Positions 1 to 64,000 of a stretch of DNA of 64,000 bases are shown one piece after another. The DNA is from Cupriavidus sp. MP-37 (GTDB lineage: Bacteria > Pseudomonadota > Gammaproteobacteria > Burkholderiales > Burkholderiaceae). The notes beneath the pieces were generated by a model. The model was not told where the DNA came from. It worked only from the letters and a program-made list of their open reading frames with translations, and ran no database searches. The stretch spans positions 1,054,001-1,118,000 of the forward strand of contig NZ_CP085345.1 in NCBI RefSeq assembly GCF_020618415.1, in the 5' to 3' direction. Every line of letters starts with the position of its first letter. Within the stretch, counting starts at the first letter, position 1. The position numbers and the translations under genes are program-made.

Positions 1-667
1 GCGCCGGTGTCTCGCCGCGCTGGCGCTTCTGCCACTGCAGGAACTGCAGCATGGTCTTCAGGCAGGCATAGACCTCGGTGTGGTCCTGCTGCGCCAGCCA
101 GCCGGTATAGGACGGCACGTTGGCATAGGAATCCATTGCGCACAGGAACGAATGCTCCATCAGCATGAATTCCTCGTCCGCGGCCATCGCATCGAGCGGA
201 TGGATGGCGAGGATGTCGGGGATACATTCGATCATCTGCGCCACTTCCGCACGCGCCGTGGCGATGCGCCGGCTGGGGTCGCGCACGTCCTCGCCGGGCA
301 GCGGCGCCGGGTAGCGGGTCTCCCACCACGCCGCCGAGCAGAAGCGCGCGTCGGTGGCCAGCATGCGCTGCAGCAGCGTGGTGCCGGTACGCGGCAGGCC
401 GACGATGACCAGCGGGTCGTCCACGCACTCGTGCAGGATTTCCGGATGGCGCCGGCAGTAGTCCTGCATCACCAGCCGGTTCACCAGCTGGCCCTGCAGC
501 TTGCCTGCCAGCATGTGTGCGCCTTGCGGCGACAGGTTGGCCTCGCGTGCCAGCGAGTCGGACAGCACCTGCAGCGCCTCGCGATAGTTGCCCGGGCCGA
601 AGTCGTCCAGGCCGCCGGCCTGCTCGCTCGCCTGCGCCAGCAGGCGTTCCACGTCGATGGCGTTCAT
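1..667 (-). CDS. Sulfotransferase, PAPS-dependent (C-terminus outside window)
   Basis: Reading leftward from ATG at 667, about 222 residues are visible and the gene runs off the window. The P-loop-like motif GLPRTGTTLLQRML near residue 90 is the 5'-phosphosulfate-binding signature of the sulfotransferase-3 type family, which moves sulfate from PAPS to a hydroxyl or amino acceptor. The start codon overlaps the stop of the upstream DUF1214 gene (ATGA), so the two are translationally coupled. The divergent cysD-cysNC genes make PAPS, the donor, so the context supports sulfation. The acceptor is unknown. Family assignment is firm; substrate is not inferable. Confidence 0.88.
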   Translation of the reverse strand, partial: MNAIDVERLLAQASEQAGGLDDFGPGNYREALQVLSDSLAREANLSPQGAHMLAGKLQGQLVNRLVMQDYCRRHPEILHECVDDPLVIVGLPRTGTTLLQRMLATDARFCSAAWWETRYPAPLPGEDVRDPSRRIATARAEVAQMIECIPDILAIHPLDAMAADEEFMLMEHSFLCAMDSYANVPSYTGWLAQQDHTEVYACLKTMLQFLQWQKRQRGETPA

Positions 668-1785
668 GCGTTGTTCTCCATGGGGAATTCACCGAGCGAT
701 GCCAGCTTGACCACGCGCGTGCGCGGATGCGCGGGCTGCGCCGCGCCGACCCAGCGCCAGCACATGGTGCCGTGGCGATGGCCCGCAGTTTCCAGCCAGT
801 TGGGCAGGCCCGGGTCGCGCGCACTGAGGATGACGGTGACGCCGCCGTCGGCGTTCAGCCGCGCGCCGTGCTTGTTGAGGCAGATGTCGTGGTAGCGGTA
901 GTCGAGCGATTCCATCCAGTAGTTGTTGATCTGGAAGTTCCAGAATTCGCAGTCCGGCACCCGGTCGACCTCGACCACCAGCGCCTCGTCATCCGCGAGC
1001 CGCCAGCACGAGTGGTAATAGAAGATGTTGGGATCGCCGCCGGCTGCCTGGCAAACCGCCTGGTCCGCCGGCGGCAGCGCGTTGACGTGGCCGCCATAAC
1101 CCTCGGCCCAGTCGGCGAAGATGCGCGCGGTGCTTTCGACAAAGCCTGCGGCGCGCAGCAGGCCGGCATGCAGGCGCTCCGCACTCAGCACGGGCGGCTT
1201 GCCGTTGGCGTCGATGCGCTCGATCTGCAATTCCGCTGGCGTCTCCGCCTTGCGGTCGAGGAAGGTCTGACGCACCACCAGTGCATTGGTGGCCGGCTCG
1301 ATGCGCACCCAGTTGCCCGGCTGCGGCTGCGCGCTCAGGACGATCTCGAAACTGCCGTCCGGCGCAACAGCAAGCTGGTTGCTGTCGAGAAAACCAGTCT
1401 GGACCATGCGCCCGTCGGTTTCATAGCCGCCCTTCTGCGTGCCGAAGCTCAGGTACGCCACCGTGCCGCGCCGGCCGCGGATGCGGTATGCCGCGCTGCC
1501 GTCCAGCCGCGCGTAGCGGTACAGGTTGTCCGGGTTGTCGGCGCCGATCTTGGCGGTCTCGTGCGATGGCGAGAAGAATCCCGGGAACGCCGGATCGGCG
1601 AACTCCACATGCATCTCCAGCGCAATGCGCAGCAGGCGGCTCAGGTAGCGGAAGCCCTCGGCGCGCGTGAGCGCATCCGCCGGCGCTTCCGGGCGCAGGA
1701 TCTGCTGCCCGCTGCGCTTGAGCACGTCGCAAAACTCGGCCCAGGTCTGGCCGCCCAGCAATTGGTCTTCGGCGGAGGTCGCCAT
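664..1785 (-). CDS. DUF1214 domain protein, coupled to the sulfotransferase
   Basis: 373 residues from ATG 1785, chosen because GGGAG lies about 10 nt upstream; an upstream in-frame extension to 1980 would cross the promoter region and is rejected. The C-terminal part (EFWNFQINNYWMESLDYR, then the DPGLPNWLETAGH stretch) is the DUF1214 fold, found in proteins of unknown biochemical role often near catabolic and lipid genes. No signal peptide is seen. It is the first gene of the operon with the sulfotransferase and starts 61 bp from a palindromic operator (1846-1861). It may handle the acceptor substrate; that is inference. Confidence 0.8.
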   Translation of the reverse strand: MATSAEDQLLGGQTWAEFCDVLKRSGQQILRPEAPADALTRAEGFRYLSRLLRIALEMHVEFADPAFPGFFSPSHETAKIGADNPDNLYRYARLDGSAAYRIRGRRGTVAYLSFGTQKGGYETDGRMVQTGFLDSNQLAVAPDGSFEIVLSAQPQPGNWVRIEPATNALVVRQTFLDRKAETPAELQIERIDANGKPPVLSAERLHAGLLRAAGFVESTARIFADWAEGYGGHVNALPPADQAVCQAAGGDPNIFYYHSCWRLADDEALVVEVDRVPDCEFWNFQINNYWMESLDYRYHDICLNKHGARLNADGGVTVILSARDPGLPNWLETAGHRHGTMCWRWVGAAQPAHPRTRVVKLASLGEFPMENNA

Positions 1786-1845
1786 CTGCCTGCTCCCGTG
1801 GTTCGTCGGCGCAGCAACGATACCCAGCACGGGGCGGCGCCTTCC

Positions 1846-1861
1846 TCGTCCGGGTGGACTA
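1846..1861 (-). promoter_or_regulatory. Putative LuxR-type operator, sulfotransferase operon
   Basis: Read toward the minus-strand gene the site is TAGTCC-ACCC-GGACGA, a 16-bp imperfect palindrome centred 69 bp upstream of the DUF1214 start. With its neighbour at 1891-1906 it forms a large inverted repeat across the divergent promoter region, including the flanks ATTTC. The same element recurs before other genes in this window. Confidence 0.6.
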
Positions 1862-1890
1862 GGAAATGCGCGCCGCCGCCCGCGATTTCT

Positions 1891-1906
1891 TAGTCCGCCC
1901 GGACGA
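1891..1906 (+). promoter_or_regulatory. Putative LuxR-type operator, cysD promoter
   Basis: TAGTCC-GCCC-GGACGA, mirror partner of the site at 1846-1861, centred about 100 bp upstream of cysD ATG. The two sites have opposite orientation, each pointing at its own gene. Confidence 0.6.
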
Positions 1907-1997
1907 AGTGGTGCAGGCCCGCGGCTCGCTACCTTCTGGCCATGCCCGACGGCCGCGACCACCCGGCGCGGCGCCGGCAAACCAAGAGGAGACCCCG

Positions 1998-2894
1998 ATG
2001 TTGACCCACCTGGAGCAACTGGAGGCGGAGAGCATCCACATCATGCGGGAGGTGGTGGCGGAGTGCGAGAACCCCGTCATGCTCTATTCGATCGGCAAGG
2101 ACAGCGCGGTGATGCTGCACCTGGCGATGAAGGCCTTCCATCCCGCGCGGCCGCCGTTCCCGCTGCTGCACGTCGATACCACGTGGAAGTTCCGCGAGAT
2201 GATCGCGTTCCGCGACCAGACCGCGGCCCGCCTCGGCCTGGACCTGCGCGTGCACATCAACCCCGAAGGGCTGGCACGCAACATCAGCCCGCACGAGCAC
2301 GGCTCAGCCGTCCATACCGACGTCTGGAAGACGCAGGGCCTGAAACAGGCGCTGGACCACTACGGCTTTGACGCGGCCTTTGGCGGCGCGCGCCGCGACG
2401 AGGAAAAGTCGCGCGCCAAGGAGCGCGTGTTCTCGGTGCGTACCGCGCAGCATCGCTGGGACCCCAAGATGCAGCGCCCCGAACTCTGGCGCCAGTACAA
2501 CACGCGCAAGCGCAAGGGCGAAAGCCTGCGCGTGTTCCCGCTGTCGAACTGGACCGAACTGGACATCTGGCAATACATCTACCTCAACCAAATCCCCATC
2601 GTGCCGCTCTACTTTGCGAAGGAGCGGCCAGTGGTGGAGCGCGACGGCACGCTGATCATGGTCGACGACGAACGCCTGCCGCTGCGCCCCGGAGAAACGC
2701 CGCAACTGCGCAAGGTGCGATTCCGCACCCTGGGCTGCTACCCGCTCACCGGCGCGATCGAGAGCGAGGCCGACACGCTCGGCGGCATCATCGAGGAAAT
2801 GCTGCGCGCGACCACGTCGGAGCGCCAGGGGCGGCTGATCGACAGCGATTCGGCCGGTTCGATGGAAAAGAAAAAGCAGGAGGGATACTTCTGA
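1998..2894 (+). CDS. cysD: Sulfate adenylyltransferase subunit 2
   Basis: 298 residues. Start ATG 1998 is preceded by AGAGGAG; the longer upstream reading is intergenic. CysD catalyses adenylation of sulfate by ATP to APS, driven by GTP hydrolysis in CysN. The PP-loop SIGKDS is at residues 31-36 and the C-terminus ends in the usual KKKQEGYF tail. The stop overlaps the cysNC start by one base. The gene faces away from the sulfotransferase operon and has no cysHIJ or cysG neighbours, so it probably serves sulfation rather than sulfate assimilation, like nodP. The latter point is inferred from context. Confidence 0.95.
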
Positions 2895-4816
2895 TGGACA
2901 CCCTGACCGACAACGCGCCGGCGATGGCGCAACCCGCCGGCACGCACGGCGATATCGCTCAATATCTTCGTGCGCAGCAAAGCAAGAGCCTGCTGCGCTT
3001 CATCACCTGCGGCAGCGTCGACGACGGCAAGAGCACGCTGATCGGCAGGCTGCTGTATGAGTCGAAGATGCTGTTCGAAGACCAGCTGGCCCAGCTCGAA
3101 GCCGATTCGAAGAAGATGGGCACGCAGGGCGAGAACCTCGACTTCGCGCTGCTGGTGGACGGCCTCGCCGCCGAGCGCGAACAGGGCATCACCATCGACG
3201 TCGCCTACCGCTTCTTCGCCACCGACAAGCGCAAGTTCATCGTCGCCGATACGCCGGGCCATGAACAGTACACCCGCAACATGGTCACCGGCGCCTCCAC
3301 CGCCGATCTCGCCATCCTGCTGGTCGATGCGCGCCGCGGCGTGCAGACCCAGACGCGCCGGCACAGCTACCTGGTGGCCACGCTCGGCATCCGGCGCGTG
3401 GTGCTGGCCGTCAACAAGCTCGACATGGTCGATTATTCGCGCGACGTCCATACGCGCATCGAGAAGGAATACCGCGAGTTCGCGCGGCAGATCGGGCTGA
3501 CCGATATCGTCTGCATCCCCATGTCGGCGCTGCGCGGCGACAACATCACCGCCCCCAGCGCCAATACACCGTGGTACCAGGGCCCGACGCTGATGGACCA
3601 CCTCGAGAGCGTGCCGATCGACCACGTGCCCGCGCAGGATGAGCCGTTCCGGCTGCCGGTGCAGTGGGTCAACCGCCCCAATCTCGATTTCCGCGGCTTT
3701 GCCGGCACCGTCAGCGCCGGCGCGATCCGGCGTGGCGACCGCGTGCGCGCCCTGCCCTCCGGCCGCGAAAGCCGCGTGACCGGCATCGTCGGCGCCAACG
3801 GCGAATGCGAGCACGCCATGCGCGGCCAGGCGGTGACGCTGACACTGGCGGACGAGATCGACGTCAGCCGCGGCGACGTGCTGGCCTGCGCCGAAGACCC
3901 GCCCGCGGTGGCCGACCAGTTCGAGGCCACGCTGGTCTGGATGAACGAGGACGCCATGCTGCCCGGACGCCCTTACCTGCTCAAGCTCGGCACCCGCACC
4001 GTGGGCGTGACCGTGGCGCAGCCCAAGTACAAGGTCAACGTCAACACGCTCGAGCACCTGGCCGCGCGCACGCTGCAGCTGAACGAGATCGGCGTCTGCA
4101 ACCTGCACCTGGACCAGGCGGTGGCGTTCGACCCGTACGCGCGCAACCGCGAGCTGGGCGGCTTTATCCTGATCGACCGCCTGACCAACAACACGGTCGG
4201 CGCCGGCATGCTGCACTTTGCGCTGCGCCGGGCGCAGAACGTGCACTGGCAGGCCATCGATGTCGACCGCCGCGCGCATGCCGCGCTCAAGCACCAGTCG
4301 CCGCGCATCGTCTGGTTCACCGGCCTCTCCGGCGCGGGCAAGTCCACCATTGCCAACCTGGTGGAAAAGCGCCTGCATGCGCTCGGCCACCACACCTACC
4401 TGCTCGACGGCGACAACGTGCGCCACGGCCTGAACAAGGACCTGGGCTTTTCCGAAGCGGACCGCATCGAGAACATCCGCCGCGTGGCGGAAGTCGCCAG
4501 GCTGATGCTGGATGCGGGGCTGATCGTGCTGGTGTCGTTCATCTCGCCGTTCCGCTCCGAACGCGAGATGGCGCGCGCGCTGGCCGGCGACGGCGAGTTC
4601 ATCGAAGTCTTCATCGACACGCCGCTGGCGGTGGCCGAGCAACGCGACCCCAAGGGCCTGTACCGCAAGGCGCGCCGCGGCGAACTGAAGAACTTCACCG
4701 GCATCGACTCGCCCTACGAGCCGCCCGAGCGACCCGAACTTCGCATCGACACCACCGCCGACACGGCCGAGCAGGCGGCGGAGCGGATCGTCGCATGGCT
4801 GCGGGATAGGCCTTAG
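2894..4816 (+). CDS. cysNC: Bifunctional sulfate adenylyltransferase GTPase subunit / APS kinase
   Basis: 640 residues, a CysN-CysC fusion of the NodQ type. The N-terminal EF-Tu-like GTPase shows GSVDDGKST at 40-48, DTPGHEQY near 119 and NKLDMVD near 184. The C-terminal APS kinase starts near 465 with the P-loop GLSGAGKS at about 476-483. With CysD it makes APS and then phosphorylates it to PAPS in one polypeptide. It starts inside the cysD stop codon. The fused kinase means the output is PAPS, the sulfotransferase donor, in keeping with the divergent sulfotransferase gene. Confidence 0.95.
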
Positions 4817-4829
4817 GCCGAATGGACGA
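4814..4829 (+). promoter_or_regulatory. Candidate LuxR-type operator upstream of the regulator gene
   Basis: TAGGCC-GAAT-GGACGA, one mismatch to the consensus of the other sites and oriented toward the LuxR gene. It overlaps the cysNC stop codon and lies 250 bp from the LuxR start, but about 120 bp of that distance is a REP pair. Weaker than the other sites because it touches coding sequence. Confidence 0.4.
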
Positions 4830-4920
4830 TGAGGCGGAGGGTGGGGTCGGTACGATGGGCAAAAGGGATTCTGCCGCGCCTGCCCCAGGGCCATCGCGCT
4901 TTCACGACCGACGGCGTACT

Positions 4921-5038
4921 CCCTCTCCCGCTTGCGGGAGAGGGTTGGGGTGAGGGCGGGAGCTTCTGCGAAGTCAAGCCTGCGGTATGCCACCGCCTGC
5001 CCTCACCCCCTGCCCCTCTCCCGCATGCGGGAGAGGGG
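4921..5038. repeat. REP palindrome pair
   Basis: Two hairpins, 4921-4944 and 5013-5038, each with the arm CCCTCTCCCGC and its complement, separated by a spacer with the GGTTGGGGTGAGGGCGGG / CCCTCACCCC pair. The same unit occurs at 44322, 45685, 56943-57877 and 59313. Here it sits between cysNC and the LuxR gene. Confidence 0.85.
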
Positions 5039-5071
5039 AGCAAACCGGCGGTCCACCGAAACGCCTCGATC

Positions 5072-6235
5072 ATGCTGCCAGCCGCCCTCCCAGCTTCCCT
5101 CCATGCCTCCCTCCCTGCGGCCGAACTCAGCGCCCTCCTCGCCCAGCTCTACCAGGGCCCGACCGAACCCGTCCCCTGGGCCAGCTTCCTCGAAACCCTG
5201 CGCCAGCGCCTTAACGCCACCTTCGTCACGCTGGTGCTGCGCCACCCCGCCACCGACCGCCCCGGCCTGATCGTCAACGCCTCCGACTACGGCCCCCACC
5301 TGCCCGGCGAGCCGTCATACAGCGAGCAATACTATGCGCTGTGCCCGTTCCTGGACCTGCGCCCCGACCGGCTCTTCAGCGCCGACGAACTGTTCGGCGA
5401 ACCCGGCTGGCTGGCGCATCCCTTCTACGCGCAATACCTGCAGCCGCTCGGCCTGCGCTACATCCTCGCAGCCAACCTGGTCACGCCGGACGGCGTCGAA
5501 TGCGCGCTGTTCATCAGCCGCACCACGGCAGGACAAGACTTCAGCAGCGCCGACAAGGCGTTGCTGCAGGACCTGCTGCCGCACCTGAAGCGCGCCGTCG
5601 ACCTGCACGCCGCGCTCGATGTGCTCGCCTCCGAACGTTCCCTCTACGCCGACGCGGTCGACCGCATGCAGGTAGGCACGGTCATCCTCGACGAGCACGG
5701 TCACTGCATCCGCACCAACGACGTCGCCGGCCGCCTGCTGCGCGCCGGCGACGGCCTCTACCTGGCAGACGGCGCGCTGCACGCGCATTGCCCGATGGAA
5801 AACCGCAGGTTCCGCAAGATCCTGGAGAGCGCCGCCCAGGCCCACGCGCTGGCCACGCGCAGCAGCGAAGTCACCACCCTCAGCCGACCCGCCGCGCCCA
5901 CGCCGCTCAGCGTGCTGGTGCGCCCCATCCCGCTCAGCTACCGCACCGAGGACAAGGCCCGCCGCCCCGCGGTAGCCGTCTTCATCCGCGATCCCGCGGG
6001 CTCGCCGCGCAACACCCACGCCAGCCTGCGCAAGCTGTTCCACCTGACGCCCACCGAGATCGAACTGGCCCTGCTGATGGTCGACGGCCTGACCCTGGAT
6101 GAAGCCGCGGTGCGGCTGGGGGTGAAGAAGAACACGGCGCGGGCGCATTTGCGGGGGATCTTTGCGAAGACGGGGGCGACGCGGCAGGCGGTATTGGTGA
6201 AGATGTTGTTGTCTAGTGTGGTGGGGATGGGGTGA
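5072..6235 (+). CDS. LuxR-family transcriptional regulator (TeiR/TesR-like size)
   Basis: 387 residues from ATG 5072; reading further upstream would translate the REP repeats, so that start is rejected. The C-terminal 60 residues (LTPTEIELALLMVDGLTLDE, then RLGVKKNTARAHLRGIF) form a GerE/LuxR helix-turn-helix. The long N-terminal part looks like a small-molecule sensor with a PAS-like stretch near residues 190-260 and has no receiver or autoinducer domain. Steroid regulators TeiR/TesR of Comamonas are LuxR-type of similar length (about 390). It is the best candidate for binding the 16-bp palindromes shared by the sulfation and catabolic genes; that link is inference. Confidence 0.88.
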   Translation: MLPAALPASLHASLPAAELSALLAQLYQGPTEPVPWASFLETLRQRLNATFVTLVLRHPATDRPGLIVNASDYGPHLPGEPSYSEQYYALCPFLDLRPDRLFSADELFGEPGWLAHPFYAQYLQPLGLRYILAANLVTPDGVECALFISRTTAGQDFSSADKALLQDLLPHLKRAVDLHAALDVLASERSLYADAVDRMQVGTVILDEHGHCIRTNDVAGRLLRAGDGLYLADGALHAHCPMENRRFRKILESAAQAHALATRSSEVTTLSRPAAPTPLSVLVRPIPLSYRTEDKARRPAVAVFIRDPAGSPRNTHASLRKLFHLTPTEIELALLMVDGLTLDEAAVRLGVKKNTARAHLRGIFAKTGATRQAVLVKMLLSSVVGMG

Positions 6236-6414
6236 GGGGCGGCGGGATTTTGGTTAGTGGGTCAAGCCACTCGACTGACTGCTCATGGTGGGATATGGAC
6301 CTGCCATCTACCTACAGACGCCGCGCAGCCCAGCAGACATTAGCCATTGGGCCGGTTGCAACGCAAGTTTGCCCCCGGCTTCACATCGCGCCCCGGATGA
6401 GCCAGCGTGGCAAT

Positions 6415-6801
6415 TCACTTCGCGACAAAGCGCGCCGTCACGGTCTTGCCGCCGGCAAACCTGATCGTCGCGACCAGCTTGGAGCCGGCTTTGAGCTGCA
6501 GCTTGTCAGCCGCCACCAGCGCGTTGTCCGTCCCCGGGGTTAGCGCCGTTTCCGTCTTCTGGGCGCCGGTCAGCACCGTCAGCTTGCCGCTGGCGCGAGC
6601 CACCGGCAGTTTCTTGTCATGGTCGTCGACATAGATGGTGACGGCGCCGTCCTTGTTGACCAGTTCGAACTGCAGGTCGCTGGCGGTCTGGACGATGCCG
6701 CCGTACTGAGCGGGCTTGGCGCCGTGGGCCATGGCCAGACCGGAGAGGCCGGACAGTGCGAGGCTGCCGGCAAACAACATGGCTGGAATCTGCTTCTTCA
6801 T
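6415..6801 (-). CDS. Small periplasmic protein of the RND efflux operon
   Basis: 128 residues with a clear Sec signal peptide (MKKQIPAMLFAGSLALSG, cleavage near AMA-H at 25-26). The mature part is a small beta-rich protein without Cys or Met clusters. A Shine-Dalgarno GGAG lies before ATG 6801. It is the last gene of the heavy-metal RND operon, 52 bp after the pump gene, where such operons often carry a small periplasmic accessory or metal-binding protein. I do not recognise the family. Confidence 0.75.
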   Translation of the reverse strand: MKKQIPAMLFAGSLALSGLSGLAMAHGAKPAQYGGIVQTASDLQFELVNKDGAVTIYVDDHDKKLPVARASGKLTVLTGAQKTETALTPGTDNALVAADKLQLKAGSKLVATIRFAGGKTVTARFVAK

Positions 6802-6853
6802 CGAATACTCCGTTGTTGCAGCGACTTGGGGGCGTCGCCACCAAAGCCCGTCA

Positions 6854-9800
6854 TCAGTACGCCTCGCCCGCCGGTTGCGACAGGATCCGCTCCAGCGGAC
6901 GGCGCCCGAACAGCCAGAACGCCAGCGGTGTCAGCACGGAATCCAGGATGGTCGAACTGACCAGCCCGCCGAAGATCACCACCGCCACCGGGTGCAGGAT
7001 TTCCTTGCCGGGCGCGTCGCCCGCGACCAGCAGCGGCACCAGCGCGAACGCCGCCACCAGTGCCGTCATCAGCACCGGCGTCAGCCGTTCCAGCGACCCC
7101 CGCACGATCATCGGGATGCCGAAGGTTTCCCCCTCCAGCCGGCACAGGTTGATGTAGTGGCTGACTTTCAGGATGCCGTTGCGCGTGGCGATGCCAGTCA
7201 GCGTGATGAAGCCGACCATGGACGCCACCGACAGGGCCAGGCCGCCGAGCCACATCGCGATCACGCTGCCGATCAATGCCAGCGGGATGTTCGCCATGAT
7301 GATCAGCGTCAGCGTCGCGGAACGATAGCGTGAGTACAGCACCAGGTAGATCAGCGCGAGCGACACCAGTGACAGCAGCACGATCCATTGCGTCGCCTGC
7401 TCTTGCGCCTGGAATTGCCCCTCGATGCTGACGAAGTAGCCGCCGGGCAGCCTGGCGCGCGCGACCGCGCCACGCACATCGTCGATGATCGTCGACATGT
7501 CCGAGCCATCGGTATTGGCATAGACCACGATGCGCCGGCGGCCGTTCTCGCGCCCGATCTGATTCGGGCCGTCGCCGTCCTCGACGTTGGCGATCGCCGA
7601 CAACGGCACCGCGCCACGTGGCGAATCCAGCATGACCCGGGACAGATCCTGCGGCGTCCGACCGGTATCGGGCAAGCGCACCACCAGGTCGTAGCGGCGC
7701 ACGCCTTCGATCAGTTGCGTCACCCGCGTGCCTTCCGACAAGGTCTGCAACGCTTTCAAGGCCTCGCCTGCCGGAATGCCATATTGCGCGGCCTTGCGGT
7801 AGTCGAGCCGCACATTGACTTGCGGAACCAGCACCTGCCTTTCGACCGTGATGTCGACGAGCCCTGGAATGGCGCCAAGCTGCGCCCGCACGTTCTCCGC
7901 CAGGCCGCGCAGCGTATCCAGGTCATCGCCATAGATCTTCAGCGCGATCTGGGCCCGCACGCCGGACAGCAGGTGATCCAGCCGGTGCGAAATCGGCTGG
8001 CCGATCGCCACCGATGCAGGCAGGCTGGCGAGCTGGGCGCGAATGGCAGCCATCACCTGTTCACGGCTGCGGTCAGAGCGCTTCAGGTCCACGTCGATCT
8101 CGGACGAATGCACGCCCTCGGCATGTTCGTCCAGTTCGGCGCGGCCGGTGCGCCGCCCGACTTGCGTGACCTCCGGCACCTGCCGGATCAGCGTTTCCGC
8201 CAGCGCGCCCATGCGGTTGGCTTCCGCCAGCGAAGTGCCGGGATTGAGCATCAACGACATGACCAGCGAACCTTCGTTGAAGGCCGGCAGGAAGGCGCGC
8301 GGCATCCATGGCACGGTGGCAGCCGCCAGCGCAACGGCGATGGCAGCCACGGCAAGTAGCGGCTTCGCCCGCGGAAATGACCAATGCAGGATGCTGGTAT
8401 CGGTCCGCTTGAGCCACGCCACCAGCGGGCTGTCCGGATGTTCCAGCCGCTTCATCCGCGGCAACAGGTAGTACGACAGGACCGGGGTCACCGTCATCGA
8501 CACCAGCATCGAAGCCAGGATCGACACGATGTAGGCGATGCCCAGCGGCGCGAACAGGCGCCCTTCGATACCCGGCAGCGCAAACAGCGGCACGAACACC
8601 AGCACCACCACCAGCGTGGCATAGACGATGCCGGAGCGGACTTCGACCGAAGCACGCCAGATCACCTCCAGCACTGGCGGTGGGTTCTCTTTGCCAGCGC
8701 GCTGCCTGAGCCGGCGCAGGATGTTTTCGACGTCGACCACCGCGTCGTCGACCAGCTCGCCGATGGCAATCGCCAGGCCGCCCAGCGTCATCACGTTGAT
8801 CGACTGTCCCAGCAGGCGGAAGGCCAGCGCGGTGACGGCCAGCGACAGCGGGATCGCCACCAGCGAGATCGCGGTGGTGCGCGCGCTCAGCAGGAAGGCG
8901 AACAGGATCACGGTCACCATGATGGCGCCGTCGCGCAGCGCTTCGACGACATTGCCGATCGAGGCTTCGATAAAGTCAGCCTGGCGGAACAGCACCTGCG
9001 GTGCGGACAGACCCGCCGGCAATCCCTGCTTCAGTTCGCCCAGCGCCGCTTCCAGGTCACGTGTCAGGCGTACCGTGTCGGCCGCGGGCTGCTTCTGCAC
9101 GCTGACGATTACGGCCGGCTTGCCATTGAAGCCAGCGTCGCCGCGCTTGAGCGCGGGGGCATAGCGCACGCCGGCCACCTGCTCCAGCAGCACCGGCATG
9201 CCTTCCTTGTAGGCAACGGCCAGACCTTTCAGGTCGTCAAGCCGGTTGGTGCGCCCAAGGTTGCGGATCAGGTATTCGCGGCCGTTCAGGTCGATGAAGC
9301 CGCCACTGGTATTGGCCGCGAAGTCGCGCAACGCGGCTTCGACCTGCGGCAGCGCCACGCCGAACTGTGCCATCCTCGCGGTGTCCGGCTCCACCCGCAG
9401 CTGGCGCACCTCGCCGCCGATCGGAATGACCTGCGACACGCCGGCCACCGACAGCAGGCGCGGCCGCAGCACGAAGTCGGCATACTCGCGCGCCTGCATC
9501 GGACTGGCCTTGGCCGGATCGATCGGCAACGCGATCAGCATGATCTCACCCATGATCGACGAGACCGGGCCGAGCATGGGCGTCAGCGCGCCTGGCAACT
9601 GCTCCTTCACCAGCGCCAGCCGCTCTGACACCAGCTGGCGGTTGCGGTAGATATCGCTGCCCCAGTCGAATTCGGCATACACGATGGAGAGGCCGACTCC
9701 CGACACCGAGCGCACACGCGTGACACCGGGCATGCCGTTCAGCGCGGTCTCGATCGGGAACGACACCAGCAGCTCCACTTCCTGCGGCGCCATGCCGCCG

Positions 9801-9958
9801 GCTTCGGTGATCACGGTCACCAGCGGCTTGTTGAGATCCGGGAAGACATCCACCGGCGTGCGCCAGGCGGTCAAGGCGCCGTAGGCCATCAGGATGAAGG
9901 CAACGGCGAGGACCAGCAGCCGATTGGCGAGGCTGGCGCGAACCATCCAGTTGAACAT
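6854..9958 (-). CDS. Heavy-metal efflux RND inner-membrane pump (CzcA/HME family)
   Basis: 1034 residues, full length for an HME-RND proton antiporter. TM1 follows the short N-terminus (residues 13-30), TM4 carries [14 protein letters not shown] with the paired acidic residues of the proton relay, and the C-terminal TM block is intact. At the three positions that form the Cu(I)/Ag(I) methionine triad of CusA, this protein has Met (SLVMSL), Glu (HSSEID) and His (RLDHLL), so it is probably not a copper/silver pump. It is co-oriented with its adaptor (9 bp gap) and outer-membrane factor. The metal is not inferable from sequence alone. Confidence 0.93.
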
Positions 9959-9967
9959 GCGCGCCCC

Positions 9968-11092
9968 TCAGCGGATCTGGTTGATCAGCGCCGCCCCGGA
10001 CACTACCACCCGGTTCTCCGGCGACAGGCCCTTGACCACCACCACCGTGCGCGCATCCAGCACGCGGGCCTCCACCGGTTGGGCGATAAAGCGCTGCGCG
10101 CCGGACTTGATCCACACCACCGGCAGGTTGCTGGCGTTGCGGACCAGGGCCTCGCTGGGCAACGCGATGCCCTTGACCGTATCGGTCAGCGTAGCCACCA
10201 CGGTTACTGGCTGGCCGACGGCAAGCGGCACCGCGTTGCCAGTCAGCCGGAACGTCAACGGCACGGCGCCATGCTTCAGGCTGCGCCCGGCGCCGACGAA
10301 ATCCAGCTTGCCACCGTCCGGTCGACCCAGGGTGCCAGCCTGGATGCGGTTGGCCAGCGAAGCATCCGCGGTGTTGGCCTCGATCAGCATCCGCGCCGGG
10401 TCAACCACTTCGTACAGCACGTCGCCAGCAGCGACTACCTGGCCGGCCAGCACATTGGCGGTGGCGATGACACCACTGGCTGGCGCGGTCAGCGTGTCGG
10501 TCAGGTGCAGGCTCTTGCCCACCGCCTCGCGCTGGCCGGAAAGGCTCTGGACTTCGGCGCGGGCGGCTTCGATTTCCTTGCGCGGGATGCTGTCCTGCAA
10601 CGATTCCAGCCGCTGCAGCCGCTGCCGGGCCAGCTTCAGGTTGGCGCTCAGATTGGCCAACTGCGCCTGCTGGTTGCCGATATCGAAGGGCTCGTTCTTG
10701 TGCCGTAGCACGGCCAGCACCTGGCCTTTGGTGACACGCTGCCCGAGCACCGGGAAGCCACCGGGTGGCGGCTCGATCCAGCCCGGGTGCCCCGCCTGCA
10801 GCCGCCCGCCCGCGTTGGGGTCGATCGCCACCACGGCATTCAGCTCCACGGTCACGGGGTGCAAGGCTTCCTGCGGCATCGTAGTCCGTATGCCCATGCG
10901 CCGTTGCGCGAGCTTGGGCACCTGGACACTACCGTCGGGCAGCCGGGCCAGGCCGCCGCTGCCGGACACCGCCCCGGGTGCATCAAGATGTTCGCCACCG
11001 GGGCCGTGGGCTCCGGGTCCGGCCACTGCCGGCATGATTGCGCAGGCAGCCAGCGCGATGGCGATCGTTGCAAAACGCTTTGTCTTCAGCAT
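9968..11092 (-). CDS. RND periplasmic adaptor (membrane fusion protein)
   Basis: 374 residues with a signal peptide (about 1-24). A lipoyl/barrel-sandwich half (residues 85-120), a helical hairpin (about 125-195) and the beta-barrel region follow the CzcB/CusB plan. Right after the signal peptide it has AGPGAHGPGGEHLDAP, a His-containing motif also found at the same place in the next protein upstream (11101-11658). It links the pump to the outer-membrane factor. It has no YHS-like metal-binding domain at the N-terminus, unlike the CusB at 24277. Confidence 0.9.
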   Translation of the reverse strand: MLKTKRFATIAIALAACAIMPAVAGPGAHGPGGEHLDAPGAVSGSGGLARLPDGSVQVPKLAQRRMGIRTTMPQEALHPVTVELNAVVAIDPNAGGRLQAGHPGWIEPPPGGFPVLGQRVTKGQVLAVLRHKNEPFDIGNQQAQLANLSANLKLARQRLQRLESLQDSIPRKEIEAARAEVQSLSGQREAVGKSLHLTDTLTAPASGVIATANVLAGQVVAAGDVLYEVVDPARMLIEANTADASLANRIQAGTLGRPDGGKLDFVGAGRSLKHGAVPLTFRLTGNAVPLAVGQPVTVVATLTDTVKGIALPSEALVRNASNLPVVWIKSGAQRFIAQPVEARVLDARTVVVVKGLSPENRVVVSGAALINQIR

Positions 11093-11100
11093 GGCGGGCC

Positions 11101-11658
11101 TCAGATCTTTTTATGGGTATTACGGCGCCTTACGCGCCAGGCCGCGACAGCCAGGACAACCGCCACCAGAAGGACGACCCACGGCCAGCGCGCTTGGCCG
11201 AAGGCCCCGAAGCCATGGGCGTGCTGGTCCGCGGCAACCTTCAGGGTGCCCTCGATCAGGTCTGACTCATTGCCGGCAACCAGCGTAAATACGAGCGCAT
11301 GGTTGCCGGGCTGGCGCAACGCCTTGAGGAGTTTTTCGTCGGTAAAGGAATAGTCGCCGAAGTCGGCGTGCAGCTTGCCTTGTGCCTTGATGCCGTTGAA
11401 CTCGACCTCCAGCGTGCCGCTCAACACCGGCTCGTTGGTGACGTAGCGGTCGACCAGCACCGACAGCTCATCAGTGGCCAGCGTGCCAACCAGCTCGAAC
11501 GCTTCCGTATTGGCTTCAATGACGGGCTGGGCATTCGCCGCGGCGCCGGTGGTCGCTGGCGCATCGAGGTGCTCGCCATTGGGGCCGTGGGCGCCAGGCC
11601 CAGCATGCGCGGCGCAGGCGAGTGACAACAGCAGGGCAAGAAAGAGCTGGCGGATCAT
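11101..11658 (-). CDS. Exported, C-terminally anchored protein with GPGAHGP-GEHLDAP motif
   Basis: 185 residues: signal peptide 1-19, the His motif GPGAHGPNGEHLDAP at about 20-34, a beta-rich middle domain, one TM helix near 160-177 and a basic tail (RVRRRNTHKK). The topology suggests a periplasmic domain anchored to the inner membrane. It sits between the outer-membrane factor (start overlaps its stop by 4 bp) and the adaptor, whose N-terminus shares the His motif. It is not part of the standard CBA set. Function unknown; a metal-delivery or assembly role is inference. Confidence 0.8.
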   Translation of the reverse strand: MIRQLFLALLLSLACAAHAGPGAHGPNGEHLDAPATTGAAANAQPVIEANTEAFELVGTLATDELSVLVDRYVTNEPVLSGTLEVEFNGIKAQGKLHADFGDYSFTDEKLLKALRQPGNHALVFTLVAGNESDLIEGTLKVAADQHAHGFGAFGQARWPWVVLLVAVVLAVAAWRVRRRNTHKKI

Positions 11659-12872
11659 GGCAGGACTCCGAGCGCCTGGTTCAGGTTGGCAGTGGCGATG
11701 CCGCGCCGGGCGCGCTGGCGCGCCAGGTCTGCTTCGGCTTCAAGGGCCTGGTTCTGTGCGCGCAGCACTTCAGGCAAGCCGATTTCGCCGGCATTGAAAG
11801 TCTTGCGCAACAGTGCCGCGCGTTCGGACAATGTGGCGCTGCGCTCTTCCGTGAGCTTGAGCTGCTGCTCGGCGAGCGACAGCGCCGCCTGTGCTGCGTC
11901 GATGTCAGAGCGGACCATACGTTCGGTGCGATCGAGTTCGGCCCGGGCCATCATCAACTCCGTCTGCGCAGCCGTCTCGCGCGGCAGATTGCGCGCGTCC
12001 GTGGCAAACGGGATTTTGACGAAGAGGCCGATGGTCTGGTCGCTGGGCATGCCGCCGCCGGCCCGGTCGTTGCGGTACAGCACACCAACTTCCGGCGGAT
12101 CGCGGCGCGATTGGCGCAAGTAGCCTACCTGGCGCTCGCTGCGCAGCACGGCGCGCTGGGCGGCTTCCAGCCGCGGATGCGTCAGGGCGCTGGCAGCCGG
12201 ATCGCCCACCGGCGCTGCCGCTTCGTCATACCGCAGCGGCAGCGCCGATACGCCGGTTGCCTGCAATAGCCGGGCCCTGGCGTCCACCAGCCGGGCATCG
12301 CTGTCCGCCAGCAGACCCTGTGCCGCCAGATGGTCCTGCTGTGCGAGCAGCAGGTCAGTGCGTGCAAGATCGCCGGCGCTGACGCGGCGCCGCACGTCGT
12401 CGCGCAATGACGCGGCGATTTCGGCGCGGCGTCGCAACACATCGCGCTCGCCTTCCGCAGCCGCAAGTTGCCAGACGCGTTCACGCACCTCCGCGGCCAC
12501 GTTCAGCCGCGCCAAAGCGGCGCCGGCCTCGGCCTCTGCTGCCTGCGCGTCGGCCAGATCGCCGCGTGCCGCGCGCTGGCCTGGCATCCACACCGGAACG
12601 CCAAGCTGGACCTCGCTCTCGCGCAGTCCCCGCTTCTCGGTCCAGCGGTCGTCCCGGTGCAGCAGGCCCAGTGTGGGCGGCCCGGCGATCAGCGCATCCG
12701 CCTGCACCCGGCTGGCCGCCGCCTCCAGGCGCCGCCCTTCGGTCGCCTGGAATGCCACGGACCGCTCCCACGCGGTATTGAACAGCGCGTGCAGATCCGC
12801 CGGCGCAGGCTGGCCATGGGCCGCCGGCATCAGCAGCGCGGACGCAACAATGGAAAATAAGAACTTCTGCAT
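11655..12872 (-). CDS. Outer-membrane factor, TolC/CzcC family
   Basis: 405 residues from ATG 12872, which gives the signal peptide MQKFLFSIVASALLMPAAHG; the longer reading to 12926 adds an unlikely N-terminus. It has the two long alpha-helical repeats of the TolC fold, rich in Ala, Glu and Arg. It forms the outer-membrane channel of the tripartite pump encoded downstream. First structural gene of the CBA set after the small CzcI-like gene. Confidence 0.9.
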   Translation of the reverse strand: MQKFLFSIVASALLMPAAHGQPAPADLHALFNTAWERSVAFQATEGRRLEAAASRVQADALIAGPPTLGLLHRDDRWTEKRGLRESEVQLGVPVWMPGQRAARGDLADAQAAEAEAGAALARLNVAAEVRERVWQLAAAEGERDVLRRRAEIAASLRDDVRRRVSAGDLARTDLLLAQQDHLAAQGLLADSDARLVDARARLLQATGVSALPLRYDEAAAPVGDPAASALTHPRLEAAQRAVLRSERQVGYLRQSRRDPPEVGVLYRNDRAGGGMPSDQTIGLFVKIPFATDARNLPRETAAQTELMMARAELDRTERMVRSDIDAAQAALSLAEQQLKLTEERSATLSERAALLRKTFNAGEIGLPEVLRAQNQALEAEADLARQRARRGIATANLNQALGVLP

Positions 12873-12970
12873 GGCATCCCCAACGCAAATCGCGAAACAC
12901 AGGCAATGCGGCGGGGCGCGGCGCAAGCCATTGCGCCACGGTATGCAATCAGGAGGTCAAGGCCCCGCCG

Positions 12971-13324
12971 TCAGGCGGGCACGTGAGGCGGGCGTAAGGG
13001 GGGACTGCCCTGAGGGTCAGGCATGCGGCCGCCGAGAAACAACGGCTCGGGCTGGGTCTGCCGCGACAACGGCGGCAGCAGGCTCGCAGGCAAGGGCGCC
13101 TGGAAGTGGGTGCCGTAGTCGAAGTCGAGTTGGTGAGACGCCGACGCGGCGGAATCGTCGAATGCGATCTCCCCGTCGTCGTCGTGGTGATGCGGGATAT
13201 GCTCGGCGTGCGCCGCCATATGGTCCGGCGGGAAGCCAGCCGAATGCGCGAGTTGCCGCTGCGCTGCGGCCAGGGCCTGCAGCGGCAGGATCAGCATCAG
13301 GAGGATGGCAATCGCGCGCGACAT
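12971..13324 (-). CDS. CzcI-like small His-rich exported protein
   Basis: 117 residues with signal peptide MSRAIAILLMLILPLQALA and the His/Asp cluster HAEHIPHHHDDDGE at about 39-52, which could bind divalent metal. Small exported proteins with this start and a His patch precede czcC-type genes in Cupriavidus (CzcI). It is the first gene of the efflux operon, 98 bp upstream of the outer-membrane factor. Proposed regulatory or metal-sensing role is by analogy only. Confidence 0.7.
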   Translation of the reverse strand: MSRAIAILLMLILPLQALAAAQRQLAHSAGFPPDHMAAHAEHIPHHHDDDGEIAFDDSAASASHQLDFDYGTHFQAPLPASLLPPLSRQTQPEPLFLGGRMPDPQGSPPLRPPHVPA

Positions 13325-13476
13325 AGGCTGGATTCTACCTGAGCGTCAGCGGACGGCGCGAGACGGACAGGTACACCGTGTAACCGAAAGTGGCCCACCA
13401 ACACGCAACAAGGCCTGGTTGACAAGACAAGCCTGAAAACGCAAAGCAGCCGTGCGTCGTCCCCCGGCGCAGCGCC

Positions 13477-14004
13477 CTACTTCCGCGCGGCCTGCGCCTC
13501 CGTCACCTCCCGCTGCGCCGCTACGATCTTCGCTGGCCAGGTGCTTTTGATATACGCCAGCACGGCGACGATATCTTCGTCGGACAGCGACTGCCCGAAT
13601 GCCGGCATGTCGCTGGCATACCCCGCCGGGGCCGTCACGCCGGGCACCAGCCCGTTCTTGGTGATGGCAAACAGCACGGCGTCAGGGTGATGCCAGGTAT
13701 GGCCGGAGGCATCATGCGGTGGCGCCGGCATGCGGCCGTTCGGCAGCCGCTCGCGCCAGTTGGCCTGGCCCTCCAGGTTGGCGCCATGGCACGCGGCGCA
13801 CTGCTGCGCGTAGATTCTGCGCCCCAGTGCAACCTTCTCCGGATCGGTGGCATCGATGCGAAGCCGCCGCGCCTCGCCTTTGGTGCGGGCATCGATCGGC
13901 TTCTCCAGGTATCGCTTGGCCTGCAATGCAGCGGCGGTGGCAACCGCCGCGCCAAGCGCGAGCAGCACGACGATCCGCCAGCGTGGCTTGCTCGAATGGT
14001 TCAT
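13477..14004 (-). CDS. Membrane-anchored mono-haem cytochrome c
   Basis: 175 residues from ATG 14004, with an N-terminal TM anchor (IVVLLALGAAVATAAAL) and one CxxCH haem site (CAACH) at about residue 72, then a distal Met in the DMPAFGQSL segment. The fold is a class I cytochrome c, as found in electron-transfer partners of dehydrogenases. No obvious oxidoreductase partner is adjacent; the MerR gene lies 97 bp upstream in the same direction. Role unknown beyond periplasmic electron transfer. Confidence 0.85.
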   Translation of the reverse strand: MNHSSKPRWRIVVLLALGAAVATAAALQAKRYLEKPIDARTKGEARRLRIDATDPEKVALGRRIYAQQCAACHGANLEGQANWRERLPNGRMPAPPHDASGHTWHHPDAVLFAITKNGLVPGVTAPAGYASDMPAFGQSLSDEDIVAVLAYIKSTWPAKIVAAQREVTEAQAARK

Positions 14005-14101
14005 GTCGCGTCCGAGCCGTTGGCGCATGCGTAAACCGCTGGTGAGGCCGCATGCGTGATGGCGCCAACGGCCAGTGATGCTGCCGGGAAAGGAAGTTCC
14101 A

Positions 14102-14554
14102 TCACGACAACTGGCTCCTGAGACGGCGGCGCTTGCCGGTTGCGACCGCTCCGTCCTCGCGCAGGCGGTCCATCACCCACTGTGCCTTGTCTGAACAATG
14201 CAGGTCTGCCGGTCGGTTTTCGATATTCCTGATGGCGGCGAGCAGATGTGCCCGGTTCTGTTTCAGGCGCTTTTGCATCTCCTCGATCTCGGCAACCTTC
14301 CGCTTGAGCGCTTCGAGCAGTTCATCATGCTGCCAATTCCCCGAACCGAGCGGCAACAGATGACGGATCTGTTCGAGCGAGAAGCCCGCCTCTTGCGCGC
14401 TGGCAATAATCTCCAGGATCCACACCGCCTCCGGAGAGTAGTCGCGATAGCCGTTTGCCGTGCGCTCGACGGCCGTGATCAGGCCGGCCGCCTCGTAGAA
14501 GCGGATGCGCGAGGCCGTCAGGCCACTGAGCTTTGCCAGTTCTCCGATTCTCAT
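14102..14554 (-). CDS. MerR-family regulator
   Basis: 150 residues starting MRIGELAKLSGLTASRIRFY, the MerR winged helix, followed by the dimerisation coiled coil (about 80-120). It has one Cys (LHCSD) and no CxxC pair, so a metal-thiolate or FeS (SoxR) sensor is not evident; an organic or redox ligand is more likely. It is divergent from the hydrolase gene, and a 19-bp-spaced MerR-type promoter lies between them. A second copy of the same promoter precedes the old yellow enzyme gene at 15759, so both are probably its targets. Confidence 0.92.
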   Translation of the reverse strand: MRIGELAKLSGLTASRIRFYEAAGLITAVERTANGYRDYSPEAVWILEIIASAQEAGFSLEQIRHLLPLGSGNWQHDELLEALKRKVAEIEEMQKRLKQNRAHLLAAIRNIENRPADLHCSDKAQWVMDRLREDGAVATGKRRRLRSQLS

Positions 14555-14566
14555 AAACAAAAAAAG

Positions 14567-14597
14567 TTGACCTTGAGGTGAGCTTCAATCCTACAGT
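14567..14597 (+). promoter_or_regulatory. MerR-type promoter/operator 1
   Basis: TTGACC-N19-TACAGT. The 19-bp spacer, longer than the usual 17, is the hallmark of promoters activated by DNA distortion by MerR proteins. The spacer holds a dyad around TTGAGGTGAGCTTCAA. It drives the plus-strand hydrolase at 14726 and lies 13 bp from the divergent merR start, so it also allows autoregulation. Confidence 0.8.
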
Positions 14598-14725
14598 GAA
14601 TGTCGGCCAGGGCGCAGCCCGCGGACTCCGGTCCGCGGGCACCCGCCCGACAACGGCACGCCCCGTGCCAGGCCGGCGGGTTCTTCAATGGCAGTCTTCA
14701 TTGGCACCACATAGGAGAAGCGAAC

Positions 14726-15556
14726 ATGGGATACGTAACGACAAAGGATGGCGTTGACATCTTCTACAAGGACTGGGGACCACGCGACGCGCAGGTGATC
14801 TTCTTTCATCACGGCTGGCCGCTCAGCGCTGACGACTGGGACGCCCAGATGCTCTTCTTCCTGGCGCAAGGCTTTCGGGTCGTGGCCCATGACCGCCGCG
14901 GCCATGGACGGTCCAGCCAGGTCTGGGACGGCCACGACATGGACCACTACGCGGATGACGTGGCGGCGGTGGTCAGCCATCTTGGCTTGCAGAAGGCCGT
15001 CCACGTTGGCCATTCCACGGGCGGCGGCGAGGTTATTCACTACGTCGCCCGCCATGGGGAGGACCATGTCGCCAAGGCCGTGCTCATCAGCGCCGTTCCG
15101 CCGTTGATGGTCAAGACCGAAAGCATTCCGGGCGGCCTGCCCAAGGCTGTCTTCGACGATTTCCAGGCCCAGCTCGCAGCCAATCGCGCGCAGTTCTACC
15201 ACGACATAGCCGCCGGCCCGTTCTACGGCTACAACCGGCCCGACGCAAAGCCGTCGCAAGGTGTCATCTGGAACTGGTGGCGGCAGGGCATGATGGGCAG
15301 CGCCAAGGCACATTACGACGGCATCGTGGCCTTCTCGCAGACCGACTTTACCGAGGATCTGAAACGCGCCACGATTCCCGTGCTGGTGATGCATGGCGAC
15401 GATGACCAGATCGTTCCCTACGCTGACTCGGCACCGCTCTCGGCAGAGCTGCTCAGGAACGGCACCCTGAAGACCTATCCCGGCTTTCCGCACGGAATGC
15501 CTACCGCCAACGCCGATACGATCAATGCCGATCTGCTGGCATTTGTGCGGAGCTAG
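14726..15556 (+). CDS. Alpha/beta hydrolase, non-haem chloroperoxidase/perhydrolase type
   Basis: 276 residues; ATG 14726 follows AGGAGAAG. The nucleophile elbow GHSTGG places Ser at residue 97, with the oxyanion region HHGWPLSADDW near 28-38, and Asp and His following in the usual order (HGDDDQIV, FPHGMP). The family hydrolyses esters and, with a carboxylic acid, performs perhydrolysis. It is controlled by the MerR-type promoter at 14567. True substrate unknown. Confidence 0.88.
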   Translation: MGYVTTKDGVDIFYKDWGPRDAQVIFFHHGWPLSADDWDAQMLFFLAQGFRVVAHDRRGHGRSSQVWDGHDMDHYADDVAAVVSHLGLQKAVHVGHSTGGGEVIHYVARHGEDHVAKAVLISAVPPLMVKTESIPGGLPKAVFDDFQAQLAANRAQFYHDIAAGPFYGYNRPDAKPSQGVIWNWWRQGMMGSAKAHYDGIVAFSQTDFTEDLKRATIPVLVMHGDDDQIVPYADSAPLSAELLRNGTLKTYPGFPHGMPTANADTINADLLAFVRS

Positions 15557-15639
15557 CCGCAGCGCCGGCATCCGCCAGCCCGGCCCGACACGATTCGCCA
15601 GGCGCGATGCCGCTGCCCGGCAGTGAAGCTGTCCAGCAC

Positions 15640-15661
15640 GGCCCGCCCTTCGAGGCGGGCC
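15640..15661 (+). terminator. Hairpin terminator after the hydrolase gene
   Basis: GGCCCGCC-CTTCGA-GGCGGGCC with an 8-bp stem followed by TTCT. It separates the hydrolase from the second MerR-type promoter, so the two genes are separate transcription units. Confidence 0.5.
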
Positions 15662-15700
15662 TTCTGCATTCTGCGAGCAGCGGGCACCTCGCAAAAAGTC

Positions 15701-15731
15701 TTGACCTTAAAGTTAACTTCAATCTTACAGT
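15701..15731 (+). promoter_or_regulatory. MerR-type promoter/operator 2
   Basis: TTGACC-N19-TACAGT again, with the spacer dyad TTAAAGTTAACTTCAA. Both hexamers and the spacer length are identical to the copy at 14567, and the half-sites agree. It starts transcription toward the old yellow enzyme ATG at 15759. Confidence 0.8.
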
Positions 15732-15758
15732 CGATTCACGATCCAACCGGGTGACCTC

Positions 15759-16994
15759 ATGAACGTGTTCGACAAACTGATTCTGCCCAACGGTTCCATC
15801 GTCCCAAACCGCATCGCCAAGGCTGCCATGGAAGAGAACATGGCGGATGCAGACCACGCGCCTTCCGAGCAACTGATACGCCTGTACAGTGCCTGGGCCG
15901 AGGGCGGCGCTGGCCTGCTGATCACCGGCAATGTGATGGTCGACAGCCGTGCCATGACGGGCCCCGGCGGCGTCGTGCTGGAAAACAGCCGGCATCTGGA
16001 CCGGTTCCGGCGCTGGGCGCAGGCGGGCCGGGCCAACGGCGCGCAGTTGTGGCTGCAGATCAACCACCCCGGCCGCCAGATGCCTGCGAATCTGGGGCAG
16101 CCCACCTGGGCGCCCTCTGCGGTGCCATTGCAGCTGGGCAAACTGTCCAGGCACTTCAACGCGCCAAAGGCGATGACGCACGACGTCATCGAAGACGTCA
16201 TCCGGCGCTTTGCCTGTACCGCGCAACTCGGCGAGCAGGCGGGCTTCACGGGCGTCGAAATCCACGCGGCACACGGCTATCTGCTGAGCCAGTTTCTCTC
16301 GCCCTTGACCAACCATAGACGGGATCATTGGGGCGGCTCGCTGGAAAACCGCGCCCGCCTGCTCGTCGAGATCGTCAAGGCCATACGCGGCGTGGTTTCG
16401 CCCGGATTCGCGGTTGCCGTCAAGCTGAATTCCGCCGACTTCCAGCGGGGCGGCTTCAGTGCCGACGACGCCCGCCAGGTGGTGAAGCTGCTCAACACGC
16501 TGGACGTGGATCTGGTTGAACTGTCCGGAGGAAGCTATGAGGCCCCGGCCATGCAGGGCGACACCCGCGACGGCAGCACCCTGGCCCGCGAGGCCTACTT
16601 TGTCGAGTTCGCCCGGGACATCCGCGCGATGGCGAAGATGCCAGTGATGGTCACGGGCGGCATCCGCCGTTGGCCGGTGGCCGAGGCAGTGGTCCGGAGC
16701 GGCGTGGACATGGTTGGCATCGGCACCGCCCTGGCGATCGACCCCAACCTGCCCCGCGCCTGGCGTGCCGGCAAGGACAGCGCGCCGGCATTGCGGCCAA
16801 TCCACTGGACCAGCAAACCGCTGGCCGCATTGGCCAACATGGCGGCAGTGAAGTTTCAACTGCGCAAGCTCAGCCGCGGCAAGGCCACCAATCCGAAGGT
16901 GTCACCACTGTGCGCACTGATCCTGCAACAGGCGTCCGACGCACGCCGCGCCCGTCAGTATCGACGCTGGATCGCCCAGCCCGGCCGCGGCTGA
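15759..16994 (+). CDS. Old yellow enzyme family NADH:flavin oxidoreductase
   Basis: 411 residues, single-domain OYE length. FMN and substrate motifs are seen: the N-terminal NRIAKAAMEE, QINHPGRQ near 105, GVEIHAAHGYLLSQFLSP near 168-185 and the DHWGGSLENRARL loop. OYEs reduce activated alkenes and some nitro or ester compounds with NAD(P)H. It lacks the C-terminal FAD/NAD domain of 2,4-dienoyl-CoA reductase. The MerR-type promoter upstream suggests induction by an electrophilic or redox-active compound. Confidence 0.9.
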   Translation: MNVFDKLILPNGSIVPNRIAKAAMEENMADADHAPSEQLIRLYSAWAEGGAGLLITGNVMVDSRAMTGPGGVVLENSRHLDRFRRWAQAGRANGAQLWLQINHPGRQMPANLGQPTWAPSAVPLQLGKLSRHFNAPKAMTHDVIEDVIRRFACTAQLGEQAGFTGVEIHAAHGYLLSQFLSPLTNHRRDHWGGSLENRARLLVEIVKAIRGVVSPGFAVAVKLNSADFQRGGFSADDARQVVKLLNTLDVDLVELSGGSYEAPAMQGDTRDGSTLAREAYFVEFARDIRAMAKMPVMVTGGIRRWPVAEAVVRSGVDMVGIGTALAIDPNLPRAWRAGKDSAPALRPIHWTSKPLAALANMAAVKFQLRKLSRGKATNPKVSPLCALILQQASDARRARQYRRWIAQPGRG

Positions 16995-17039
16995 CAGCAG
17001 GGCTTCGCCTTTCTCGACTCAACCACTCGATCCATTCAT

Positions 17040-18026
17040 ATGAAGACCAGCAAACTTGCGGCTGCAGCCGGGATACTCCTGAGTACCCATCTGAGTGCCG
17101 CGTGGGCGGACGGCACATCGGACCAACAGCAAGACGGCAGCACGACCATCAGTATCGCTGGGCACCAGGTTCCGGTTGTCAAAGGCGGATTGTATGACCG
17201 CTATCGGTCCAACCCGCCCCTTGCAGTCATTGAAGCGGAAGCGCCCGGCGTGGACCTGAGCTGGTTCAAGGGCCTCAGGAAAGAGAAGGTGGATATTGGC
17301 TTTGAATCGTATTCGCCAAACTTCTACTACCGGAACAGCCGGGTGACGGCCATCTTTACCGCCGACCTGGACAAGTTGCGGGAACTGATGCCGGCCGAGG
17401 TATTGGCGAAGGTCCAACCGCTTCAGGTCTGGCCCGGCAGGGGCCTGGTCGCACTCACCGCCTATGCTTATCACTATTGCGACAACGACAGCTACAACGA
17501 GATTGGCCTGTCGGTCGTCACCAATCGGCCGGGCGGTTCCAATCTTGGACCGCTCAGCCTGATAGGCCAGGCGATGTCGGACGACTTCTGGGGCTACGTA
17601 TTGAAGCTCCCGGTCAATACGGAGCTGGCCAGGGTGCGGGGTGTGGTTGGCTACAACCTGCCAAAATGGCTGACCGGCATCAGTTACCGCGAAACCGACA
17701 AGTCAGTCGTCGTCGAGATCCTCGACAGCGCGACGGGCCAGGTCGATGTGACGCTCGAAACCCAAAAGCTGGGAGACCTTTCCAGCAAGGTTTCCATGGT
17801 GACCAACCGCTTTACCAACGTCGACCAGCGTGGGCAACTGACCACTGGCTATGCGGTTTCCCGCCAGCTCAGCCATGCCTCCAGCACAAGCGCGGAAACA
17901 GTCAGTCTCGGCCTCACTGAAGGCAATCTATCGACGTTCATTAAATCCCTGAAGCTCGGCAAGATGGTCAAGTACGAGTACGTACCCGAATTCCAGAGCG
18001 CACTGTACTCGCCCAGGCCGCTTTGA
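17040..18026 (+). CDS. Exported acetoacetate-decarboxylase-like protein
   Basis: 328 residues with signal peptide (1-23, ending AAWA). The middle matches the acetoacetate decarboxylase superfamily: YYRNSRVTAIFTADLDKLRE, YNEIGLSVVTN and VVGYNLPKWLTG, with a Lys at the position of the Schiff-base lysine in Adc. Export is unusual for an enzyme of this fold. It starts 45 bp after the OYE stop and may be transcribed with it. Reaction not established; a periplasmic decarboxylase or ligand-binding role is possible. Confidence 0.75.
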   Translation: MKTSKLAAAAGILLSTHLSAAWADGTSDQQQDGSTTISIAGHQVPVVKGGLYDRYRSNPPLAVIEAEAPGVDLSWFKGLRKEKVDIGFESYSPNFYYRNSRVTAIFTADLDKLRELMPAEVLAKVQPLQVWPGRGLVALTAYAYHYCDNDSYNEIGLSVVTNRPGGSNLGPLSLIGQAMSDDFWGYVLKLPVNTELARVRGVVGYNLPKWLTGISYRETDKSVVVEILDSATGQVDVTLETQKLGDLSSKVSMVTNRFTNVDQRGQLTTGYAVSRQLSHASSTSAETVSLGLTEGNLSTFIKSLKLGKMVKYEYVPEFQSALYSPRPL

Positions 18027-18269
18027 TGGTTTGCGTCGTCGGCGCGACGCCGGTGGCACCGGTCATTGCCCATCCGCCATCAATTGTTGCCCTCCGCTCA
18101 ACATACTGAAGGCCGTCGCGACGCTACTGCCATTCGACTCCCCTGCCTACAATCGGTTGCAACGATGGTCGCGCAGGACGTGCGACGGTCGAGGAAGAGG
18201 TCCGCGCAACAAAGCGGAACACGCCTGCCGCCCAGTGCGGTTTTCCCACCCATTGACAGGATTCCGAAG

Positions 18270-19202
18270 ATGAGCGAAACAACCCGCAATGTGCAGCCGG
18301 TTACGGCCAGCCTTGGCAAAGATGGTTCCGGCGAACTCGTGCCCTCGCGCTATGCCGTGCGCGTGGGCGACGTCGATGTCGTGCTGATCAGCGATGGCAT
18401 TCTGCCGCTGCCGACTTCGACCATGTCCACCAACGTAAGCCAGACCGAGCGCAACGATTGGTTCGATGGCCGCTTCCTGCAACGCGACACCTTCGACTGG
18501 GCGCTGAATATCGCGCTGGTGCGCAGCGGCGATCGCCTGATCCTGATCGACTCGGGCGTGGGCGACGGCTTCGAGTACTTTACGCGCGCCGGTCGGTCGG
18601 TGATGCGCCTGGAATCGGCGGGTATCGACCTGGCTGCGATCACCGATATCGTGATCACCCATATGCACATGGATCACGTCGGCGGGCTCAACGTGGCTGG
18701 CGTCAAGGCCAAGCTGCGGCCGGACGTGCGCATTCACGTGGCGGCCGCTGAAGTGGAGTTCTGGAAAAATCCGGACTTCAGCAGGACGGTGATGCCGGAA
18801 GCGGTCCCTCCCTCGCTCCGCAAGGCTGCCGCAAGGTTCGTGGAACTCTACCGCGAAAATATCGTGCAGTTCGATCAGGTGGTGGAAGTCGCGGCGGGCG
18901 TGTCGGCGCGCGTGACGGGCGGGCACACGCCGGGGCATTGCGTCGTGGACGTTGCCTCGAACGGCGAGAAACTGACGTTCGTGGGCGACGCGATTTTCGA
19001 GGTCGGCTTTGACCGGCCCGAGTGGCAGAATGGCTTCGAGCACGATCCTGAAGCGGCGGTCGACGTGCGTATCGCATTGCTCAACGAAGCCGCGGAAACC
19101 GGCGCGCTGCTGGCCGCCGCGCATGTCGCGTTCCCGTCCATCGGTCACGTTGCGAAGCATGGCAAAGCCTTCCGTTTCGTGCCGGTGCAATGGGATTACT
19201 GA
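18270..19202 (+). CDS. MBL-fold metallo-hydrolase
   Basis: 310 residues from ATG 18270; the 5' extension lacks a ribosome site and is poor coding sequence. The zinc signature HMHMDHVGG is near residue 131 and further ligands occur in GGHTPGHCV and FVGDAIF. The family includes lactonases and other hydrolases (AttM/quorum-quenching type among them), but this sequence alone does not fix the substrate. The gap before it (18027-18269) holds no other gene that I can see. Confidence 0.88.
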   Translation: MSETTRNVQPVTASLGKDGSGELVPSRYAVRVGDVDVVLISDGILPLPTSTMSTNVSQTERNDWFDGRFLQRDTFDWALNIALVRSGDRLILIDSGVGDGFEYFTRAGRSVMRLESAGIDLAAITDIVITHMHMDHVGGLNVAGVKAKLRPDVRIHVAAAEVEFWKNPDFSRTVMPEAVPPSLRKAAARFVELYRENIVQFDQVVEVAAGVSARVTGGHTPGHCVVDVASNGEKLTFVGDAIFEVGFDRPEWQNGFEHDPEAAVDVRIALLNEAAETGALLAAAHVAFPSIGHVAKHGKAFRFVPVQWDY

Positions 19203-19261
19203 TGGGTGGTCGACGATCAACCCATGGCCGTATGGATTGATCGCGTCGTCGCCTGAGGCAA

Positions 19262-19296
19262 CACAGGTTCTCCGCGCGCACCGCGGAGAACCTGTG
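19262..19296. terminator. Perfect 15-bp hairpin between convergent genes
   Basis: CACAGGTTCTCCGCG, 5-nt loop, then its exact complement. It lies between the convergent MBL and alcohol dehydrogenase genes and can terminate from either side, although no T-run is present. Confidence 0.6.
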
Positions 19297-19306
19297 GCCC
19301 GAGTGT

Positions 19307-20524
19307 CTAGTGGACCGACCCGGGCTGCAGTTCGACCTTGATCCAGCCGGGCTGGCGCAGGTCAAAGGCCTGGTAGGCCTCGATCGCCGAGGTCATCGGC
19401 TCGCGCCGCGTCAGGATGGCGGCCGGGTCGACCGCGCCGGTGCGCACCAGCTCCACCAGCCGCGGGATATAGGCGCGGTGGTTGCAGTTGCCCATGCGCA
19501 CCGTCAGGTTCTTGTTCATCGCCGCGCCGATCGGGAAGCTGCGGTCGGTGGGCGGATACACGCCGATGATCGACAGCGTGCCGGCCTTGGCCAGCGCGCG
19601 GATGGCCCAGTCCAGCGCCTGCGCCGGCGCGTCGCCCGGGACCCAGTTGCCCTGCGCCGACGGGTGGGCATGCGGCGCCAGGCGCGCGGCCTCCTGTTCG
19701 CTTTCCGGGATGGACGGATCCTGCGCCGCCGGCCCGTGGTGCGCGTGCATCGCATCGACGCCGACCGCATCGATGGCCCGGTCCACGCCGATGCCGCCGG
19801 TCAGCTGCACGATGGTCTCCACCGGATCTTCGGCATCGAAGTTCACCACCTCGGCGCCCTGCGCGCGTGCCATGTCGAGCCGGTCGGCCACCGCATCCAC
19901 GGCAAAGATGCGGCCCGCGCCCATCAGCTTCGCCGACGCGATCACGAACTGCCCCACCGGGCCGCAGCCGAATACCGCCACCGTATGGCCGGGATGGATG
20001 CTGGCGAGGTCGGCGCCGAAATAGCCGGTCGGGAAGATGTCGGAAAGCATGATCGCCTGCTCGTCGCTGACGTTGTCCGGCAGCTTGACGAGGTTGACGT
20101 GGGCGAACGGCACGCGTGCCTTCTCGGCCTGCAGCCCCTGGAACGGGCCGGTCTGCTCGGGCCCGCCATAGAAGGCGGTGCCGGCCTGCTTGCCGTGCGG
20201 ATTGGCGTTGTCGCACTGGGCGTAGTAGCCGGCGCGGCAATACGAGCAATAGCCGCAGGCGATGGTGGACGGGATCACGACGCGGTCGCCCACGCTGAGG
20301 TTGCGCACGCCGTCGCCCAGCGCCTCGACCACGCCCACGCCCTCGTGGCCCAGCACCGTGCCCGGCGCCAGCCCTTCCATGGTGCCGCGCACGAAATGCA
20401 GGTCAGTGCCGCAGATGGCACTGGCGGTCAGGCGCACGATGGCATCGGTGTCCTGCTCGATCACCGGCTCCGGCACGTCATCCAGCCGGATGTCGCCGAT
20501 ACCGTGAAATACAACAGCTTTCAT
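19307..20524 (-). CDS. Zinc-dependent alcohol dehydrogenase, formaldehyde-dehydrogenase-like
   Basis: 405 residues from ATG 20524 (MKAVVFHG). Catalytic zinc site GTDLHFVRG and GHEGVGVV, structural-zinc cysteines CGYCSYCRAGYYAQC, and NAD site VFGCGPVGQF are all present. Length and the internal insert (HHGPAAQDPS region) match the glutathione-independent FdhA-like subgroup of medium-chain dehydrogenases. The region 20525-20846 upstream carries no gene; it holds only the sigma-54-like promoter of gstA. Confidence 0.9.
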   Translation of the reverse strand: MKAVVFHGIGDIRLDDVPEPVIEQDTDAIVRLTASAICGTDLHFVRGTMEGLAPGTVLGHEGVGVVEALGDGVRNLSVGDRVVIPSTIACGYCSYCRAGYYAQCDNANPHGKQAGTAFYGGPEQTGPFQGLQAEKARVPFAHVNLVKLPDNVSDEQAIMLSDIFPTGYFGADLASIHPGHTVAVFGCGPVGQFVIASAKLMGAGRIFAVDAVADRLDMARAQGAEVVNFDAEDPVETIVQLTGGIGVDRAIDAVGVDAMHAHHGPAAQDPSIPESEQEAARLAPHAHPSAQGNWVPGDAPAQALDWAIRALAKAGTLSIIGVYPPTDRSFPIGAAMNKNLTVRMGNCNHRAYIPRLVELVRTGAVDPAAILTRREPMTSAIEAYQAFDLRQPGWIKVELQPGSVH

Positions 20525-20777
20525 GGTGTCCTCCACATGAAGCCGGAGCCACCTCCGGCGAGTTCAGTCGGAGTACCGGAGCTGCAAGGAACATTCCCAC
20601 GGGCGGCCCATGCACCGGCACAGCAAGCAGAGGCCGACAGCGCCCGGCTGGCAATTTCTGCTACGCGCCTTGCAATCCATTCCGGCGCCGCGGTGCCGGT
20701 GTAGCAGGCCGCAGGACACGCTGCGCCGTCGTGATGCCTGCTTCCGAGTTTGGCAACCCGGCGGAGAAAAATGGCTT

Positions 20778-20793
20778 GGGCATGTCGATTGCT
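20778..20793 (+). promoter_or_regulatory. Sigma-54-like promoter of gstA
   Basis: GGGCATG-N4-TTGCT, matching the -24/-12 consensus (GG and GC separated by 10 nt) with two mismatches at the -24 side. It lies 54 bp upstream of the gstA ATG in an otherwise empty 320-bp gap. Confidence 0.4.
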
Positions 20794-20846
20794 AAATCAC
20801 ACCTGACGTCCCCACGCTCGCGCACATTACCAAGGAGACACCCATC

Positions 20847-21455
20847 ATGAAGCTGTACTACGCTCCCGGCGCATGTTCCCTGGCGCCACATATCGCCCTG
20901 ATCGAGGCCGGCCTGCCCTTCTCCACCGAGCGCGTCGACTTGCGCGCCGAGCCGCACAAGACCGAGAGCGGCGCCGACTACAAGACCATCAACGCCAAGG
21001 GCTACGTGCCGACGCTGGTACTCGACAGCGGCGACAAGCTGACCGAGGCGGCAGTGGTGGTCCAGTACATTGCCGACCAGGCCCCGGACCAAGGGCTGGC
21101 TCCGGCGTGCAATACGCTCGAGCGCTATCACCTGCAGGAATGGCTGAATTTCATTTCGTCGGAACTGCACAAGGGCTTTGGGCCATTCTGGAAACCCGGC
21201 ACGCCGCAGGAACAGAAAAACGCGACGTGGGCACGCCTGTCACAGCGGTTCGACTGGCTGGCCCCGCAGCTGGAGGACAAGGACTACCTGATGGGGCAGT
21301 TCAGCGTTGCTGACGCCTACCTGTTCACCATCCTGAGATGGCCGGAACATTTCAAGTTGCCGCTGGAACGCTGGCCTGCGCTGCAGGCGTATCGGCAGAG
21401 AGTGGCTGGGCGTCCGGCGGTGCAGCAGGCGATGAAGGATGAGGGGATTGGTTGA
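20847..21455 (+). CDS. gstA: Beta-class glutathione S-transferase
   Basis: 202 residues, close throughout to Escherichia coli GstA: MKLYYAPGAC with catalytic Cys10 and LHKGF-P-F in the second domain, then FSVADAYLF. It conjugates or reduces electrophiles with glutathione in the cytoplasm. AAGGAGACACCC precedes ATG 20847. The sigma-54-like promoter suggests regulated expression. Confidence 0.93.
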   Translation: MKLYYAPGACSLAPHIALIEAGLPFSTERVDLRAEPHKTESGADYKTINAKGYVPTLVLDSGDKLTEAAVVVQYIADQAPDQGLAPACNTLERYHLQEWLNFISSELHKGFGPFWKPGTPQEQKNATWARLSQRFDWLAPQLEDKDYLMGQFSVADAYLFTILRWPEHFKLPLERWPALQAYRQRVAGRPAVQQAMKDEGIG

Positions 21456-21554
21456 CCTGCGGTCCTACCGCCTGACTCGCGATGCTGATTGCCGGACGAG
21501 GCAAGAGACGGCGCAAGACCGGCTGGCTCGCGCCGTTTGCTGCTGTTGATCTGG

Positions 21555-21884
21555 TCAGACCAGCGCCTGCAGGCGGCTAACGCTCTCGTCCAATTGTTCC
21601 CTGAGCGGCGAGAGCAAGGCATGCAGACCGACGCCTTGAGTGGTGGTGTCGCACTGCAGGTCCAGCAAGGTCAGGAAGGATTCAAGGCCCGCACTGACGC
21701 GCAGGATGTCATCCGTGATCTCAAGGATGTGGTCCTCAAGGGCAAGGCCTGAGCTGTGCGCCCGCGCGGCAGCTTTGGTGCGGCGACGAGCCTGGACGCG
21801 TTCATCCTTGTCAAGGTTCTCCGCCAGTTGCGTTGGCTTTCGGGCCAGAACGGGCTCTTGGGGAGCCGGGGTGGTGCTTTGCAT
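21555..21884 (-). CDS. Small helical protein of unknown function
   Basis: 109 residues from ATG 21884 (MQSTTPAPQ), preceded by GGAGGTCACC. A charged, Lys/Arg-rich N-terminal half is followed by a helical C-terminal half with a single Cys (LDLQCDTTTQG). The architecture resembles small DUF3077/DUF6124-type proteins of Pseudomonas and relatives, but I cannot confirm family. Convergent with gstA. Confidence 0.6.
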   Translation of the reverse strand: MQSTTPAPQEPVLARKPTQLAENLDKDERVQARRRTKAAARAHSSGLALEDHILEITDDILRVSAGLESFLTLLDLQCDTTTQGVGLHALLSPLREQLDESVSRLQALV

Positions 21885-22186
21885 GGTGACCTCCGCAATA
21901 AAGGAATGGAGGCCCGTCATCCGCTGCTAATCGGGTGGGCGGGCACAGGGCAGGGTTAGCAGACCGGCGCACCGAACCGGCGAGCCCTGAGGCTCCCCTG
22001 CCAAGGCCCGCCCGCAGGTGTGGACGTTCGATGGCGGGACAGACAGAGGCGCTCGCGCGGACTGTCCGTCGGTGGGTGCGCAGGCTGCTAAACCTGGCCG
22101 CCGTTGGTTTGGCGACAGACCATTCTCGAACACGGGGCGATGGAGCGGCTCAACTGGAAACGGATTTTGACATAGTGTGAGCTCGC

Positions 22187-22291
22187 GCCTACGTCGCCTT
22201 GGTGGGCCACGCGCACGTCGGCCACGGTGTCGTCGCAGACAAGGCCGTTACTGCACACGAAGCGGAACATCCCGCCCAGCATCGAGCAGAA
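22187..22291 (-). pseudogene. Relic of a DUF932 mobile-element gene
   Basis: On the minus strand the reading frame encodes MFRFVCSNGLVCDDTVADV followed by a VAHQGDV segment, which matches the conserved core of DUF932 proteins carried by integrative elements and plasmids. The frame loses similarity on both sides and there is no complete gene. The surrounding gap (21885-22506) holds nothing else that I can identify. It marks decayed mobile DNA next to the cus operon. Confidence 0.55.
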
Positions 22292-22506
22292 AGGCGTGCT
22301 AAAGCCGTCCTTCACTGTGCAGCAAAAATTGCCGCTTGGCCGAATATTAGGTAAGAGGCCCAACTTTACTGAACGGCAAACGATTACCCACTGCTGCATG
22401 CTCGGGCCCAGTCTGACCGAACAACAGTTGATTGCGCGCTAAGGTCAGCTTGCATGCCCCCAAAAAAGCAGTATCCTTGGCACAGTCCCGCCAAGGTAAA
22501 GCCCTC

Positions 22507-22908
22507 TTGCGTCACGCCATTCGCCGGCATCCTGTCTTCGCCGGCCTCCTGCTCGTTCTATTCCTGACAGCTCAGCTGGCAGCGGCAGCGTACGCCTGTA
22601 CCGGTAGCCGCTACCAGATGGAAGCCAGCGACACGATGGCGGCCATGACCGAATCCTGTGCGGACATGGCGGCGGACAGTGATGACCACGGCGCTGACCA
22701 AAGTGCGCTTTGCCTGGCGCACTGCCAGGCCGATTCCAAGAGTGCCGACCATGTGTCGCCGCAGCTGCCGGCATTCCTGCCGGTGCTGATGAGCGTGATC
22801 GAACCCACGCGCGTGGTCCTGGCCGATATCCGCACCGCGCTGCGCGCAGAGGCGGAGGCGCGCGGCCCGCCGCTCCTGAACATCCTTCACTGCAGTTTCC
22901 AGACATAG
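22507..22908 (+). CDS. CusD-like small exported protein
   Basis: About 133 residues if TTG 22507 is used (AAGG upstream); an alternative TTG at 22432 would add 25 residues. A signal segment (FAGLLLVLFLTAQLAAAAYA) is followed by a Cys/His/Asp/Met-containing region (SCADMAADSDDHGAD, CLAHCQAD). Position just before cusC matches cusD in the C. metallidurans order cusDCBAF. Role of CusD is not known. Start choice is uncertain. Confidence 0.6.
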   Translation: MRHAIRRHPVFAGLLLVLFLTAQLAAAAYACTGSRYQMEASDTMAAMTESCADMAADSDDHGADQSALCLAHCQADSKSADHVSPQLPAFLPVLMSVIEPTRVVLADIRTALRAEAEARGPPLLNILHCSFQT

Positions 22909-22978
22909 CCTCCTGATCGACGTCCACTCGGTGCTGCCCCGCTAGATTCGGGTAGCTGTCGTCGTTCAGGGAGGCTTT

Positions 22979-24280
22979 ATGCTTTTTCCACGTCGCCTGG
23001 CGCTGGCGCTGCTGTGCGCGCCCGCCTTCGGCCTGGCGCTGTCGCATGCCGCGGCTGCGCCATCCGCCCCGTCTCTTTCCCTCGAGGAAACGGTCGCGCT
23101 CGCGACCACCCATGCCGGCAATGCCGAATCCTCGCGCGGCGCTGTGGAGGCCGCGGTGCAAATGGCGGTCGCCGCCGGTCAGTTGCCTGATCCGGTTCTC
23201 AAGCTCGGCCTCAACAACGTCCCGGTGAACGGGCCGGACCAGTTCTCGCTGAGCCGGGATTTCATGACGATGCGGTCGATCAGCGTGATGCAGGAGTTCA
23301 CGCGCCCGGACAAGCGCCGCGCGAAGGCGGCGCGCTTTGAAGCCGAAGCGGCCGCCGCCGAAGCGCAGCGCGCGGTCGCGCTGGCCAACGTGCAACGCAA
23401 TGCGGTGGGGGCCTGGCTCGACCGGTGGTATGCGGAACAGACCGGCGTGCTGCTCGGCCATCATGGCCATCCGATCGAGTTGGCGCTCCAGGCCGCAACG
23501 GCTGCGTATCGCAGCGGGCGCGGCTCGCGCGCAGAGGTGCTGGCAATGGAGCTGGAACTGCAAAAGCTGCATGACCGCCTGGACGAAAACCGGACCGCCG
23601 TGGCCACCGCGACGCTCAACTTGCAGCGCTGGGTCGGGATCGAAGCCAATCGCCCGCTCTCGGATCGGCCACCACTGGACGTGCCACCAGCCGTCCGGCA
23701 ACTGGCGCAAGGCGAAGTCGACGCCGTACCTGAACTTGCAGCCGCGCGGCGCCAAGTGGCGCTGGCGGAATCGGAAATCCAGGTGGCGAGGGAAGCCAGG
23801 ACGCCGGATGTAACGGTCGAACTGATGGTCAGCCAGCGTGGCTCGGCGTATTCCAACATGGGTTCGGTAAACGTGAGCTTCCCGGTGCCGTGGGATCGCG
23901 GCAACCGCCAGGACCGCGACGTTGCCGCCAGGCTGGCGCAGGCCAACGAGGCACGCGCCAAATCGGAAATCACCCGACGCAATACCCAGGCTATGGTGGG
24001 CGCCAAGCTGGCCGAACTGCAGCGCAATCTGGATCGGCTCAAGCGCTACGACGACAGAACCTTGCCGCTCGCCGCCAGCCAGGCCGATGCGGCCCTGACC
24101 GCCTACCGCACCAATACCGGAACGCTGCTTGCCGTCGCCGAGGCCAACCATCGCGTAATCGATACGAAGCTGGAACGGCTCGCCCTGGAGGCGAAAACGG
24201 CCAGGTTATGGGCCGACCTGGCCTTCCTGGTTCCGCTGCCGACCGCGCAAACCGAGCCGGCCACCAAGGAGTTCAAATGA
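22979..24280 (+). CDS. cusC: Copper/silver efflux outer-membrane factor
   Basis: 433 residues with signal peptide (1-26, ending HAAAA). TolC-fold helical repeats are present; LQRWVGIEANRPLS and SVMQEFTRPDKRRAKAARF are typical of the CusC-like branch. It forms the outer-membrane exit duct for CusBA. Its stop overlaps the cusB start (ATGA). Confidence 0.88.
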   Translation: MLFPRRLALALLCAPAFGLALSHAAAAPSAPSLSLEETVALATTHAGNAESSRGAVEAAVQMAVAAGQLPDPVLKLGLNNVPVNGPDQFSLSRDFMTMRSISVMQEFTRPDKRRAKAARFEAEAAAAEAQRAVALANVQRNAVGAWLDRWYAEQTGVLLGHHGHPIELALQAATAAYRSGRGSRAEVLAMELELQKLHDRLDENRTAVATATLNLQRWVGIEANRPLSDRPPLDVPPAVRQLAQGEVDAVPELAAARRQVALAESEIQVAREARTPDVTVELMVSQRGSAYSNMGSVNVSFPVPWDRGNRQDRDVAARLAQANEARAKSEITRRNTQAMVGAKLAELQRNLDRLKRYDDRTLPLAASQADAALTAYRTNTGTLLAVAEANHRVIDTKLERLALEAKTARLWADLAFLVPLPTAQTEPATKEFK

Positions 24281-25818
24281 AGAAGCAGGCCATTGCGGCG
24301 GCAGCGGCGGGCATCGTGCTTCTTGGCGCCGCGCTCTATGGCGCCTACCAAGTTGGCGTTACCCGCGGGACCTCATCAGCGCAGTCGTCGGCGGCGCCGG
24401 GCGCAGCCTCCGCGCTCAAGGCTGGCGACACGGATCCGAGCACCGGCAAGAAGATCCTGTACTGGCACGATCCGATGGTGCCCGGCCAGCGCTTCGACAA
24501 GCCCGGCAAGTCACCGTTCATGGACATGCAGCTCGTGCCGGTGTATGCGGAAGGGGACGGCAGCGGCGGCAACGGCGTCGTGGTCGACAGCCATGTCGCG
24601 CAGAATCTTGGCATCCGCACGGTCGAGGTGAAGCCGAGCCGGCTGAGCGCCGTGCTCGAGGCGCCCGGCAATGTCGCCATCAACGAGCGTAGTGTCCGGG
24701 TGATCCAGGCGCGCACCAATGGCTTTGTCCAGCATCTGGCGGTCAAGGCGACGCTTGACCCGGTGCGGCGTGGGCAAGCACTGATGACCTTGTACTCGCC
24801 CGACTGGGTCGCAGCGCAAGAGGAGTATCTCGCCGTGTCGCGCATGGCGGGCGGCGAGCCGTCCGACCTGCGCGACACGGCGCGGGCCCGCATGCTCCAG
24901 GCCGGCATGACGCCGGGCCAGGTCAGCGCCGTCGAGTCGTCCGGCAAGCTCCAGCCCAATCTGGCCATTGTGAGCCCGGTCGACGGCCTCGTGACCGAGG
25001 TTGCGGTCCGTGAAGGCATGACCGTCGCTCCCGGCATGACGCTGTTTCGGCTGGCCGACCTGAGCGAGGTCTGGGTGATCGCCGAAGTCCCGGAGGGGCA
25101 GTTGCGCGTCATCGTGCCCGGCCTGGCGGTCAAGGTCACGCCGACAGGCCGGTCGGAACCGCTCCCTGGCAAAGTGGATGCCATCCTGCCGGATGTCAAT
25201 CCGGCCACGCGCACCACCAAGGTTCGCATTGTCCTGCCCAACCCAGGCAGACACCTGCTGCCGGGAATGTTCGCGACGGTCCGGTTCGACAGCGGCGATC
25301 AGGGCGAAGCGCTGGTGATTCCGCTGGAGTCCGTGATCCGTACGGGCCAGCGCTCACTGGTCATGGTCGATGCCGGCAAGGCCGGCTTTGTCGCAACCGA
25401 AGTCAAGACCGGCCGCGAGGCCGCGGGCATGGTCGAGGTGCTGTCCGGACTCAAGGCCGGACAGAAAGTGGTCACCTCCGGGCAGTTCCTCATCGATTCG
25501 GAGGCCAGCCTGCGTGGCACCACCGAGCGCATGTCGCCGACCCAGGGCGCTTCGGCCCCCGCCGCGCCGGCGGCCGAGCATGAGGGTGTCGGGCGCGTCG
25601 AGGCGGTGACGAACGAGGGCCTGACGATCTCGCACGAACCGATTCCTTCGGTACAGTGGGGCGCGATGACGATGGATTTTGCGGCGCCGCCCGCGGGCTT
25701 GCCCAAGGCATTCAAGCCCGGCGACCGCGTGCGGTTCCGCTTCCATCTGGATCACGACGGCCTGCCCATCCTGTCTTCGGTCGAGGCGGCCGCCGGCGCC
25801 CAGGGAGCCAAGCCATGA
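24277..25818 (+). CDS. cusB: Cu(I)/Ag(I) adaptor CusB with N-terminal metal domain and C-terminal CusF-like domain
   Basis: 513 residues from ATG 24277. After an N-terminal anchor comes a heavy-metal-binding domain ([14 protein letters not shown], then [13 protein letters not shown] at about 66-90), then the CusB lipoyl, hairpin and barrel regions, and a C-terminal CusF-like domain from about 435 ([18 protein letters not shown]) with the Trp and Met-x-Met copper ligands of CusF. CusB receives Cu(I) from CusF and opens the pump. Having its own CusF-like domain and a separate cusF downstream gives two periplasmic copper donors. Start and stop overlap neighbours (ATGA). Confidence 0.92.
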
Positions 25819-28800
25819 TTGCCCGGTTGATCCTCGCTTCCATCCGCAATCGCTTCCTGGTGCTGCTGGCCACGGTGATGCTGATCGCATGGGGGCTGTG
25901 GGCGGTGCGCAGCACGCCGCTCGATGCCTTGCCGGACCTGTCCGACGTGCAAGTGATCATCCGCACGCCATTTCCGGGCCAGGCGCCGCAGATTGTCGAA
26001 AACCAGGTCACCTATCCGCTGACGACGACCATGCTGTCGGTGCCGGGCGCCAGGACCGTGCGCGGCTACTCGTTCTTCGGCGACTCCTTTGTCTATGTGC
26101 TGTTCGAGGACGGCACCGACTTGTACTGGGCGCGGTCGCGGGTGCTGGAATACCTGAACCAGGTGCAATCCCGCCTGCCGGCTGCGGCCAAGCCCGCGCT
26201 GGGTCCGGATGCCACCGGCGTGGGCTGGATCTACGAGTACACGCTGGTGGACAAGACCGGGCGGCATGACCTCAGCCAACTGCGCGCGTTGCAGGACTGG
26301 TTCCTGCGCTTCGAGCTGAAATCGCTGCCCAATGTCGCCGAGGTCGCTTCCGTCGGCGGGATGGTGAAGCAGTACCAGGTGGTCCTGATGCCGGACCGTT
26401 TGCGTGCCTACAACCTGTCGCAAGCCAGGGTGCTGGCAGCGCTCAAGGGCGCCAACCAGGAGACGGGCGGCTCGGTGCTCGAGCTGGGCGAGGCGGAGTA
26501 TATGGTGCGCGCCAGCGGCTACCTGAAGACGCTCGACGATTTCCGGCAGATTCCGCTCGTGACCAGCGCTGCCGGCATTCCGGTGCGGCTGGGCGATGTC
26601 GCCACGATCCAGCTTGGCCCGGAAACGCGGCGCGGCATCGCCGAGCTCGATGGCCAGGGCGAGGTGGCAGGCGGCATCATCGTGATGCGCTCGGGCAAGA
26701 ACGCGCTGGAAACCATCGAGGCAGTCAAGGCCAGGCTTGCCACGCTACAGAAGAGCCTGCCGGCCGGCGTCGAGATCGTGCCCACCTACGACCGCTCGGC
26801 GCTGATCAACCGTGCGGTGGAAAACCTGACACACAAGCTGATCGAAGAGTTCATCGTCGTGGCGCTGGTCTGCCTGGTGTTCCTGTTCCACCTGCGTTCC
26901 GCGCTGGTTGCCATCATTTCGCTTCCGCTAGGCGTGCTGGCGGCCTTTGTGGTGATGCGCTACCAGGGCGTCAATGCCAACATCATGTCGCTGGGCGGCA
27001 TCGCCATCGCCATCGGCGCCATGGTCGATGCCGCCGTGGTCATGATCGAGAACGCGCATAAGCATCTGGAACACTGGCATACGGACCACCCCGGACAGGA
27101 CCTGGGCGGGCACGAGCGCTGGCGCGTGATTGGGGAGTCGGCCGCCGAGGTGGGCCCCGCGCTGTTCTTCTCGCTGCTGATCATTACGCTGTCGTTCATC
27201 CCGGTGTTTACGCTGGAGGCGCAGGAAGGCCGGCTGTTCTCGCCACTGGCCTTTACCAAGACCTATTCGATGGCGGCCGCGGCGGGCCTTTCCGTGACGC
27301 TGGTGCCGGTCCTGATGGGCTATATGATTCGCGGCAGGATTCCCACGGAGCAGTCCAATCCGCTCAGCCGCTGGCTGATCCGCGCCTATCGGCCGGTACT
27401 TGCCAGGGTGCTTGCCTATCCAAAGGCGACCATCGCGATTGCGGCGGTGCTGCTGCTCGCGACCGCCTGGCCGATCCTGCGAATCGGCGGCGAGTTCATG
27501 CCGCCCCTCGACGAGGGCGACCTGCTCTACATGCCGTCGGCACTGCCGGGGTTGTCCGCAGGCAAGGCCGCACAGTTGCTGCAGCAGACCGACCGCCTGA
27601 TCAAGACCGTGCCGGAGGTGGCCACCGTGTTCGGCAAGGCCGGCCGCGCCGATACCGCGACCGATCCGGCGCCGATCGAGATGTTCGAGACCACCATCCA
27701 GTTCAAGCCGCGCGACCAGTGGCGTGCCGGCATGACGACCGACAAGCTGGTGGAGGAGCTCGACCGCGTGGTGAAGGTGCCGGGTCTCTCCAACATCTGG
27801 GTGCCGCCCATCCGCAACCGGATCGACATGCTCGCCACGGGCATCAAAAGTCCGGTCGGCATCAAGGTGGCAGGCACGGACCTGAAGGAGATCGACCGGC
27901 TGGCCACGCGGATCGAAGCAGCCGTCAAGACGGTGCCCGGCGTCACCTCGGCGCTGGCCGAACGGCTGACCGGCGGGCGCTACATCGATGTCGATATCGA
28001 CCGCATGGCGGCCGGGCGGTATGGACTGAACATCGACGAGGTCCAGAGCATCGTGTCATCGGCCATCGGTGGCGACAACGTCGGGGAAGTGGTGGACGGG
28101 CTGGCGCGCTTTCCCATCAACGTCCGCTACCCGCGCGACTACCGCGACTCGGTGGAGCAGCTGCGCAGCCTGCCCATCGTCACCGACCGGGGCCAGCACA
28201 TTATCCTGTCGGACGTCGCGCGCATCCAGGTGGCGCAGGGACCGCCGATGCTGCGCAGCGAGAATGCCCGCCTGTCCGGCTGGGTGTACGTAGACATCCG
28301 CGGACGCGACCTGCGTTCGGCCGTCCACGACATGCAGGTGGCGGTGGCCAAGGCGGTGCCGATGCCGGCGGGCTATTCCCTCAGCTGGTCGGGACAGTTC
28401 GAATACCTGGAGCGCGCCACCGCGAAGCTGAAGGTAGTGGTGCCGTTCACGCTGCTGATCATCTTCGTGTTGCTGTACCTGGTGTTCGGCCGTCTCGATG
28501 AAGCGCTGCTGATCATGGGCACGCTGCCTCTCGCGCTGATCGGCGGATTCTGGCTGCTCTATCTGCTGGGCTACAACCTGTCGGTGGCCGGCGTCGTCGG
28601 CTTTATCGCCCTGGCCGGCGTGGCGGCGGAGTTTGGCGTCATCATGCTGCTCTACCTGAAGCAGGCCTGGCGCGAACGCGAAGACCGCGGCGAAACCAGT
28701 GTGCCTGCGTTGCTCGATGCGATTCAGGAAGGAGCCGTGCTGCGGGTCCGCCCCAAGGCCATGACCGTCGCCGTGATTCTCGCCGGCCTGCTTCCGATCA

Positions 28801-28985
28801 TGTGGTCGCACGGCACCGGCTCGGAGGTCATGCAGCGCATTGCGGCCCCGATGGTGGGCGGCATGGTCACCGCGCCATTGCTTTCGCTGTTTGTCGTGCC
28901 GGCGGTGTACTTGCTGATCCGCAGGCGCCAGACCGCCCCGACCTCACTTTCCACCCAACCCTCACTTCAGGAGGAATCACGATGA
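25815..28985 (+). CDS. cusA: Cu(I)/Ag(I) RND efflux pump
   Basis: 1056 residues. TM4 carries [16 protein letters not shown], the HME4 (Cu/Ag) signature. All three methionines of the E. coli CusA periplasmic triad (M573, M623, M672) have counterparts: [14 protein letters not shown] and RIDMLATG. The C-terminal TM block [10 protein letters not shown] and [11 protein letters not shown] is intact. It exports monovalent copper or silver, driven by protons. Both ends overlap neighbours by 4 bp, so translation is coupled. Confidence 0.96.
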
Positions 28986-29338
28986 AATACGCCAGGACTC
29001 TTGTCATCATTTTGTCTGCGCTCGCGGCTGCGCCGGCCGCCTTCGCAGCGGGATCGATGGGCGGCATGGACATGAAAGGCATGGAGACGAAGCCTTCTGC
29101 CGGAAGTCAGCAGGCACCCCACCCCGTTGCGGCAACGATCATGAAGCTCGATGCGAAGGCCGGGAAAGTCACGCTCAAGCATGGCCCCATCGCCAACCTC
29201 GGCATGTCCGCCATGACCATGGCGTTCCCGGTCAAGGATCGCGCTTCGCTGAAGGACTTCAAGGAAGGCGATTCGGTGCTCGCCACCTTCGACACGGTGG
29301 ATGGCAAGCCCACCATTGTGGACATGCGCAGACCATAA
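28982..29338 (+). CDS. cusF: Periplasmic copper chaperone CusF-like
   Basis: 118 residues with signal peptide (1-23), a Met-rich stretch ([12 protein letters not shown]) and the CusF small beta-barrel core [18 protein letters not shown]. The Met pair in AMTM is conserved, but the Trp that caps copper in E. coli CusF is replaced, as in many proteobacterial homologues. ATG 28982 overlaps the cusA stop; GGAGG lies just upstream. Confidence 0.88.
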
Positions 29339-29358
29339 GGCGGTGAGGCGGTGCCTGT

Positions 29359-30360
29359 TCACCGCGCGGTCGGGGCGTTGGGCGCTGCGCAAGCAGGCGG
29401 GTTAGAGGCAGGCCGACAGGGCTGGCATGCCGCCAGCGTCTGCCGGATGCCCTCGGCGTACGGCGTCTTGCGGATCGGTCCGATCAGCCGTTGTAGCGCG
29501 GCATCGTCCAGGATCAGCGGATCGTCCATCAGGTAGTGCATCTCGACCAGTTCGCGCATGAAAGGGTTAAACAGCCCGAGCAAGCGCAGCATGCCCTTGC
29601 CGGCGATGCGCAGCTTCAGCTTGCGGCCGGTCTGCCGCTCCATGTGCGACACCAGTTCGCGCTGCGTCGTGACACCGGCGCCGGCCAGGTGCCAGGCCCT
29701 GCCGAAGGCCGCGGGCGTGTCGGCCAGGCGGACGACGACCGGACCGACGTCCGGCACATAGACGAACTCGTGCGGCGCGTCGATCGGTCCGATCAGGTCC
29801 GCGGTGCCGCCACATGCGGCAGCCTGCGCGGCGCGGTGCAGCAGGCTGGCCTGCACGCCCGGGCCGTAGAAGTCGGGCAGCCGCAGCACCGTGGCGCGGA
29901 TGCGGCCGGCTGCGTCCGCCTGCATCAGCAGGTCTTCCTGTGCCTTGCGCATGCGGCCCTTGAAGGTATGCGGCGCGCGCGGGTGGTTCTCGCTGACCGG
30001 ATTGCCGCCCTGCACGCGTCCATACGGGTAGACCGTGCCGATCAGGACGAATTGCCTGACCCCCGCGGCGATCGCGCCCTCCAGTGCCTTGCGCAGCAGT
30101 TCCGGGTGCAGGTCGAAGCGCCAGTAGTCGACGCCGACCATGTAGACCAGCGTGTCGATGCCGCTCGCCGCGGCCCGGACGGAGGCCGGCGAGCCGGGAT
30201 CCCAGGTGACGATCTCGGCCAGCGGGTCGGTCCCGAAGGCCTGGCTTAGGCGCGTCGCATCGCGGCCAACCACGCGGTATGGCTGGCCCCGGCTTGCCAG
30301 CGCGGCGGCAACGCTTTTGCCGATGGCGCCGGCGGCACCGAAGAGCGCGATCCTGGACAT
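29359..30360 (-). CDS. NAD(P)-dependent epimerase/dehydratase-like protein
   Basis: 333 residues from ATG 30360, preceded by AAGGAGAACCCC. The Rossmann start RIALFGAAGAIGKSVAAAL is clear; TVYPYG gives a Tyr of the extended-SDR type. The C-terminal 20 residues are Pro/Ala/Cys-rich and unlike the fold. Divergent from a LysR gene (30475) that probably controls it. Substrate unknown. Confidence 0.82.
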   Translation of the reverse strand: MSRIALFGAAGAIGKSVAAALASRGQPYRVVGRDATRLSQAFGTDPLAEIVTWDPGSPASVRAAASGIDTLVYMVGVDYWRFDLHPELLRKALEGAIAAGVRQFVLIGTVYPYGRVQGGNPVSENHPRAPHTFKGRMRKAQEDLLMQADAAGRIRATVLRLPDFYGPGVQASLLHRAAQAAACGGTADLIGPIDAPHEFVYVPDVGPVVVRLADTPAAFGRAWHLAGAGVTTQRELVSHMERQTGRKLKLRIAGKGMLRLLGLFNPFMRELVEMHYLMDDPLILDDAALQRLIGPIRKTPYAEGIRQTLAACQPCRPASNPPACAAPNAPTAR

Positions 30361-30474
30361 GGGGTTCTCCTTTGCATGGGTGACTGCCGTGGTCTGATGC
30401 GGGCCAGTTTGCGGCCATCCTGGCAAAAAGAAAATTATCTATAATCGGCTGGTCGCTAAACAAAAACGTATAGC

Positions 30475-31368
30475 ATGGCCGTCGACCCGAACTGGGAGTG
30501 GTACCGCACCTTTCTCCACGTGCTGGAAACCGGCTCGCTTTCGGCCGCCGGGCGCGCCATGGGGCTGACGCAGCCGACCGTCGGCCGTCATATCGACAGT
30601 CTCGAGGCTGCGCTGGGCCTCAAGCTCTTCACGCGCTCCTTCGACGGCTTCGCCCCCACCGACGCCGCGCACACGCTGCAGCCCTATGCCGCCGGACTGG
30701 CCGCCACGGCCGCGGCCATGCGGCGCGCCGCCAGTGGTCACGGCGCCGGCGTGCGCGGCACGGTGCGGCTGTCGGCGAGCGAAGTCGTCGGCGTCGAGGT
30801 GCTGCCACCGATCCTCGCCGCACTGCGCGAAGCCCACCCGGCGCTGGAGATCGAGCTGGTGCTGTCGAACCGCGTCGACGACCTGCTGCACCGCGAAGCC
30901 GATATCGCCGTGCGGATGTTCCGGCCCGAGCAGGATGCGCTGGTGGCGCAGCGCATCGGCGGCATCGAACTGGGGCTGCATGCGCATGAGCGCTACGTGG
31001 CCGCGCACGGCGTGCCGCAATCGCTGGAGGACCTGGCGCGGTTTGCCGTGATCGGTTTCGACCGAGAGACGCCGTTCATCCGCCGCTTGCTGGAGCGCTT
31101 TCCGGCCTTGTCGCGCCAGCGCCTGGCCTTTCGCGCCGACAGCGACCTGGCCCAGCTGGGCGCGATCCGCGCCGGATTTGGCATCGGCGTGTGCCAGTCC
31201 GCGCTGGCGGCGCGCGAGCCGCGGCTGGTCAGGGTGCTGCCCAGCGAGTTTTCCGTGGCAATGGATACCTGGGTAGCGATGCATGAGGATTTGCGCGCCA
31301 GTGCGCGCTGCGCGGTGACCTTTGCCGCGGTGGTGGCCGGGCTGCGTGGCTACGCCGAAGGGACGTAG
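30475..31368 (+). CDS. LysR-family regulator
   Basis: 297 residues. N-terminal winged helix (FLHVLETGSLSAAGRAMGLT, then QPTVGRHIDSLE) and a LysR co-inducer domain. It is divergent from the epimerase gene with a 114-bp shared promoter region, the usual arrangement for regulator and target. Confidence 0.9.
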   Translation: MAVDPNWEWYRTFLHVLETGSLSAAGRAMGLTQPTVGRHIDSLEAALGLKLFTRSFDGFAPTDAAHTLQPYAAGLAATAAAMRRAASGHGAGVRGTVRLSASEVVGVEVLPPILAALREAHPALEIELVLSNRVDDLLHREADIAVRMFRPEQDALVAQRIGGIELGLHAHERYVAAHGVPQSLEDLARFAVIGFDRETPFIRRLLERFPALSRQRLAFRADSDLAQLGAIRAGFGIGVCQSALAAREPRLVRVLPSEFSVAMDTWVAMHEDLRASARCAVTFAAVVAGLRGYAEGT

Positions 31369-31452
31369 CCGCCGCGCCGATGGGCCGTGCTGCGGCATCA
31401 TCCGCGTCAGGCGCAAGCTTGCGGCCGGGGCGTTATCTCGAACCACCGGCCA

Positions 31453-32382
31453 CTACTGCCCCATAAGCATCAAATCCAGATTCTGCACCGCAGCGCCCGA
31501 TGCACCCTTGCCAAGATTGTCGAACACCGCGGACAGCAGCACATGCCCGTTTTCGGCGTTATGAAATACGCCCAGCTGCATGTCGTTCGTACCGTTCAGC
31601 GCTTGCGGATCCAGATGCGTTAGGGCGCCCGATTCGTGCAGCGGCAAGACCCGTACGTGAATTGCCCCGGCATAGTGGCGCGCAAGGCAGGCGTGCAACG
31701 TGGCGCCATCCATGCCGGGCGCCAGTTGCCGCAACGCCAGCGGCACCGTCAGCACGATGCCCTGGCGGAACGCTCCGTACGCCGGGACGAAAATGGGACG
31801 CTGCGCAAGGCAGGCGTGCTGCTGGATCTCGGGCGCGTGCTTGTGCGCGAGTTCCAGGCCGTAGACCTGGTATGACGGCGCATCGGCGGCTCCCGGCCCC
31901 TCATATTCATCCACGCCGGCACGCCCACGTCCGGAGTAGCCCGATACCGCGTGCACGCTGATCGGGTAATCGGCCGGTATGAGCCCGGCCTGTGCCAGCG
32001 GACGCAGCAGGCCAACTGCACCGGTCGGATAGCAGCCGGGATTGGTGACCCGGGATGCGTTGGCAATCCGCTCAGCCTGCCCCGGCGCCATTTCCGGAAA
32101 CCCGTAGGTCCAGTCCGCGTGTGTGCGATGCGCGGAGCTGGCGTCGATCACCCGGACGGCGGGATTGACAATGGCGCCCACTGCCTCGCGCGCGGCGGCA
32201 TCCGGCAAGCAGAGGATGGCGATATCGCAGCCGTTGATGGCTTCTGCGCGCCGCCGCGCATCCTTGCGCTCCGCAGCCGGCAGTGTGAACAACCGGAGGT
32301 CGGTCCGGTTGCGCAGCCGCTCGTGGATCTGCAGCCCGGTGGTGCCTTGGTCGCCGTCGATAAACACTACGGGAGAGCTCAT
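31453..32382 (-). CDS. argC: N-acetyl-gamma-glutamyl-phosphate reductase (type 2)
   Basis: 309 residues, the short ArgC type. It has [15 protein letters not shown] at the N-terminus, catalytic Cys in [10 protein letters not shown] near 114 and [13 protein letters not shown] near 143. It makes N-acetylglutamate semialdehyde in arginine synthesis. It is isolated from other arg genes and divergent from a LysR gene, so it may be a second, differently regulated copy; that is inference. Confidence 0.92.
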
Positions 32383-32512
32383 GGGTGGTTGACTCCGCTG
32401 CCTGTAGGGTTGAACAAGTAAAACCGAGACCCTATGTTGCGCGGGCGACTAGAATAGGTAAAGTTGAATTTCATAACCATGACATTCAGCTTTCCTGAAT
32501 TGGGATTTCGTC

Positions 32513-33397
32513 ATGCGAGAGATCAGCCTGGACCGCTTGCGCACTCTGGTCGCCGTTACCGACCGTGGTTCCTTTGCCGATGCGGCGCGCGCCTTGCACC
32601 TGGCGCCGCCAACGGTCAGCCTTCACATCGCCGAACTCGAAGACCGCATTGGGTCTCCACTGCTGATACGCAAGCGCGGGCATGTGGGACCGACGCCTAT
32701 CGGCGCGGTGCTGGTGGAGCGCGCGCGCCGGCTGCTGGCAGACGCGGAGCAGGCGCTGGACGATATTCAACGCCAGGTAGACGGGCTCGAAGGGCGTGCG
32801 CGTATCGGCGCTTCAACGGGCGTGATCGCGCACTTGCTGCCGCAAGCGCTGGAGATCTTGCGCGAGCGCCATCCCGCCATCGACGTCCAGATTGCTGTGC
32901 ATACTTCGGAAGAAACGCTGTCCCGGCTGGTGGCTGGAACGCTGGATATCGGGGTGGTCGCGCTGCCTCAGCCGCCGGTGGCCGGACTGGTGATAAAGCC
33001 CTGGCGCCGCGACCCGGTGATGGCCTTTGTGCCGGCGCACTGGCGGTGTCCGGCCCGCGTTACCCCCGCATGGCTCGCCGCCCAGCCGCTCATTCTCAAT
33101 GACGCGACCACGCGCCTGTCGCGCCTGACGGCGGAGTGGTTCGCGACCGGAGGACAGCACCCGGCGCCGCGCATACAACTCAACTACAACGACGCGATCA
33201 AGAGCCTGGTAGCGGCAGGCTATGGCGCGGCGCTGTTGCCCCATGAGGCCACGACGCCATTGCCCGACAGTCGCATTGTCATGCGCCCGTTGCGGCCTGC
33301 GTTGTGGCGACGGCTCGGTATTGCCCATCGTGCCGGGTACGTGGAGCGCTCCACGCAACACGTGCTGGATGTGTTGTGGGATTTGCGATTGCCGTAG
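32513..33397 (+). CDS. LysR-family regulator divergent from argC
   Basis: 294 residues; N-terminal helix-turn-helix (LVAVTDRGSFADAARALHLA, PPTVSLHIAELE) and a LysR substrate domain. It shares a 130-bp divergent promoter region with argC, its likely target. Confidence 0.9.
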   Translation: MREISLDRLRTLVAVTDRGSFADAARALHLAPPTVSLHIAELEDRIGSPLLIRKRGHVGPTPIGAVLVERARRLLADAEQALDDIQRQVDGLEGRARIGASTGVIAHLLPQALEILRERHPAIDVQIAVHTSEETLSRLVAGTLDIGVVALPQPPVAGLVIKPWRRDPVMAFVPAHWRCPARVTPAWLAAQPLILNDATTRLSRLTAEWFATGGQHPAPRIQLNYNDAIKSLVAAGYGAALLPHEATTPLPDSRIVMRPLRPALWRRLGIAHRAGYVERSTQHVLDVLWDLRLP

Positions 33398-33537
33398 GCG
33401 CAAGCGGAACCAACGCGGGTCTTGCCACTTCCCCGCCGCCAGTAACGCCGCGGCATCTCAGTCTTAAATTAACTTCATATTGCCTGCCCCGCCGCCGCTG
33501 ACTAGTATTCTGAGACAAAAAACAAAGGGGGGCTTCC

Positions 33538-33669
33538 ATGCGGCCATTTCAAGTTTCCCTCGCAGCCAGGCGCTGCTCCGGCAACTGGCTGCCGATCCTG
33601 CCCTACGCGCCCGCGTCGTCACGCTGCCGACGCCCTCATCGCTACCGACACCCCCAACCCGCCGCCTGA
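33538..33669 (+). CDS. Possible 43-aa small ORF with strong ribosome site
   Basis: ATG 33538 follows AAAGGGGGGCTTCC and the frame runs 43 codons (starts MRPFQVSLAARRCSG, Arg-rich). It lies in the 366-bp gap between a LysR gene and the sigma-54 activator and ends 94 bp before the activator start, so it could be a leader peptide. A second frame over the same bases (33480-33740) reads LLRQLAADPALRARV. Neither frame has support beyond the ribosome site. Confidence 0.3.
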   Translation: MRPFQVSLAARRCSGNWLPILPYAPASSRCRRPHRYRHPQPAA

Positions 33670-33763
33670 TCCAGGCCGGCGGCGCCGCGGCGCATGGCAG
33701 GCGCGATAGCGCGCGCGCACCGCAGCCCCGCTGCCGCTGATCTCCCTTTCGTGCGGGGGCAAG

Positions 33764-35128
33764 ATGCGCGTAGTGCTGTATCACGACGATCGTGCCAGGC
33801 TCGAGCGCGATTTGCACGAGCATGGCGTGCCCGGCCATCTGCCGCTGGACGAGAACGCACGCGGCATGCTGGCCGTGCTGGTGGTGGCCGACGGCAATCG
33901 CGTCACCGAGGCGGCGCAGCGCTGGTTGCGCGCCGAGCCGCGTGCCGACGCCTTTATCGCCGGCTGCACCGCCGCCACCCGCTGCCATTGCATTCCGGAG
34001 GCATGGTGGCCCGCGGCGCTGTGCGATCTGGTCTGTGCCCCGGACCATGACGCGCTGCTGACCGAACTGGCCTCGCGGCTGTGCCGCCTGGCCGAGATCG
34101 AGGACGTGCTGGATGCGCCGTGGTTGCGCGAGCGCGCCGTCGGCGATTCGCCGGCATGGCGCGCGACCTTGCGCGCGGTGGCGCAGGTGGGCCGCTATGG
34201 CCGCGGCACCTGCCTGCTGCTGGGCGAAAGCGGCTGCGGCAAGGAGTTGCTGGCGCGGCTGATCCACGATCTCGATCCGGAGCGTCATCGCGCCCCCTTC
34301 GTGGTGGTCGATTGCACCACGCTGAGCCCGGAGCTGTCGGGCAGCGAGCTGTTCGGCCATGCCAAAGGCGCCTTCACCCATGCCGTATCGGCACGCGACG
34401 GTGCGGTGGCGATGGCGGATGGCGGCACCTTGTTCCTCGATGAAGTGGGCGAGCTGCAGTTGCCGTTGCAGGCGCGCCTGCTGCGCGTGATCCAGGAGCG
34501 CATGTACAAGCGCGTGGGCGAGGATAGCTGGCGCAAGTCGGATTTCCGGCTGACGTGCGCGACCAACCGCGACCTCGAGGCCGAGGTGCAGGCCGGCCGC
34601 TTTCGCAGCGACCTGTACTTCCGCATTACCCAGTGGATCGTGCGCGCGCCCACGCTGGCCGAGCGCCGCGAGGATATCCCGCTGCTGGTGCGGCATTTCC
34701 TCGCGGAGAGCCTGGGCGGCACCGGGCCGGGCCTGCCGCTGGTGATGCCGGAGGTCATGCATTACCTGGCAACGCGCGATTACCAGGGCAATGTGCGCGA
34801 ACTGCGCAACGTGGTGTCGCGCCTGGCCGAGCGCCAGCGCGGCTTCCAGGTGATCAGCACCGGCGGGCTTGACGGGCCCGTGCCGGAGATGCGGACCGGG
34901 CTGGCGGCGGACATCGTCAACCCCTGGCCGGAAGCGCTGCGGCATGCCATCGAAGGCGCGCTCGACGCCGGGCTCGGCCTCAAGCATATCGGCCAGATCG
35001 CCGAGTCCATGGCGGTGCAGGTGGCCGAGAGCCGCCACGGCTGCACCAGCCGCGCGGCGGAGCTGCTGCAGGTCACGCCGCGGGCGCTGCAGTTGCGGCG
35101 GCAAGTGCGGCCATCGCCGTCGGCGTGA
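33764..35128 (+). CDS. Sigma-54 activator (AAA+ enhancer-binding protein), GAFTHA variant
   Basis: 454 residues. N-terminal domain of about 120 residues looks like a degenerate receiver with several Cys and His (CTAATRCHC). The AAA+ core has Walker A GESGCGKE at 154-161, Walker B GTLFLDE near 221-227 and the sigma-54 contact loop as GAFTHA (202-207) instead of GAFTGA. A C-terminal Fis-like helix-turn-helix (TSRAAELLQVTPRALQLR) ends the protein. It overlaps the last gene of the opposing operon by 56 bp, and that operon has a sigma-54 promoter, so it is the likely activator. Confidence 0.9.
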   Translation: MRVVLYHDDRARLERDLHEHGVPGHLPLDENARGMLAVLVVADGNRVTEAAQRWLRAEPRADAFIAGCTAATRCHCIPEAWWPAALCDLVCAPDHDALLTELASRLCRLAEIEDVLDAPWLRERAVGDSPAWRATLRAVAQVGRYGRGTCLLLGESGCGKELLARLIHDLDPERHRAPFVVVDCTTLSPELSGSELFGHAKGAFTHAVSARDGAVAMADGGTLFLDEVGELQLPLQARLLRVIQERMYKRVGEDSWRKSDFRLTCATNRDLEAEVQAGRFRSDLYFRITQWIVRAPTLAERREDIPLLVRHFLAESLGGTGPGLPLVMPEVMHYLATRDYQGNVRELRNVVSRLAERQRGFQVISTGGLDGPVPEMRTGLAADIVNPWPEALRHAIEGALDAGLGLKHIGQIAESMAVQVAESRHGCTSRAAELLQVTPRALQLRRQVRPSPSA

Positions 35129-35906
35129 TGCGCTGGCCGCTGCGCGCGTTGCTTCGGATGCGCGCTTGCGCCGGCACCACTACCCGCGCCAGCAGGCGCA
35201 ACGCATTGCCGCCCGCCATGCGCGCAAACGCTTCGGGCGTGGGACGCAAGGCGCGCAGCTTGGCCAGCTCCAGGCCGGGATGCAGCCACGGGCCATCGGA
35301 ACCGAACAGCAGCTTGCCGGGGCCGGCGCGCCGGAACGCTTCTTCCAGCACATCGAAACGCCGCACGCCCGAGGTATCGGCAAACAGGTTCGGGTAGCGC
35401 GCAATCAGGTCCACCACTTGCCGCTGCGCCGCCCAGTCATCGGCAAAACTGCCCAGGTGCGCGAACACGAACGCCACCTCGGGATGCGTCTGCGCCAGCA
35501 GGCGCAGCGCACCGGTCTCGCCGCCGGGGTCGTACAGCACCGGCAGGCGCCAGCGGCGCGCGGCGTCGCAGACCTGCCGGTGGATCGGGGCATCGTGCCG
35601 ATGCACCTTGATGCCGCGCAGGCCCAGCCGCAGCACGGCTTCGTCGATCATGCGATGCACGCGTTCCCGGTCGCGCTCGGCATGGAGCATGGCAAAGCCG
35701 GTAAAGCGCGCCGGATCGGCGCGCGCCAGCGCCGCCACATCGCGGTTGCCACGCACGTAGTCCGACTGGAACACGGGCAGCAGCACCGAATGCGCGATGC
35801 CGGCCTGCCGCGCGCGCCGGACATAGTCGGCCAGCGGCGCGGTGGTGTCCCACGGGCCCGTCATGCCGTCGCCCTGCCCGGCATGGACGTGGAAATCGAC
35901 GATCAT
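35073..35906 (-). CDS. Amidohydrolase-family TIM-barrel hydrolase
   Basis: 277 residues starting MIVDFHVHAGQGDG with the HxH metal motif; HLGSFADDW gives another His and LLFGSDGPWLHPG the final Asp of the amidohydrolase-2 (ACMSD/TIM-barrel) type. Such enzymes hydrolyse or decarboxylate small acids. Start overlaps the GIY-YIG gene stop (ATGA). The last about 35 residues are Ala-rich and overlap the convergent activator gene. Last gene of the operon. Confidence 0.8.
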   Translation of the reverse strand: MIVDFHVHAGQGDGMTGPWDTTAPLADYVRRARQAGIAHSVLLPVFQSDYVRGNRDVAALARADPARFTGFAMLHAERDRERVHRMIDEAVLRLGLRGIKVHRHDAPIHRQVCDAARRWRLPVLYDPGGETGALRLLAQTHPEVAFVFAHLGSFADDWAAQRQVVDLIARYPNLFADTSGVRRFDVLEEAFRRAGPGKLLFGSDGPWLHPGLELAKLRALRPTPEAFARMAGGNALRLLARVVVPAQARIRSNARSGQRITPTAMAALAAATAAPAA

Positions 35907-36724
35907 CGCGACAGCTCGAAGCGCTGGCCGGGCCCGTACTGCAGGTCATTGCCGGCGCCGAGGATGCCGGCCGGGACCAGGTTGCGGATCGACAGGCCAC
36001 TGCCGACGGTGACGGTGCCGCGCAGCTTGTCATTGGCCAGCGCGAAGCCCTGGTTGGCAAGCGTGCGCACGATGGCGTGCTCGACCGCGGCCCGCTCGCC
36101 GGCACTGGCGACGTTGGCGGTCCATACCGTCAGCGGCGGCGCGCACTGGCACGAGGCACCGGCGCGCGCGCTGCCCTGGCGCGCGTGGTACCAGCCATGC
36201 ACGCCCAGCCGCGCCGGCAGGCTGGCCGCCGTGCCGACATAGACCGGCGTCGCACCGCGCTGGAACAGGTAGACGCCACCGCCGCGCGTGGCGCGCGCGG
36301 CGGCGTCCAGGCTCGGCCAGCGGCGCCATTGCAGCGTCACGTTGGCAGATTTGGGGGCGGATTCGAACGCCAGTTCCGCCAGCGCCGGCGCGGCTTCGTA
36401 CCGGCTTGGCGGCGCGCGCCACCGGTCCAGGCTCAGGCCCACCAGCGACAAGCGCCCCGCCTGCCGCCGGGCCAACAGGCAGGCACGGCAGCACGCGCCG
36501 CCGTACCCGTCGCCGCGATCCAGCCGGCTCTCATATCGCGCCGTGCCGCGGCGCGAGGGCGTGCCGATGCGCCGTGCGCGCGCCACCAGCTGGCGCAGGT
36601 CGGTCAGCAGTGCCTGCGGCGGCGTGCCGGCCGGATAGCGGCGCACCTCCGCCAACAGCCGCAGCAGCCGGCGCATGCGCCACGGCGCCAGTTCCAGTGT
36701 TTCACCTTCCGCAGTCTTGAACAT
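35903..36724 (-). CDS. GIY-YIG-domain protein with N-terminal helical region
   Basis: 273 residues from ATG 36724. An N-terminal helical part contains a Cys cluster (CCRACLLARR, 78-87). Residues about 148-245 have GGVYLFQRG and PVYVGTAASLPARLG, the GIY and YIG strands plus the catalytic Arg position, with Glu in AAVEHAIV. These are the residues of GIY-YIG nucleases. It overlaps the PLP enzyme gene by 23 bp. A nuclease in this operon is unexpected; activity is inferred from motif only. Confidence 0.65.
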   Translation of the reverse strand: MFKTAEGETLELAPWRMRRLLRLLAEVRRYPAGTPPQALLTDLRQLVARARRIGTPSRRGTARYESRLDRGDGYGGACCRACLLARRQAGRLSLVGLSLDRWRAPPSRYEAAPALAELAFESAPKSANVTLQWRRWPSLDAAARATRGGGVYLFQRGATPVYVGTAASLPARLGVHGWYHARQGSARAGASCQCAPPLTVWTANVASAGERAAVEHAIVRTLANQGFALANDKLRGTVTVGSGLSIRNLVPAGILGAGNDLQYGPGQRFELSR

Positions 36725-37841
36725 GGAAGCTCTCCCGATAGGCCGGCGGCGCACGTCCGCGCGGCACAGCCGGCTGGCCCGCCAGCAAGGCAAGCGCCTG
36801 CAGCAGGCCGTCAATCTCTTGCGGCGCATGGCTGGCGCGCACCGCCACCGCCACGGCGCAGCGGCCTTCGGCCTGCCGCAGCAATGCCGTGCGGAACCCT
36901 GCGGCCCGCAGCCCCGCGTGCAGCGCACGAGTGCGCTCGGGCGACCCCAAGCGCAATTGCTGCATGGGGTGCAGCGGCATGCTGATTTGCAGGTCGGGCA
37001 GGCGGTGCTGCGCCAGCCAGCGCAAACCCCGCCGCAGGCGCCGCACCCGCTCGAGCAGCGCCGCCCGCAGCGCGTCGCCGTCGCAGCGGTTGCGCGCCAG
37101 CGCGTTCAGCCCGGCCAGCAGCGCGGCCTGCGAGGCAGCGCTGCAATGCGCCTGGGTCGGGCCGTCGCGGGCGATCTCGCCCACCAGCGCGGCGGGGCCG
37201 CACAGCGTGGCCAGCGGCGCGCCGAAGGCCTTGGCCCACGATGCCAGCAGCAGCACCGGCTCGGCGGGCGCCAGGCCCGCGTAGCGCAGCAGCCCGCCGC
37301 CGCCACTGCCCCACGGATGAGCCGGGCCGGGTTGCGCGCCGGCCAGTCCCAGCAGCTGCGTGTGGTCGACCACCACCAGGCCGCCACGCTCGCGCACCAG
37401 CGCGAGATAGCGGCGCAGCGCCACCGGCGCGCCTTCGCGGCGCGTGCCGTCGGTCACGACGGCGGGAGGTCGCGTGCCGGTGCCCTGGCGCAGTCGCCGC
37501 GCGAGATCGGCCAGATCGGCATGGCGGAACGGCGTGACCGTGGCCCCCAGCCCGCGCACCCGCTCCAGTCCCCAGCGCATGACCGGATAGAGCGTGTCGT
37601 CGGCCACCAGCGCATGCGTGCGACCGAGCCGGTCGAACAGGTCGAGCGACAGGTGCAGCGTCGACGGCCCGGCCAGGCCCGCCTCGCAGCCTTGCAGCGC
37701 CGCCGCCTGCGCCGCGAGCGTGCCGGCCAGCGGCGACACGGCCAGCGCGGCGGGCGTGCCGGTGGTCAGCGCCGCATAGCTGCCCAGTTGCGCGGCGGCA
37801 TGCGACATGCCCAGGTAGAGCGCGGACGCGAAATCGATCAT
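36702..37841 (-). CDS. PLP-dependent enzyme, alpha-oxoamine synthase-like
   Basis: 379 residues from ATG 37841. VVVDHTQLLGLAG is the cofactor Asp-x-x region and ASWAKAFGAP carries the predicted PLP Lys (about 204), as in 8-amino-7-oxononanoate synthase and related fold-type I enzymes. The N-terminal half keeps the SHAAAQLGSYAALTTGT segment. Some family motifs are loose, so an aminotransferase or acyl-transfer role are both possible. Internal gene of the operon. Confidence 0.7.
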   Translation of the reverse strand: MIDFASALYLGMSHAAAQLGSYAALTTGTPAALAVSPLAGTLAAQAAALQGCEAGLAGPSTLHLSLDLFDRLGRTHALVADDTLYPVMRWGLERVRGLGATVTPFRHADLADLARRLRQGTGTRPPAVVTDGTRREGAPVALRRYLALVRERGGLVVVDHTQLLGLAGAQPGPAHPWGSGGGGLLRYAGLAPAEPVLLLASWAKAFGAPLATLCGPAALVGEIARDGPTQAHCSAASQAALLAGLNALARNRCDGDALRAALLERVRRLRRGLRWLAQHRLPDLQISMPLHPMQQLRLGSPERTRALHAGLRAAGFRTALLRQAEGRCAVAVAVRASHAPQEIDGLLQALALLAGQPAVPRGRAPPAYRESFHVQDCGR

Positions 37842-37925
37842 GGCCGCCTGCCTCTCCGCTTGCCTTGCCGTCATCGCCCTGCCACGGTGGAGAGCCCGGC
37901 CGCGCCGGCCCCCACCGCAGTCCCG

Positions 37926-39989
37926 TCAGGCCACCCGCGTGTTGCGGTGTTCCTGCAGCCGACGCAGCAAGTGCATGCCCGGCACCTGCACGTCGACCGG
38001 CTCGGCACCGATGTCCACGCCGGTGACGGCCCGGTACGAATGGATATAGGTCTGGATCTCCGGGCGGAAATACGCCGCCCAGTTCGCCGCGTTCGACGGA
38101 TCGGTGACCGAATTCCAGTCGCTCCAGCGGATCGACGACACGATCTGTTCGCCGGTGGTGGCCAGCTGCCAGAACTGGTACGTGTTGGTATCGCCCCACC
38201 CCTGCAGCTTGCGCATGCTTTCCACCGAGTGCATCCACGGCTCGGGATAAGCGATCATCGAGCGCCGCGGCAGGAACTCGCGGAATTCCGGCCGCGCCAG
38301 GATCCACTGCTGCATCATCATCTCGATGCGCGAGGTGGTCGGCAGGTCGCCGAACTGGTTATGCGCGCCCTCGGACAGGATCAGGTGCACCTCGCGCAGC
38401 GCGTTCAGCAGCGGGAAGCCATCCGGCACCACGGTGGTATCGTCGGCCTGCCGGAAGAACGGCACGCACAGGTTCAGCAGCGTATGGAACGCACCCAGGA
38501 ACTTGCTGCGGTTGTCCGCCGGCTGGATGCGCGGCACCGCGCGCCCGAACAGCCGGAAGCCATACTCGTGCAGGTACTCGGCCGCGCGCCGCTCGATCGG
38601 CAGCCGATGCTGCTCGTCCTGTACCCAGCCCCAGATGATGTTGCTCACCGGCCGCAGCGGGTCCAGCTCGAGCTGGTTGAGCGGATCCCTGGGCCCCCCG
38701 GACAGGTTCTGGAAGCGGCGCGAGATGGCGTTCATGGTCTGCACCAGCTGCAGCTCCTCCATCCAGTAGCTCCAGATCAGTTCGATCAGCGGCGGCGCGC
38801 TCAGCTTGGCCGAGAGGTCGTTGTTCCAGTGCTGCAGCCACAGGCAGCCGTCGCCGCACGGGCCGTCGTCGCGCGGCACCAGCTCGCGCGAACTCGACAG
38901 CGGCTCGGCGAGATCCGCGGCGGCATGTGTGGAGGGATGTTCCGCCGCACCGGAACGCGCCATGGATTCGCGCATGCCGTCGACGGTGCGCCCCGCCTCG
39001 GTACCCTGCAGGCCCTGCACCACGCGCTCCAGGTAGGGCAGCGTCGGCGACGCGCCCTTGCCGAAATACTGGCCGGCGATCTTCTGCACATGCGCCGATT
39101 CCAGGTTCAGTCCGAGCCGCTCATTGGCCAGAGCGATCGCCGCGTTGTCGGTCCTGAGCAGCGTGGCGATGGTGCCGCTGTCGCGCGCGGAGGGCACCAC
39201 GGCACCCCAGGTCACCACGAAGGCCTCGGTGGCCACCTTCAGCGCGCGGTAGGCATCGGTGTCGGAGAACGGCAGGAAGCGGCGCCGGCTCAGCCGCGCG
39301 GCTTCGTCGTACAGCGCCGGGCCGTCGGGTGCGCCCGCGCGGGCCGGCAGCGGGCTGGTGCCGAAGAACAGCAGGTCCACCTGGCGCGCGTAGTTCTGCC
39401 AGCTCAGCATGTCGGCGTTGCGCTTGATCAGCAGCCACAACGCCCAGTCCGCCGTCAGGTCGCGCGAGGTGCGCTTGAGGCTGATGGCCGGCTCGCGGTA
39501 GTCCTTCACGCCCACCGGGCCGGAACGCGCCCCGATCGGGTCGAATTCGGCGGCGCTCGTATCGTCGCTTCGGGGTTGGGCATCGTCATCGGCGTCAGGG
39601 CGCGGTGGTGCCTTCAGGTGGCCCGGCACGGTGACCTCGCGCCGGCTACCCAGCCTGGCCGCGGCGGCGTACAGCATCTCGTCCGGGACGCCCAGCCCCG
39701 CCAGCTTGTGCATCGTGTGCGCCACTTCCTTGAGCGCCGCGCGCAGCCCCTCTTCCCCGGCTCCCCAGGCTTCGGAGGGCCCGACGCGGATCTCCAGCCT
39801 GGTCTCGCTACCGGGCTTGAGGCGCAGCTGCTCCATCTCGCGCGGCTCGCCTTCACGGGCGTACACCTGCAGCTTCAGGTATTTCTGGCCTTCGGCCAGC
39901 CTGGTGAAGTCATAGTGCCAGTCACCGTCGGTATTGCCCGTCGGCACCAGCGCGTACTCCACGCGACCCGACTCCGTGTTCGTGTTCAT
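37926..39989 (-). CDS. 687-aa protein of unknown family
   Basis: ATG 39989 chosen because AAGGAG lies 6 nt upstream. No signal peptide or TM segment. The first about 90 residues look beta-rich (DGDWHYDFTRLAEGQKYLKL), the rest mostly helical with many Trp and Tyr (WSYWMEELQLVQTMNAISRR; NIIWGWVQDEQHRLP; SSIRWSDWNSVTDPSNAANW). One Cys pair occurs in GPCGDGCLW near 380. I cannot assign a family. Its place between an HExxH protein and a PLP enzyme suggests a structural or catalytic partner in the same process. Confidence 0.8.
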   Translation of the reverse strand: MNTNTESGRVEYALVPTGNTDGDWHYDFTRLAEGQKYLKLQVYAREGEPREMEQLRLKPGSETRLEIRVGPSEAWGAGEEGLRAALKEVAHTMHKLAGLGVPDEMLYAAAARLGSRREVTVPGHLKAPPRPDADDDAQPRSDDTSAAEFDPIGARSGPVGVKDYREPAISLKRTSRDLTADWALWLLIKRNADMLSWQNYARQVDLLFFGTSPLPARAGAPDGPALYDEAARLSRRRFLPFSDTDAYRALKVATEAFVVTWGAVVPSARDSGTIATLLRTDNAAIALANERLGLNLESAHVQKIAGQYFGKGASPTLPYLERVVQGLQGTEAGRTVDGMRESMARSGAAEHPSTHAAADLAEPLSSSRELVPRDDGPCGDGCLWLQHWNNDLSAKLSAPPLIELIWSYWMEELQLVQTMNAISRRFQNLSGGPRDPLNQLELDPLRPVSNIIWGWVQDEQHRLPIERRAAEYLHEYGFRLFGRAVPRIQPADNRSKFLGAFHTLLNLCVPFFRQADDTTVVPDGFPLLNALREVHLILSEGAHNQFGDLPTTSRIEMMMQQWILARPEFREFLPRRSMIAYPEPWMHSVESMRKLQGWGDTNTYQFWQLATTGEQIVSSIRWSDWNSVTDPSNAANWAAYFRPEIQTYIHSYRAVTGVDIGAEPVDVQVPGMHLLRRLQEHRNTRVA

Positions 39990-40008
39990 CACGTTCTCCT
40001 TCAGCAAA

Positions 40009-41391
40009 TCACGCGTAGGCCGCGACCGGCATGCGCAGCGGCTGCCGTCGTTGGTTCAGCGCCTCGCTCAGCTGCGCGCTGCCGGCGCTCCAGGGCAGAT
40101 AGCCGGCCAGTGCCCAGCGCTGCAGCAAGGCCGAGATGGTGCGTAGCTCGACGTCCGGCGCCAGCAGGCCGCTGTAGCGGGCCTGCCCCAGCACCGCGAA
40201 CGCCAGCGTCGGGGTATCGGCCAGGTACTGGTGCGGGCGCGACCGCACCAGGCGCCAGAGCCGCAACAGGTTGGCGGGGTCGCGGCCGGGCAGCCGCAGC
40301 GCCTGGCCCAGCGTGCGCCCGCCCAGCCGCGGCGCGCGCAACGCCAGCAGCCTGTCGACGAACGCCGGGATCGACTGGTCCAGCTGCGCAAACGCGCGCC
40401 GTTGCGCGGCGCTCATCTGCCAGCGTGGGTAGAGCCGCTCCCACACCTGCTCGAGCGCATCCCATTGCGGGTGCGGATACAACGCCCGCCCCATCGCCAC
40501 GGACAGCTTGACGCGGATCCACGGCGCCGGATGCGGGTCGTCGAGGTTGATGCGCAGCACGAAGGCGCGCGGCAGGCTCACCACGCTCATCAGCCCGCAC
40601 GTGGCGGTGATGCCCACCCGCGACACCGCCCACAGGTCGGCAACGATCTCGCTGATCCAGCGTTCCCAGGCGCGCCAGACCTGCGGCGGCGCCGCCGATG
40701 CAGGCATAGCGCCGGCACCGCCGGACACCAGCCGCAGCCGCCGCTGGCCGTCGCCCGCGGCGGCACGGCGGTACGCATTGGCCAGGTCCAGCAGCGCGGC
40801 CGCCTGGTGCCCCACCTCGTGGAACAGGGACGCCGCCAGGCCGGTGCCGACCATGCGCTCGCGCGGCATGCGGATCACTGCCACGGGATTCGCGCCACCG
40901 CCCGGCAAGCGCGTGCGCGCCCGCCGGATCGCGCCGCCATGGCCGCGTTCGACATAGCAGATCACCTGCGGCAACGCGATCGCCACGCCGGGCTGCCGCA
41001 GGCCGTCGCGCGCGGCCACGTCCAGCCCTGCCAGCCATACGCCGGTGCCATGCTGGCTGCGCTGCGTCAGCACTTCGGCAAAGATCTCGAAATGCGTCAG
41101 CGCGGCGTGGAAATACAGCTTGAGCATGGCGTAGCGCCGCTGCGCGCGGGCCACCGCGGCGGGCTCGGGCCGCGCCGCGCGCAGTGCGCTCAGGAAGCGC
41201 GCAATGCGCCGCCGCAACTGGTGCCGCGCGGCCTGCATATGCCGCTCGATGGCACCCATGGCCTCGTCGCTGATATTGGCGGCGGGCACCATCGGCATCT
41301 GCAGCGCGTAGGGCAGCTGCGCGTCCAGGCGGGCGCGGATGCCGAGCACCTCCTGTTCCAGCAACCGCAGGGCGTGGGCGCAAGCGTTCAT
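40009..41391 (-). CDS. HExxH putative metalloprotein (zincin-like)
   Basis: 460 residues. LFHEVGHQAAALLDL places HEVGH at 191-195, and WISEIVADLWAV at 245-256 supplies a downstream Glu/Asp, the layout of zinc metallopeptidases. No signal peptide. The N-terminal 90 residues are Arg/Ala-rich helices. It begins 51 bp after the Glu-rich protein gene, which could be its substrate; that is inference. Confidence 0.7.
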   Translation of the reverse strand: MNACAHALRLLEQEVLGIRARLDAQLPYALQMPMVPAANISDEAMGAIERHMQAARHQLRRRIARFLSALRAARPEPAAVARAQRRYAMLKLYFHAALTHFEIFAEVLTQRSQHGTGVWLAGLDVAARDGLRQPGVAIALPQVICYVERGHGGAIRRARTRLPGGGANPVAVIRMPRERMVGTGLAASLFHEVGHQAAALLDLANAYRRAAAGDGQRRLRLVSGGAGAMPASAAPPQVWRAWERWISEIVADLWAVSRVGITATCGLMSVVSLPRAFVLRINLDDPHPAPWIRVKLSVAMGRALYPHPQWDALEQVWERLYPRWQMSAAQRRAFAQLDQSIPAFVDRLLALRAPRLGGRTLGQALRLPGRDPANLLRLWRLVRSRPHQYLADTPTLAFAVLGQARYSGLLAPDVELRTISALLQRWALAGYLPWSAGSAQLSEALNQRRQPLRMPVAAYA

Positions 41392-41442
41392 GACGGCGGC
41401 CTCGGAGTCGTGGCGCGAAGGTCGAAAGCGGATGGGGACGGC

Positions 41443-42411
41443 TCAGAACATCGGCCGTGGCGGTGCCAGGTACAGGATCAGCGCGCGCCCGTTGCGCGAG
41501 CGCCGCCACTGCCCGCCCATCGGCAGCGCCGCCGCACCTACGCCCGCACCTACGCTCCCTTGCGCGGCCACACCGTTGCCGCACGACGGGCACGACACCG
41601 CGCCGCCGTTGCCATAGCCCGCAGAGTTCGCATACGGCGCGCGCATCGCCGCGGCCAGGCTGGCCACCGGCTGTGCCGCAGTGCCGCCGGCCGCCGGCCC
41701 GAAAATCGGCGGCGTACCCATCTGCCGTGCCGCCGCCACGCCGTTCTGCGAAATCGTGCGCATGGCCGGCAGCAGGCCCGGCGCCACCTGGCGCGCGGCC
41801 TGCAGGAACGCCGCGCGCGCGGCGCGCGACGGCGGTACGTTGCGCGGCATGGTCAGCAGATTGCGGGTGGCCTGCTGGCCGATGCGCACCACGCGGCGCG
41901 CTACCTCGAACTCGCGGTCCTCGTTGCTCAGGCCTTCCAGCTCCAGGCCGAGCGCGCTGCCGGCCATGCTGGCCAGCTTGCCGCCGATCGCGCCGCCCGC
42001 GCCGGGCACCACCAGGTTGCCGAGCGCGCTGCCCACCACCGGCAGCGCCGCCTTGGCCGCCGAACGCAGGATGCCGCCCAGCGCCTTGCCCGCCGACGAC
42101 CTGGCAAAGCTGCTGGCGGCGCGTCCCACCGAACGCACCAGGCCGCCCAGGAACTGCTCCATTTCCTGTTCGCTGTTGACGGCCAGCAACTCGGCCGCGA
42201 GTTCCATCTCCTGCATCTCGCCGGAGACCTCTTGCTCGAACTCGTTCTCGAATTCGCCTTCACCCTCGAATTCGCCTTCGAACTCCGTCGCCATGCCGCC
42301 GAGTTCCTGCCCCAGCTCGCCAGCCTCCATCAGCTCCGAGGCCAGTTCCTGTTCGAGCTCGTTGTAGCCGGTACCCCAACCGCCCGGCCTGGAAGTCCCG
42401 ATATCGTGCAT
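41443..42411 (-). CDS. Glu/Phe-rich glycine-zipper protein, first gene of the sigma-54 operon
   Basis: 322 residues; AAGGAG precedes ATG 42411. Residues 18-85 are strongly acidic with EFEGEFEGEGEFENEFEQE at 43-61. Residues 88-156 are Gly/Ala-rich and hydrophobic with regular Gly spacing (AGKALGGILRSAAKAALP, then GAGGAIGGKLASMAGSALG), a glycine-zipper pattern seen in membrane-inserting proteins. CPSCG at 274-278 is a possible metal knuckle, followed by Gly/Ala repeats and a hydrophobic end. No classic signal peptide. Function unknown; a secreted or pore-like product is a hypothesis. Confidence 0.75.
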   Translation of the reverse strand: MHDIGTSRPGGWGTGYNELEQELASELMEAGELGQELGGMATEFEGEFEGEGEFENEFEQEVSGEMQEMELAAELLAVNSEQEMEQFLGGLVRSVGRAASSFARSSAGKALGGILRSAAKAALPVVGSALGNLVVPGAGGAIGGKLASMAGSALGLELEGLSNEDREFEVARRVVRIGQQATRNLLTMPRNVPPSRAARAAFLQAARQVAPGLLPAMRTISQNGVAAARQMGTPPIFGPAAGGTAAQPVASLAAAMRAPYANSAGYGNGGAVSCPSCGNGVAAQGSVGAGVGAAALPMGGQWRRSRNGRALILYLAPPRPMF

Positions 42412-42469
42412 TTGCAGCTCCTTTCAGGTTAGGTTGGCGAGCCGCAGCGGAACTCGCGTAGCCACGTTG

Positions 42470-42485
42470 TGCACGCGCCGTGCCA
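42470..42485 (-). promoter_or_regulatory. Sigma-54 promoter of the 42411-35073 operon
   Basis: Read on the minus strand: TGGCACG-GCGC-GTGCA. The -24 element is a perfect match and the -12 element differs at one base; GG and GC are exactly 10 nt apart. Predicted transcription start is near 42459, 48 nt before the first gene. Confidence 0.75.
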
Positions 42486-42554
42486 GCCCGCAGCAAACGT
42501 GCAAGTCCCTGAAAAGGCGAGATATTCGGAAAGTCCACCAGGGCCGGCGGCGAA

Positions 42555-42610
42555 CCGCGCTTCGCGCGGGGCCGGCTGGCGGGACGGGATCAGGCGAAGC
42601 GTGCTTCGCC
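42555..42610. promoter_or_regulatory. Palindromes as candidate activator sites
   Basis: CCGCGC-TTC-GCGCGG (42555-42569) and GGCGAAGC-GT-GCTTCGCC (42593-42610) share the core GCTTCGC and lie about 85-140 bp upstream of the sigma-54 promoter, the usual place for enhancer-binding-protein sites. Confidence 0.4.
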
Positions 42611-42670
42611 GCCCGGGCGGCAGTTTGCAAGCCGGGATCGGCGGGGTAATGCCGTTCAGTTAACCACCGT

Positions 42671-42737
42671 CGTTCCCGCGCAGGCGGGAACCCAGTGACT
42701 TTGAAAGACGCTGGATTCCCGCCTGCGCGGGAATGAC
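42671..42737. repeat. Intergenic palindromic repeat
   Basis: Two long arms, CGTTCCCGCGCAGGCGGGAA and its partner at 42711-42737, around a short spacer. This is the dispersed 'GCAGGCGGGAA' element common in beta- and gammaproteobacterial intergenic DNA. It may also act as terminator for the lipoprotein gene side. The rest of 42412-42783 holds the sigma-54 promoter and palindromes only. Confidence 0.7.
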
Positions 42738-42783
42738 CGGTAGTGCGGATGGCGGCAGCAGATCCTGCCGCCATCCGCTCAGC

Positions 42784-44070
42784 CTACTTGACGCAGGCGA
42801 GGTTCACGGCGAGGCCGCCCCAGTCGGTAGCCTGGTTGTTGTCGACCTGCACCTGCAGCTTGTCGCCATGGGTGACCGTCCCGGCCAGCACTTCCTTGCC
42901 GCAGCTCTGCTGGCCATTGGTGATCTTGCAGCTCAGGTCGTTGAGCTGTGCAAGCGTCACCGAAGCCCCGGAACCGCTCACCTTGTGCACCGAGATGTCG
43001 AGCGTGCCCTGCACCTTGCCCAGCGTGCTCGCGGTGAGCGTGACGCGCGTGCAATCGTAGGGGATCACGACGCCGAAGTCCGACGGCAACGCGACCGCTC
43101 CGCCGGCGCCGGTCATGGCATAGCGGCCGCGGCTGAGCGTATCCGGCACGTTGAAGTTGCCGTTGTAGACGGTGCCGTTAGCCATGGTCACGCCCGTCGT
43201 CGGCCACTTGCCGTCCTGCTTGGGCCCGTACATGGTCCATGTGGTGGTGTCGAAATAGAAGTCGCCGTTCACGCCGATGTCGTCGGTCGGCGCGCCGCTG
43301 CCATACAGGACCTGGCCGCCATTGCCGACCGTGGTGCCACCCGTGCCGCCCGTGCCGCCCGTGCCGCCGCTGCCTGATCCGCCGCTCAGCGTGACCCCTG
43401 CCGGCCACACGCCATCGGCCTTCGGCCCGTACAGCGTCCAGGTGCTGGTGTCGAGGTAGTAGTCGCCGTTGTTGCCGAGGCCGTTGTCCGGCGCACCGGT
43501 TCCGGTCAGGACCGCGCCGCCGCTCGGTGGCGGTGTGCCGGTGGCGCTGCCGAGCGGCACGCCCGCGGGCCAGGTGCCGTTCGCCTTGGGCCCGAACAGC
43601 GTCGAGGTGGAGGTGTTGATGTAGTAATCGCCGTTGTTGCCGACACTGTCGGTCGGATCGACCGAGCCGGACAGGATGGTGTTGCCGGCCGCGCCGGTAT
43701 TGCCGCCCGGACCCGCCAGCGAAACCCCTGCGGGCCACACGCCATTGGCCTTGGGGCCGAACATCATCCACGTCACGGTGTTCAGGTAGTAATCGCCGTC
43801 CTTGCCGACCTCGGGCCCCGGGTCGGTGGTGCCGGACAGCATGGCACTGCTGGTCGCCGCAGCCGGCGCAGGCGCGGGCGACGACGGCGTGGTGGGTGTG
43901 GCGGGCGAGGTGCCGGCAGAAGTGCCTGGCGAAGTGCCTGTCGAAGTGCCCGGGCCCGCGCTGGCGCTGGCGGGGGTCGAGTCGCCCCCTCCGCCACCGC
44001 CGCAGCCGGCGAGCGTGATGACAAGGCAGGCGAATGGCACGGCGGCCAGCTTGATGTGGGCGTTTTTCAT
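42784..44070 (-). CDS. Lipoprotein with four internal DGDYYLNT-type repeats
   Basis: 428 residues from ATG 44070 (AAGGGGAG upstream). Lipobox LAGC at about 17-20, then a Gly run and a Ser/Thr/Pro-rich linker. Four repeats of about 50-60 residues each read roughly GxxGDYYLNTxTWTLYGPK followed by WPAGV. Such repeats are seen in phage-tail-fibre-like and collagen-linked surface proteins. The C-terminal about 110 residues form a separate beta-rich domain with Cys pairs. Likely surface-exposed; function unknown. Confidence 0.8.
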   Translation of the reverse strand: MKNAHIKLAAVPFACLVITLAGCGGGGGGDSTPASASAGPGTSTGTSPGTSAGTSPATPTTPSSPAPAPAAATSSAMLSGTTDPGPEVGKDGDYYLNTVTWMMFGPKANGVWPAGVSLAGPGGNTGAAGNTILSGSVDPTDSVGNNGDYYINTSTSTLFGPKANGTWPAGVPLGSATGTPPPSGGAVLTGTGAPDNGLGNNGDYYLDTSTWTLYGPKADGVWPAGVTLSGGSGSGGTGGTGGTGGTTVGNGGQVLYGSGAPTDDIGVNGDFYFDTTTWTMYGPKQDGKWPTTGVTMANGTVYNGNFNVPDTLSRGRYAMTGAGGAVALPSDFGVVIPYDCTRVTLTASTLGKVQGTLDISVHKVSGSGASVTLAQLNDLSCKITNGQQSCGKEVLAGTVTHGDKLQVQVDNNQATDWGGLAVNLACVK

Positions 44071-44321
44071 GGGCTCCCCTTCCTCGGACTCTGCGGTCGT
44101 AAAGGTCGACGGCTTGGAAGGCGCCGTCGATGAACCCAATCTAGGTGGCGGAATTTGAATGGAAAATCGGTTCTATGGATGAGCCGGCAGATCGCCAGGG
44201 CGCAGCCCCCGCCAAAATCATCGGCAAAAGTATGTGTCCGGGATGAAACGCTGCGGGGGACGTGTCGCCGCACGCGTTGTCGCCGGCGATCTCACTGGCT
44301 TTTTTTGACCGCTTGTTTTCT

Positions 44322-44428
44322 CCCCTCTCCCGCATTCGGGAGGGCGGGGGTGAGGGCCGGCGGTGGCAATAGCGACGCCCTTCACTTCATTGACTCTCCC
44401 GCCCTCACCCCAGCCCTCTCCCGCAAGC
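44322..44428. repeat. REP unit, left half, interrupted by the IS481-type element
   Basis: CCCCTCTCCCGC hairpin (degenerate) plus spacer and the second hairpin arm up to GCAAGC. The unit continues at 45685-45785 after the insertion sequence. The rest of 44071-44321 shows no gene. Confidence 0.85.
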
Positions 44429-45684
44429 TGTATGGACCGGGGACATGGGTAACACATGTGCCAGGACATGGGTAACAGTCCAGTCTCCAGTTTAATTGGC
44501 CTCCTGTAGGTCTATTGTGGCCACCTTCTGATGGCAGAAGTAGACATCAAAGGTGCCGTCCAAATCCACGCGAGGGCGCAGCGCTACGGGCGTTCCGACC
44601 AAGGCTCGTCCGACCCGGAACGTCTTTCCTCGGAAGCAGATGCGCCCGCCGTCGCCTACCTTTCGCACGATGTCATCGCTGCCGTACTCGATAGGCGGGA
44701 GCTCGCGCGGCATCGTCCGTGGACTAGGCGCATAGCGGCTTGCGGGTGTCTCCATATCCAGGGCGTGGTGTGGGCGCTTGAAGTTGTACACGTGGCGCCA
44801 ATGGCTGAAGTGATGCTGCGCATCGTCCAGATCCCGGAAGCGCTGGTTGGCCAACAGCTCTGCCTGCATGGTTCGATGGAAGCGCTCGTCCTTACCGTTG
44901 GTCTGCGGATGGCGAGGTCGGCTATGACTGAGCCGCACCCCCAGGCGGATCAGCCAAGCACCCAACGTGGTAAGTGCACGGGGCACTGGAGAACCCCAGG
45001 GCGGGCCGTTGTCTGCATTGATGCGCTCGGGCAGCCCATAGCGCGCAAAAGCCTTCTCTAACGCTTCCTGTACGGATTCAAACTGTTCGTTGCCCAAGGC
45101 CCTGAGCAGCACATTGAACCGGGAGTGATCGTCCAAGACCGTGAGTGGGTGGCACCGCTGCGTGTCGGTAGCGAAGTGGCCTTTAAAGTCAATTTGCCAT
45201 AGTGCATTGGGCCGGTCGTGCTCGAAGCGCTGCCAGGCTGTAGCGGCCGAGCTGGCGGCCGGATCGATCAAGCCATGGCGGCGCAGCACCCAATTGACTG
45301 TGCTCGGGGCGATTTGGACGCAGTGGTCACGCTCCAGTACGCGTGCGATCTTGCGGGCGCCCCAGGCCGAATGTTCGGCTCGGATCGCTAGCACGCCCTC
45401 TTCGACGGCAGCTGGAGTTCGGCCGGGAGAGCTATGTGGCCGCCGAGTTCGGTCGTCCAGATCCTCTCGGTTCAACCACTTGTAACCGGTCTTGCGACTG
45501 ATGCAGAAGCGGCGGCAAAGCTCCGCAATATTGGCGTCCGCCTGGCGTGCCAGGCGGACGAACTCTTCTCTTTGCTGCTTCACGGTGTTTTGGCTCCAGG
45601 GCAACGTTGTCCTCCCGCTGACTAAGCGGGAAAAGTGTTACCCATGTCCTGGCACACCTGTTACCTATGTCCCCGGTCTATACA
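44429..45684. mobile_element. IS481-family insertion sequence
   Basis: 1256 bp bounded by inverted ends TGTATGGACCGGGGACATGG and, read from the right, TGTATAGACCGGGGACATAG. It is flanked by the direct repeat GCAAGC (44423-44428 and 45685-45690), a 6-bp target duplication taken from the loop of a REP hairpin. Encodes one transposase. Confidence 0.9.
44492..45604 (-). CDS. IS481-family DDE transposase
   Basis: 370 residues. N-terminal helix-turn-helix (LCRRFCISRKTGYKWLNRED), then rve-type core: WQIDFKGHF (first Asp), INADNGPPWG (second Asp) and NGKDERFHRTM (Glu). Length and order fit IS481 elements. Intact reading frame; the element may be active. Confidence 0.93.
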   Translation of the reverse strand: MPWSQNTVKQQREEFVRLARQADANIAELCRRFCISRKTGYKWLNREDLDDRTRRPHSSPGRTPAAVEEGVLAIRAEHSAWGARKIARVLERDHCVQIAPSTVNWVLRRHGLIDPAASSAATAWQRFEHDRPNALWQIDFKGHFATDTQRCHPLTVLDDHSRFNVLLRALGNEQFESVQEALEKAFARYGLPERINADNGPPWGSPVPRALTTLGAWLIRLGVRLSHSRPRHPQTNGKDERFHRTMQAELLANQRFRDLDDAQHHFSHWRHVYNFKRPHHALDMETPASRYAPSPRTMPRELPPIEYGSDDIVRKVGDGGRICFRGKTFRVGRALVGTPVALRPRVDLDGTFDVYFCHQKVATIDLQEAN

Positions 45685-45785
45685 GCAAGCGGGAGAGGGA
45701 GTACACAAACGGGAGTTGGAAAGCTCGAGGAAATGATGTCGCCGCGGGTGTGCTCCCCTCTCCCGCTTGCGGGAGAGGGGCGGGG
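45685..45785. repeat. REP unit, right half after the insertion sequence
   Basis: Completes the interrupted hairpin (GCAAGCGGGAGAGGG) and carries a second one (CCCTCTCCCGC with its complement) near 45763-45780. Between here and 46098 lie the terminator hairpin and the operator pair; no convincing gene. Confidence 0.85.
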
Positions 45786-45865
45786 GTGAGGGCCGCGCCT
45801 CCACGAAGTCCACCGCATCAATCCGTGCGCGCCCACATCATCCTCCGGAATTCGGCGATGACCCC

Positions 45866-45895
45866 AAAAAAAGCCGGCCATCGCCGATGGCCGGC
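45866..45895 (-). terminator. Rho-independent terminator on the minus strand
   Basis: Read on the minus strand: GCCGGCCA stem, short loop, TGGCCGGC, then seven T. An 8-10 bp GC stem and clean T-run make this the best intrinsic terminator in the window. No annotated minus-strand gene ends just before it. Confidence 0.75.
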
Positions 45896-46003
45896 ACCAA
45901 GCTCACAGCAGATGGAGAATGCGGCCCCGCCGCGCATCGCCGCCGCCGGACAGCGCGACCGCGGGACCGGGACTCAATGTGCATCACGGCGATGACGTCG
46001 CCT

Positions 46004-46033
46004 TCGTCCACCCGGACTCGTCCGTTCGGGGTA
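46004..46033 (+). promoter_or_regulatory. Two overlapping LuxR-type operator candidates, SRPBCC promoter
   Basis: 46004-46019 reads TCGTCC-ACCC-GGACTC (on the minus strand GAGTCC-N4-GGACGA). 46018-46033 reads TCGTCC-GTTC-GGGGTA. They share two bases. The second is centred about 72 bp before ATG 46098. Confidence 0.45.
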
Positions 46034-46097
46034 TGCGGGGCGCCGGCGGATGGCTCTAGTGTTTCCCTTCCCAATGACTTTGATGAAGGAGGAGACC

Positions 46098-46577
46098 ATG
46101 GCCAAGGCCGAGAATCTGGTGACGTCGATCCGGGTAGAGATCGATGCGCCGGTGGCGCTGGTGTGGGAAGTGCTGACCGACTTTGCGCGCTACAACGAAT
46201 GGAACACGTTCTGTCCCGGGCTGGAAACCACCGGGCGGCTCGGCGACATGGTGCACATGCAGGTGCGCATTCCCGGCACCGACCAGGTGATCCCGGTCAA
46301 CGAGTACCTGGTGGCGTGGGAGCCGGAGCGGCTGCTGTCGTGGGAGCAGCGTCCGACCGACGCGAACAAGGACGCCGCGCGGCGCGACCAGTACCTGGAA
46401 GCCATCGGTCCGGGACGCACGCGCTACTTCACCACCGACCTGTTCCTGGGCCTGAACGCCGAGACCATCATGCGCGAGCACGGTGCCTGGGTGAAACAGG
46501 GCTTCGATCAGGTGGCACGCGACGTCAAGGCGCGCGCGGAAGCGCTGCACGCGCAACTGCAGGCCGGCCGCGGCTGA
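46098..46577 (+). CDS. SRPBCC-family protein (polyketide cyclase-like)
   Basis: 159 residues; AAGGAGGAGACC precedes ATG 46098. SIRVEIDAPVALVWEVLTDF and YNEWNTFCPGLE are the START/SRPBCC hydrophobic-pocket fold. Members bind or transform bulky hydrophobic ligands. It carries its own operator pair and faces the rest of the catabolic island; a role with the same substrate is inferred. Confidence 0.85.
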   Translation: MAKAENLVTSIRVEIDAPVALVWEVLTDFARYNEWNTFCPGLETTGRLGDMVHMQVRIPGTDQVIPVNEYLVAWEPERLLSWEQRPTDANKDAARRDQYLEAIGPGRTRYFTTDLFLGLNAETIMREHGAWVKQGFDQVARDVKARAEALHAQLQAGRG

Positions 46578-46583
46578 CCCCGT

Positions 46584-46615
46584 GCCGGTTCGGCCCGGAC
46601 ACCGGGCCGACCGGC
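46584..46615 (+). terminator. Hairpin after the SRPBCC gene
   Basis: GCCGGTTCGGCCCGG-ACA-CCGGGCCGACCGGC, a 14-bp stem with one bulge, lies 7 bp after the stop and between convergent genes. No T-run. Confidence 0.45.
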
Positions 46616-46625
46616 CTTACGGTGC

Positions 46626-46856
46626 TTACTGTGGCGGCCGCTGGCTCAGCACCACCAGCGCCGCGGCACCGCGGCTGCGCACGCAGGCGTCGTCGCAGCG
46701 CTCCATCGCGGCCTGGGCGGCGGGCAGCGTCATGGCGGGGAGCGCAAGCGCGGGCCGGTCATCCTGGCCGGCATCGACGGCCAGCCCCCAGCCCACGCCC
46801 ATGGCAGCGCCTGCCCCGATCAGGCCCGCCGCCCAACGAAATCCGAGCCGCTTCAT
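46626..46856 (-). CDS. Small membrane/exported protein of unknown function
   Basis: 76 residues from ATG 46856, preceded by GGAGGAGACAGCG. One hydrophobic segment (WAAGLIGAGAAMGVGWGLAV) serves as signal or anchor, then a short periplasmic tail with CDDAC near 54-58. It has its own LuxR-type operator (46931-46946), so it is a separately controlled member of the regulon. Family unknown. Confidence 0.6.
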   Translation of the reverse strand: MKRLGFRWAAGLIGAGAAMGVGWGLAVDAGQDDRPALALPAMTLPAAQAAMERCDDACVRSRGAAALVVLSQRPPQ

Positions 46857-46930
46857 CGCTGTCTCCTCCGCTTGCCCTGTTGGTATCCGGGCGATTGAGA
46901 GCATCGTAGTCAGCGGCGGGCCGGACCTCT

Positions 46931-46946
46931 TCGTCCGAGCAGACTA
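46931..46946 (-). promoter_or_regulatory. LuxR-type operator, small membrane protein promoter
   Basis: Read toward the gene: TAGTCT-GCTC-GGACGA, one mismatch in the palindrome, followed by AGAGG as at other sites. Centred 82 bp from ATG 46856 and overlapping the stop codon of the TetR gene. Confidence 0.55.
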
Positions 46947-47579
46947 AGGGGTATCCCGCATCAGCGCGGGGTCGGAAGTGGCGTGGGATCGACAAGAAGC
47001 GCGCGCGGCGGGCAGCACCGCATGGTGCTGGTACAGCCGGGCCAGCGCCGCGGCGCTGCCGGACAGCCCGGCGGGCGCCAGGTGCATTGCATGCGCGCCC
47101 AGCAGGCCCCACAGGTGCGCCAGCAGCAGGCCGGCCAGATCCGGGCTCGGCAACAGCATGGCGAACGTGACGCGCAGCGAATCGACGCCGCGCAGCACGC
47201 GCTCGCGCAGCGGGCACAGTTCGCAGGCTTCGCCGCACTTGTGCTGCAACAGTGCGGCAATCAGGCTGACATGGCGCGCCAGTTCGTCGCCGTGCAGGAA
47301 GGCCTGCAACGCCTGCGCCAATGCGTCCGGCGCGGCGCCAGCCTGTGCCAGCGGTGCAAGCCGCGCGGCGAAGTCGGCTTCGGCGCAGGACAGCAGCGCG
47401 CCCAGCAGGTCGGCGCGGGAATGGAAGTGTCCGTAGACGGCGCCGCGCGTCATGCCGATGGCGCGCGCCACGTCGTCGACGGTGACGCAATGCAGGCCGC
47501 GCTGGCGGATCAGCCGCTGCGCGCTGGCCAGGATGCGCGCGCGCGTCACGGCGGCATCCTCGCGGGTGTGGCGGGCCAT
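46944..47579 (-). CDS. TetR-family regulator
   Basis: 211 residues from ATG 47579. N-terminal helix-turn-helix TVDDVARAIGMTRGAVYGHF is typical of the AcrR/TtgR branch. The ligand domain has a Cys cluster (KCGEACELCPLRE near 113-125), which could sense metal or redox or be structural. Last gene of the hydrolase-SDR-isomerase operon, 13 bp after the isomerase, so it may give feedback control. Confidence 0.9.
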   Translation of the reverse strand: MARHTREDAAVTRARILASAQRLIRQRGLHCVTVDDVARAIGMTRGAVYGHFHSRADLLGALLSCAEADFAARLAPLAQAGAAPDALAQALQAFLHGDELARHVSLIAALLQHKCGEACELCPLRERVLRGVDSLRVTFAMLLPSPDLAGLLLAHLWGLLGAHAMHLAPAGLSGSAAALARLYQHHAVLPAARASCRSHATSDPALMRDTP

Positions 47580-47592
47580 CGGCGCGGCGCGC

Positions 47593-47979
47593 TTACACGA
47601 AATGCACGTCGTCCGGGCCCCAGTGGGCGCGCATGCTGCGGATGCGGCCGTCATCGCCGAAGCTCATGATGTCGGTCACGTCGATACGCGCCGGCCGCCC
47701 TTCCAGCCGCGCATGCACGGCGAAGGTCAGCGCGGCGGCGTTGCCGTGCGAGCCGCGCGGCGGCGCCACCACTTCCAGCCGCGCGCCCAGCGCGGTGGCG
47801 TGCTGGTAGAACGCCAGGATGGCCGGCTTGCCGGTGATCGGCTGCGCGCCGACCGGGTCTTCCACGGTGGCGTCGTCGGCGTAGAGCGCGGCAACGCCCT
47901 GCGCGTCGCCGGCATTGAAGCGCTCGACATAGGCGAGCAGCGTCGCCTTCATCGCGGCGCTATCGGGTCCTTCGGCCAT
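47593..47979 (-). CDS. Ketosteroid isomerase-like (SnoaL/NTF2 fold) protein
   Basis: 128 residues. The N-terminal half closely follows Comamonas testosteroni delta5-3-ketosteroid isomerase (FNAGDAQGVAALYADDATVE, DPVG). The three active-site residues have counterparts: Tyr17 (Tyr14), Asp41 (Asp38) and Asp103 (Asp99). KSI moves a double bond beside a ketone in steroids. Many NTF2-fold proteins are not isomerases, but conservation of all three residues makes isomerase chemistry likely. Substrate may be a steroid or another fused-ring enone. Confidence 0.78.
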   Translation of the reverse strand: MAEGPDSAAMKATLLAYVERFNAGDAQGVAALYADDATVEDPVGAQPITGKPAILAFYQHATALGARLEVVAPPRGSHGNAAALTFAVHARLEGRPARIDVTDIMSFGDDGRIRSMRAHWGPDDVHFV

Positions 47980-48000
47980 GGGGTCTCCTGGTCGTGGGTT

Positions 48001-48786
48001 TCAGCGTGCGGTGTAGCCGCCGTCGATCACCAGCTCGGCGCCGGTGACGTAGCGTCCCGCGTCGGACACCAGATACAGGATGCCCGCCGCGATGTCGCGT
48101 GGCTGTCCGACCTTGCCCGCTGGCGTGAGGCCGCCCAGGTAGTCGAACAGCCCTTCGCCCTGCCCCGAGGCCTGCGCCACGTGTTCCAGCATGGGCGTGC
48201 GGATAAAGCCGGGATGGATCGAATTGGCGCGGATGTTCTTGCCGGCGTACAGCAGCGCATCGGTCTTGGCCATCATCCGCACCGCCGCCTTCGACGCGTG
48301 ATAGGGCGGCACGTCCGGCCCGCCGGCGATGCCGTACATCGACGACACATTGACGATGGCGCCGCCGCCGGCGCGCTCCATGTGGGGGATAGCATGCTTG
48401 GTGCACAGGAAGGTGCCGGTCACGTTCACCGCCATCACCTGCTGCCATTGCTCCAGCGCCAGTTCATGGGTGGGCGCATTGGGCCCTTCGATGCCGGCGT
48501 TGTTCACCAGGATGCCGACGCCGCCGAAACGCTGCGCGATCTCGGTGAACACGCGCGCCACCTCGTCTTCGCGGGTGACGTCGAGCTTCCAGAATGCGGC
48601 CTCGCCGCCGGCCGCGCAGATCGCGTCGGCCGTGGCCTTGCCGTCCGCTTCCAGCACGTCGAGCACGGCGACCCTGGCGCCAGCCGCCGCGAGCATGCGC
48701 GCGGTCTCCGCACCGATGCCGCGCGCGGCACCGGTGATGGCCGCCACCTTGCCACGCAGGCCGAACAGGTCATACGGGTATTCCAT
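48001..48786 (-). CDS. Short-chain dehydrogenase/reductase
   Basis: 261 residues. NAD site TGAARGIG near 18-25, NNAG near 94, catalytic Ser in VSSMYG, and Tyr-x-x-x-Lys as YHASK. Asp after beta-2 (VLDVLEAD) favours NAD(H). Classical SDR of the hydroxysteroid/alcohol type. AAGGAGACACC precedes the start. Middle gene of the operon with the hydrolase and isomerase-like protein. Confidence 0.92.
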   Translation of the reverse strand: MEYPYDLFGLRGKVAAITGAARGIGAETARMLAAAGARVAVLDVLEADGKATADAICAAGGEAAFWKLDVTREDEVARVFTEIAQRFGGVGILVNNAGIEGPNAPTHELALEQWQQVMAVNVTGTFLCTKHAIPHMERAGGGAIVNVSSMYGIAGGPDVPPYHASKAAVRMMAKTDALLYAGKNIRANSIHPGFIRTPMLEHVAQASGQGEGLFDYLGGLTPAGKVGQPRDIAAGILYLVSDAGRYVTGAELVIDGGYTAR

Positions 48787-48823
48787 GGTGTCTCCTTGAT
48801 AGTTATGTTGTGGGCGGAGGCAA

Positions 48824-49714
48824 TTATGCCGCGCCGCCCGGCGCGGTATCGGCCAGGAAGCCCAGGCATTCGCGGTTGAAATACGCCGCGTGCTCGACCA
48901 TCACCCAGTGGCCGCAGCGGTTGATCATGACAAAGCGCGCGTCGGCGCAGCCGCTCAGGAATTTCGCCGCGCTCGAGGCGGGATTGAACCGGTCCTCGGT
49001 GCCCCAGAAGCCCAGCACCGGGCAGCGGATCTCGCCCAGCCGCGCGGTCAGGTTGGGCACCTTCATCGTCGCCAGCACCTCGCGCGGCTGCTCGCGGCAC
49101 ACCGCCATGCGCTCGTCGACCAGCGCGTCGGTGACCAGGCTGGCGTCGTGCACGAGCAGTTGCAGCAGCTGGCGCATGGTGTCGGGGTTCATATGGCCGC
49201 CGGTGAACAGCGACACCATGCGCTGGATGCCGGGCATCTCGAAATAGGTCTCGCGCTCTTCGACGCCGCCGGGCGCCATCATCACCAGGCGGCTGACATG
49301 CTCGGGGTAATCCAGCGCGTATTGCAGCGCGATGGCGCCGCCCAGCGAATTGCCCACCAGCACGCAGCGCGGCAGTTCCAGCGCCAGCAGCTGCTCGCGC
49401 AGCGCGGCGACGAAGAAGTCCAGCGTGTACTCGACGTCGTCCGGCTTGGACGACAGCCCGTAGCCCGGCAGGTCCACCACCACGGTACGGAAACCCGCCG
49501 CGGCAAACGCCGGCACGTTATGGCGGAAGTTGCTGTGGCCGCTCGCGCCCGGTCCGCTGCCGTGGATGAAGACCACCGGCTCGCCGGCGCCGGCGTCCAG
49601 GCAGTGCAGCCGCAGGCCCGTGGCGGTGGTGATGAAGCGCCCCACCGGCAGGTTGGGATGGAGCGAGGCGGTGGCGATGGGGGTCGAGGACGTGTGCTGC
49701 GAGGTAGCGGACAT
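48824..49714 (-). CDS. Meta-cleavage product C-C hydrolase (BphD/MhpC/TesD family)
   Basis: 296 residues. HGSGPGASGHSNF is the oxyanion signature of C-C bond hydrolases that split ring-fission products; nucleophile Ser123 in GNSLGG, Asp in GTEDRF and His in CGHWVMVE complete the triad. It releases a 2-hydroxydienoate, the substrate of the hydratase at 52418. First gene of the leftward operon, 62 bp from an operator. The matching extradiol dioxygenase is not in the window. Confidence 0.92.
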   Translation of the reverse strand: MSATSQHTSSTPIATASLHPNLPVGRFITTATGLRLHCLDAGAGEPVVFIHGSGPGASGHSNFRHNVPAFAAAGFRTVVVDLPGYGLSSKPDDVEYTLDFFVAALREQLLALELPRCVLVGNSLGGAIALQYALDYPEHVSRLVMMAPGGVEERETYFEMPGIQRMVSLFTGGHMNPDTMRQLLQLLVHDASLVTDALVDERMAVCREQPREVLATMKVPNLTARLGEIRCPVLGFWGTEDRFNPASSAAKFLSGCADARFVMINRCGHWVMVEHAAYFNRECLGFLADTAPGGAA

Positions 49715-49768
49715 GAGGGCGTCTCCCTTGGTTTGCCAGCATCTTGCGCAGCGCCATCGCCGCGGGCA

Positions 49769-49784
49769 TCGTTCATTCGGACTA
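49769..49784 (-). promoter_or_regulatory. LuxR-type operator between hydrolase and SDR genes
   Basis: Read toward the hydrolase: TAGTCC-GAAT-GAACGA. Centred 62 bp before the hydrolase start and 66 bp before the divergent SDR start, so it could serve both. Confidence 0.55.
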
Positions 49785-49842
49785 CGAGCCGGCGGGCCAC
49801 TTCTCCTACGATGGGCGCTCCATGCATCAGAGGGGGACGTTC

Positions 49843-50640
49843 ATGACAGGATTCGCGGGATTCGATTACACCGGCCAGACCGTGCTGGTCACCGGCGGCA
49901 TGCGCGGCATCGGCCGCGCCATCAGCGAGGCCTTCCTGCGCGCCGGCGCGCAGGTGTTCGTGTGCGGCCGCACCGCGCCCGCCGACGACAGCGAACTGCC
50001 CAGCGCGAACGGCCGCAGCGCCCGCTTTATCGCCGCGGACATCCGCGACCTGGAACAGGTCGACGCCATGCTGGCACTGATCGCGCAGGCCAGCGCGACG
50101 CTGGATGTAGTGGTCCACAACGCCGGCGGCGCGCCGTTCGCGCTGGTCGCGGATGCGTCGCCGCGTCTGCTGGAATCGGTAATCCGGCTCAACCTGGTGG
50201 CGCCGCTGCAGCTGGCCCAGCGCTGCAATGCGCGCATGCAGCAGCAGGCCGGCGGCGGCACCCAGCTGTTCGTCGGCAGCGTCAGCGCGCTGCGCCCATC
50301 GCCCGGCACCGCCGCCTACGGCGCCGCCAAGGCGGGCATCCTCAATGCGGTGCGCACGCTCGCGGTGGAATGGGCGCCGCGCGTGCGCGTGGCCGCGGTC
50401 AGCCCGGGCATGGTGCTGACCGAGACCTCGCAGCAGCAGCACTACGGCGACCCGGCGGCGTTGCTCAACATGGCGGCGACGGTGCCGCTCGGCCGGCTGG
50501 CGCTGCCGGACGACATCGCCGCCGCCTGCCTGTTCCTGGCGTCGCCGCAGGCCTCGTACATAAGCGGCGCCAACCTCGTGATCGACGGCGGCGGCGAGCG
50601 GCCGGCCTTTCTCGACGCGGCCTCGGTGAATCGCACCTGA
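49843..50640 (+). CDS. Short-chain dehydrogenase/reductase
   Basis: 265 residues from ATG 49843 (AGGGGGACG upstream). TGGMRGIGRA is the nucleotide site, NAGG near 88, Ser in VGSVSAL and YGAAK the catalytic Tyr/Lys. CGRT after beta-2 may favour NADP(H). Divergent from the hydrolase operon and probably the second hydroxyl/ketone oxidoreductase of the same pathway. Confidence 0.92.
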   Translation: MTGFAGFDYTGQTVLVTGGMRGIGRAISEAFLRAGAQVFVCGRTAPADDSELPSANGRSARFIAADIRDLEQVDAMLALIAQASATLDVVVHNAGGAPFALVADASPRLLESVIRLNLVAPLQLAQRCNARMQQQAGGGTQLFVGSVSALRPSPGTAAYGAAKAGILNAVRTLAVEWAPRVRVAAVSPGMVLTETSQQQHYGDPAALLNMAATVPLGRLALPDDIAAACLFLASPQASYISGANLVIDGGGERPAFLDAASVNRT

Positions 50641-50689
50641 GTCGCACCTGAACCGCACCCGAGCAGCTGCTTCCCGTAGGGAAACCGCC

Positions 50690-50705
50690 TAGTCCGTTCT
50701 GCCGA
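50690..50705 (+). promoter_or_regulatory. LuxR-type operator, DUF1302 operon
   Basis: TAGTCC-GTTC-TGCCGA; first half-site perfect, second weak. Centred 105 bp before ATG 50803 in the gap after the SDR gene. Confidence 0.5.
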
Positions 50706-50802
50706 TTTGTGCGGGGCTCCCCGTCTCTACGCTTCTCGTCCAGGCGAGCGCCGATCGAAGTGCCAGGCAATGAACCAACACCGATTCCACGGGGAGACCA
50801 CC

Positions 50803-52365
50803 ATGCACCAACCACCACGCGGGCCACTGCAGCGCCGCAACCGGCTGCGGCCCATCGCCGCAGCAGCGGCCCTGACGGCGCTGCTTGCACAGCCCGCGCG
50901 CGCCGGCGACACCATCGACCTCGGCCACGACACCACGCTCGACTACAGCATCACCGCCTCCTACGGCGCGGCGCTGCGCACCGGCCGCCAGAGCGACGCG
51001 CTGCTGAGCCCGGCCAATATCAACGGCGACGACGGCGACCGCAACTTCAAGCGCGGCGACCTGATCGCCAACCGCGTTTCGCTGCTGGGCGAAGCACATC
51101 TCAAGCGCAACGCCTTCGGCGTACTGCTGCGCGGCAGCGTGTTCCAGGACTGGGCCTACAGCGGCACCAATTCCAACAACGCGCCGTTCACGGTCAACCA
51201 CAGCGGCCCGTTCAACCAGTTCACCAGTTCCGCGCGCGACTACCACGAGCACCGCGCGCAGCTGCTCGACGCCTACGTCTACGGCGCCACGCCGGTCGGC
51301 GGCACGCAGCTGAGCTTCAAGCTGGGCAACCAGGTGGTGGCCTGGGGCGAAAGCCTGTTCTTCGCCAACATCGCCGGGGCGCAGGGCCCCGCCGATGCGA
51401 CCAAGGCCTTCGTCCCCGGCGCCGAGGTCAAGGACATCCTGCTGCCGGTGCCGCAGGCCTCGCTGCAGCTGCAGGTCACGCCGTCGTTCAGCCTGATGGG
51501 CTATTACCAGTTCACCTACAAGCCGAACCAGATGTTCGCCCCGGGCAGCTATTTCAGCACCACCGACGTGGTCGGGCCCGGCGCGGAATTCATCATCGGG
51601 CCCGGCTTCAACATCCCGCGCGGCCCGGATATCCGCCCGTCCGACTGGGGCCAGTGGGGCGTCGGCGCGCGCTTCCGCGTGTTCGAAGACACCGAGATCG
51701 GCATCTACCAGCTGCGCTACCACGACAAGAACCCGAGCGTGGTCACCTCGCTGTTCCCCACGCTGCAGTACCAGCAGAAGTTCTACGGCGGCATCAACCT
51801 GACCGGCGCCAGCTTCTCGACGCAGCTGCTGGGCGCCAACGTCGCCGGCGAAGTCAGCTACAAGGACGGCGTGCCGATGCTGGTGGACGTGGCCGGCTCC
51901 GCCACCGCCACGCGCGGCAAGGCGCTGCAGGGCCAGCTGTCGGCGATCTATTCGGTGGGGCCGAACTTCCTGGCCGACTCGCAGTCGCTGCTGGGCGAAG
52001 TGTCGTACCTGCATGTGCTGGACGTGGATCCGGTGATGGGCTTCAGCAAGCTGTCGAACACCCGCAACTCGGCCGCGTTCCAGGTGGGCTGGTCGCTCAC
52101 CTACAACAACGTGTTCGATGGCTGGGACGTCACCGTGCCGCTGACCTACGCGCAGCAGTTCAGCGGCAGGTCGGCGGTGGCCGGCGCCTTCGGCACGCTG
52201 ATGGGCTATGGCGACAAGCGCGCCAGCGTCGGGCTGACCTTTAAGTACCTGAACAACCTGGAGCTCAACCTGACCTACGCCGCGTTCATCGGCGGCGCCA
52301 ACATCGTCAACCGCCCGCTGGCCGACCGCGACTACGTGGCCTTCAACGCCAAGTATTCCTTCTGA
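50803..52365 (+). CDS. DUF1302 outer-membrane beta-barrel protein
   Basis: 520 residues from ATG 50803 (GGGGAGACCACC upstream), signal peptide to about residue 34 (LLAQPARA). The sequence is a run of amphipathic beta strands ending in Phe (NAKYSF), typical of outer-membrane barrels. DUF1302 proteins recur in clusters for hydrophobic substrates such as steroids and terpenoids, where they are thought to help uptake. First gene of the operon with the hydratase, dehydrogenase and aldolase. Confidence 0.85.
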   Translation: MHQPPRGPLQRRNRLRPIAAAAALTALLAQPARAGDTIDLGHDTTLDYSITASYGAALRTGRQSDALLSPANINGDDGDRNFKRGDLIANRVSLLGEAHLKRNAFGVLLRGSVFQDWAYSGTNSNNAPFTVNHSGPFNQFTSSARDYHEHRAQLLDAYVYGATPVGGTQLSFKLGNQVVAWGESLFFANIAGAQGPADATKAFVPGAEVKDILLPVPQASLQLQVTPSFSLMGYYQFTYKPNQMFAPGSYFSTTDVVGPGAEFIIGPGFNIPRGPDIRPSDWGQWGVGARFRVFEDTEIGIYQLRYHDKNPSVVTSLFPTLQYQQKFYGGINLTGASFSTQLLGANVAGEVSYKDGVPMLVDVAGSATATRGKALQGQLSAIYSVGPNFLADSQSLLGEVSYLHVLDVDPVMGFSKLSNTRNSAAFQVGWSLTYNNVFDGWDVTVPLTYAQQFSGRSAVAGAFGTLMGYGDKRASVGLTFKYLNNLELNLTYAAFIGGANIVNRPLADRDYVAFNAKYSF

Positions 52366-52417
52366 CCTTCGTCCCGGTCCGCGCCGCCAAGGCCGCGCGG
52401 ACCGTCCCTTTGCCGCC

Positions 52418-53200
52418 ATGAACGCCGACCTGATCACCACGCTCAGCAACGAACTCCACCAGGCGCTGGTCACGCGCACGCCGGTACCGCCGCTCAGCGG
52501 CCGCGGCCTGGCGCTGGATGTCAGCGCCGCCTACCGCATCCAGCAGGGCTTTGTCGCCCACCGGCTCGCGGCCGGCGACCGCGTCACCGGCAAGAAGATC
52601 GGCGTGACCAGCGCCGCCGTGCAGCAGATGCTGGACGTGCACCAGCCCGACTTCGGCATCCTGCTGCAGAGCATGCACTACGCCGCCGGCCAGCCCATCC
52701 CGACCGCGTCGCTGATCCAGCCGCGCGCCGAGGGCGAGATCGCCTTCTTCCTGCGGCGCGACCTGCGCGGCCCGGGCGTGACGCGCGACGACGTGCTCGA
52801 CGCCACCGAGGCGGTCGCGGCCTGCTTCGAGATCGTCGATTCGCGCATCCGCGACTGGCGCATCCGCATTGAGGATACGGTCGCCGACAACGCCTCCTGC
52901 GGCGTCTATGTGCTCGGCGACGAGCGCGTCAGTCCGCATGCGCTGGACCTGGCCGCCTGCGCGATGACGCTCGACAAGAACGGCGAGTGCGTCGCCACCG
53001 GCCTGGGCAGCGCCGCGCTGGGCCACCCCGCCGACGCGGTGGCGTGGCTGGCCAACACCCTCGGCAGCTACGGCATCCCGCTGCTGGCGGGCGAGACCAT
53101 CCTGTCGGGCTCGCTGGCGGCGCTGATTCCCGTGCAGGCGGGCGACCACCTGTCCATGCATATCACCGGCATCGGCGGCTGCGCCGCCGTGTTCTCCTGA
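52418..53200 (+). CDS. 2-hydroxypenta/hexa-2,4-dienoate hydratase (MhpD/TesE/BphH type)
   Basis: 260 residues. GKKIGVTSAAVQQML, IQPRAEGEIAFFL and EIVDSRI give the metal-binding Glu residues of the fumarylacetoacetate-hydrolase-like hydratases. It adds water to the dienoate released by the C-C hydrolase. A hairpin (GGTCCGCGC repeat) lies in the 52-bp gap after the DUF1302 gene and may tune expression. Confidence 0.92.
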   Translation: MNADLITTLSNELHQALVTRTPVPPLSGRGLALDVSAAYRIQQGFVAHRLAAGDRVTGKKIGVTSAAVQQMLDVHQPDFGILLQSMHYAAGQPIPTASLIQPRAEGEIAFFLRRDLRGPGVTRDDVLDATEAVAACFEIVDSRIRDWRIRIEDTVADNASCGVYVLGDERVSPHALDLAACAMTLDKNGECVATGLGSAALGHPADAVAWLANTLGSYGIPLLAGETILSGSLAALIPVQAGDHLSMHITGIGGCAAVFS

Positions 53201-53227
53201 CTGTCTGACCTTGCAACGCGAGACCCC

Positions 53228-54133
53228 ATGAACAAGATCCGATGCGCCCTGATCGGTCCCGGCAATATCGGCACCGACCTGCTCTACAAGCTGCGCCGCA
53301 GCGACATCCTCGAACCGGTCTGGATGGTCGGCGTCGAGCCAGCCTCCGAAGGCCTGGCGCGTGCGCGCGAACTGGGGCTGAAGACCACCAGCGACGGTAT
53401 CGACGGCCTGTTGCCGCATCTGGAAGCCGACGACATCCGCATCGCCTTCGATGCCACCTCGGCCTACGTCCATGCCGAGCATTCGGCCAGGCTCACCGCG
53501 CGCGGCGTGCGCGTGATCGACCTGACGCCGGCGGCGATCGGGCCGTTCTGCGTGCCGCCCGTCAACCTCGACGCCCATATCGGCAGCAACGAGATGAACG
53601 TCAATATGGTCACCTGCGGCGGGCAGGCCACCATCCCGATGGTCTATGCCGTGTCGCGTGTGCAGCCGGTCGCGTATGGCGAGATCGTGGCGACGGTGTC
53701 GTCGCGCTCAGTCGGTCCCGGCACGCGCCGCAATATCGACGAATTCACGCGCACCACCGCGGGCGCGATCGAAGCCGTGGGCGGCGCGCGCCAGGGCAAG
53801 GCCATCATCGTGATCAACCCGGCCGAGCCGCCGCTGATCATGCGCGACACCATCCACTGCCTGACCGACGACGCGCCCGATGTTGCCGCGATTACCGCGT
53901 CGGTGCATGACATGATTGCCGAGGTGCGCAAGTACGTGCCCGGCTACACGCTGAAGAACGGCCCGGTGTTCGATGGCAAGCGCGTCTCGATCTTCCTCGA
54001 GGTCGAGGGCCTGGGCGACTACCTGCCCAAGTACGCCGGCAACCTCGACATCATGACCGCCTCGGCCGCGCGCACCGCCGAATGCATCGCCGCCGCCATG
54101 CGCGCCGGCAGCCCCGCAACCGCCACTGCCTGA
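53228..54133 (+). CDS. Acetaldehyde/propionaldehyde dehydrogenase, acylating (MhpF/TesF/BphJ type)
   Basis: 301 residues. NAD site GPGNIGTDL at 10-18, catalytic Cys130 in [12 protein letters not shown], and MRDTIHC near 204. It turns the aldehyde made by the aldolase into acyl-CoA; family members form a channelling complex with the aldolase encoded next. Overall length and order hydratase-dehydrogenase-aldolase are standard. Confidence 0.95.
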
Positions 54134-54144
54134 GGAGCCCGGCC

Positions 54145-55170
54145 ATGGCCCAACGCATCACCCTGCACGACATGACCCTGCGCGACGGCATGCACCCGAA
54201 GCGCCACCAGATTTCGCTGGAACAGATGAAGGGCATTGCCCGCGGCCTCGATGCCGCCGGCGTGCCGCTGATCGAAGTCACCCACGGCGATGGCCTGGGC
54301 GGCGCCTCGGTCAACTACGGCTTCCCCGCGCACAGCGACGAGGAATACCTGCGCGCGGTGCTGGGCGAGCTGAAGCAGGCGCGCGTGTCGGCGCTGCTGC
54401 TGCCCGGCATCGGCACCGTCGACCACCTGCGCATGGCGCACGAGATCGGCGTGCAGACCATCCGCGTGGCCACACACTGCACCGAGGCCGATGTCTCGGA
54501 GCAGCATATCGGCATGGCGCGCAAGCTCGGCATGGATACCGTCGGCTTCCTGATGATGGCGCACATGGCGCCGGTGCAGACGCTGGTGCAGCAGGCGCGG
54601 CTGATGGAAAGCTACGGCGCCAACTGCCTGTACATCACCGATTCCGCCGGGCACATGCTGCCGCACGACGTTACCGAGAAGCTCACCGCGGTGCGGCAGG
54701 CCTTGCGCCCGGAGACCGAGCTGGGCTTCCACGGCCACCACAACCTGGCCATGGGCGTGGCCAATTCGCTCGTGGCGATCGCCTGCGGCGCCACCCGCAT
54801 CGACGCCGCCGCGGCGGGACTGGGTGCCGGCGCCGGCAACACACCGATGGAAGTGCTGGTGGCGGTGTGCGAGCGCATGGGCATCGAGACCGGCGTCGAC
54901 GTGTTCCGCATTGCCGACGTGGCCGAAGACCTGGTGGTGCCGATCATGGACCACCCCATCCGCATCGACCGCGACGCGCTCACGCTGGGCTATGCCGGCG
55001 TGTATTCGTCGTTCCTGCTGTTCGCCAAGCGCGCCGAGGCCAAGTACCACATCCCCGCGCGCGAGATCCTGGTGGAGCTTGGCCGGCAGCGGCTGGTGGG
55101 CGGCCAGGAAGACATGATCGAGGACACGGCGATCACGCTGGCACGCGCGCGCGGCCTGCCGGTGGCGTAA
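54145..55170 (+). CDS. 4-hydroxy-2-oxovalerate/-hexanoate aldolase (MhpE/TesG/BphI type)
   Basis: 341 residues from ATG 54145, with GAGGAGCCC upstream. [15 protein letters not shown] is the metal and substrate loop of HMGL-like aldolases; [11 protein letters not shown] supplies the two His ligands. It splits the hydroxy-oxoacid into pyruvate and an aldehyde. 11 bp after the dehydrogenase gene. Confidence 0.95.
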
Positions 55171-55184
55171 GGACGCTTTCGATC

Positions 55185-55204
55185 GGGCCCGGCCCGCCGG
55201 GCCC
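55185..55204 (+). terminator. GC hairpin after the aldolase gene
   Basis: GGGCCCGG-CCCG-CCGGGCCC, 8-bp stem, 15 bp after the stop. It may end or attenuate transcription into surE. Confidence 0.45.
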
Positions 55205-55243
55205 TGCTTGCATCACCCACAAAGAATGAGGAGACAGATACCC

Positions 55244-56230
55244 ATGTTCAGACTTCGTGCCCGTCCGCGGCTAGCCGGCTTCGCCTTTGCTGCCATGGCG
55301 CTGGCCGCCGCATCCAGCCCGGCCCACGCCCTCAATATCCTGCTGACCAATGACGACGGCTGCGCCGCGCCCGGCATCACCGCGGTGCGCAAGGCGCTGC
55401 AGGACGCCGGCCACCGCGTGCTCACGGTCGGCCCCGCCACCAACCAGAGCGGCTCGGGTGCGGCCTATGCCGTGCCCGACGGCCGCACCCGGCTGGTGGT
55501 GGACCCGCTCGCCGGCAGCGCCGATACCTTCTGCGTGCACCGGGTCAAGCCCACCTTCGTCGCGGGCGGCGCGCTCAACAGCACCAATCCGGACTACATC
55601 GGCACCGGCTCGCCGGTCGACGCCACCGCCATCGGCCTGAAGATCGTCGCGCCGGAGAACGGCTTCACGCCGGACCTGGTGGTCTCGGGCGCCAACTTCG
55701 GCGAGAACCTGTCGGACTCGATCCCGCACTCGGGCACCGTGATGAACGTGCTGTTCGCCGCGCGCCGCGGCGTGCCGGGCATCGCGCTGAGCGTGGGGGT
55801 GGACTTTGCCGAGACCCGCACAGGCTTTCCCAGCACCATCGCCGCGTTCCCCAAGGCCGGCGCCTTCCTGGCCCGCGTGGTCGCCAGCCTGGAAGCCAGC
55901 CGCGCCGCCGGCCAGCCGCTGCTGCCGGTGGCCCACCCGCTCAGCATCAACTACCCCGTCGGCGCGACCCCGGCCGGCGTGCGCCTGACCGTGCCCGGCA
56001 CCGTCGATTCCTTCACCACGGCCTACAAGCGCAACCCCGACAACACGGTATCGATCGACGCCGGCCCTGCGCAAGCCGAACTGGCCGCGCTGGCGCGCAC
56101 CGCCGAGACGCCGGCCTTCCTGGCCAAGTACATCACCATCTCGCCGCTCGATGTCGACTTCCGCCCCACGCCGCTGGCGCGCGGCCTGTTCAACCGCTCG
56201 CGCCGCGAGCTGGCCAACCTCGCTCCGTGA
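55244..56230 (+). CDS. Exported SurE-like phosphatase
   Basis: 328 residues from ATG 55244 (GAGGAGAC upstream), signal peptide to about 29 (SSPAHA). LNILLTNDDG is the SurE metal site, and GPATNQSGSG and SGANFGEN follow. Cytosolic SurE is a nucleotide phosphatase of about 250 residues; this exported, longer version sits at the end of a catabolic operon. A periplasmic phosphatase or nucleotidase role is likely; its link to the pathway is unclear. Confidence 0.82.
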   Translation: MFRLRARPRLAGFAFAAMALAAASSPAHALNILLTNDDGCAAPGITAVRKALQDAGHRVLTVGPATNQSGSGAAYAVPDGRTRLVVDPLAGSADTFCVHRVKPTFVAGGALNSTNPDYIGTGSPVDATAIGLKIVAPENGFTPDLVVSGANFGENLSDSIPHSGTVMNVLFAARRGVPGIALSVGVDFAETRTGFPSTIAAFPKAGAFLARVVASLEASRAAGQPLLPVAHPLSINYPVGATPAGVRLTVPGTVDSFTTAYKRNPDNTVSIDAGPAQAELAALARTAETPAFLAKYITISPLDVDFRPTPLARGLFNRSRRELANLAP

Positions 56231-56241
56231 GCACCGATACC

Positions 56242-56916
56242 ATGGGCAAGCAACTTCGACACTGGCGCCACCTCGTGCTCGCATGCGCGGTCGCGGCCGT
56301 CGCGGCATGCGGGGATGACCCGGCACAGGAAGTGAGCGGCACCGCCGCCGTCGGCGCGGCGCTGGCCGGCGCGACCGTGCAGGTGCGCGATGCGCAAGGA
56401 CAAGTGCGGCATGCCACCGCCGATGCCAGCGGTGCCTTCCGCCTGTCCGGCGTGCCGGATGGGGCGCTGATGGTCCGCTGCGAAGGCGGGCTGGTAAGCG
56501 GGCTCGAAAAAGGCGAACCGAACCGCCAGCGGCTGCATGGCGTGGTGCTGGGCGGGCGCACCGTGAACTGCACGCCGCTGACCGAGCTGGCGCTGTGGCA
56601 CCTGACGGGCGGCCCGCCGGCCCAGGCCTTCGACGGCTTCGGCGCCGCCACCGCCAGAGCGCTGTCAGCCCAAGCCCTGGCCGAAGCGGAAACCGCCGTG
56701 CTGGCCGCGCTCGCCGCCGGTGCCGGGGTCGACATCGACCCCGCTGCCGTACCGCAGCGCTGGCATGACACCCCGCTGCAAGCCGGCAACGCCGGCGATC
56801 CCCACGATGCCGCGCTGGACGCGCTGCGCGAAGCCATCGCCGACCAGGCTGCGATGGACTTCATGGGCGAGATGGTGGTGCACGGGCTGTGCGTGGTGGA
56901 TGGGAACTGCGGGTGA
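56242..56916 (+). CDS. Lipoprotein with Ig/carboxypeptidase-regulatory-like domain
   Basis: 224 residues from ATG 56242; a GTG at 56227 overlapping the surE stop is also possible. Lipobox VAAC near 23-26. Residues about 35-100 (GAALAGATVQVRDAQGQVRH, DASGAFRLSGVPDG) look like a carboxypeptidase regulatory-like beta sandwich, then a helical region. Likely a periplasm- or surface-facing lipoprotein, translated with surE. No known function. Confidence 0.7.
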   Translation: MGKQLRHWRHLVLACAVAAVAACGDDPAQEVSGTAAVGAALAGATVQVRDAQGQVRHATADASGAFRLSGVPDGALMVRCEGGLVSGLEKGEPNRQRLHGVVLGGRTVNCTPLTELALWHLTGGPPAQAFDGFGAATARALSAQALAEAETAVLAALAAGAGVDIDPAAVPQRWHDTPLQAGNAGDPHDAALDALREAIADQAAMDFMGEMVVHGLCVVDGNCG

Positions 56917-56942
56917 TGAAAGGGATGGGGAGAGGGCCGCCG

Positions 56943-57877
56943 ATGGCAATTGCGACGGCCCTCACTTCGTTGATATTCCCGCCCTCCCCCCAACCCTCTC
57001 CCGCAAGCGGGAGAGGGAGTACGCAAGCGGAAATTGGAAAGCCCCGAGGCGTTGATGCTGCTGCGGGCTTTCTCCCCTCTCCCGCTTGCGGGAGAGGGGC
57101 CGGGGGAGAGGGCCAGCGGTGGCAATTGCGACGGCCTTCACTTCGTCGACACTCCCGCCCTCACCCCAACCCTCTCCCGCAAGCGGGAGAGGGAGTACAC
57201 AAGCGGGAATTGGAAAGCCCCGAGGCGTTGATGCCGCTGCGGGCATTCTCCCCTCTCCCGCTTGCGGGAGAGGGGCCGGGGGTGAGGGCCGGCGGTGGCA
57301 ATAGCGATAGCCTTCACTTCGTTGATATTCCCGCCCTCACCCCAACCCTCTCCCGCAAGCGGGAGAGGGAGTACACAAGCGGGAATTGGAAAGCCCCGAG
57401 GCGTTGATGCTGCTGCGGGCTTTCTCCCCTCTCCCGCTTGCGGGAGAGGGGCCGGGGGTGAGGGCCGGCGGTGGCAATAGCGATAGCCTTCACTTCGTTG
57501 ATACTCCCGCCCTCACCCCAACCCGCTCCCGCAAGCGGGAGAGGGAGTACACAAGCGGGAATTGGAAAGCCCCGAGGCGTTGATGCCGCTGCGGGCATTC
57601 TCCCCTCTCCCGCTTGCGGGAGAGGGGCCGGGGGTGAGGGCCGGCGGTGGCAATAGCGATAGCCTTCACTTCGTTGATATTCCCGCCCTCACCCCAACCC
57701 TCTCCCGCAAGCGGGAGAGGGAGTACACAAGCGGGAATTGGAAAGCCCCGAGGCGTTGATGCTGCTGCGGGCTTTCTCCCCTCTCCCGCGCGCGGGAGAG
57801 GGGCCGGGGGTGAGGGCCGGCGGTGGCAATAGCGATAGCCCTCACTTCGTTGATATTCCCGCCCTCACCCCAACCCT
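56943..57877. repeat. Tandem array of five 176-bp REP-containing units
   Basis: The marker GGGC(T/A)TTCTC recurs at 57065, 57241, 57417, 57593 and 57769, exactly 176 bp apart. Each unit has two hairpins (CCCTCTCCCGC with its complement) and a spacer. Units 1, 3 and 5 carry GCTGCTGCGGGCTTTC, units 2 and 4 GCCGCTGCGGGCATTC, so the array grew by 352-bp steps. Short open frames inside it repeat with the array and are not genes. A further unit continues at 59313 beyond the IS110-type element. Confidence 0.93.
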
Positions 57878-57939
57878 TATATGAACACCGCCCCGGTTGC
57901 AAGGTTTTGGAACCAGCTTGACGTCGCAGGATGGGGCTG

Positions 57940-58060
57940 CTGCCTTATATCCGGCCTGGAGCGAGTACTTGTTCTCGCGGGCCACAATGGAAGCTGCTGA
58001 GAACCGTCCTCAATCTCTCGCCACGGGCTTGTAAGCCGCTTGGGTTGGGGCAGGTTTGGG
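57940..58060 (-). ncRNA. Bridge RNA of the IS110-type element with readable guides
   Basis: On the minus strand, in order: CCCCAACCC (58050-58042) equals the left target; GAGAG (58019-58015) is complementary to the right target CTCTC; TTCCAT (57992-57987) equals the right end of the element; ATATAAG (57950-57944) is complementary to its left end CTTATAT. Target loop first, donor loop second, and 'same strand' then 'complement' in each loop: this is the layout described for IS621 bridge RNA. Ends of the RNA are not defined. Confidence 0.7.
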
Positions 58061-58157
58061 TTCCCACGGTCCTACCTGTTTCGTCATTGCTGTTTCTTGC
58101 CTGTGCAGCCGTGAAGGTTAATCAAGCGCTGGTTAAGGGAAGGTGATGCCCCCCGGC

Positions 58158-59179
58158 TCAGGCCGGGCGCAAGCTCACATGTCCGGGATCGTATTGGCGC
58201 CCATGGGCCATTAATGCCCAGGCTGTCCGGGCGATCTTGTTGGCCAGCGCCACGACCACCACGTTCTTGGGGCGCCGCTGCAGCATGGACAGTGCCCAGG
58301 CCGGCGGATGTTTGGTGCGCGTAGCATCGTGCGTCCGGCGTTGACCAACTGTCGTCGCACGTAAGCGTCGCCGCGCTTGCTGATGTGACCGAGCCGTACG
58401 TTGCCGCCCGTGCCGGTCTGCGCGGGAACCAGTCCCAGGCTTGCAGCGAAGGCTCTGCCTGAGCGGAAGGCCTGGGCACAGCCCATGGTCGCGACCAAGG
58501 CGGTGGCGGTAATGGGGCCGACGCCGGGAATCTTCTCCACGATCTGCGCGGCCGGATCAGACCTCAGCCATTCCTGGAGGTCACGCTCAACCAGTTGGAT
58601 CTGTTCGTCGAGTTCGCGCAGCGCACAGACCTGCCGCTCCAGCGCGCGCATCAACAAGGGCGGTACGACCTGAGCGACCTCAGCCCAGCGCTGGCGCAGC
58701 TCGGCCCGGAAGGCCAGCCGCCCCGTGCGGAAGTGCAGGCCATATTCGCCCAGCAGCCCGCGCATCTGGTTGCTCTGCCGGGTGCGCGTCTTGACCAGCC
58801 CGTCCCGTATACGATGCAACGAGAGCACAGCCTGCTGCGCTTCGGTCTTGACCGACACGACCGGCATGTCGGGTTGCCGGGCTGCAGTCCAGATGGCTCG
58901 GGCGTCCGCCGCGTCGTTCTTGTTCGTACGCACGAAGGCGCGTACGTAACCCGGGTTGAGCAACACCACTTCGTGGCCAAGGCTCTGGATCTTGCGCGCC
59001 CACCAGTGGGCACCGCCACAGGCCTCCAGTGCGATCTGCCCAGGCTGGCAATTGGACAGGAATTCGATGAGCGCGGTGCGGCTGAATCGCCGGTTCTGGG
59101 GCTTCCCCGTAATGGGGTCTATCCAGTACATCTGGAACACTGTCTTTGCAATGTCCAGCCCATATGTCATAGCATTCAT
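58158..59179 (-). pseudogene. IS110/IS1111 recombinase, frameshifted near 58314
   Basis: From ATG 59179 the protein has the RuvC-like DEDD start (YGLDIAKTVFQMYWID; NKNDAADARAIW) and the C-terminal Tnp domain (IPGVGPITATALVATMG; GTGGNVRLGHISKRGDAYVR). After TMLRA the frame shifts; the neighbouring frame continues with the expected ending KHPPAWALSMLQRRPKNVVV and stops at 58158. One missing base explains it. The C-terminal tail is therefore lost unless frameshifting restores it. Confidence 0.85.
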
Positions 59180-59312
59180 TTGGGCTCTCCTCGACCTTGA
59201 GTGTTGGATCGAACTTTCACTCTGGCACATCGATGCCGTCGGTCAAGCGAGAGCCCCTTTGTTTTCTAGGCCGCGGCCTGGCTTGGCGGTAGATGGGCGG
59301 TGTTCATTCCAT

Positions 59313-59470
59313 CTCTCCCGCAAGCGGGAGAGGGAGTACACAAGCGGAAATTGGAAAGGCCGAGGCCGTTGATGTCGCTGCCGGTTTTCTCCCCTCTCCC
59401 GCTTGCGGGAGAGGGGCGGGGGTGAGGGTCGGCGCGTGCAATAGCGACAGCCCTTCACTTCGTGCAAGCT
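59313..59470. repeat. Sixth REP unit, continued after the IS110-type element
   Basis: CTCTCCCGCAAGCGGGAGAGGG, then GAGTACACAAGCGG, a second hairpin near 59395 and GTGAGGGTCGG, colinear with the 176-bp unit but diverged more than units 1-5. It ends near CACTTCGTGC. Confidence 0.85.
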
Positions 59471-59637
59471 CCTGCCCTGCCCGGCAGCTGCCGTCATCGC
59501 TCCGGACGCAGCACGGTCAACTCCAGCCCCGCGCTTCCCCTGGCTTGCCTCAGCACAGCCAGCTCGCCAGGGACCTCGAACCACGCCGCGAGGCCGCCCT
59601 CCAGGTCATGCGGCAAGGCTGCTCCCCGTGCCGCGTC

Positions 59638-59955
59638 CTAGCACAGGCAAACCCGCCCGTCGATGACCTGCACCTGCAGCGGTGACAGCATGGCGTCGCG
59701 GCACGGACCGTCGATGCAGACACCGTCGGCAAACCGGAACAGTGCGGAATGATGGGCGCACATCAGTACCTCCGCGTCATAGGTGCAGATGGTGCCCGGC
59801 TCGAAATCCAGCGGAATGGAGAAATGGGGGCATCGATTGATGTAGGCCCAGACCTGTTGCCCGCGGCGGACCACGATAACGCCCGGTTCGCGGTCGATCA
59901 CGCGAGCGCCGCCGTCAGGCACGGCATCGAGATGGCAGAGCATGGCGGTCTCCAT
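59638..59955 (-). CDS. Rieske-type [2Fe-2S] ferredoxin
   Basis: 105 residues. RCPHFSIPLD and MCAHHSALF give the Cys-x-His and Cys-x-x-His cluster ligands. Small Rieske ferredoxins serve ring-hydroxylating or reactivating systems. Next to hydroquinone-pathway genes it may keep the Fe(II) dioxygenase reduced, as XylT does for catechol 2,3-dioxygenase; that role is inference. The frame stays open in codon style after its TAG (to 59494), see findings. Confidence 0.9.
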   Translation of the reverse strand: METAMLCHLDAVPDGGARVIDREPGVIVVRRGQQVWAYINRCPHFSIPLDFEPGTICTYDAEVLMCAHHSALFRFADGVCIDGPCRDAMLSPLQVQVIDGRVCLC

Positions 59956-59959
59956 CGCC

Positions 59960-60112
59960 TCACCCCTCGCGCCCGGGATGACCCAGACTCCAGTCCCACG
60001 GACGGATCACGACTCGGTCGAAGATGCCGGCTTGCATGTAAGGATCGTCTCCGAGAAAGCGCTGCACGTCGTCGATGTGCTCTGCCTCGATCACCAGCAG
60101 CGTGCCGTTCAT
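59960..60112 (-). pseudogene. Truncated YciI-like gene (C-terminal half)
   Basis: 50 residues from ATG 60112: GTLLVIEAEHIDDVQRFLGD, PYMQAGIFDRVVIRPW. This is the C-terminal half of a YciI-like protein (about 95 residues when whole). The N-terminal half, with the catalytic His/Asp, is absent; the sequence upstream is the end of the maleylacetate reductase gene. Probably a deletion remnant. Confidence 0.7.
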
Positions 60113-60122
60113 CGTGTCGGCC

Positions 60123-61190
60123 TCAGGCCGGGATGTCGCCGCGCCAGGCGCGTTCGAGCAGCGCCCGGACCGCATCGCGCCCGACCGGCCTGGGGTTGTA
60201 GTACGGATTGGTGCAGGCCAGCGTGGCGGCCGCGTCCAACCCGTGCTCCGGCATGCCGATGGTCGACAGCGCCGCGGCGATACCGAGAGACTGGTTGAGC
60301 CGGAACAGCAGCGGGCCGGCGTCCGGCGCCCGTTCGCCACCCAGCGCCCGCGCCACGCGTTGCAGCGCCCGCGGCGCGGCGGCGTGGTTGTAGTGGGCGG
60401 TATGCGGCAGCATGGCGGCATGAGTCTGCGCGTGCGGCAGGTTGAAGGTGCCGCCCAGCGTATGGCAGAGCTTGTGATGGATCGCCATGCCAACCGTGCC
60501 CAGGCAGACACCAGCGAGCCAGGCGCCGTACTGGGCGCGGCTGCGGGCTTCGATGTCGTGCGGCCGTTGCACGATGGCAGGCAGGGCCCCGGCCAGCGCC
60601 CGGATCGACTCCTCGGCCATCAGGCTGACAACCGGGTTGGCATCCTCCGCGTACATCGCCTCGACCGCGTGTGCCATCGCGTTCATGCCGGAGGCAGCGG
60701 AGATCCCCGCAGGCAGCGTCAGGGTCAGCTGGGGGTCATAGACAACGGTGCGCGGCAGCACCCGCTGCTCGCGGCCGGTCTGCTTCAGGCGCCCTTCGGT
60801 CACCCCGTAGATCGGTGTCACTTCCGAGCCGGCGTAGGTGGTCGGCACAGCGATGATGGGCTGCCCGGAGACCAGGGCGATGGCTTTGCCGAGGCCGATG
60901 GTCGAGCCTCCGCCGACCGCCACGTAGCAGTCGGCCCCCAGCCGCGCCGCCTCTTCGCGCGCGGCCTGCGCCACCTCGACGGGAACGTGCATCACCGCCT
61001 GGCTGTAGACGCCCGCCGAGCAGTCGCCCAGCAGCGCAGCCACGTGCTCGCCGAGCGGCCGCTGCTCCGGCGTGGTGAGCACCAGCGCGCGCCGCGCGCC
61101 GAGCCGCTTCACCTCATCGGGCAATGCCGCCAGCCGGCCCGGGCCGAAGACCACCCGCGAAGGCGTGGCCTGGTAGACAAAGGATTCCAT
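60123..61190 (-). CDS. Maleylacetate reductase
   Basis: 355 residues, full length. Fe-dependent dehydrogenase fold with GGGSTIGLGKAIAL and PTTYAGSEVTPIYGVTE; metal ligands in HAVEAMYAE, HKLCHTLGG and HAQTHAAMLP. It reduces maleylacetate to 3-oxoadipate, the last step of the hydroquinone route. 33 bp after the aldehyde dehydrogenase gene. Confidence 0.93.
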   Translation of the reverse strand: MESFVYQATPSRVVFGPGRLAALPDEVKRLGARRALVLTTPEQRPLGEHVAALLGDCSAGVYSQAVMHVPVEVAQAAREEAARLGADCYVAVGGGSTIGLGKAIALVSGQPIIAVPTTYAGSEVTPIYGVTEGRLKQTGREQRVLPRTVVYDPQLTLTLPAGISAASGMNAMAHAVEAMYAEDANPVVSLMAEESIRALAGALPAIVQRPHDIEARSRAQYGAWLAGVCLGTVGMAIHHKLCHTLGGTFNLPHAQTHAAMLPHTAHYNHAAAPRALQRVARALGGERAPDAGPLLFRLNQSLGIAAALSTIGMPEHGLDAAATLACTNPYYNPRPVGRDAVRALLERAWRGDIPA

Positions 61191-61223
61191 CCCCCCTCCT
61201 GACTCATTGACGTGCCCGGTGCC

Positions 61224-62687
61224 TCAGCGCTTGAAATGCGGCGGTATCGTGGCGTCCACGTTGACCCATACCGAGCGCGCTTCGGTGTAGTCGTGCATGG
61301 CCTCGAAGCCCATTTCGCGACCGTAGCCGGATTGGCCGAGCCCGCCGAACGGACTGCCGGGGTTCACCCGCTTGTAGCAGTTGATCCAGCACATGCCGGC
61401 ATGGATGCTGTTGGCCATCCTGTGCGCGCGGCCCAGGTCGCGCGTCCACAGGCCGCTGCCGAGTCCGTACTCGGTGGCGTTGGCGATGGACAGTGCCTGC
61501 TCGTCGCTGCCGAAGCGCAGCACGGTGACGAAGGGCCCGAATACCTCCTCCTGCGCCACGCGGTCGTGCGGGGCTGCCTCGACGATGGTCGGCTCGACGT
61601 AGTAGCCCTTCTCGAGCCCCGCGAGCGCCGGCGCCCGGCCGCCGGTCAGCACGCGCCCGCCTTGCTCTCGCGCCACACCGGTATAGGACAACACCTTGTC
61701 GCGATGCTGCGCCGACGTCAGTGGCCCCATCTCGGTTTCCGGATCGAGCGGATTGCCCAGCCGGATGGATGCCGCCAGCTTGCCGAAGCGGTCGAGGAAC
61801 TCGTCGGCGATGCGTTCATGGAGCATCAGCCGGGAGCCCGCGATGCACGCCTGCCCCTGGTTGTGGAAAATCGCCCAGGCGGAACCGTTGATGGCTGCGT
61901 CCAGGTTGGCGTCGTCGAAGACGATGTTGGCGCCCTTGCCGCCCAGCTCGAGCTGCACACGCTTCAGGTTCCCCTTCGACGCCTCCACGATGCGCCGGCC
62001 CGTTGCGGTCGAGCCGGTGAAGGCAATCTTGCCGACCCCCGGATGTTCGGCCAGCCGCTGGCCGGCCGTGTGGCCGTAGCCCGGCACCACGTTGACCACG
62101 CCCGCCGGAAAGCCCACCTCGGCCATCAGCTCGGCAATGCGCAGCGACGACAGCGGCGTCAGCTCGGACGGTTTGATCACCACCGTATTGCCAGCCGCCA
62201 GCGCCGGCCCCATTTTCCAGCTCGTGAACATCAGCGGGAAATTCCACGGCACGATCTGGCCGACCACGCCGATGGGGGCGCGCTGCACATAGTTCAGGAA
62301 GCCGGTCTCCACCGGAATCACCGAGCCCTGCAGCTTGTCGGCCATGCCGCCGAAGTAGCGGAAGCACGCGGCGGTGCGCGGCACATCCAGCGCGCGCGAA
62401 TCGCGGATCGGGTGGCCGGTGTCGAGTGATTCGAGCTGCGCCAGTTCCTCGGCGTTGGCTTCGATGGCGTCGGCGAGCTTCAGCAGCAGCCGTCCGCGCT
62501 CGGCGGCGGCCATGCGGGACCAGGCGGGGAAAGCCCGGGCGGCGGCCTCGACGGCGAGATCCACGTCAGCCGCCTCGGCCGCGGCGATGGCGGTGATGAG
62601 GCTGCCGTCGTGCGGATTCAGTACGTCGATGGTGCCGCCGGCGAGCGCATCGACGAAGCGGCCGTTGATGAAGAGTTGGTTCAGCAT
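61224..62687 (-). CDS. Aldehyde dehydrogenase, probable 4-hydroxymuconic semialdehyde dehydrogenase
   Basis: 487 residues from ATG 62687. VPWNFPLM, ELGGKGANIVF (Glu), GQACIAGSR (catalytic Cys) and EEVFGPFV are all present. Position between hydroquinone dioxygenase and maleylacetate reductase fits oxidation of 4-hydroxymuconic semialdehyde to maleylacetate. General ALDH call firm; substrate from context. Confidence 0.9.
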   Translation of the reverse strand: MLNQLFINGRFVDALAGGTIDVLNPHDGSLITAIAAAEAADVDLAVEAAARAFPAWSRMAAAERGRLLLKLADAIEANAEELAQLESLDTGHPIRDSRALDVPRTAACFRYFGGMADKLQGSVIPVETGFLNYVQRAPIGVVGQIVPWNFPLMFTSWKMGPALAAGNTVVIKPSELTPLSSLRIAELMAEVGFPAGVVNVVPGYGHTAGQRLAEHPGVGKIAFTGSTATGRRIVEASKGNLKRVQLELGGKGANIVFDDANLDAAINGSAWAIFHNQGQACIAGSRLMLHERIADEFLDRFGKLAASIRLGNPLDPETEMGPLTSAQHRDKVLSYTGVAREQGGRVLTGGRAPALAGLEKGYYVEPTIVEAAPHDRVAQEEVFGPFVTVLRFGSDEQALSIANATEYGLGSGLWTRDLGRAHRMANSIHAGMCWINCYKRVNPGSPFGGLGQSGYGREMGFEAMHDYTEARSVWVNVDATIPPHFKR

Positions 62688-62733
62688 GACGAGGTTCCAG
62701 GAGTAATTGAGGCGCAAGGCATGGAGCGGACGG

Positions 62734-63759
62734 TCAGAACTCCACCGGATACGGCTTCAGTTCCCCGCTCTCGTACCGCCTGGGCAGGTTCGGCGTGGCG
62801 TTCTCCCACACCAGCAGCATCGAACGCTTGGTCGAATAGCCCTGGTGGCGGATATCGGCCGGCATCGCGCAGATGTCGCCGGCGCGCATGGTGACGCGGG
62901 CGCGGGGCGCGCCGGTGTTCTTGTCGCCGATGTCCCAGATGATTTCGTCGGACAGCTGCAGGAACCACTCGACGCGGTCGTTGCCGTGGAAGACCGGCAG
63001 GATGAACTCCTCGGTGGTCGGGCAAAACAGGCTCTGGCCGCAGACCGACGTGACCGACGGATTCCACGTCACGTCGGACCGGGACAGGTACTTGAACAGG
63101 TTGAATGCGTGGAGCTGGCCTTCAAACCCGGGCTCGGCGTGGACCTCGGGCTCATCCTGCGCCACGTCGAGGAAGGCACGGTTGACGGGCAGGTCATCGC
63201 GCAGCGGCGAGTCGTCGGGCAGGCCTGGCATGCGGCGCGTGGCGATGCGGGTGCGCTCGATCGCGGCAACGTTGTTGCCGTGCTTGTGGCCGAAGGCCGT
63301 GCCGGTTTCCTCGGGAGCGGCGAAAGGATCGAAGCCTTCGTTGGTCCAGTCGTGCAGGATGGCCTTGAAGGTTGCCATGATCACCGGCGTATCGAAGGTC
63401 TCGGTATAGTCCACGCCGGCTTCCTTCATCACGCCGTTGAAGGCGCCTGCATAGACATCGACCTTGCCGTAGTGGTTGCGCGTGCCGAATACGTGGTCGA
63501 AGTTGACCCAGCCGTAGAAAAAGCCCCAGGCTACGTCTCGCATCATGGCGCGCAGGAAGGCGTCGGCAGGAATGGCGTGAGTACGCAGCTGACCGCGTGC
63601 GGGCCACTGGACCGTAGCGAAGTAGGCGTCGCGCGAGAAGCGGAAGGCGCCCAGGGTGAAGTCGCGGTAGCCGCTGACCGGATCGGGCGCGCCGGACTGT
63701 ACCTTGTCTGCGGCGAAGGTGGCGGCTTGCGGCTTGCCGGCAAGGTCGAGCATGGCCAT
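62734..63759 (-). CDS. hapD: Hydroquinone 1,2-dioxygenase large subunit (HapD type)
   Basis: 341 residues from ATG 63759 (AGGAGACTCACC upstream). The length and neighbours match HapD/PnpC2-type Fe(II) dioxygenase subunits; the C-terminal cupin-like part has GDICAMPADIRHQGYS and the metal-site His/Glu are plausible in FHGNDRVEWFLQ. With the small subunit it opens the hydroquinone ring to 4-hydroxymuconic semialdehyde. Assigned by family memory and cluster order, not by search. Confidence 0.75.
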   Translation of the reverse strand: MAMLDLAGKPQAATFAADKVQSGAPDPVSGYRDFTLGAFRFSRDAYFATVQWPARGQLRTHAIPADAFLRAMMRDVAWGFFYGWVNFDHVFGTRNHYGKVDVYAGAFNGVMKEAGVDYTETFDTPVIMATFKAILHDWTNEGFDPFAAPEETGTAFGHKHGNNVAAIERTRIATRRMPGLPDDSPLRDDLPVNRAFLDVAQDEPEVHAEPGFEGQLHAFNLFKYLSRSDVTWNPSVTSVCGQSLFCPTTEEFILPVFHGNDRVEWFLQLSDEIIWDIGDKNTGAPRARVTMRAGDICAMPADIRHQGYSTKRSMLLVWENATPNLPRRYESGELKPYPVEF

Positions 63760-63805
63760 GGTGAGTCTCCTGATTGATTTGGGGAAGGTGGGATCGCTGC
63801 CTGCG

Positions 63806-64000
63806 TCAGTGGAGGCAGATGTCCGCCCACTTCTCCACGGACAGCGCGCCGAGCTTGGATTGCAATAGCAGTGCGCAGGGCCGCGGCGCGCTGAAGCGAT
63901 AGGCGCAGCCTGCCGGCAGCAGGCTCTGGTGGCCCTTGCCCAGCACCACGTGGCCCATCTTGCGGCCCGTGGGCTCGGCCAGCACGGCTCCATCCGCGGC
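63806..64000 (-). CDS. Hydroquinone dioxygenase small subunit (C-terminal part only)
   Basis: The last 64 codons before TGA (63806-63808) are visible, ending LGALSVEKWADICLH; the rest lies beyond the window. It is directly upstream of the large subunit gene, as hapC is before hapD. Identity rests on position and on the cupin-like stretch GHQSLLPAGCAYRF. Confidence 0.65.
   Translation of the reverse strand, partial: AADGAVLAEPTGRKMGHVVLGKGHQSLLPAGCAYRFSAPRPCALLLQSKLGALSVEKWADICLH

Follow-up and report, generated by a model that had tools for sequence, protein, structure and literature searches.

A palindromic box shared by PAPS-sulfation and steroid-degradation genes of Cupriavidus sp. MP-37, a candidate operator of TesR/TeiR-type LuxR activators

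In Cupriavidus sp. MP-37 the imperfect 16-bp palindrome TAGTCC-N4-GGACGA stands before genes of PAPS-dependent sulfation and before genes of a catabolic island 40 kb away, which raises the question of whether one LuxR-type regulator governs both and which compounds it serves. The window, i.e., the whole stretch of DNA that was analysed, comprises 64,000 nucleotides of contig NZ_CP085345.1 (positions 1,054,001 to 1,118,000); positions without a prefix are counted from its first letter.

The box and its promoters in the window

The window scan recovered every site of the original prediction; compared with TAGTCC-N4-GGACGA, the better strand of each has 0 to 2 mismatches (Table 1). The site at 49769, which the prediction assigned to the C-C hydrolase operon, lies between divergent genes. 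Toward the TesD-like hydrolase this box has 1 mismatch and the -10 element is CAAGAT; toward the plus-strand SDR at 49843 the -10 is better (TACGAT at 49807-49812), yet the box has 3 mismatches. An NANNNT element in both directions from the box of the divergent genes was also found in loci L085, L088 and L089. The overlapping pair before the SRPBCC gene was present as described, and its best-match strand faces away from the gene (46004, minus strand, 1 mismatch; 46018, minus strand, 2 mismatches); in gene orientation the box at 46018 has 4 mismatches and is followed by TAGTGT. The stretched luxR1 promoter, which had been ascribed to a REP insertion, was borne out: REP-type repeats were recognized by reading between the box at 4814 and the start codon, and the distance from box to start codon ranged from 41 to 295 bp in 22 Cupriavidus promoters.

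Table 1. Predicted boxes and genes in the window, with the second LuxR paralog outside it
Feature	Position	Strand	Remarks
Sulfotransferase (Sulfotransfer_3)	1..667	-	Runs past window edge; full gene C2:1053489-1054667
DUF1214 protein	664..1785	-	
Box TAGTCCACCCGGACGA	1846..1861	-	0 mismatches; before DUF1214-sulfotransferase operon; -10 TATCGT at 1822-1817
Box TAGTCCGCCCGGACGA	1891..1906	+	0 mismatches; before cysD; -10 TACCTT at 1930-1935
CysD-type ATP sulfurylase subunit	1998..2894	+	PAPS_reduct domain; name taken from CysNC neighbour
CysNC	2894..4816	+	GTPase subunit fused to APS kinase
Box TAGGCCGAATGGACGA	4814..4829	+	1 mismatch; before luxR1; -10 TACGAT at 4851-4856
LuxR1	5072..6235	+	GAF/PAS-like sensor and LuxR-type HTH; TesR/TeiR-like
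Overlapping box pair	46004..46033	+	Before SRPBCC gene; -10 TAGTGT at 46057-46062
SRPBCC protein	46098..46577	+	Pfam Polyketide_cyc2
76-aa protein	46626..46856	-	No Pfam match
Box TAGTCTGCTCGGACGA	46931..46946	-	1 mismatch; before 76-aa protein gene; -10 TACGAT at 46908-46903
TetR protein	46944-47579		
SnoaL-like protein	47593..47979	-	
Short-chain dehydrogenase	48001..48786	-	
TesD/HsaD-like meta-cleavage hydrolase	48824..49714	-	Best NCBIfam match HsaD, below curated cut-off
Box between divergent genes	49769..49784	.	Between SDR (+) and TesD-like hydrolase (-); best strand (-), 1 mismatch
Short-chain dehydrogenase (SDR)	49843..50640	+	
Box TAGTCCGTTCTGCCGA	50690..50705	+	2 mismatches; before DUF1302; -10 TACGCT at 50728-50733
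DUF1302 protein	50803..52365	+	
TesE-, TesF-, TesG-like hydratase, acetaldehyde dehydrogenase, aldolase	52418..55170	+	
LuxR2	C2:1046587-1047774		Second LuxR paralog

In all seven promoters of the window a TANNNT element lies 21-23 bp downstream of the box, which places the box centre near -42. A -10 element at the same offset was present in 84 of 86 non-redundant sites, with start sites being predicted, and NANNNT at this offset in 22 of the 23 sites checked by name, including 4/4 in C. testosteroni. This arrangement, with a putative operator near -42 at a fixed distance to the -10, is that of a class II LuxR-type promoter.

Distribution of the box

When up to 3 mismatches were allowed, 74 matches were obtained in the window, compared with 35.6 ± 7.6 in shuffled sequences (largest 55), a count that was set aside because palindromic double hits inflate it. 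The exact box occurs four times in the 6.1-Mb genome, and all four copies lie within one 95-kb stretch. With at most 1 mismatch, 19 rows corresponding to 18 positions were obtained for the whole genome, of which 6 lie in the 64-kb window; 9 of the 18 fall in C2:1.01-1.105 Mb (binomial P 2e-12, with the bounds of the stretch chosen post hoc when the hits were already known). The motif had been defined without the three sites of this stretch that lie beyond the window (C2:1013307, 1032596 and 1044315). The sites of the cluster lie outside called genes, gene calling covering a 184-kb region. Overlap with open reading frames was tried as a criterion for separating true from chance sites and was rejected for lack of discrimination: 9/9 positions outside the stretch are overlapped by ORFs of 612-2915 bp and 6 cluster sites by ORFs of 1188-1680 bp. 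Of the tests proposed with the prediction, that of motif frequency came out in its favour in the form of clustering within the genome. Permuted patterns gave low means (0-0.9) and high maxima (up to 57), the latter due to permutations that match the real pattern in all but one or two positions; the reversed pattern gave 0-7. When the genus was scanned with the exact box plus NG, the mean was 4.07 in the 28 genomes with TesB versus 0.44 in the 32 genomes without it; for the reversed pattern the means were 0.93 and 1.25.

Conservation in orthologous promoters was scored as the presence of a box with at most 2 mismatches. Among Cupriavidus loci, this genome included, the box was found before kshA in 28/29, tesB in 20/20 and luxR1 in 22/23. 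It precedes the sulfation genes from Burkholderia to Pseudomonas, upstream of DUF1214 at 59 of 80 loci and of cysD at 48 of 73, so that the predicted conservation held both in Cupriavidus and more widely. DUF1329 (10/12), DUF1302 (3/3) and TesD (3/4) loci also carried it. Genes inside operons served as negative controls and had no box in any of 80 sulfotransferase, 77 SDR1052 and 60 CysNC loci; none was found at the SDR1048 (0/10), SDR1032 (0/4) and FadD3 (0/3) loci either. Several results were counted against a common regulon. The box was present upstream of only 19 of 65 SRPBCC loci and 2 of 6 Pseudomonas kshA loci, in none of three loci of SDR1103, the divergent partner of TesD, and no good box was found upstream of the LuxR2 gene (0/14 loci). 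In C. testosteroni and Hydrocarboniphaga, scanning of the whole genome returned matches with 1 mismatch and no exact one. At the sulfation operon of Comamonas and part of Pseudomonas, a variant box was found, TGGTCC-N4-GG[C/T]CTA, which has at best 3 mismatches in operon orientation and was defined post hoc.

Steroid-degradation genes and LuxR-type regulators

The catabolic pathway concerned is that of 9,10-seco steroid degradation, and the majority of its genes lie upstream of the window. Homologs of KshA, KstD, HsaA/TesA2, HsaC/TesB and HsaD/TesD are present; the KshA_C Pfam match is above cut-off, and the best NCBIfam matches (HsaC, HsaA, HsaD and 3-oxosteroid dehydrogenase) are all below curated cut-offs. 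Boxes precede kshA-, tesB-, tesA2- and DUF1329-type genes of this cluster, and the set of box-bearing promoters is larger than the window sites noticed first. The TesE-, TesF- and TesG-like proteins of the island share 57, 76 and 83% identity with their C. testosteroni homologs. The 40-kb gap between sulfation genes and island appears to be secondary and due to a later break.

Both LuxR1 and LuxR2 are encoded near kshA-, tesB-, kstD- and tesA2-like genes. The structural model of LuxR1 is of middling confidence (pLDDT 77), and its Foldseek matches (phytochromes, VqmA and El222) support a GAF/PAS plus LuxR layout and indicate no ligand. LuxR2 is 39% identical to the LuxR protein that ends the tesB cluster of C. 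testosteroni ATCC 11996 (taken as TeiR by position only), and LuxR1, LuxR2 and this TeiR-like protein have one and the same recognition helix, NTARAHLR. LuxR homologs (E <=1e-30) occur in exactly the 28 TesB-containing genomes among 60 of the genus. One genome, G039, has the exact box at kshA, with LuxR and TesB homologs absent at the cut-offs used, which was counted against the regulon.

The box was also located in C. testosteroni ATCC 11996: with 1 mismatch before the homologs of tesB and of tesA2, and with 2 mismatches before a divergent unit that carries tesD-G homologs, in every case with NANNNT at offset 22. According to excerpts of PMC6895838, the units tesB-tesR, tesA1-tesG and tesA2-ORF18 need TesR; this was reported for strain TA441, whereas the box was examined in ATCC 11996. 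The two systems resemble each other in a LuxR-type positive steroid regulator, homologous targets and, at the three ATCC 11996 promoters, the same box with the same -10 spacing, and differ in that two regulator paralogs are present here. The TesR/TeiR passages of the literature that were consulted give no binding site and name no sulfation genes as targets. In a passage of PMC6678751, TeiR is described as a polar, membrane-located kinase, in which case a DNA box would be unneeded, a point that was also counted against the regulon.

On balance, the sequence comparisons make it probable that steroid degradation is controlled by a TesR/TeiR-type LuxR activator regulon, with the palindrome as its operator and a self-contained PAPS sulfation module among its members. 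Box conservation and gene co-occurrence support the original proposal of a LuxR-type regulon that covers both PAPS-dependent sulfation and ring catabolism. From box, spacing, conservation and co-occurrence, all read from sequence, we infer direct binding, activation, an inducer and, as acceptor of the sulfate, a steroid or steroid intermediate. A GAF/PAS-LuxR dimer (LuxR1 and/or LuxR2) would bind TAGTCC-N4-GGACGA-NG near -42 in place of a -35 element and, on sensing a steroid or steroid metabolite, would activate sigma-70 transcription from the TANNNT-like -10 located 21-23 bp on. This would switch on kshA, tesB, tesA2, tesD and other ring cleavage genes, together with CysD-CysNC for PAPS synthesis and the sulfotransferase with its DUF1214 and SDR partners; a co-induced DHH-fold protein would probably remove PAP.

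Other explanations of the box were weighed against this regulon. We give practically no weight to chance palindromes in G+C-rich DNA that were chosen by eye: the 74 mostly meaningless window matches speak for them, but genome clustering, the controls and conservation across genera contradict them. It is very unlikely that the palindrome is a repressor operator, e.g., for the TetR protein, rather than an activator site. A TetR gene is present in the catabolic island, and excerpts of PMC6678751 describe the actinobacterial steroid genes as controlled by KstR and KstR2, which, like the regulators proposed here, are dedicated to 9,10-seco steroid catabolism and, in contrast to a LuxR activator, are TetR-family repressors; the box, however, keeps a rigid class II spacing upstream of the -10, and LuxR tracks TesB exactly across the genus. 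Unlikely, too, is a use of the box by LuxR1 alone, with LuxR2 running the steroid genes via another signal. LuxR1 adjoins the module and has a box of its own in 22 of 23 Cupriavidus loci, but the kshA loci L260, L261 and L262 (genomes G007, G037 and G006) have the exact box despite a best LuxR match of 51-52% and no LuxR1 ortholog, and C. testosteroni has boxes though its LuxR homologs are more distant (best 37% to LuxR1). Since LuxR2 shares the recognition helix and these three LuxR1-less Cupriavidus genomes keep the kshA box, LuxR1 is not established as the sole regulator of the proposed steroid regulon.

The sulfation module

The genes for PAPS synthesis (CysD, CysN and APS kinase) are present, and the sulfotransferase carries GxPRTGTT and HRxPxxxIPS, which we take to be the PAPS-binding motifs and which are invariant in 17/17 aligned homologs. 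The DUF1214 protein is a relative of a solved, uncharacterized structure (PDB 6ANS); neither it nor the DHH-fold protein encoded by the fourth module gene received a name from NCBIfam. The top Foldseek match of the DHH-fold protein is the DHH-family PAP phosphatase 8A8K (E 2e-12), with which, as with NrnA-type phosphatases, it has the predicted fold in common at 13% identity, RecJ nucleases scoring nearly as high; Pfam DHH and DHHA1 match below cut-off only. A PDB profile search of this protein returned a single meaningless match (E 0.63). The fold suggests that the protein may be a PAP phosphatase, and CysD, CysNC, the sulfotransferase and the DHH-fold protein look like a complete PAPS cycle. 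In Comamonas an Inositol_P (CysQ-like) gene adjoins the sulfation operon. Gut Bacteroides have a sterol sulfotransferase cluster in which the sulfotransferase is likewise encoded beside PAPS synthesis genes; here the pairing lies within a candidate catabolic steroid regulon and is joined by DUF1214, SDR and DHH-fold proteins.

In a further explanation, the module is co-regulated yet stands outside steroid chemistry: the acceptor would be another compound (lipid, signal or toxic phenol) and its sulfation part of a protective or envelope response made in the presence of steroids. We regard this as possible but doubtful. Among 299 genomes of the family, the DUF1214 marker was found in only 43 of the 52 with TesB and missed in the other 9 at the cut-off used, which was also counted against the regulon, and in genus g11 it lies on a different contig from TesB in 23 of 24 genomes, an observation of joint occurrence that was counted for the regulon as well. 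Against this explanation stand the absence of DUF1214 from all 247 family genomes without TesB and the same box before the module; the module's companions, an SDR, an SRPBCC protein and, in Comamonas, also two SnoaL-like proteins, suggest that it acts on a ring compound. A steroid acceptor leads to a tentative proposal: aerobic steroid degradation in a large group of beta- and gammaproteobacteria might have a sulfation branch, in which a dedicated PAPS cycle sulfates a steroid hydroxyl, DUF1214 and SDR proteins process the ester (e.g., with sulfate as leaving group in hydroxyl removal) and the TesR/TeiR operator switches all of it on. No description of a sulfation step in bacterial steroid breakdown was found in the open-access literature searched (sulfotransferase with steroid or DUF1214).

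As a directly testable cis element, the box would allow steroid regulons to be read from genomes, and it argues that TesR/TeiR-type proteins are ordinary DNA-binding activators. For steroid catabolism it suggests an associated sulfation step, and for DUF1214 a candidate role.

Box sites and the steroid genes around the window

The genome of Cupriavidus sp. MP-37 comprises 6.11 Mb in two contigs, and the window (C2:1054001-1118000) belongs to the 2.50-Mb replicon C2. A pattern search of the window recovered every site of the imperfect palindrome TAGTCC-N4-GGACGA (the box) listed in the original prediction. The whole-genome scan with at most one mismatch returned 19 rows representing 18 positions, nine of which fell in C2 1.01-1.105 Mb (binomial P 2e-12). 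All four exact matches in the genome (C2:1013307, 1032596, 1055846 and 1055891) lay inside this interval, and two of them are outside the window and so independent of the motif definition. ORF overlap was tried as a discriminator and did not tell the cluster sites apart from other box matches. On the other replicon a one-mismatch box, TAGTCTCGCCGGACGA, was located 73 bp upstream of a 405-aa thiolase ORF; TACGAT was present, but its spacing was longer, and this thiolase is a possible distant regulon member.

The neighbourhood was enlarged by 80 kb on the upstream side of the window and by 40 kb on the other side, and 144 genes were called with a simple codon-usage caller; 50 proteins were annotated with Pfam and ten with NCBIfam. 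Judged by its gene content, the region upstream of the window is a cluster for 9,10-seco steroid degradation, which additionally contains CoA-transferase, acyl-CoA dehydrogenase, thiolase, ligase and DUF1329 genes. The catabolic island in the window contributes TesD-, TesE-, TesF- and TesG-like genes and DUF1302. The HsaA, HsaC and HsaD assignments are best NCBIfam matches with scores under the curated cut-offs. Transposase genes lie near the island edges, and a tandem array lies behind the TesEFG genes.

Features around the window (C1 and C2, contigs of the genome; L045 and L035, loci of the same genome)
Feature	Coordinates	Distance of box to gene	Remarks
KshA-type Rieske oxygenase	C2:1012168-1013244	70 bp	upstream cluster; PWM scan
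TesB/HsaC-like dioxygenase	C2:1031600-1032496	107 bp	upstream cluster; PWM scan
KstD-like	C2:1041279-1043030		upstream cluster
TesA2/HsaA-like	C2:1043054-1044247	75 bp	upstream cluster; PWM scan
Second LuxR gene (LuxR2)	C2:1046587-1047774		upstream cluster
DUF1329 gene		88 bp	2 mismatches; PWM scan
Luciferase-like gene			box with 2 mismatches; PWM scan
Fourth module gene	C2:1051040-1052056 (L045 17040-18056)		DHH-fold protein, under Pfam gathering scores
rve integrase-type transposase	window 44492-45604		island edge
Tandem array	window 56927-57877		5.4 copies of 176-bp unit, 95% matching; REP-like sequence inside
IS110-type transposase	window 58211-59230		island edge
One-mismatch box, thiolase	C1:2446295-2446310 (L035)

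In C. necator A5-1, a block matching window 45974-51559 stopped 74 bp from the match to LuxR1 (the protein encoded at window 5072-6235), and the SRPBCC match was 198 bp away. The LuxR1-SRPBCC distance was 72-80 bp in two Ralstonia and 2.6 kb in C. lacunae, with a DUF1329 gene in between. At four loci (L079, L080, L081 and L086) similarity with the window stopped at 6237-6243, so that the break at the LuxR1 end is common to relatives. These arrangements suggest that the sulfation genes once adjoined the island and that window 6.24-45.97 kb is a later break.

Promoter architecture and conservation of the box

In all seven window promoters, TANNNT began 21-23 bases past the box (TATCGT, TACCTT, TACGAT, TAGTGT, TACGAT, TACGAT and TACGCT), and the weaker elements AAGAAT and AAACAT had the identical offset in the tesB- and tesA2-like promoters. 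A check of 23 named sites from four genomes found NANNNT at this offset in 22, the sole exception being the luciferase-like gene of B. cenocepacia. An unsupervised search of 86 non-redundant promoters, from loci of the best 80 of 108 relatives, recovered the same -10 element at offset 21-23 in 84, with A at position 2 in 95%, T at position 6 in 98% and T at position 1 in 59%. Its score was 5.76 bits per site, versus a mean of 3.45 and a maximum of 3.62 in 15 shuffled sets. Of 200 sites, a large share of which came from close relatives, 181 had G two bases past the box. With predicted start sites ∼7 bases past the -10, the box centre would lie near -42, a class II position. The spacer was variable in Cupriavidus, with both ends conserved.

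The best 80 of 108 relatives were taken from a search of genome contigs with the DUF1214 protein. Boxes with up to two mismatches were counted 20-170 bp upstream, excluding hits below 40% identity or starting past residue 25. At these loci the box preceded DUF1214 (59/80), CysD (48/73), LuxR1 (43/51), DUF1329 (10/12), TesA2 (9/9), the luciferase-like gene (9/9), TesB (3/3), KstD (2/2), DUF1302 (3/3) and TesD (3/4), and also SDR1038 (3/9), SRPBCC (19/65) and KshA (2/6). None was found in this range before the operon-internal sulfotransferase (0/80), SDR1052 (0/77) and CysNC (0/60) genes or before LuxR2 (0/14) and SDR1103 (0/3), and one before the fourth module gene (1/52). The box of the original prediction is kept in orthologous promoters of sulfation, luxR1 and steroid genes across the relatives' loci. 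Within Cupriavidus (own genome included; loci below 75% identity or with less than 100 bp upstream excluded), 28 of 29 KshA promoters had the box, 22 of them exactly. It was exact in 20/20 TesB promoters, loci being available for 20 of 28 TesB genomes, and lay within 320 bp of LuxR1 in 22/23.

The module of Comamonas and of some Pseudomonas formed a single operon behind an additional gene. A variant box, TGGTCC-N4-GG[C/T]CTA, a pattern picked after inspection, was present in 19 of 23 such loci with NANNNT at offset 22. At the C. testosteroni locus L152 (5152-5925, 6043-7020), the first gene of the sulfation operon appeared winged-helix-like from sub-threshold Pfam matches, and the variant box separated the operon from a facing CysQ-like gene.

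A proposed TesR/TeiR-type regulator

Three sites of the box were seen in C. testosteroni ATCC 11996, before the tesB homolog, before the tesA2 homolog and before a divergent unit that includes tesD-G homologs; NANNNT stood at offset 22 in all three. The units tesB-tesR, tesA1-tesG and tesA2-ORF18 of strain TA441 are reported to be TesR-dependent (PMC6895838). The tesB cluster of ATCC 11996 ends in a LuxR homolog, and this protein, LuxR1 and LuxR2 all have the recognition helix NTARAHLR. The whole-genome scan of this strain gave no exact box, and five of 17 one-mismatch positions were on the 239-kb contig with the tes homologs. A survey of 60 Cupriavidus genomes detected the LuxR family (E <=1e-30) in exactly the 28 with TesB. 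The exact box plus NG averaged 4.07 in these versus 0.44 in the other 32, and a reversed-pattern control averaged 0.93 versus 1.25.

Because G006, G007 and G037 have an exact box at KshA yet no LuxR1 ortholog, LuxR2-type proteins probably use the box as well. A counter-example is the Cupriavidus genome G039, where KshA has an exact box (L250) and no TesB or LuxR homolog was detected at the cut-offs used, which reflects either an incomplete cluster or a gap in the assembly. P. stutzeri Chol1 is described in a review as having two TeiR-like genes, deletion of one of which slows cholate degradation (PMC8399759). In the literature TeiR itself is a kinase with a polar membrane location (PMC6678751, section 3.6); a direct transcription factor would be the better match to a conserved operator. 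Steroid metabolism of C. necator ATCC 17699 was confirmed by growth tests with testosterone (PMC4810484), and hsaC, kshA and a LuxR gene are tabulated with steroid-induced values for C. testosteroni JLU460ET (PMC10637631).

The sulfation module and steroid degradation

CysD-CysNC, sulfotransferase, DUF1214, SDR and the fourth gene co-occurred from Burkholderia to Pseudomonas at the loci of the best 80 of 108 relatives, the fourth gene and LuxR1 being absent from some. In L151 (Cupriavidus sp. UYMMa02A), CysD, DUF1214, sulfotransferase and SDR were each matched twice, which points to either duplication of the module or an error of assembly. In a family sample of 299 genomes, DUF1214 (E <=1e-80) was found in 43 and TesB (E <=1e-60) in 52; all 43 DUF1214 carriers were also TesB carriers, and DUF1214 was absent from every one of the 247 TesB-negative genomes. 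In three of the 43, the best DUF1214 match reached 53-55%. Hypergeometric P values for such co-occurrence are too small owing to shared ancestry, and variation within genera is the sounder evidence. Among 25 genomes of the genus to which a P. citronellolis record belongs, all five DUF1214 carriers were among the 12 TesB carriers. In another genus, g11, the two genes were on separate contigs in 23 of 24 genomes, including all nine assemblies of at most four contigs.

The predicted structure of the fourth gene product had a confident DHH fold (pLDDT 92.7), and its top structural match was the PAP phosphatase 8A8K, with RecJ nucleases close behind. In Comamonas, an inositol-phosphatase-family, CysQ-like gene adjoins the sulfation operon. 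The presence of a PAP remover next to the sulfotransferase would speak for genuine PAPS-dependent sulfation. A structure, 6ANS, has been solved for a close relative of DUF1214 and is labelled uncharacterized. The excerpts of the steroid-degradation literature examined name neither the box nor the sulfation genes.

Clustering, promoter conservation and co-occurrence with TesB support, at the level of sequence, the originally proposed LuxR-type regulon joining PAPS-dependent sulfation to ring catabolism. The box would be the operator bound by TesR/TeiR-type LuxR activators, which, with a putative inducer and from the predicted start sites, would switch on a steroid-linked sulfation module along with the degradation of steroid rings, the sulfated compound presumably being linked to steroids.
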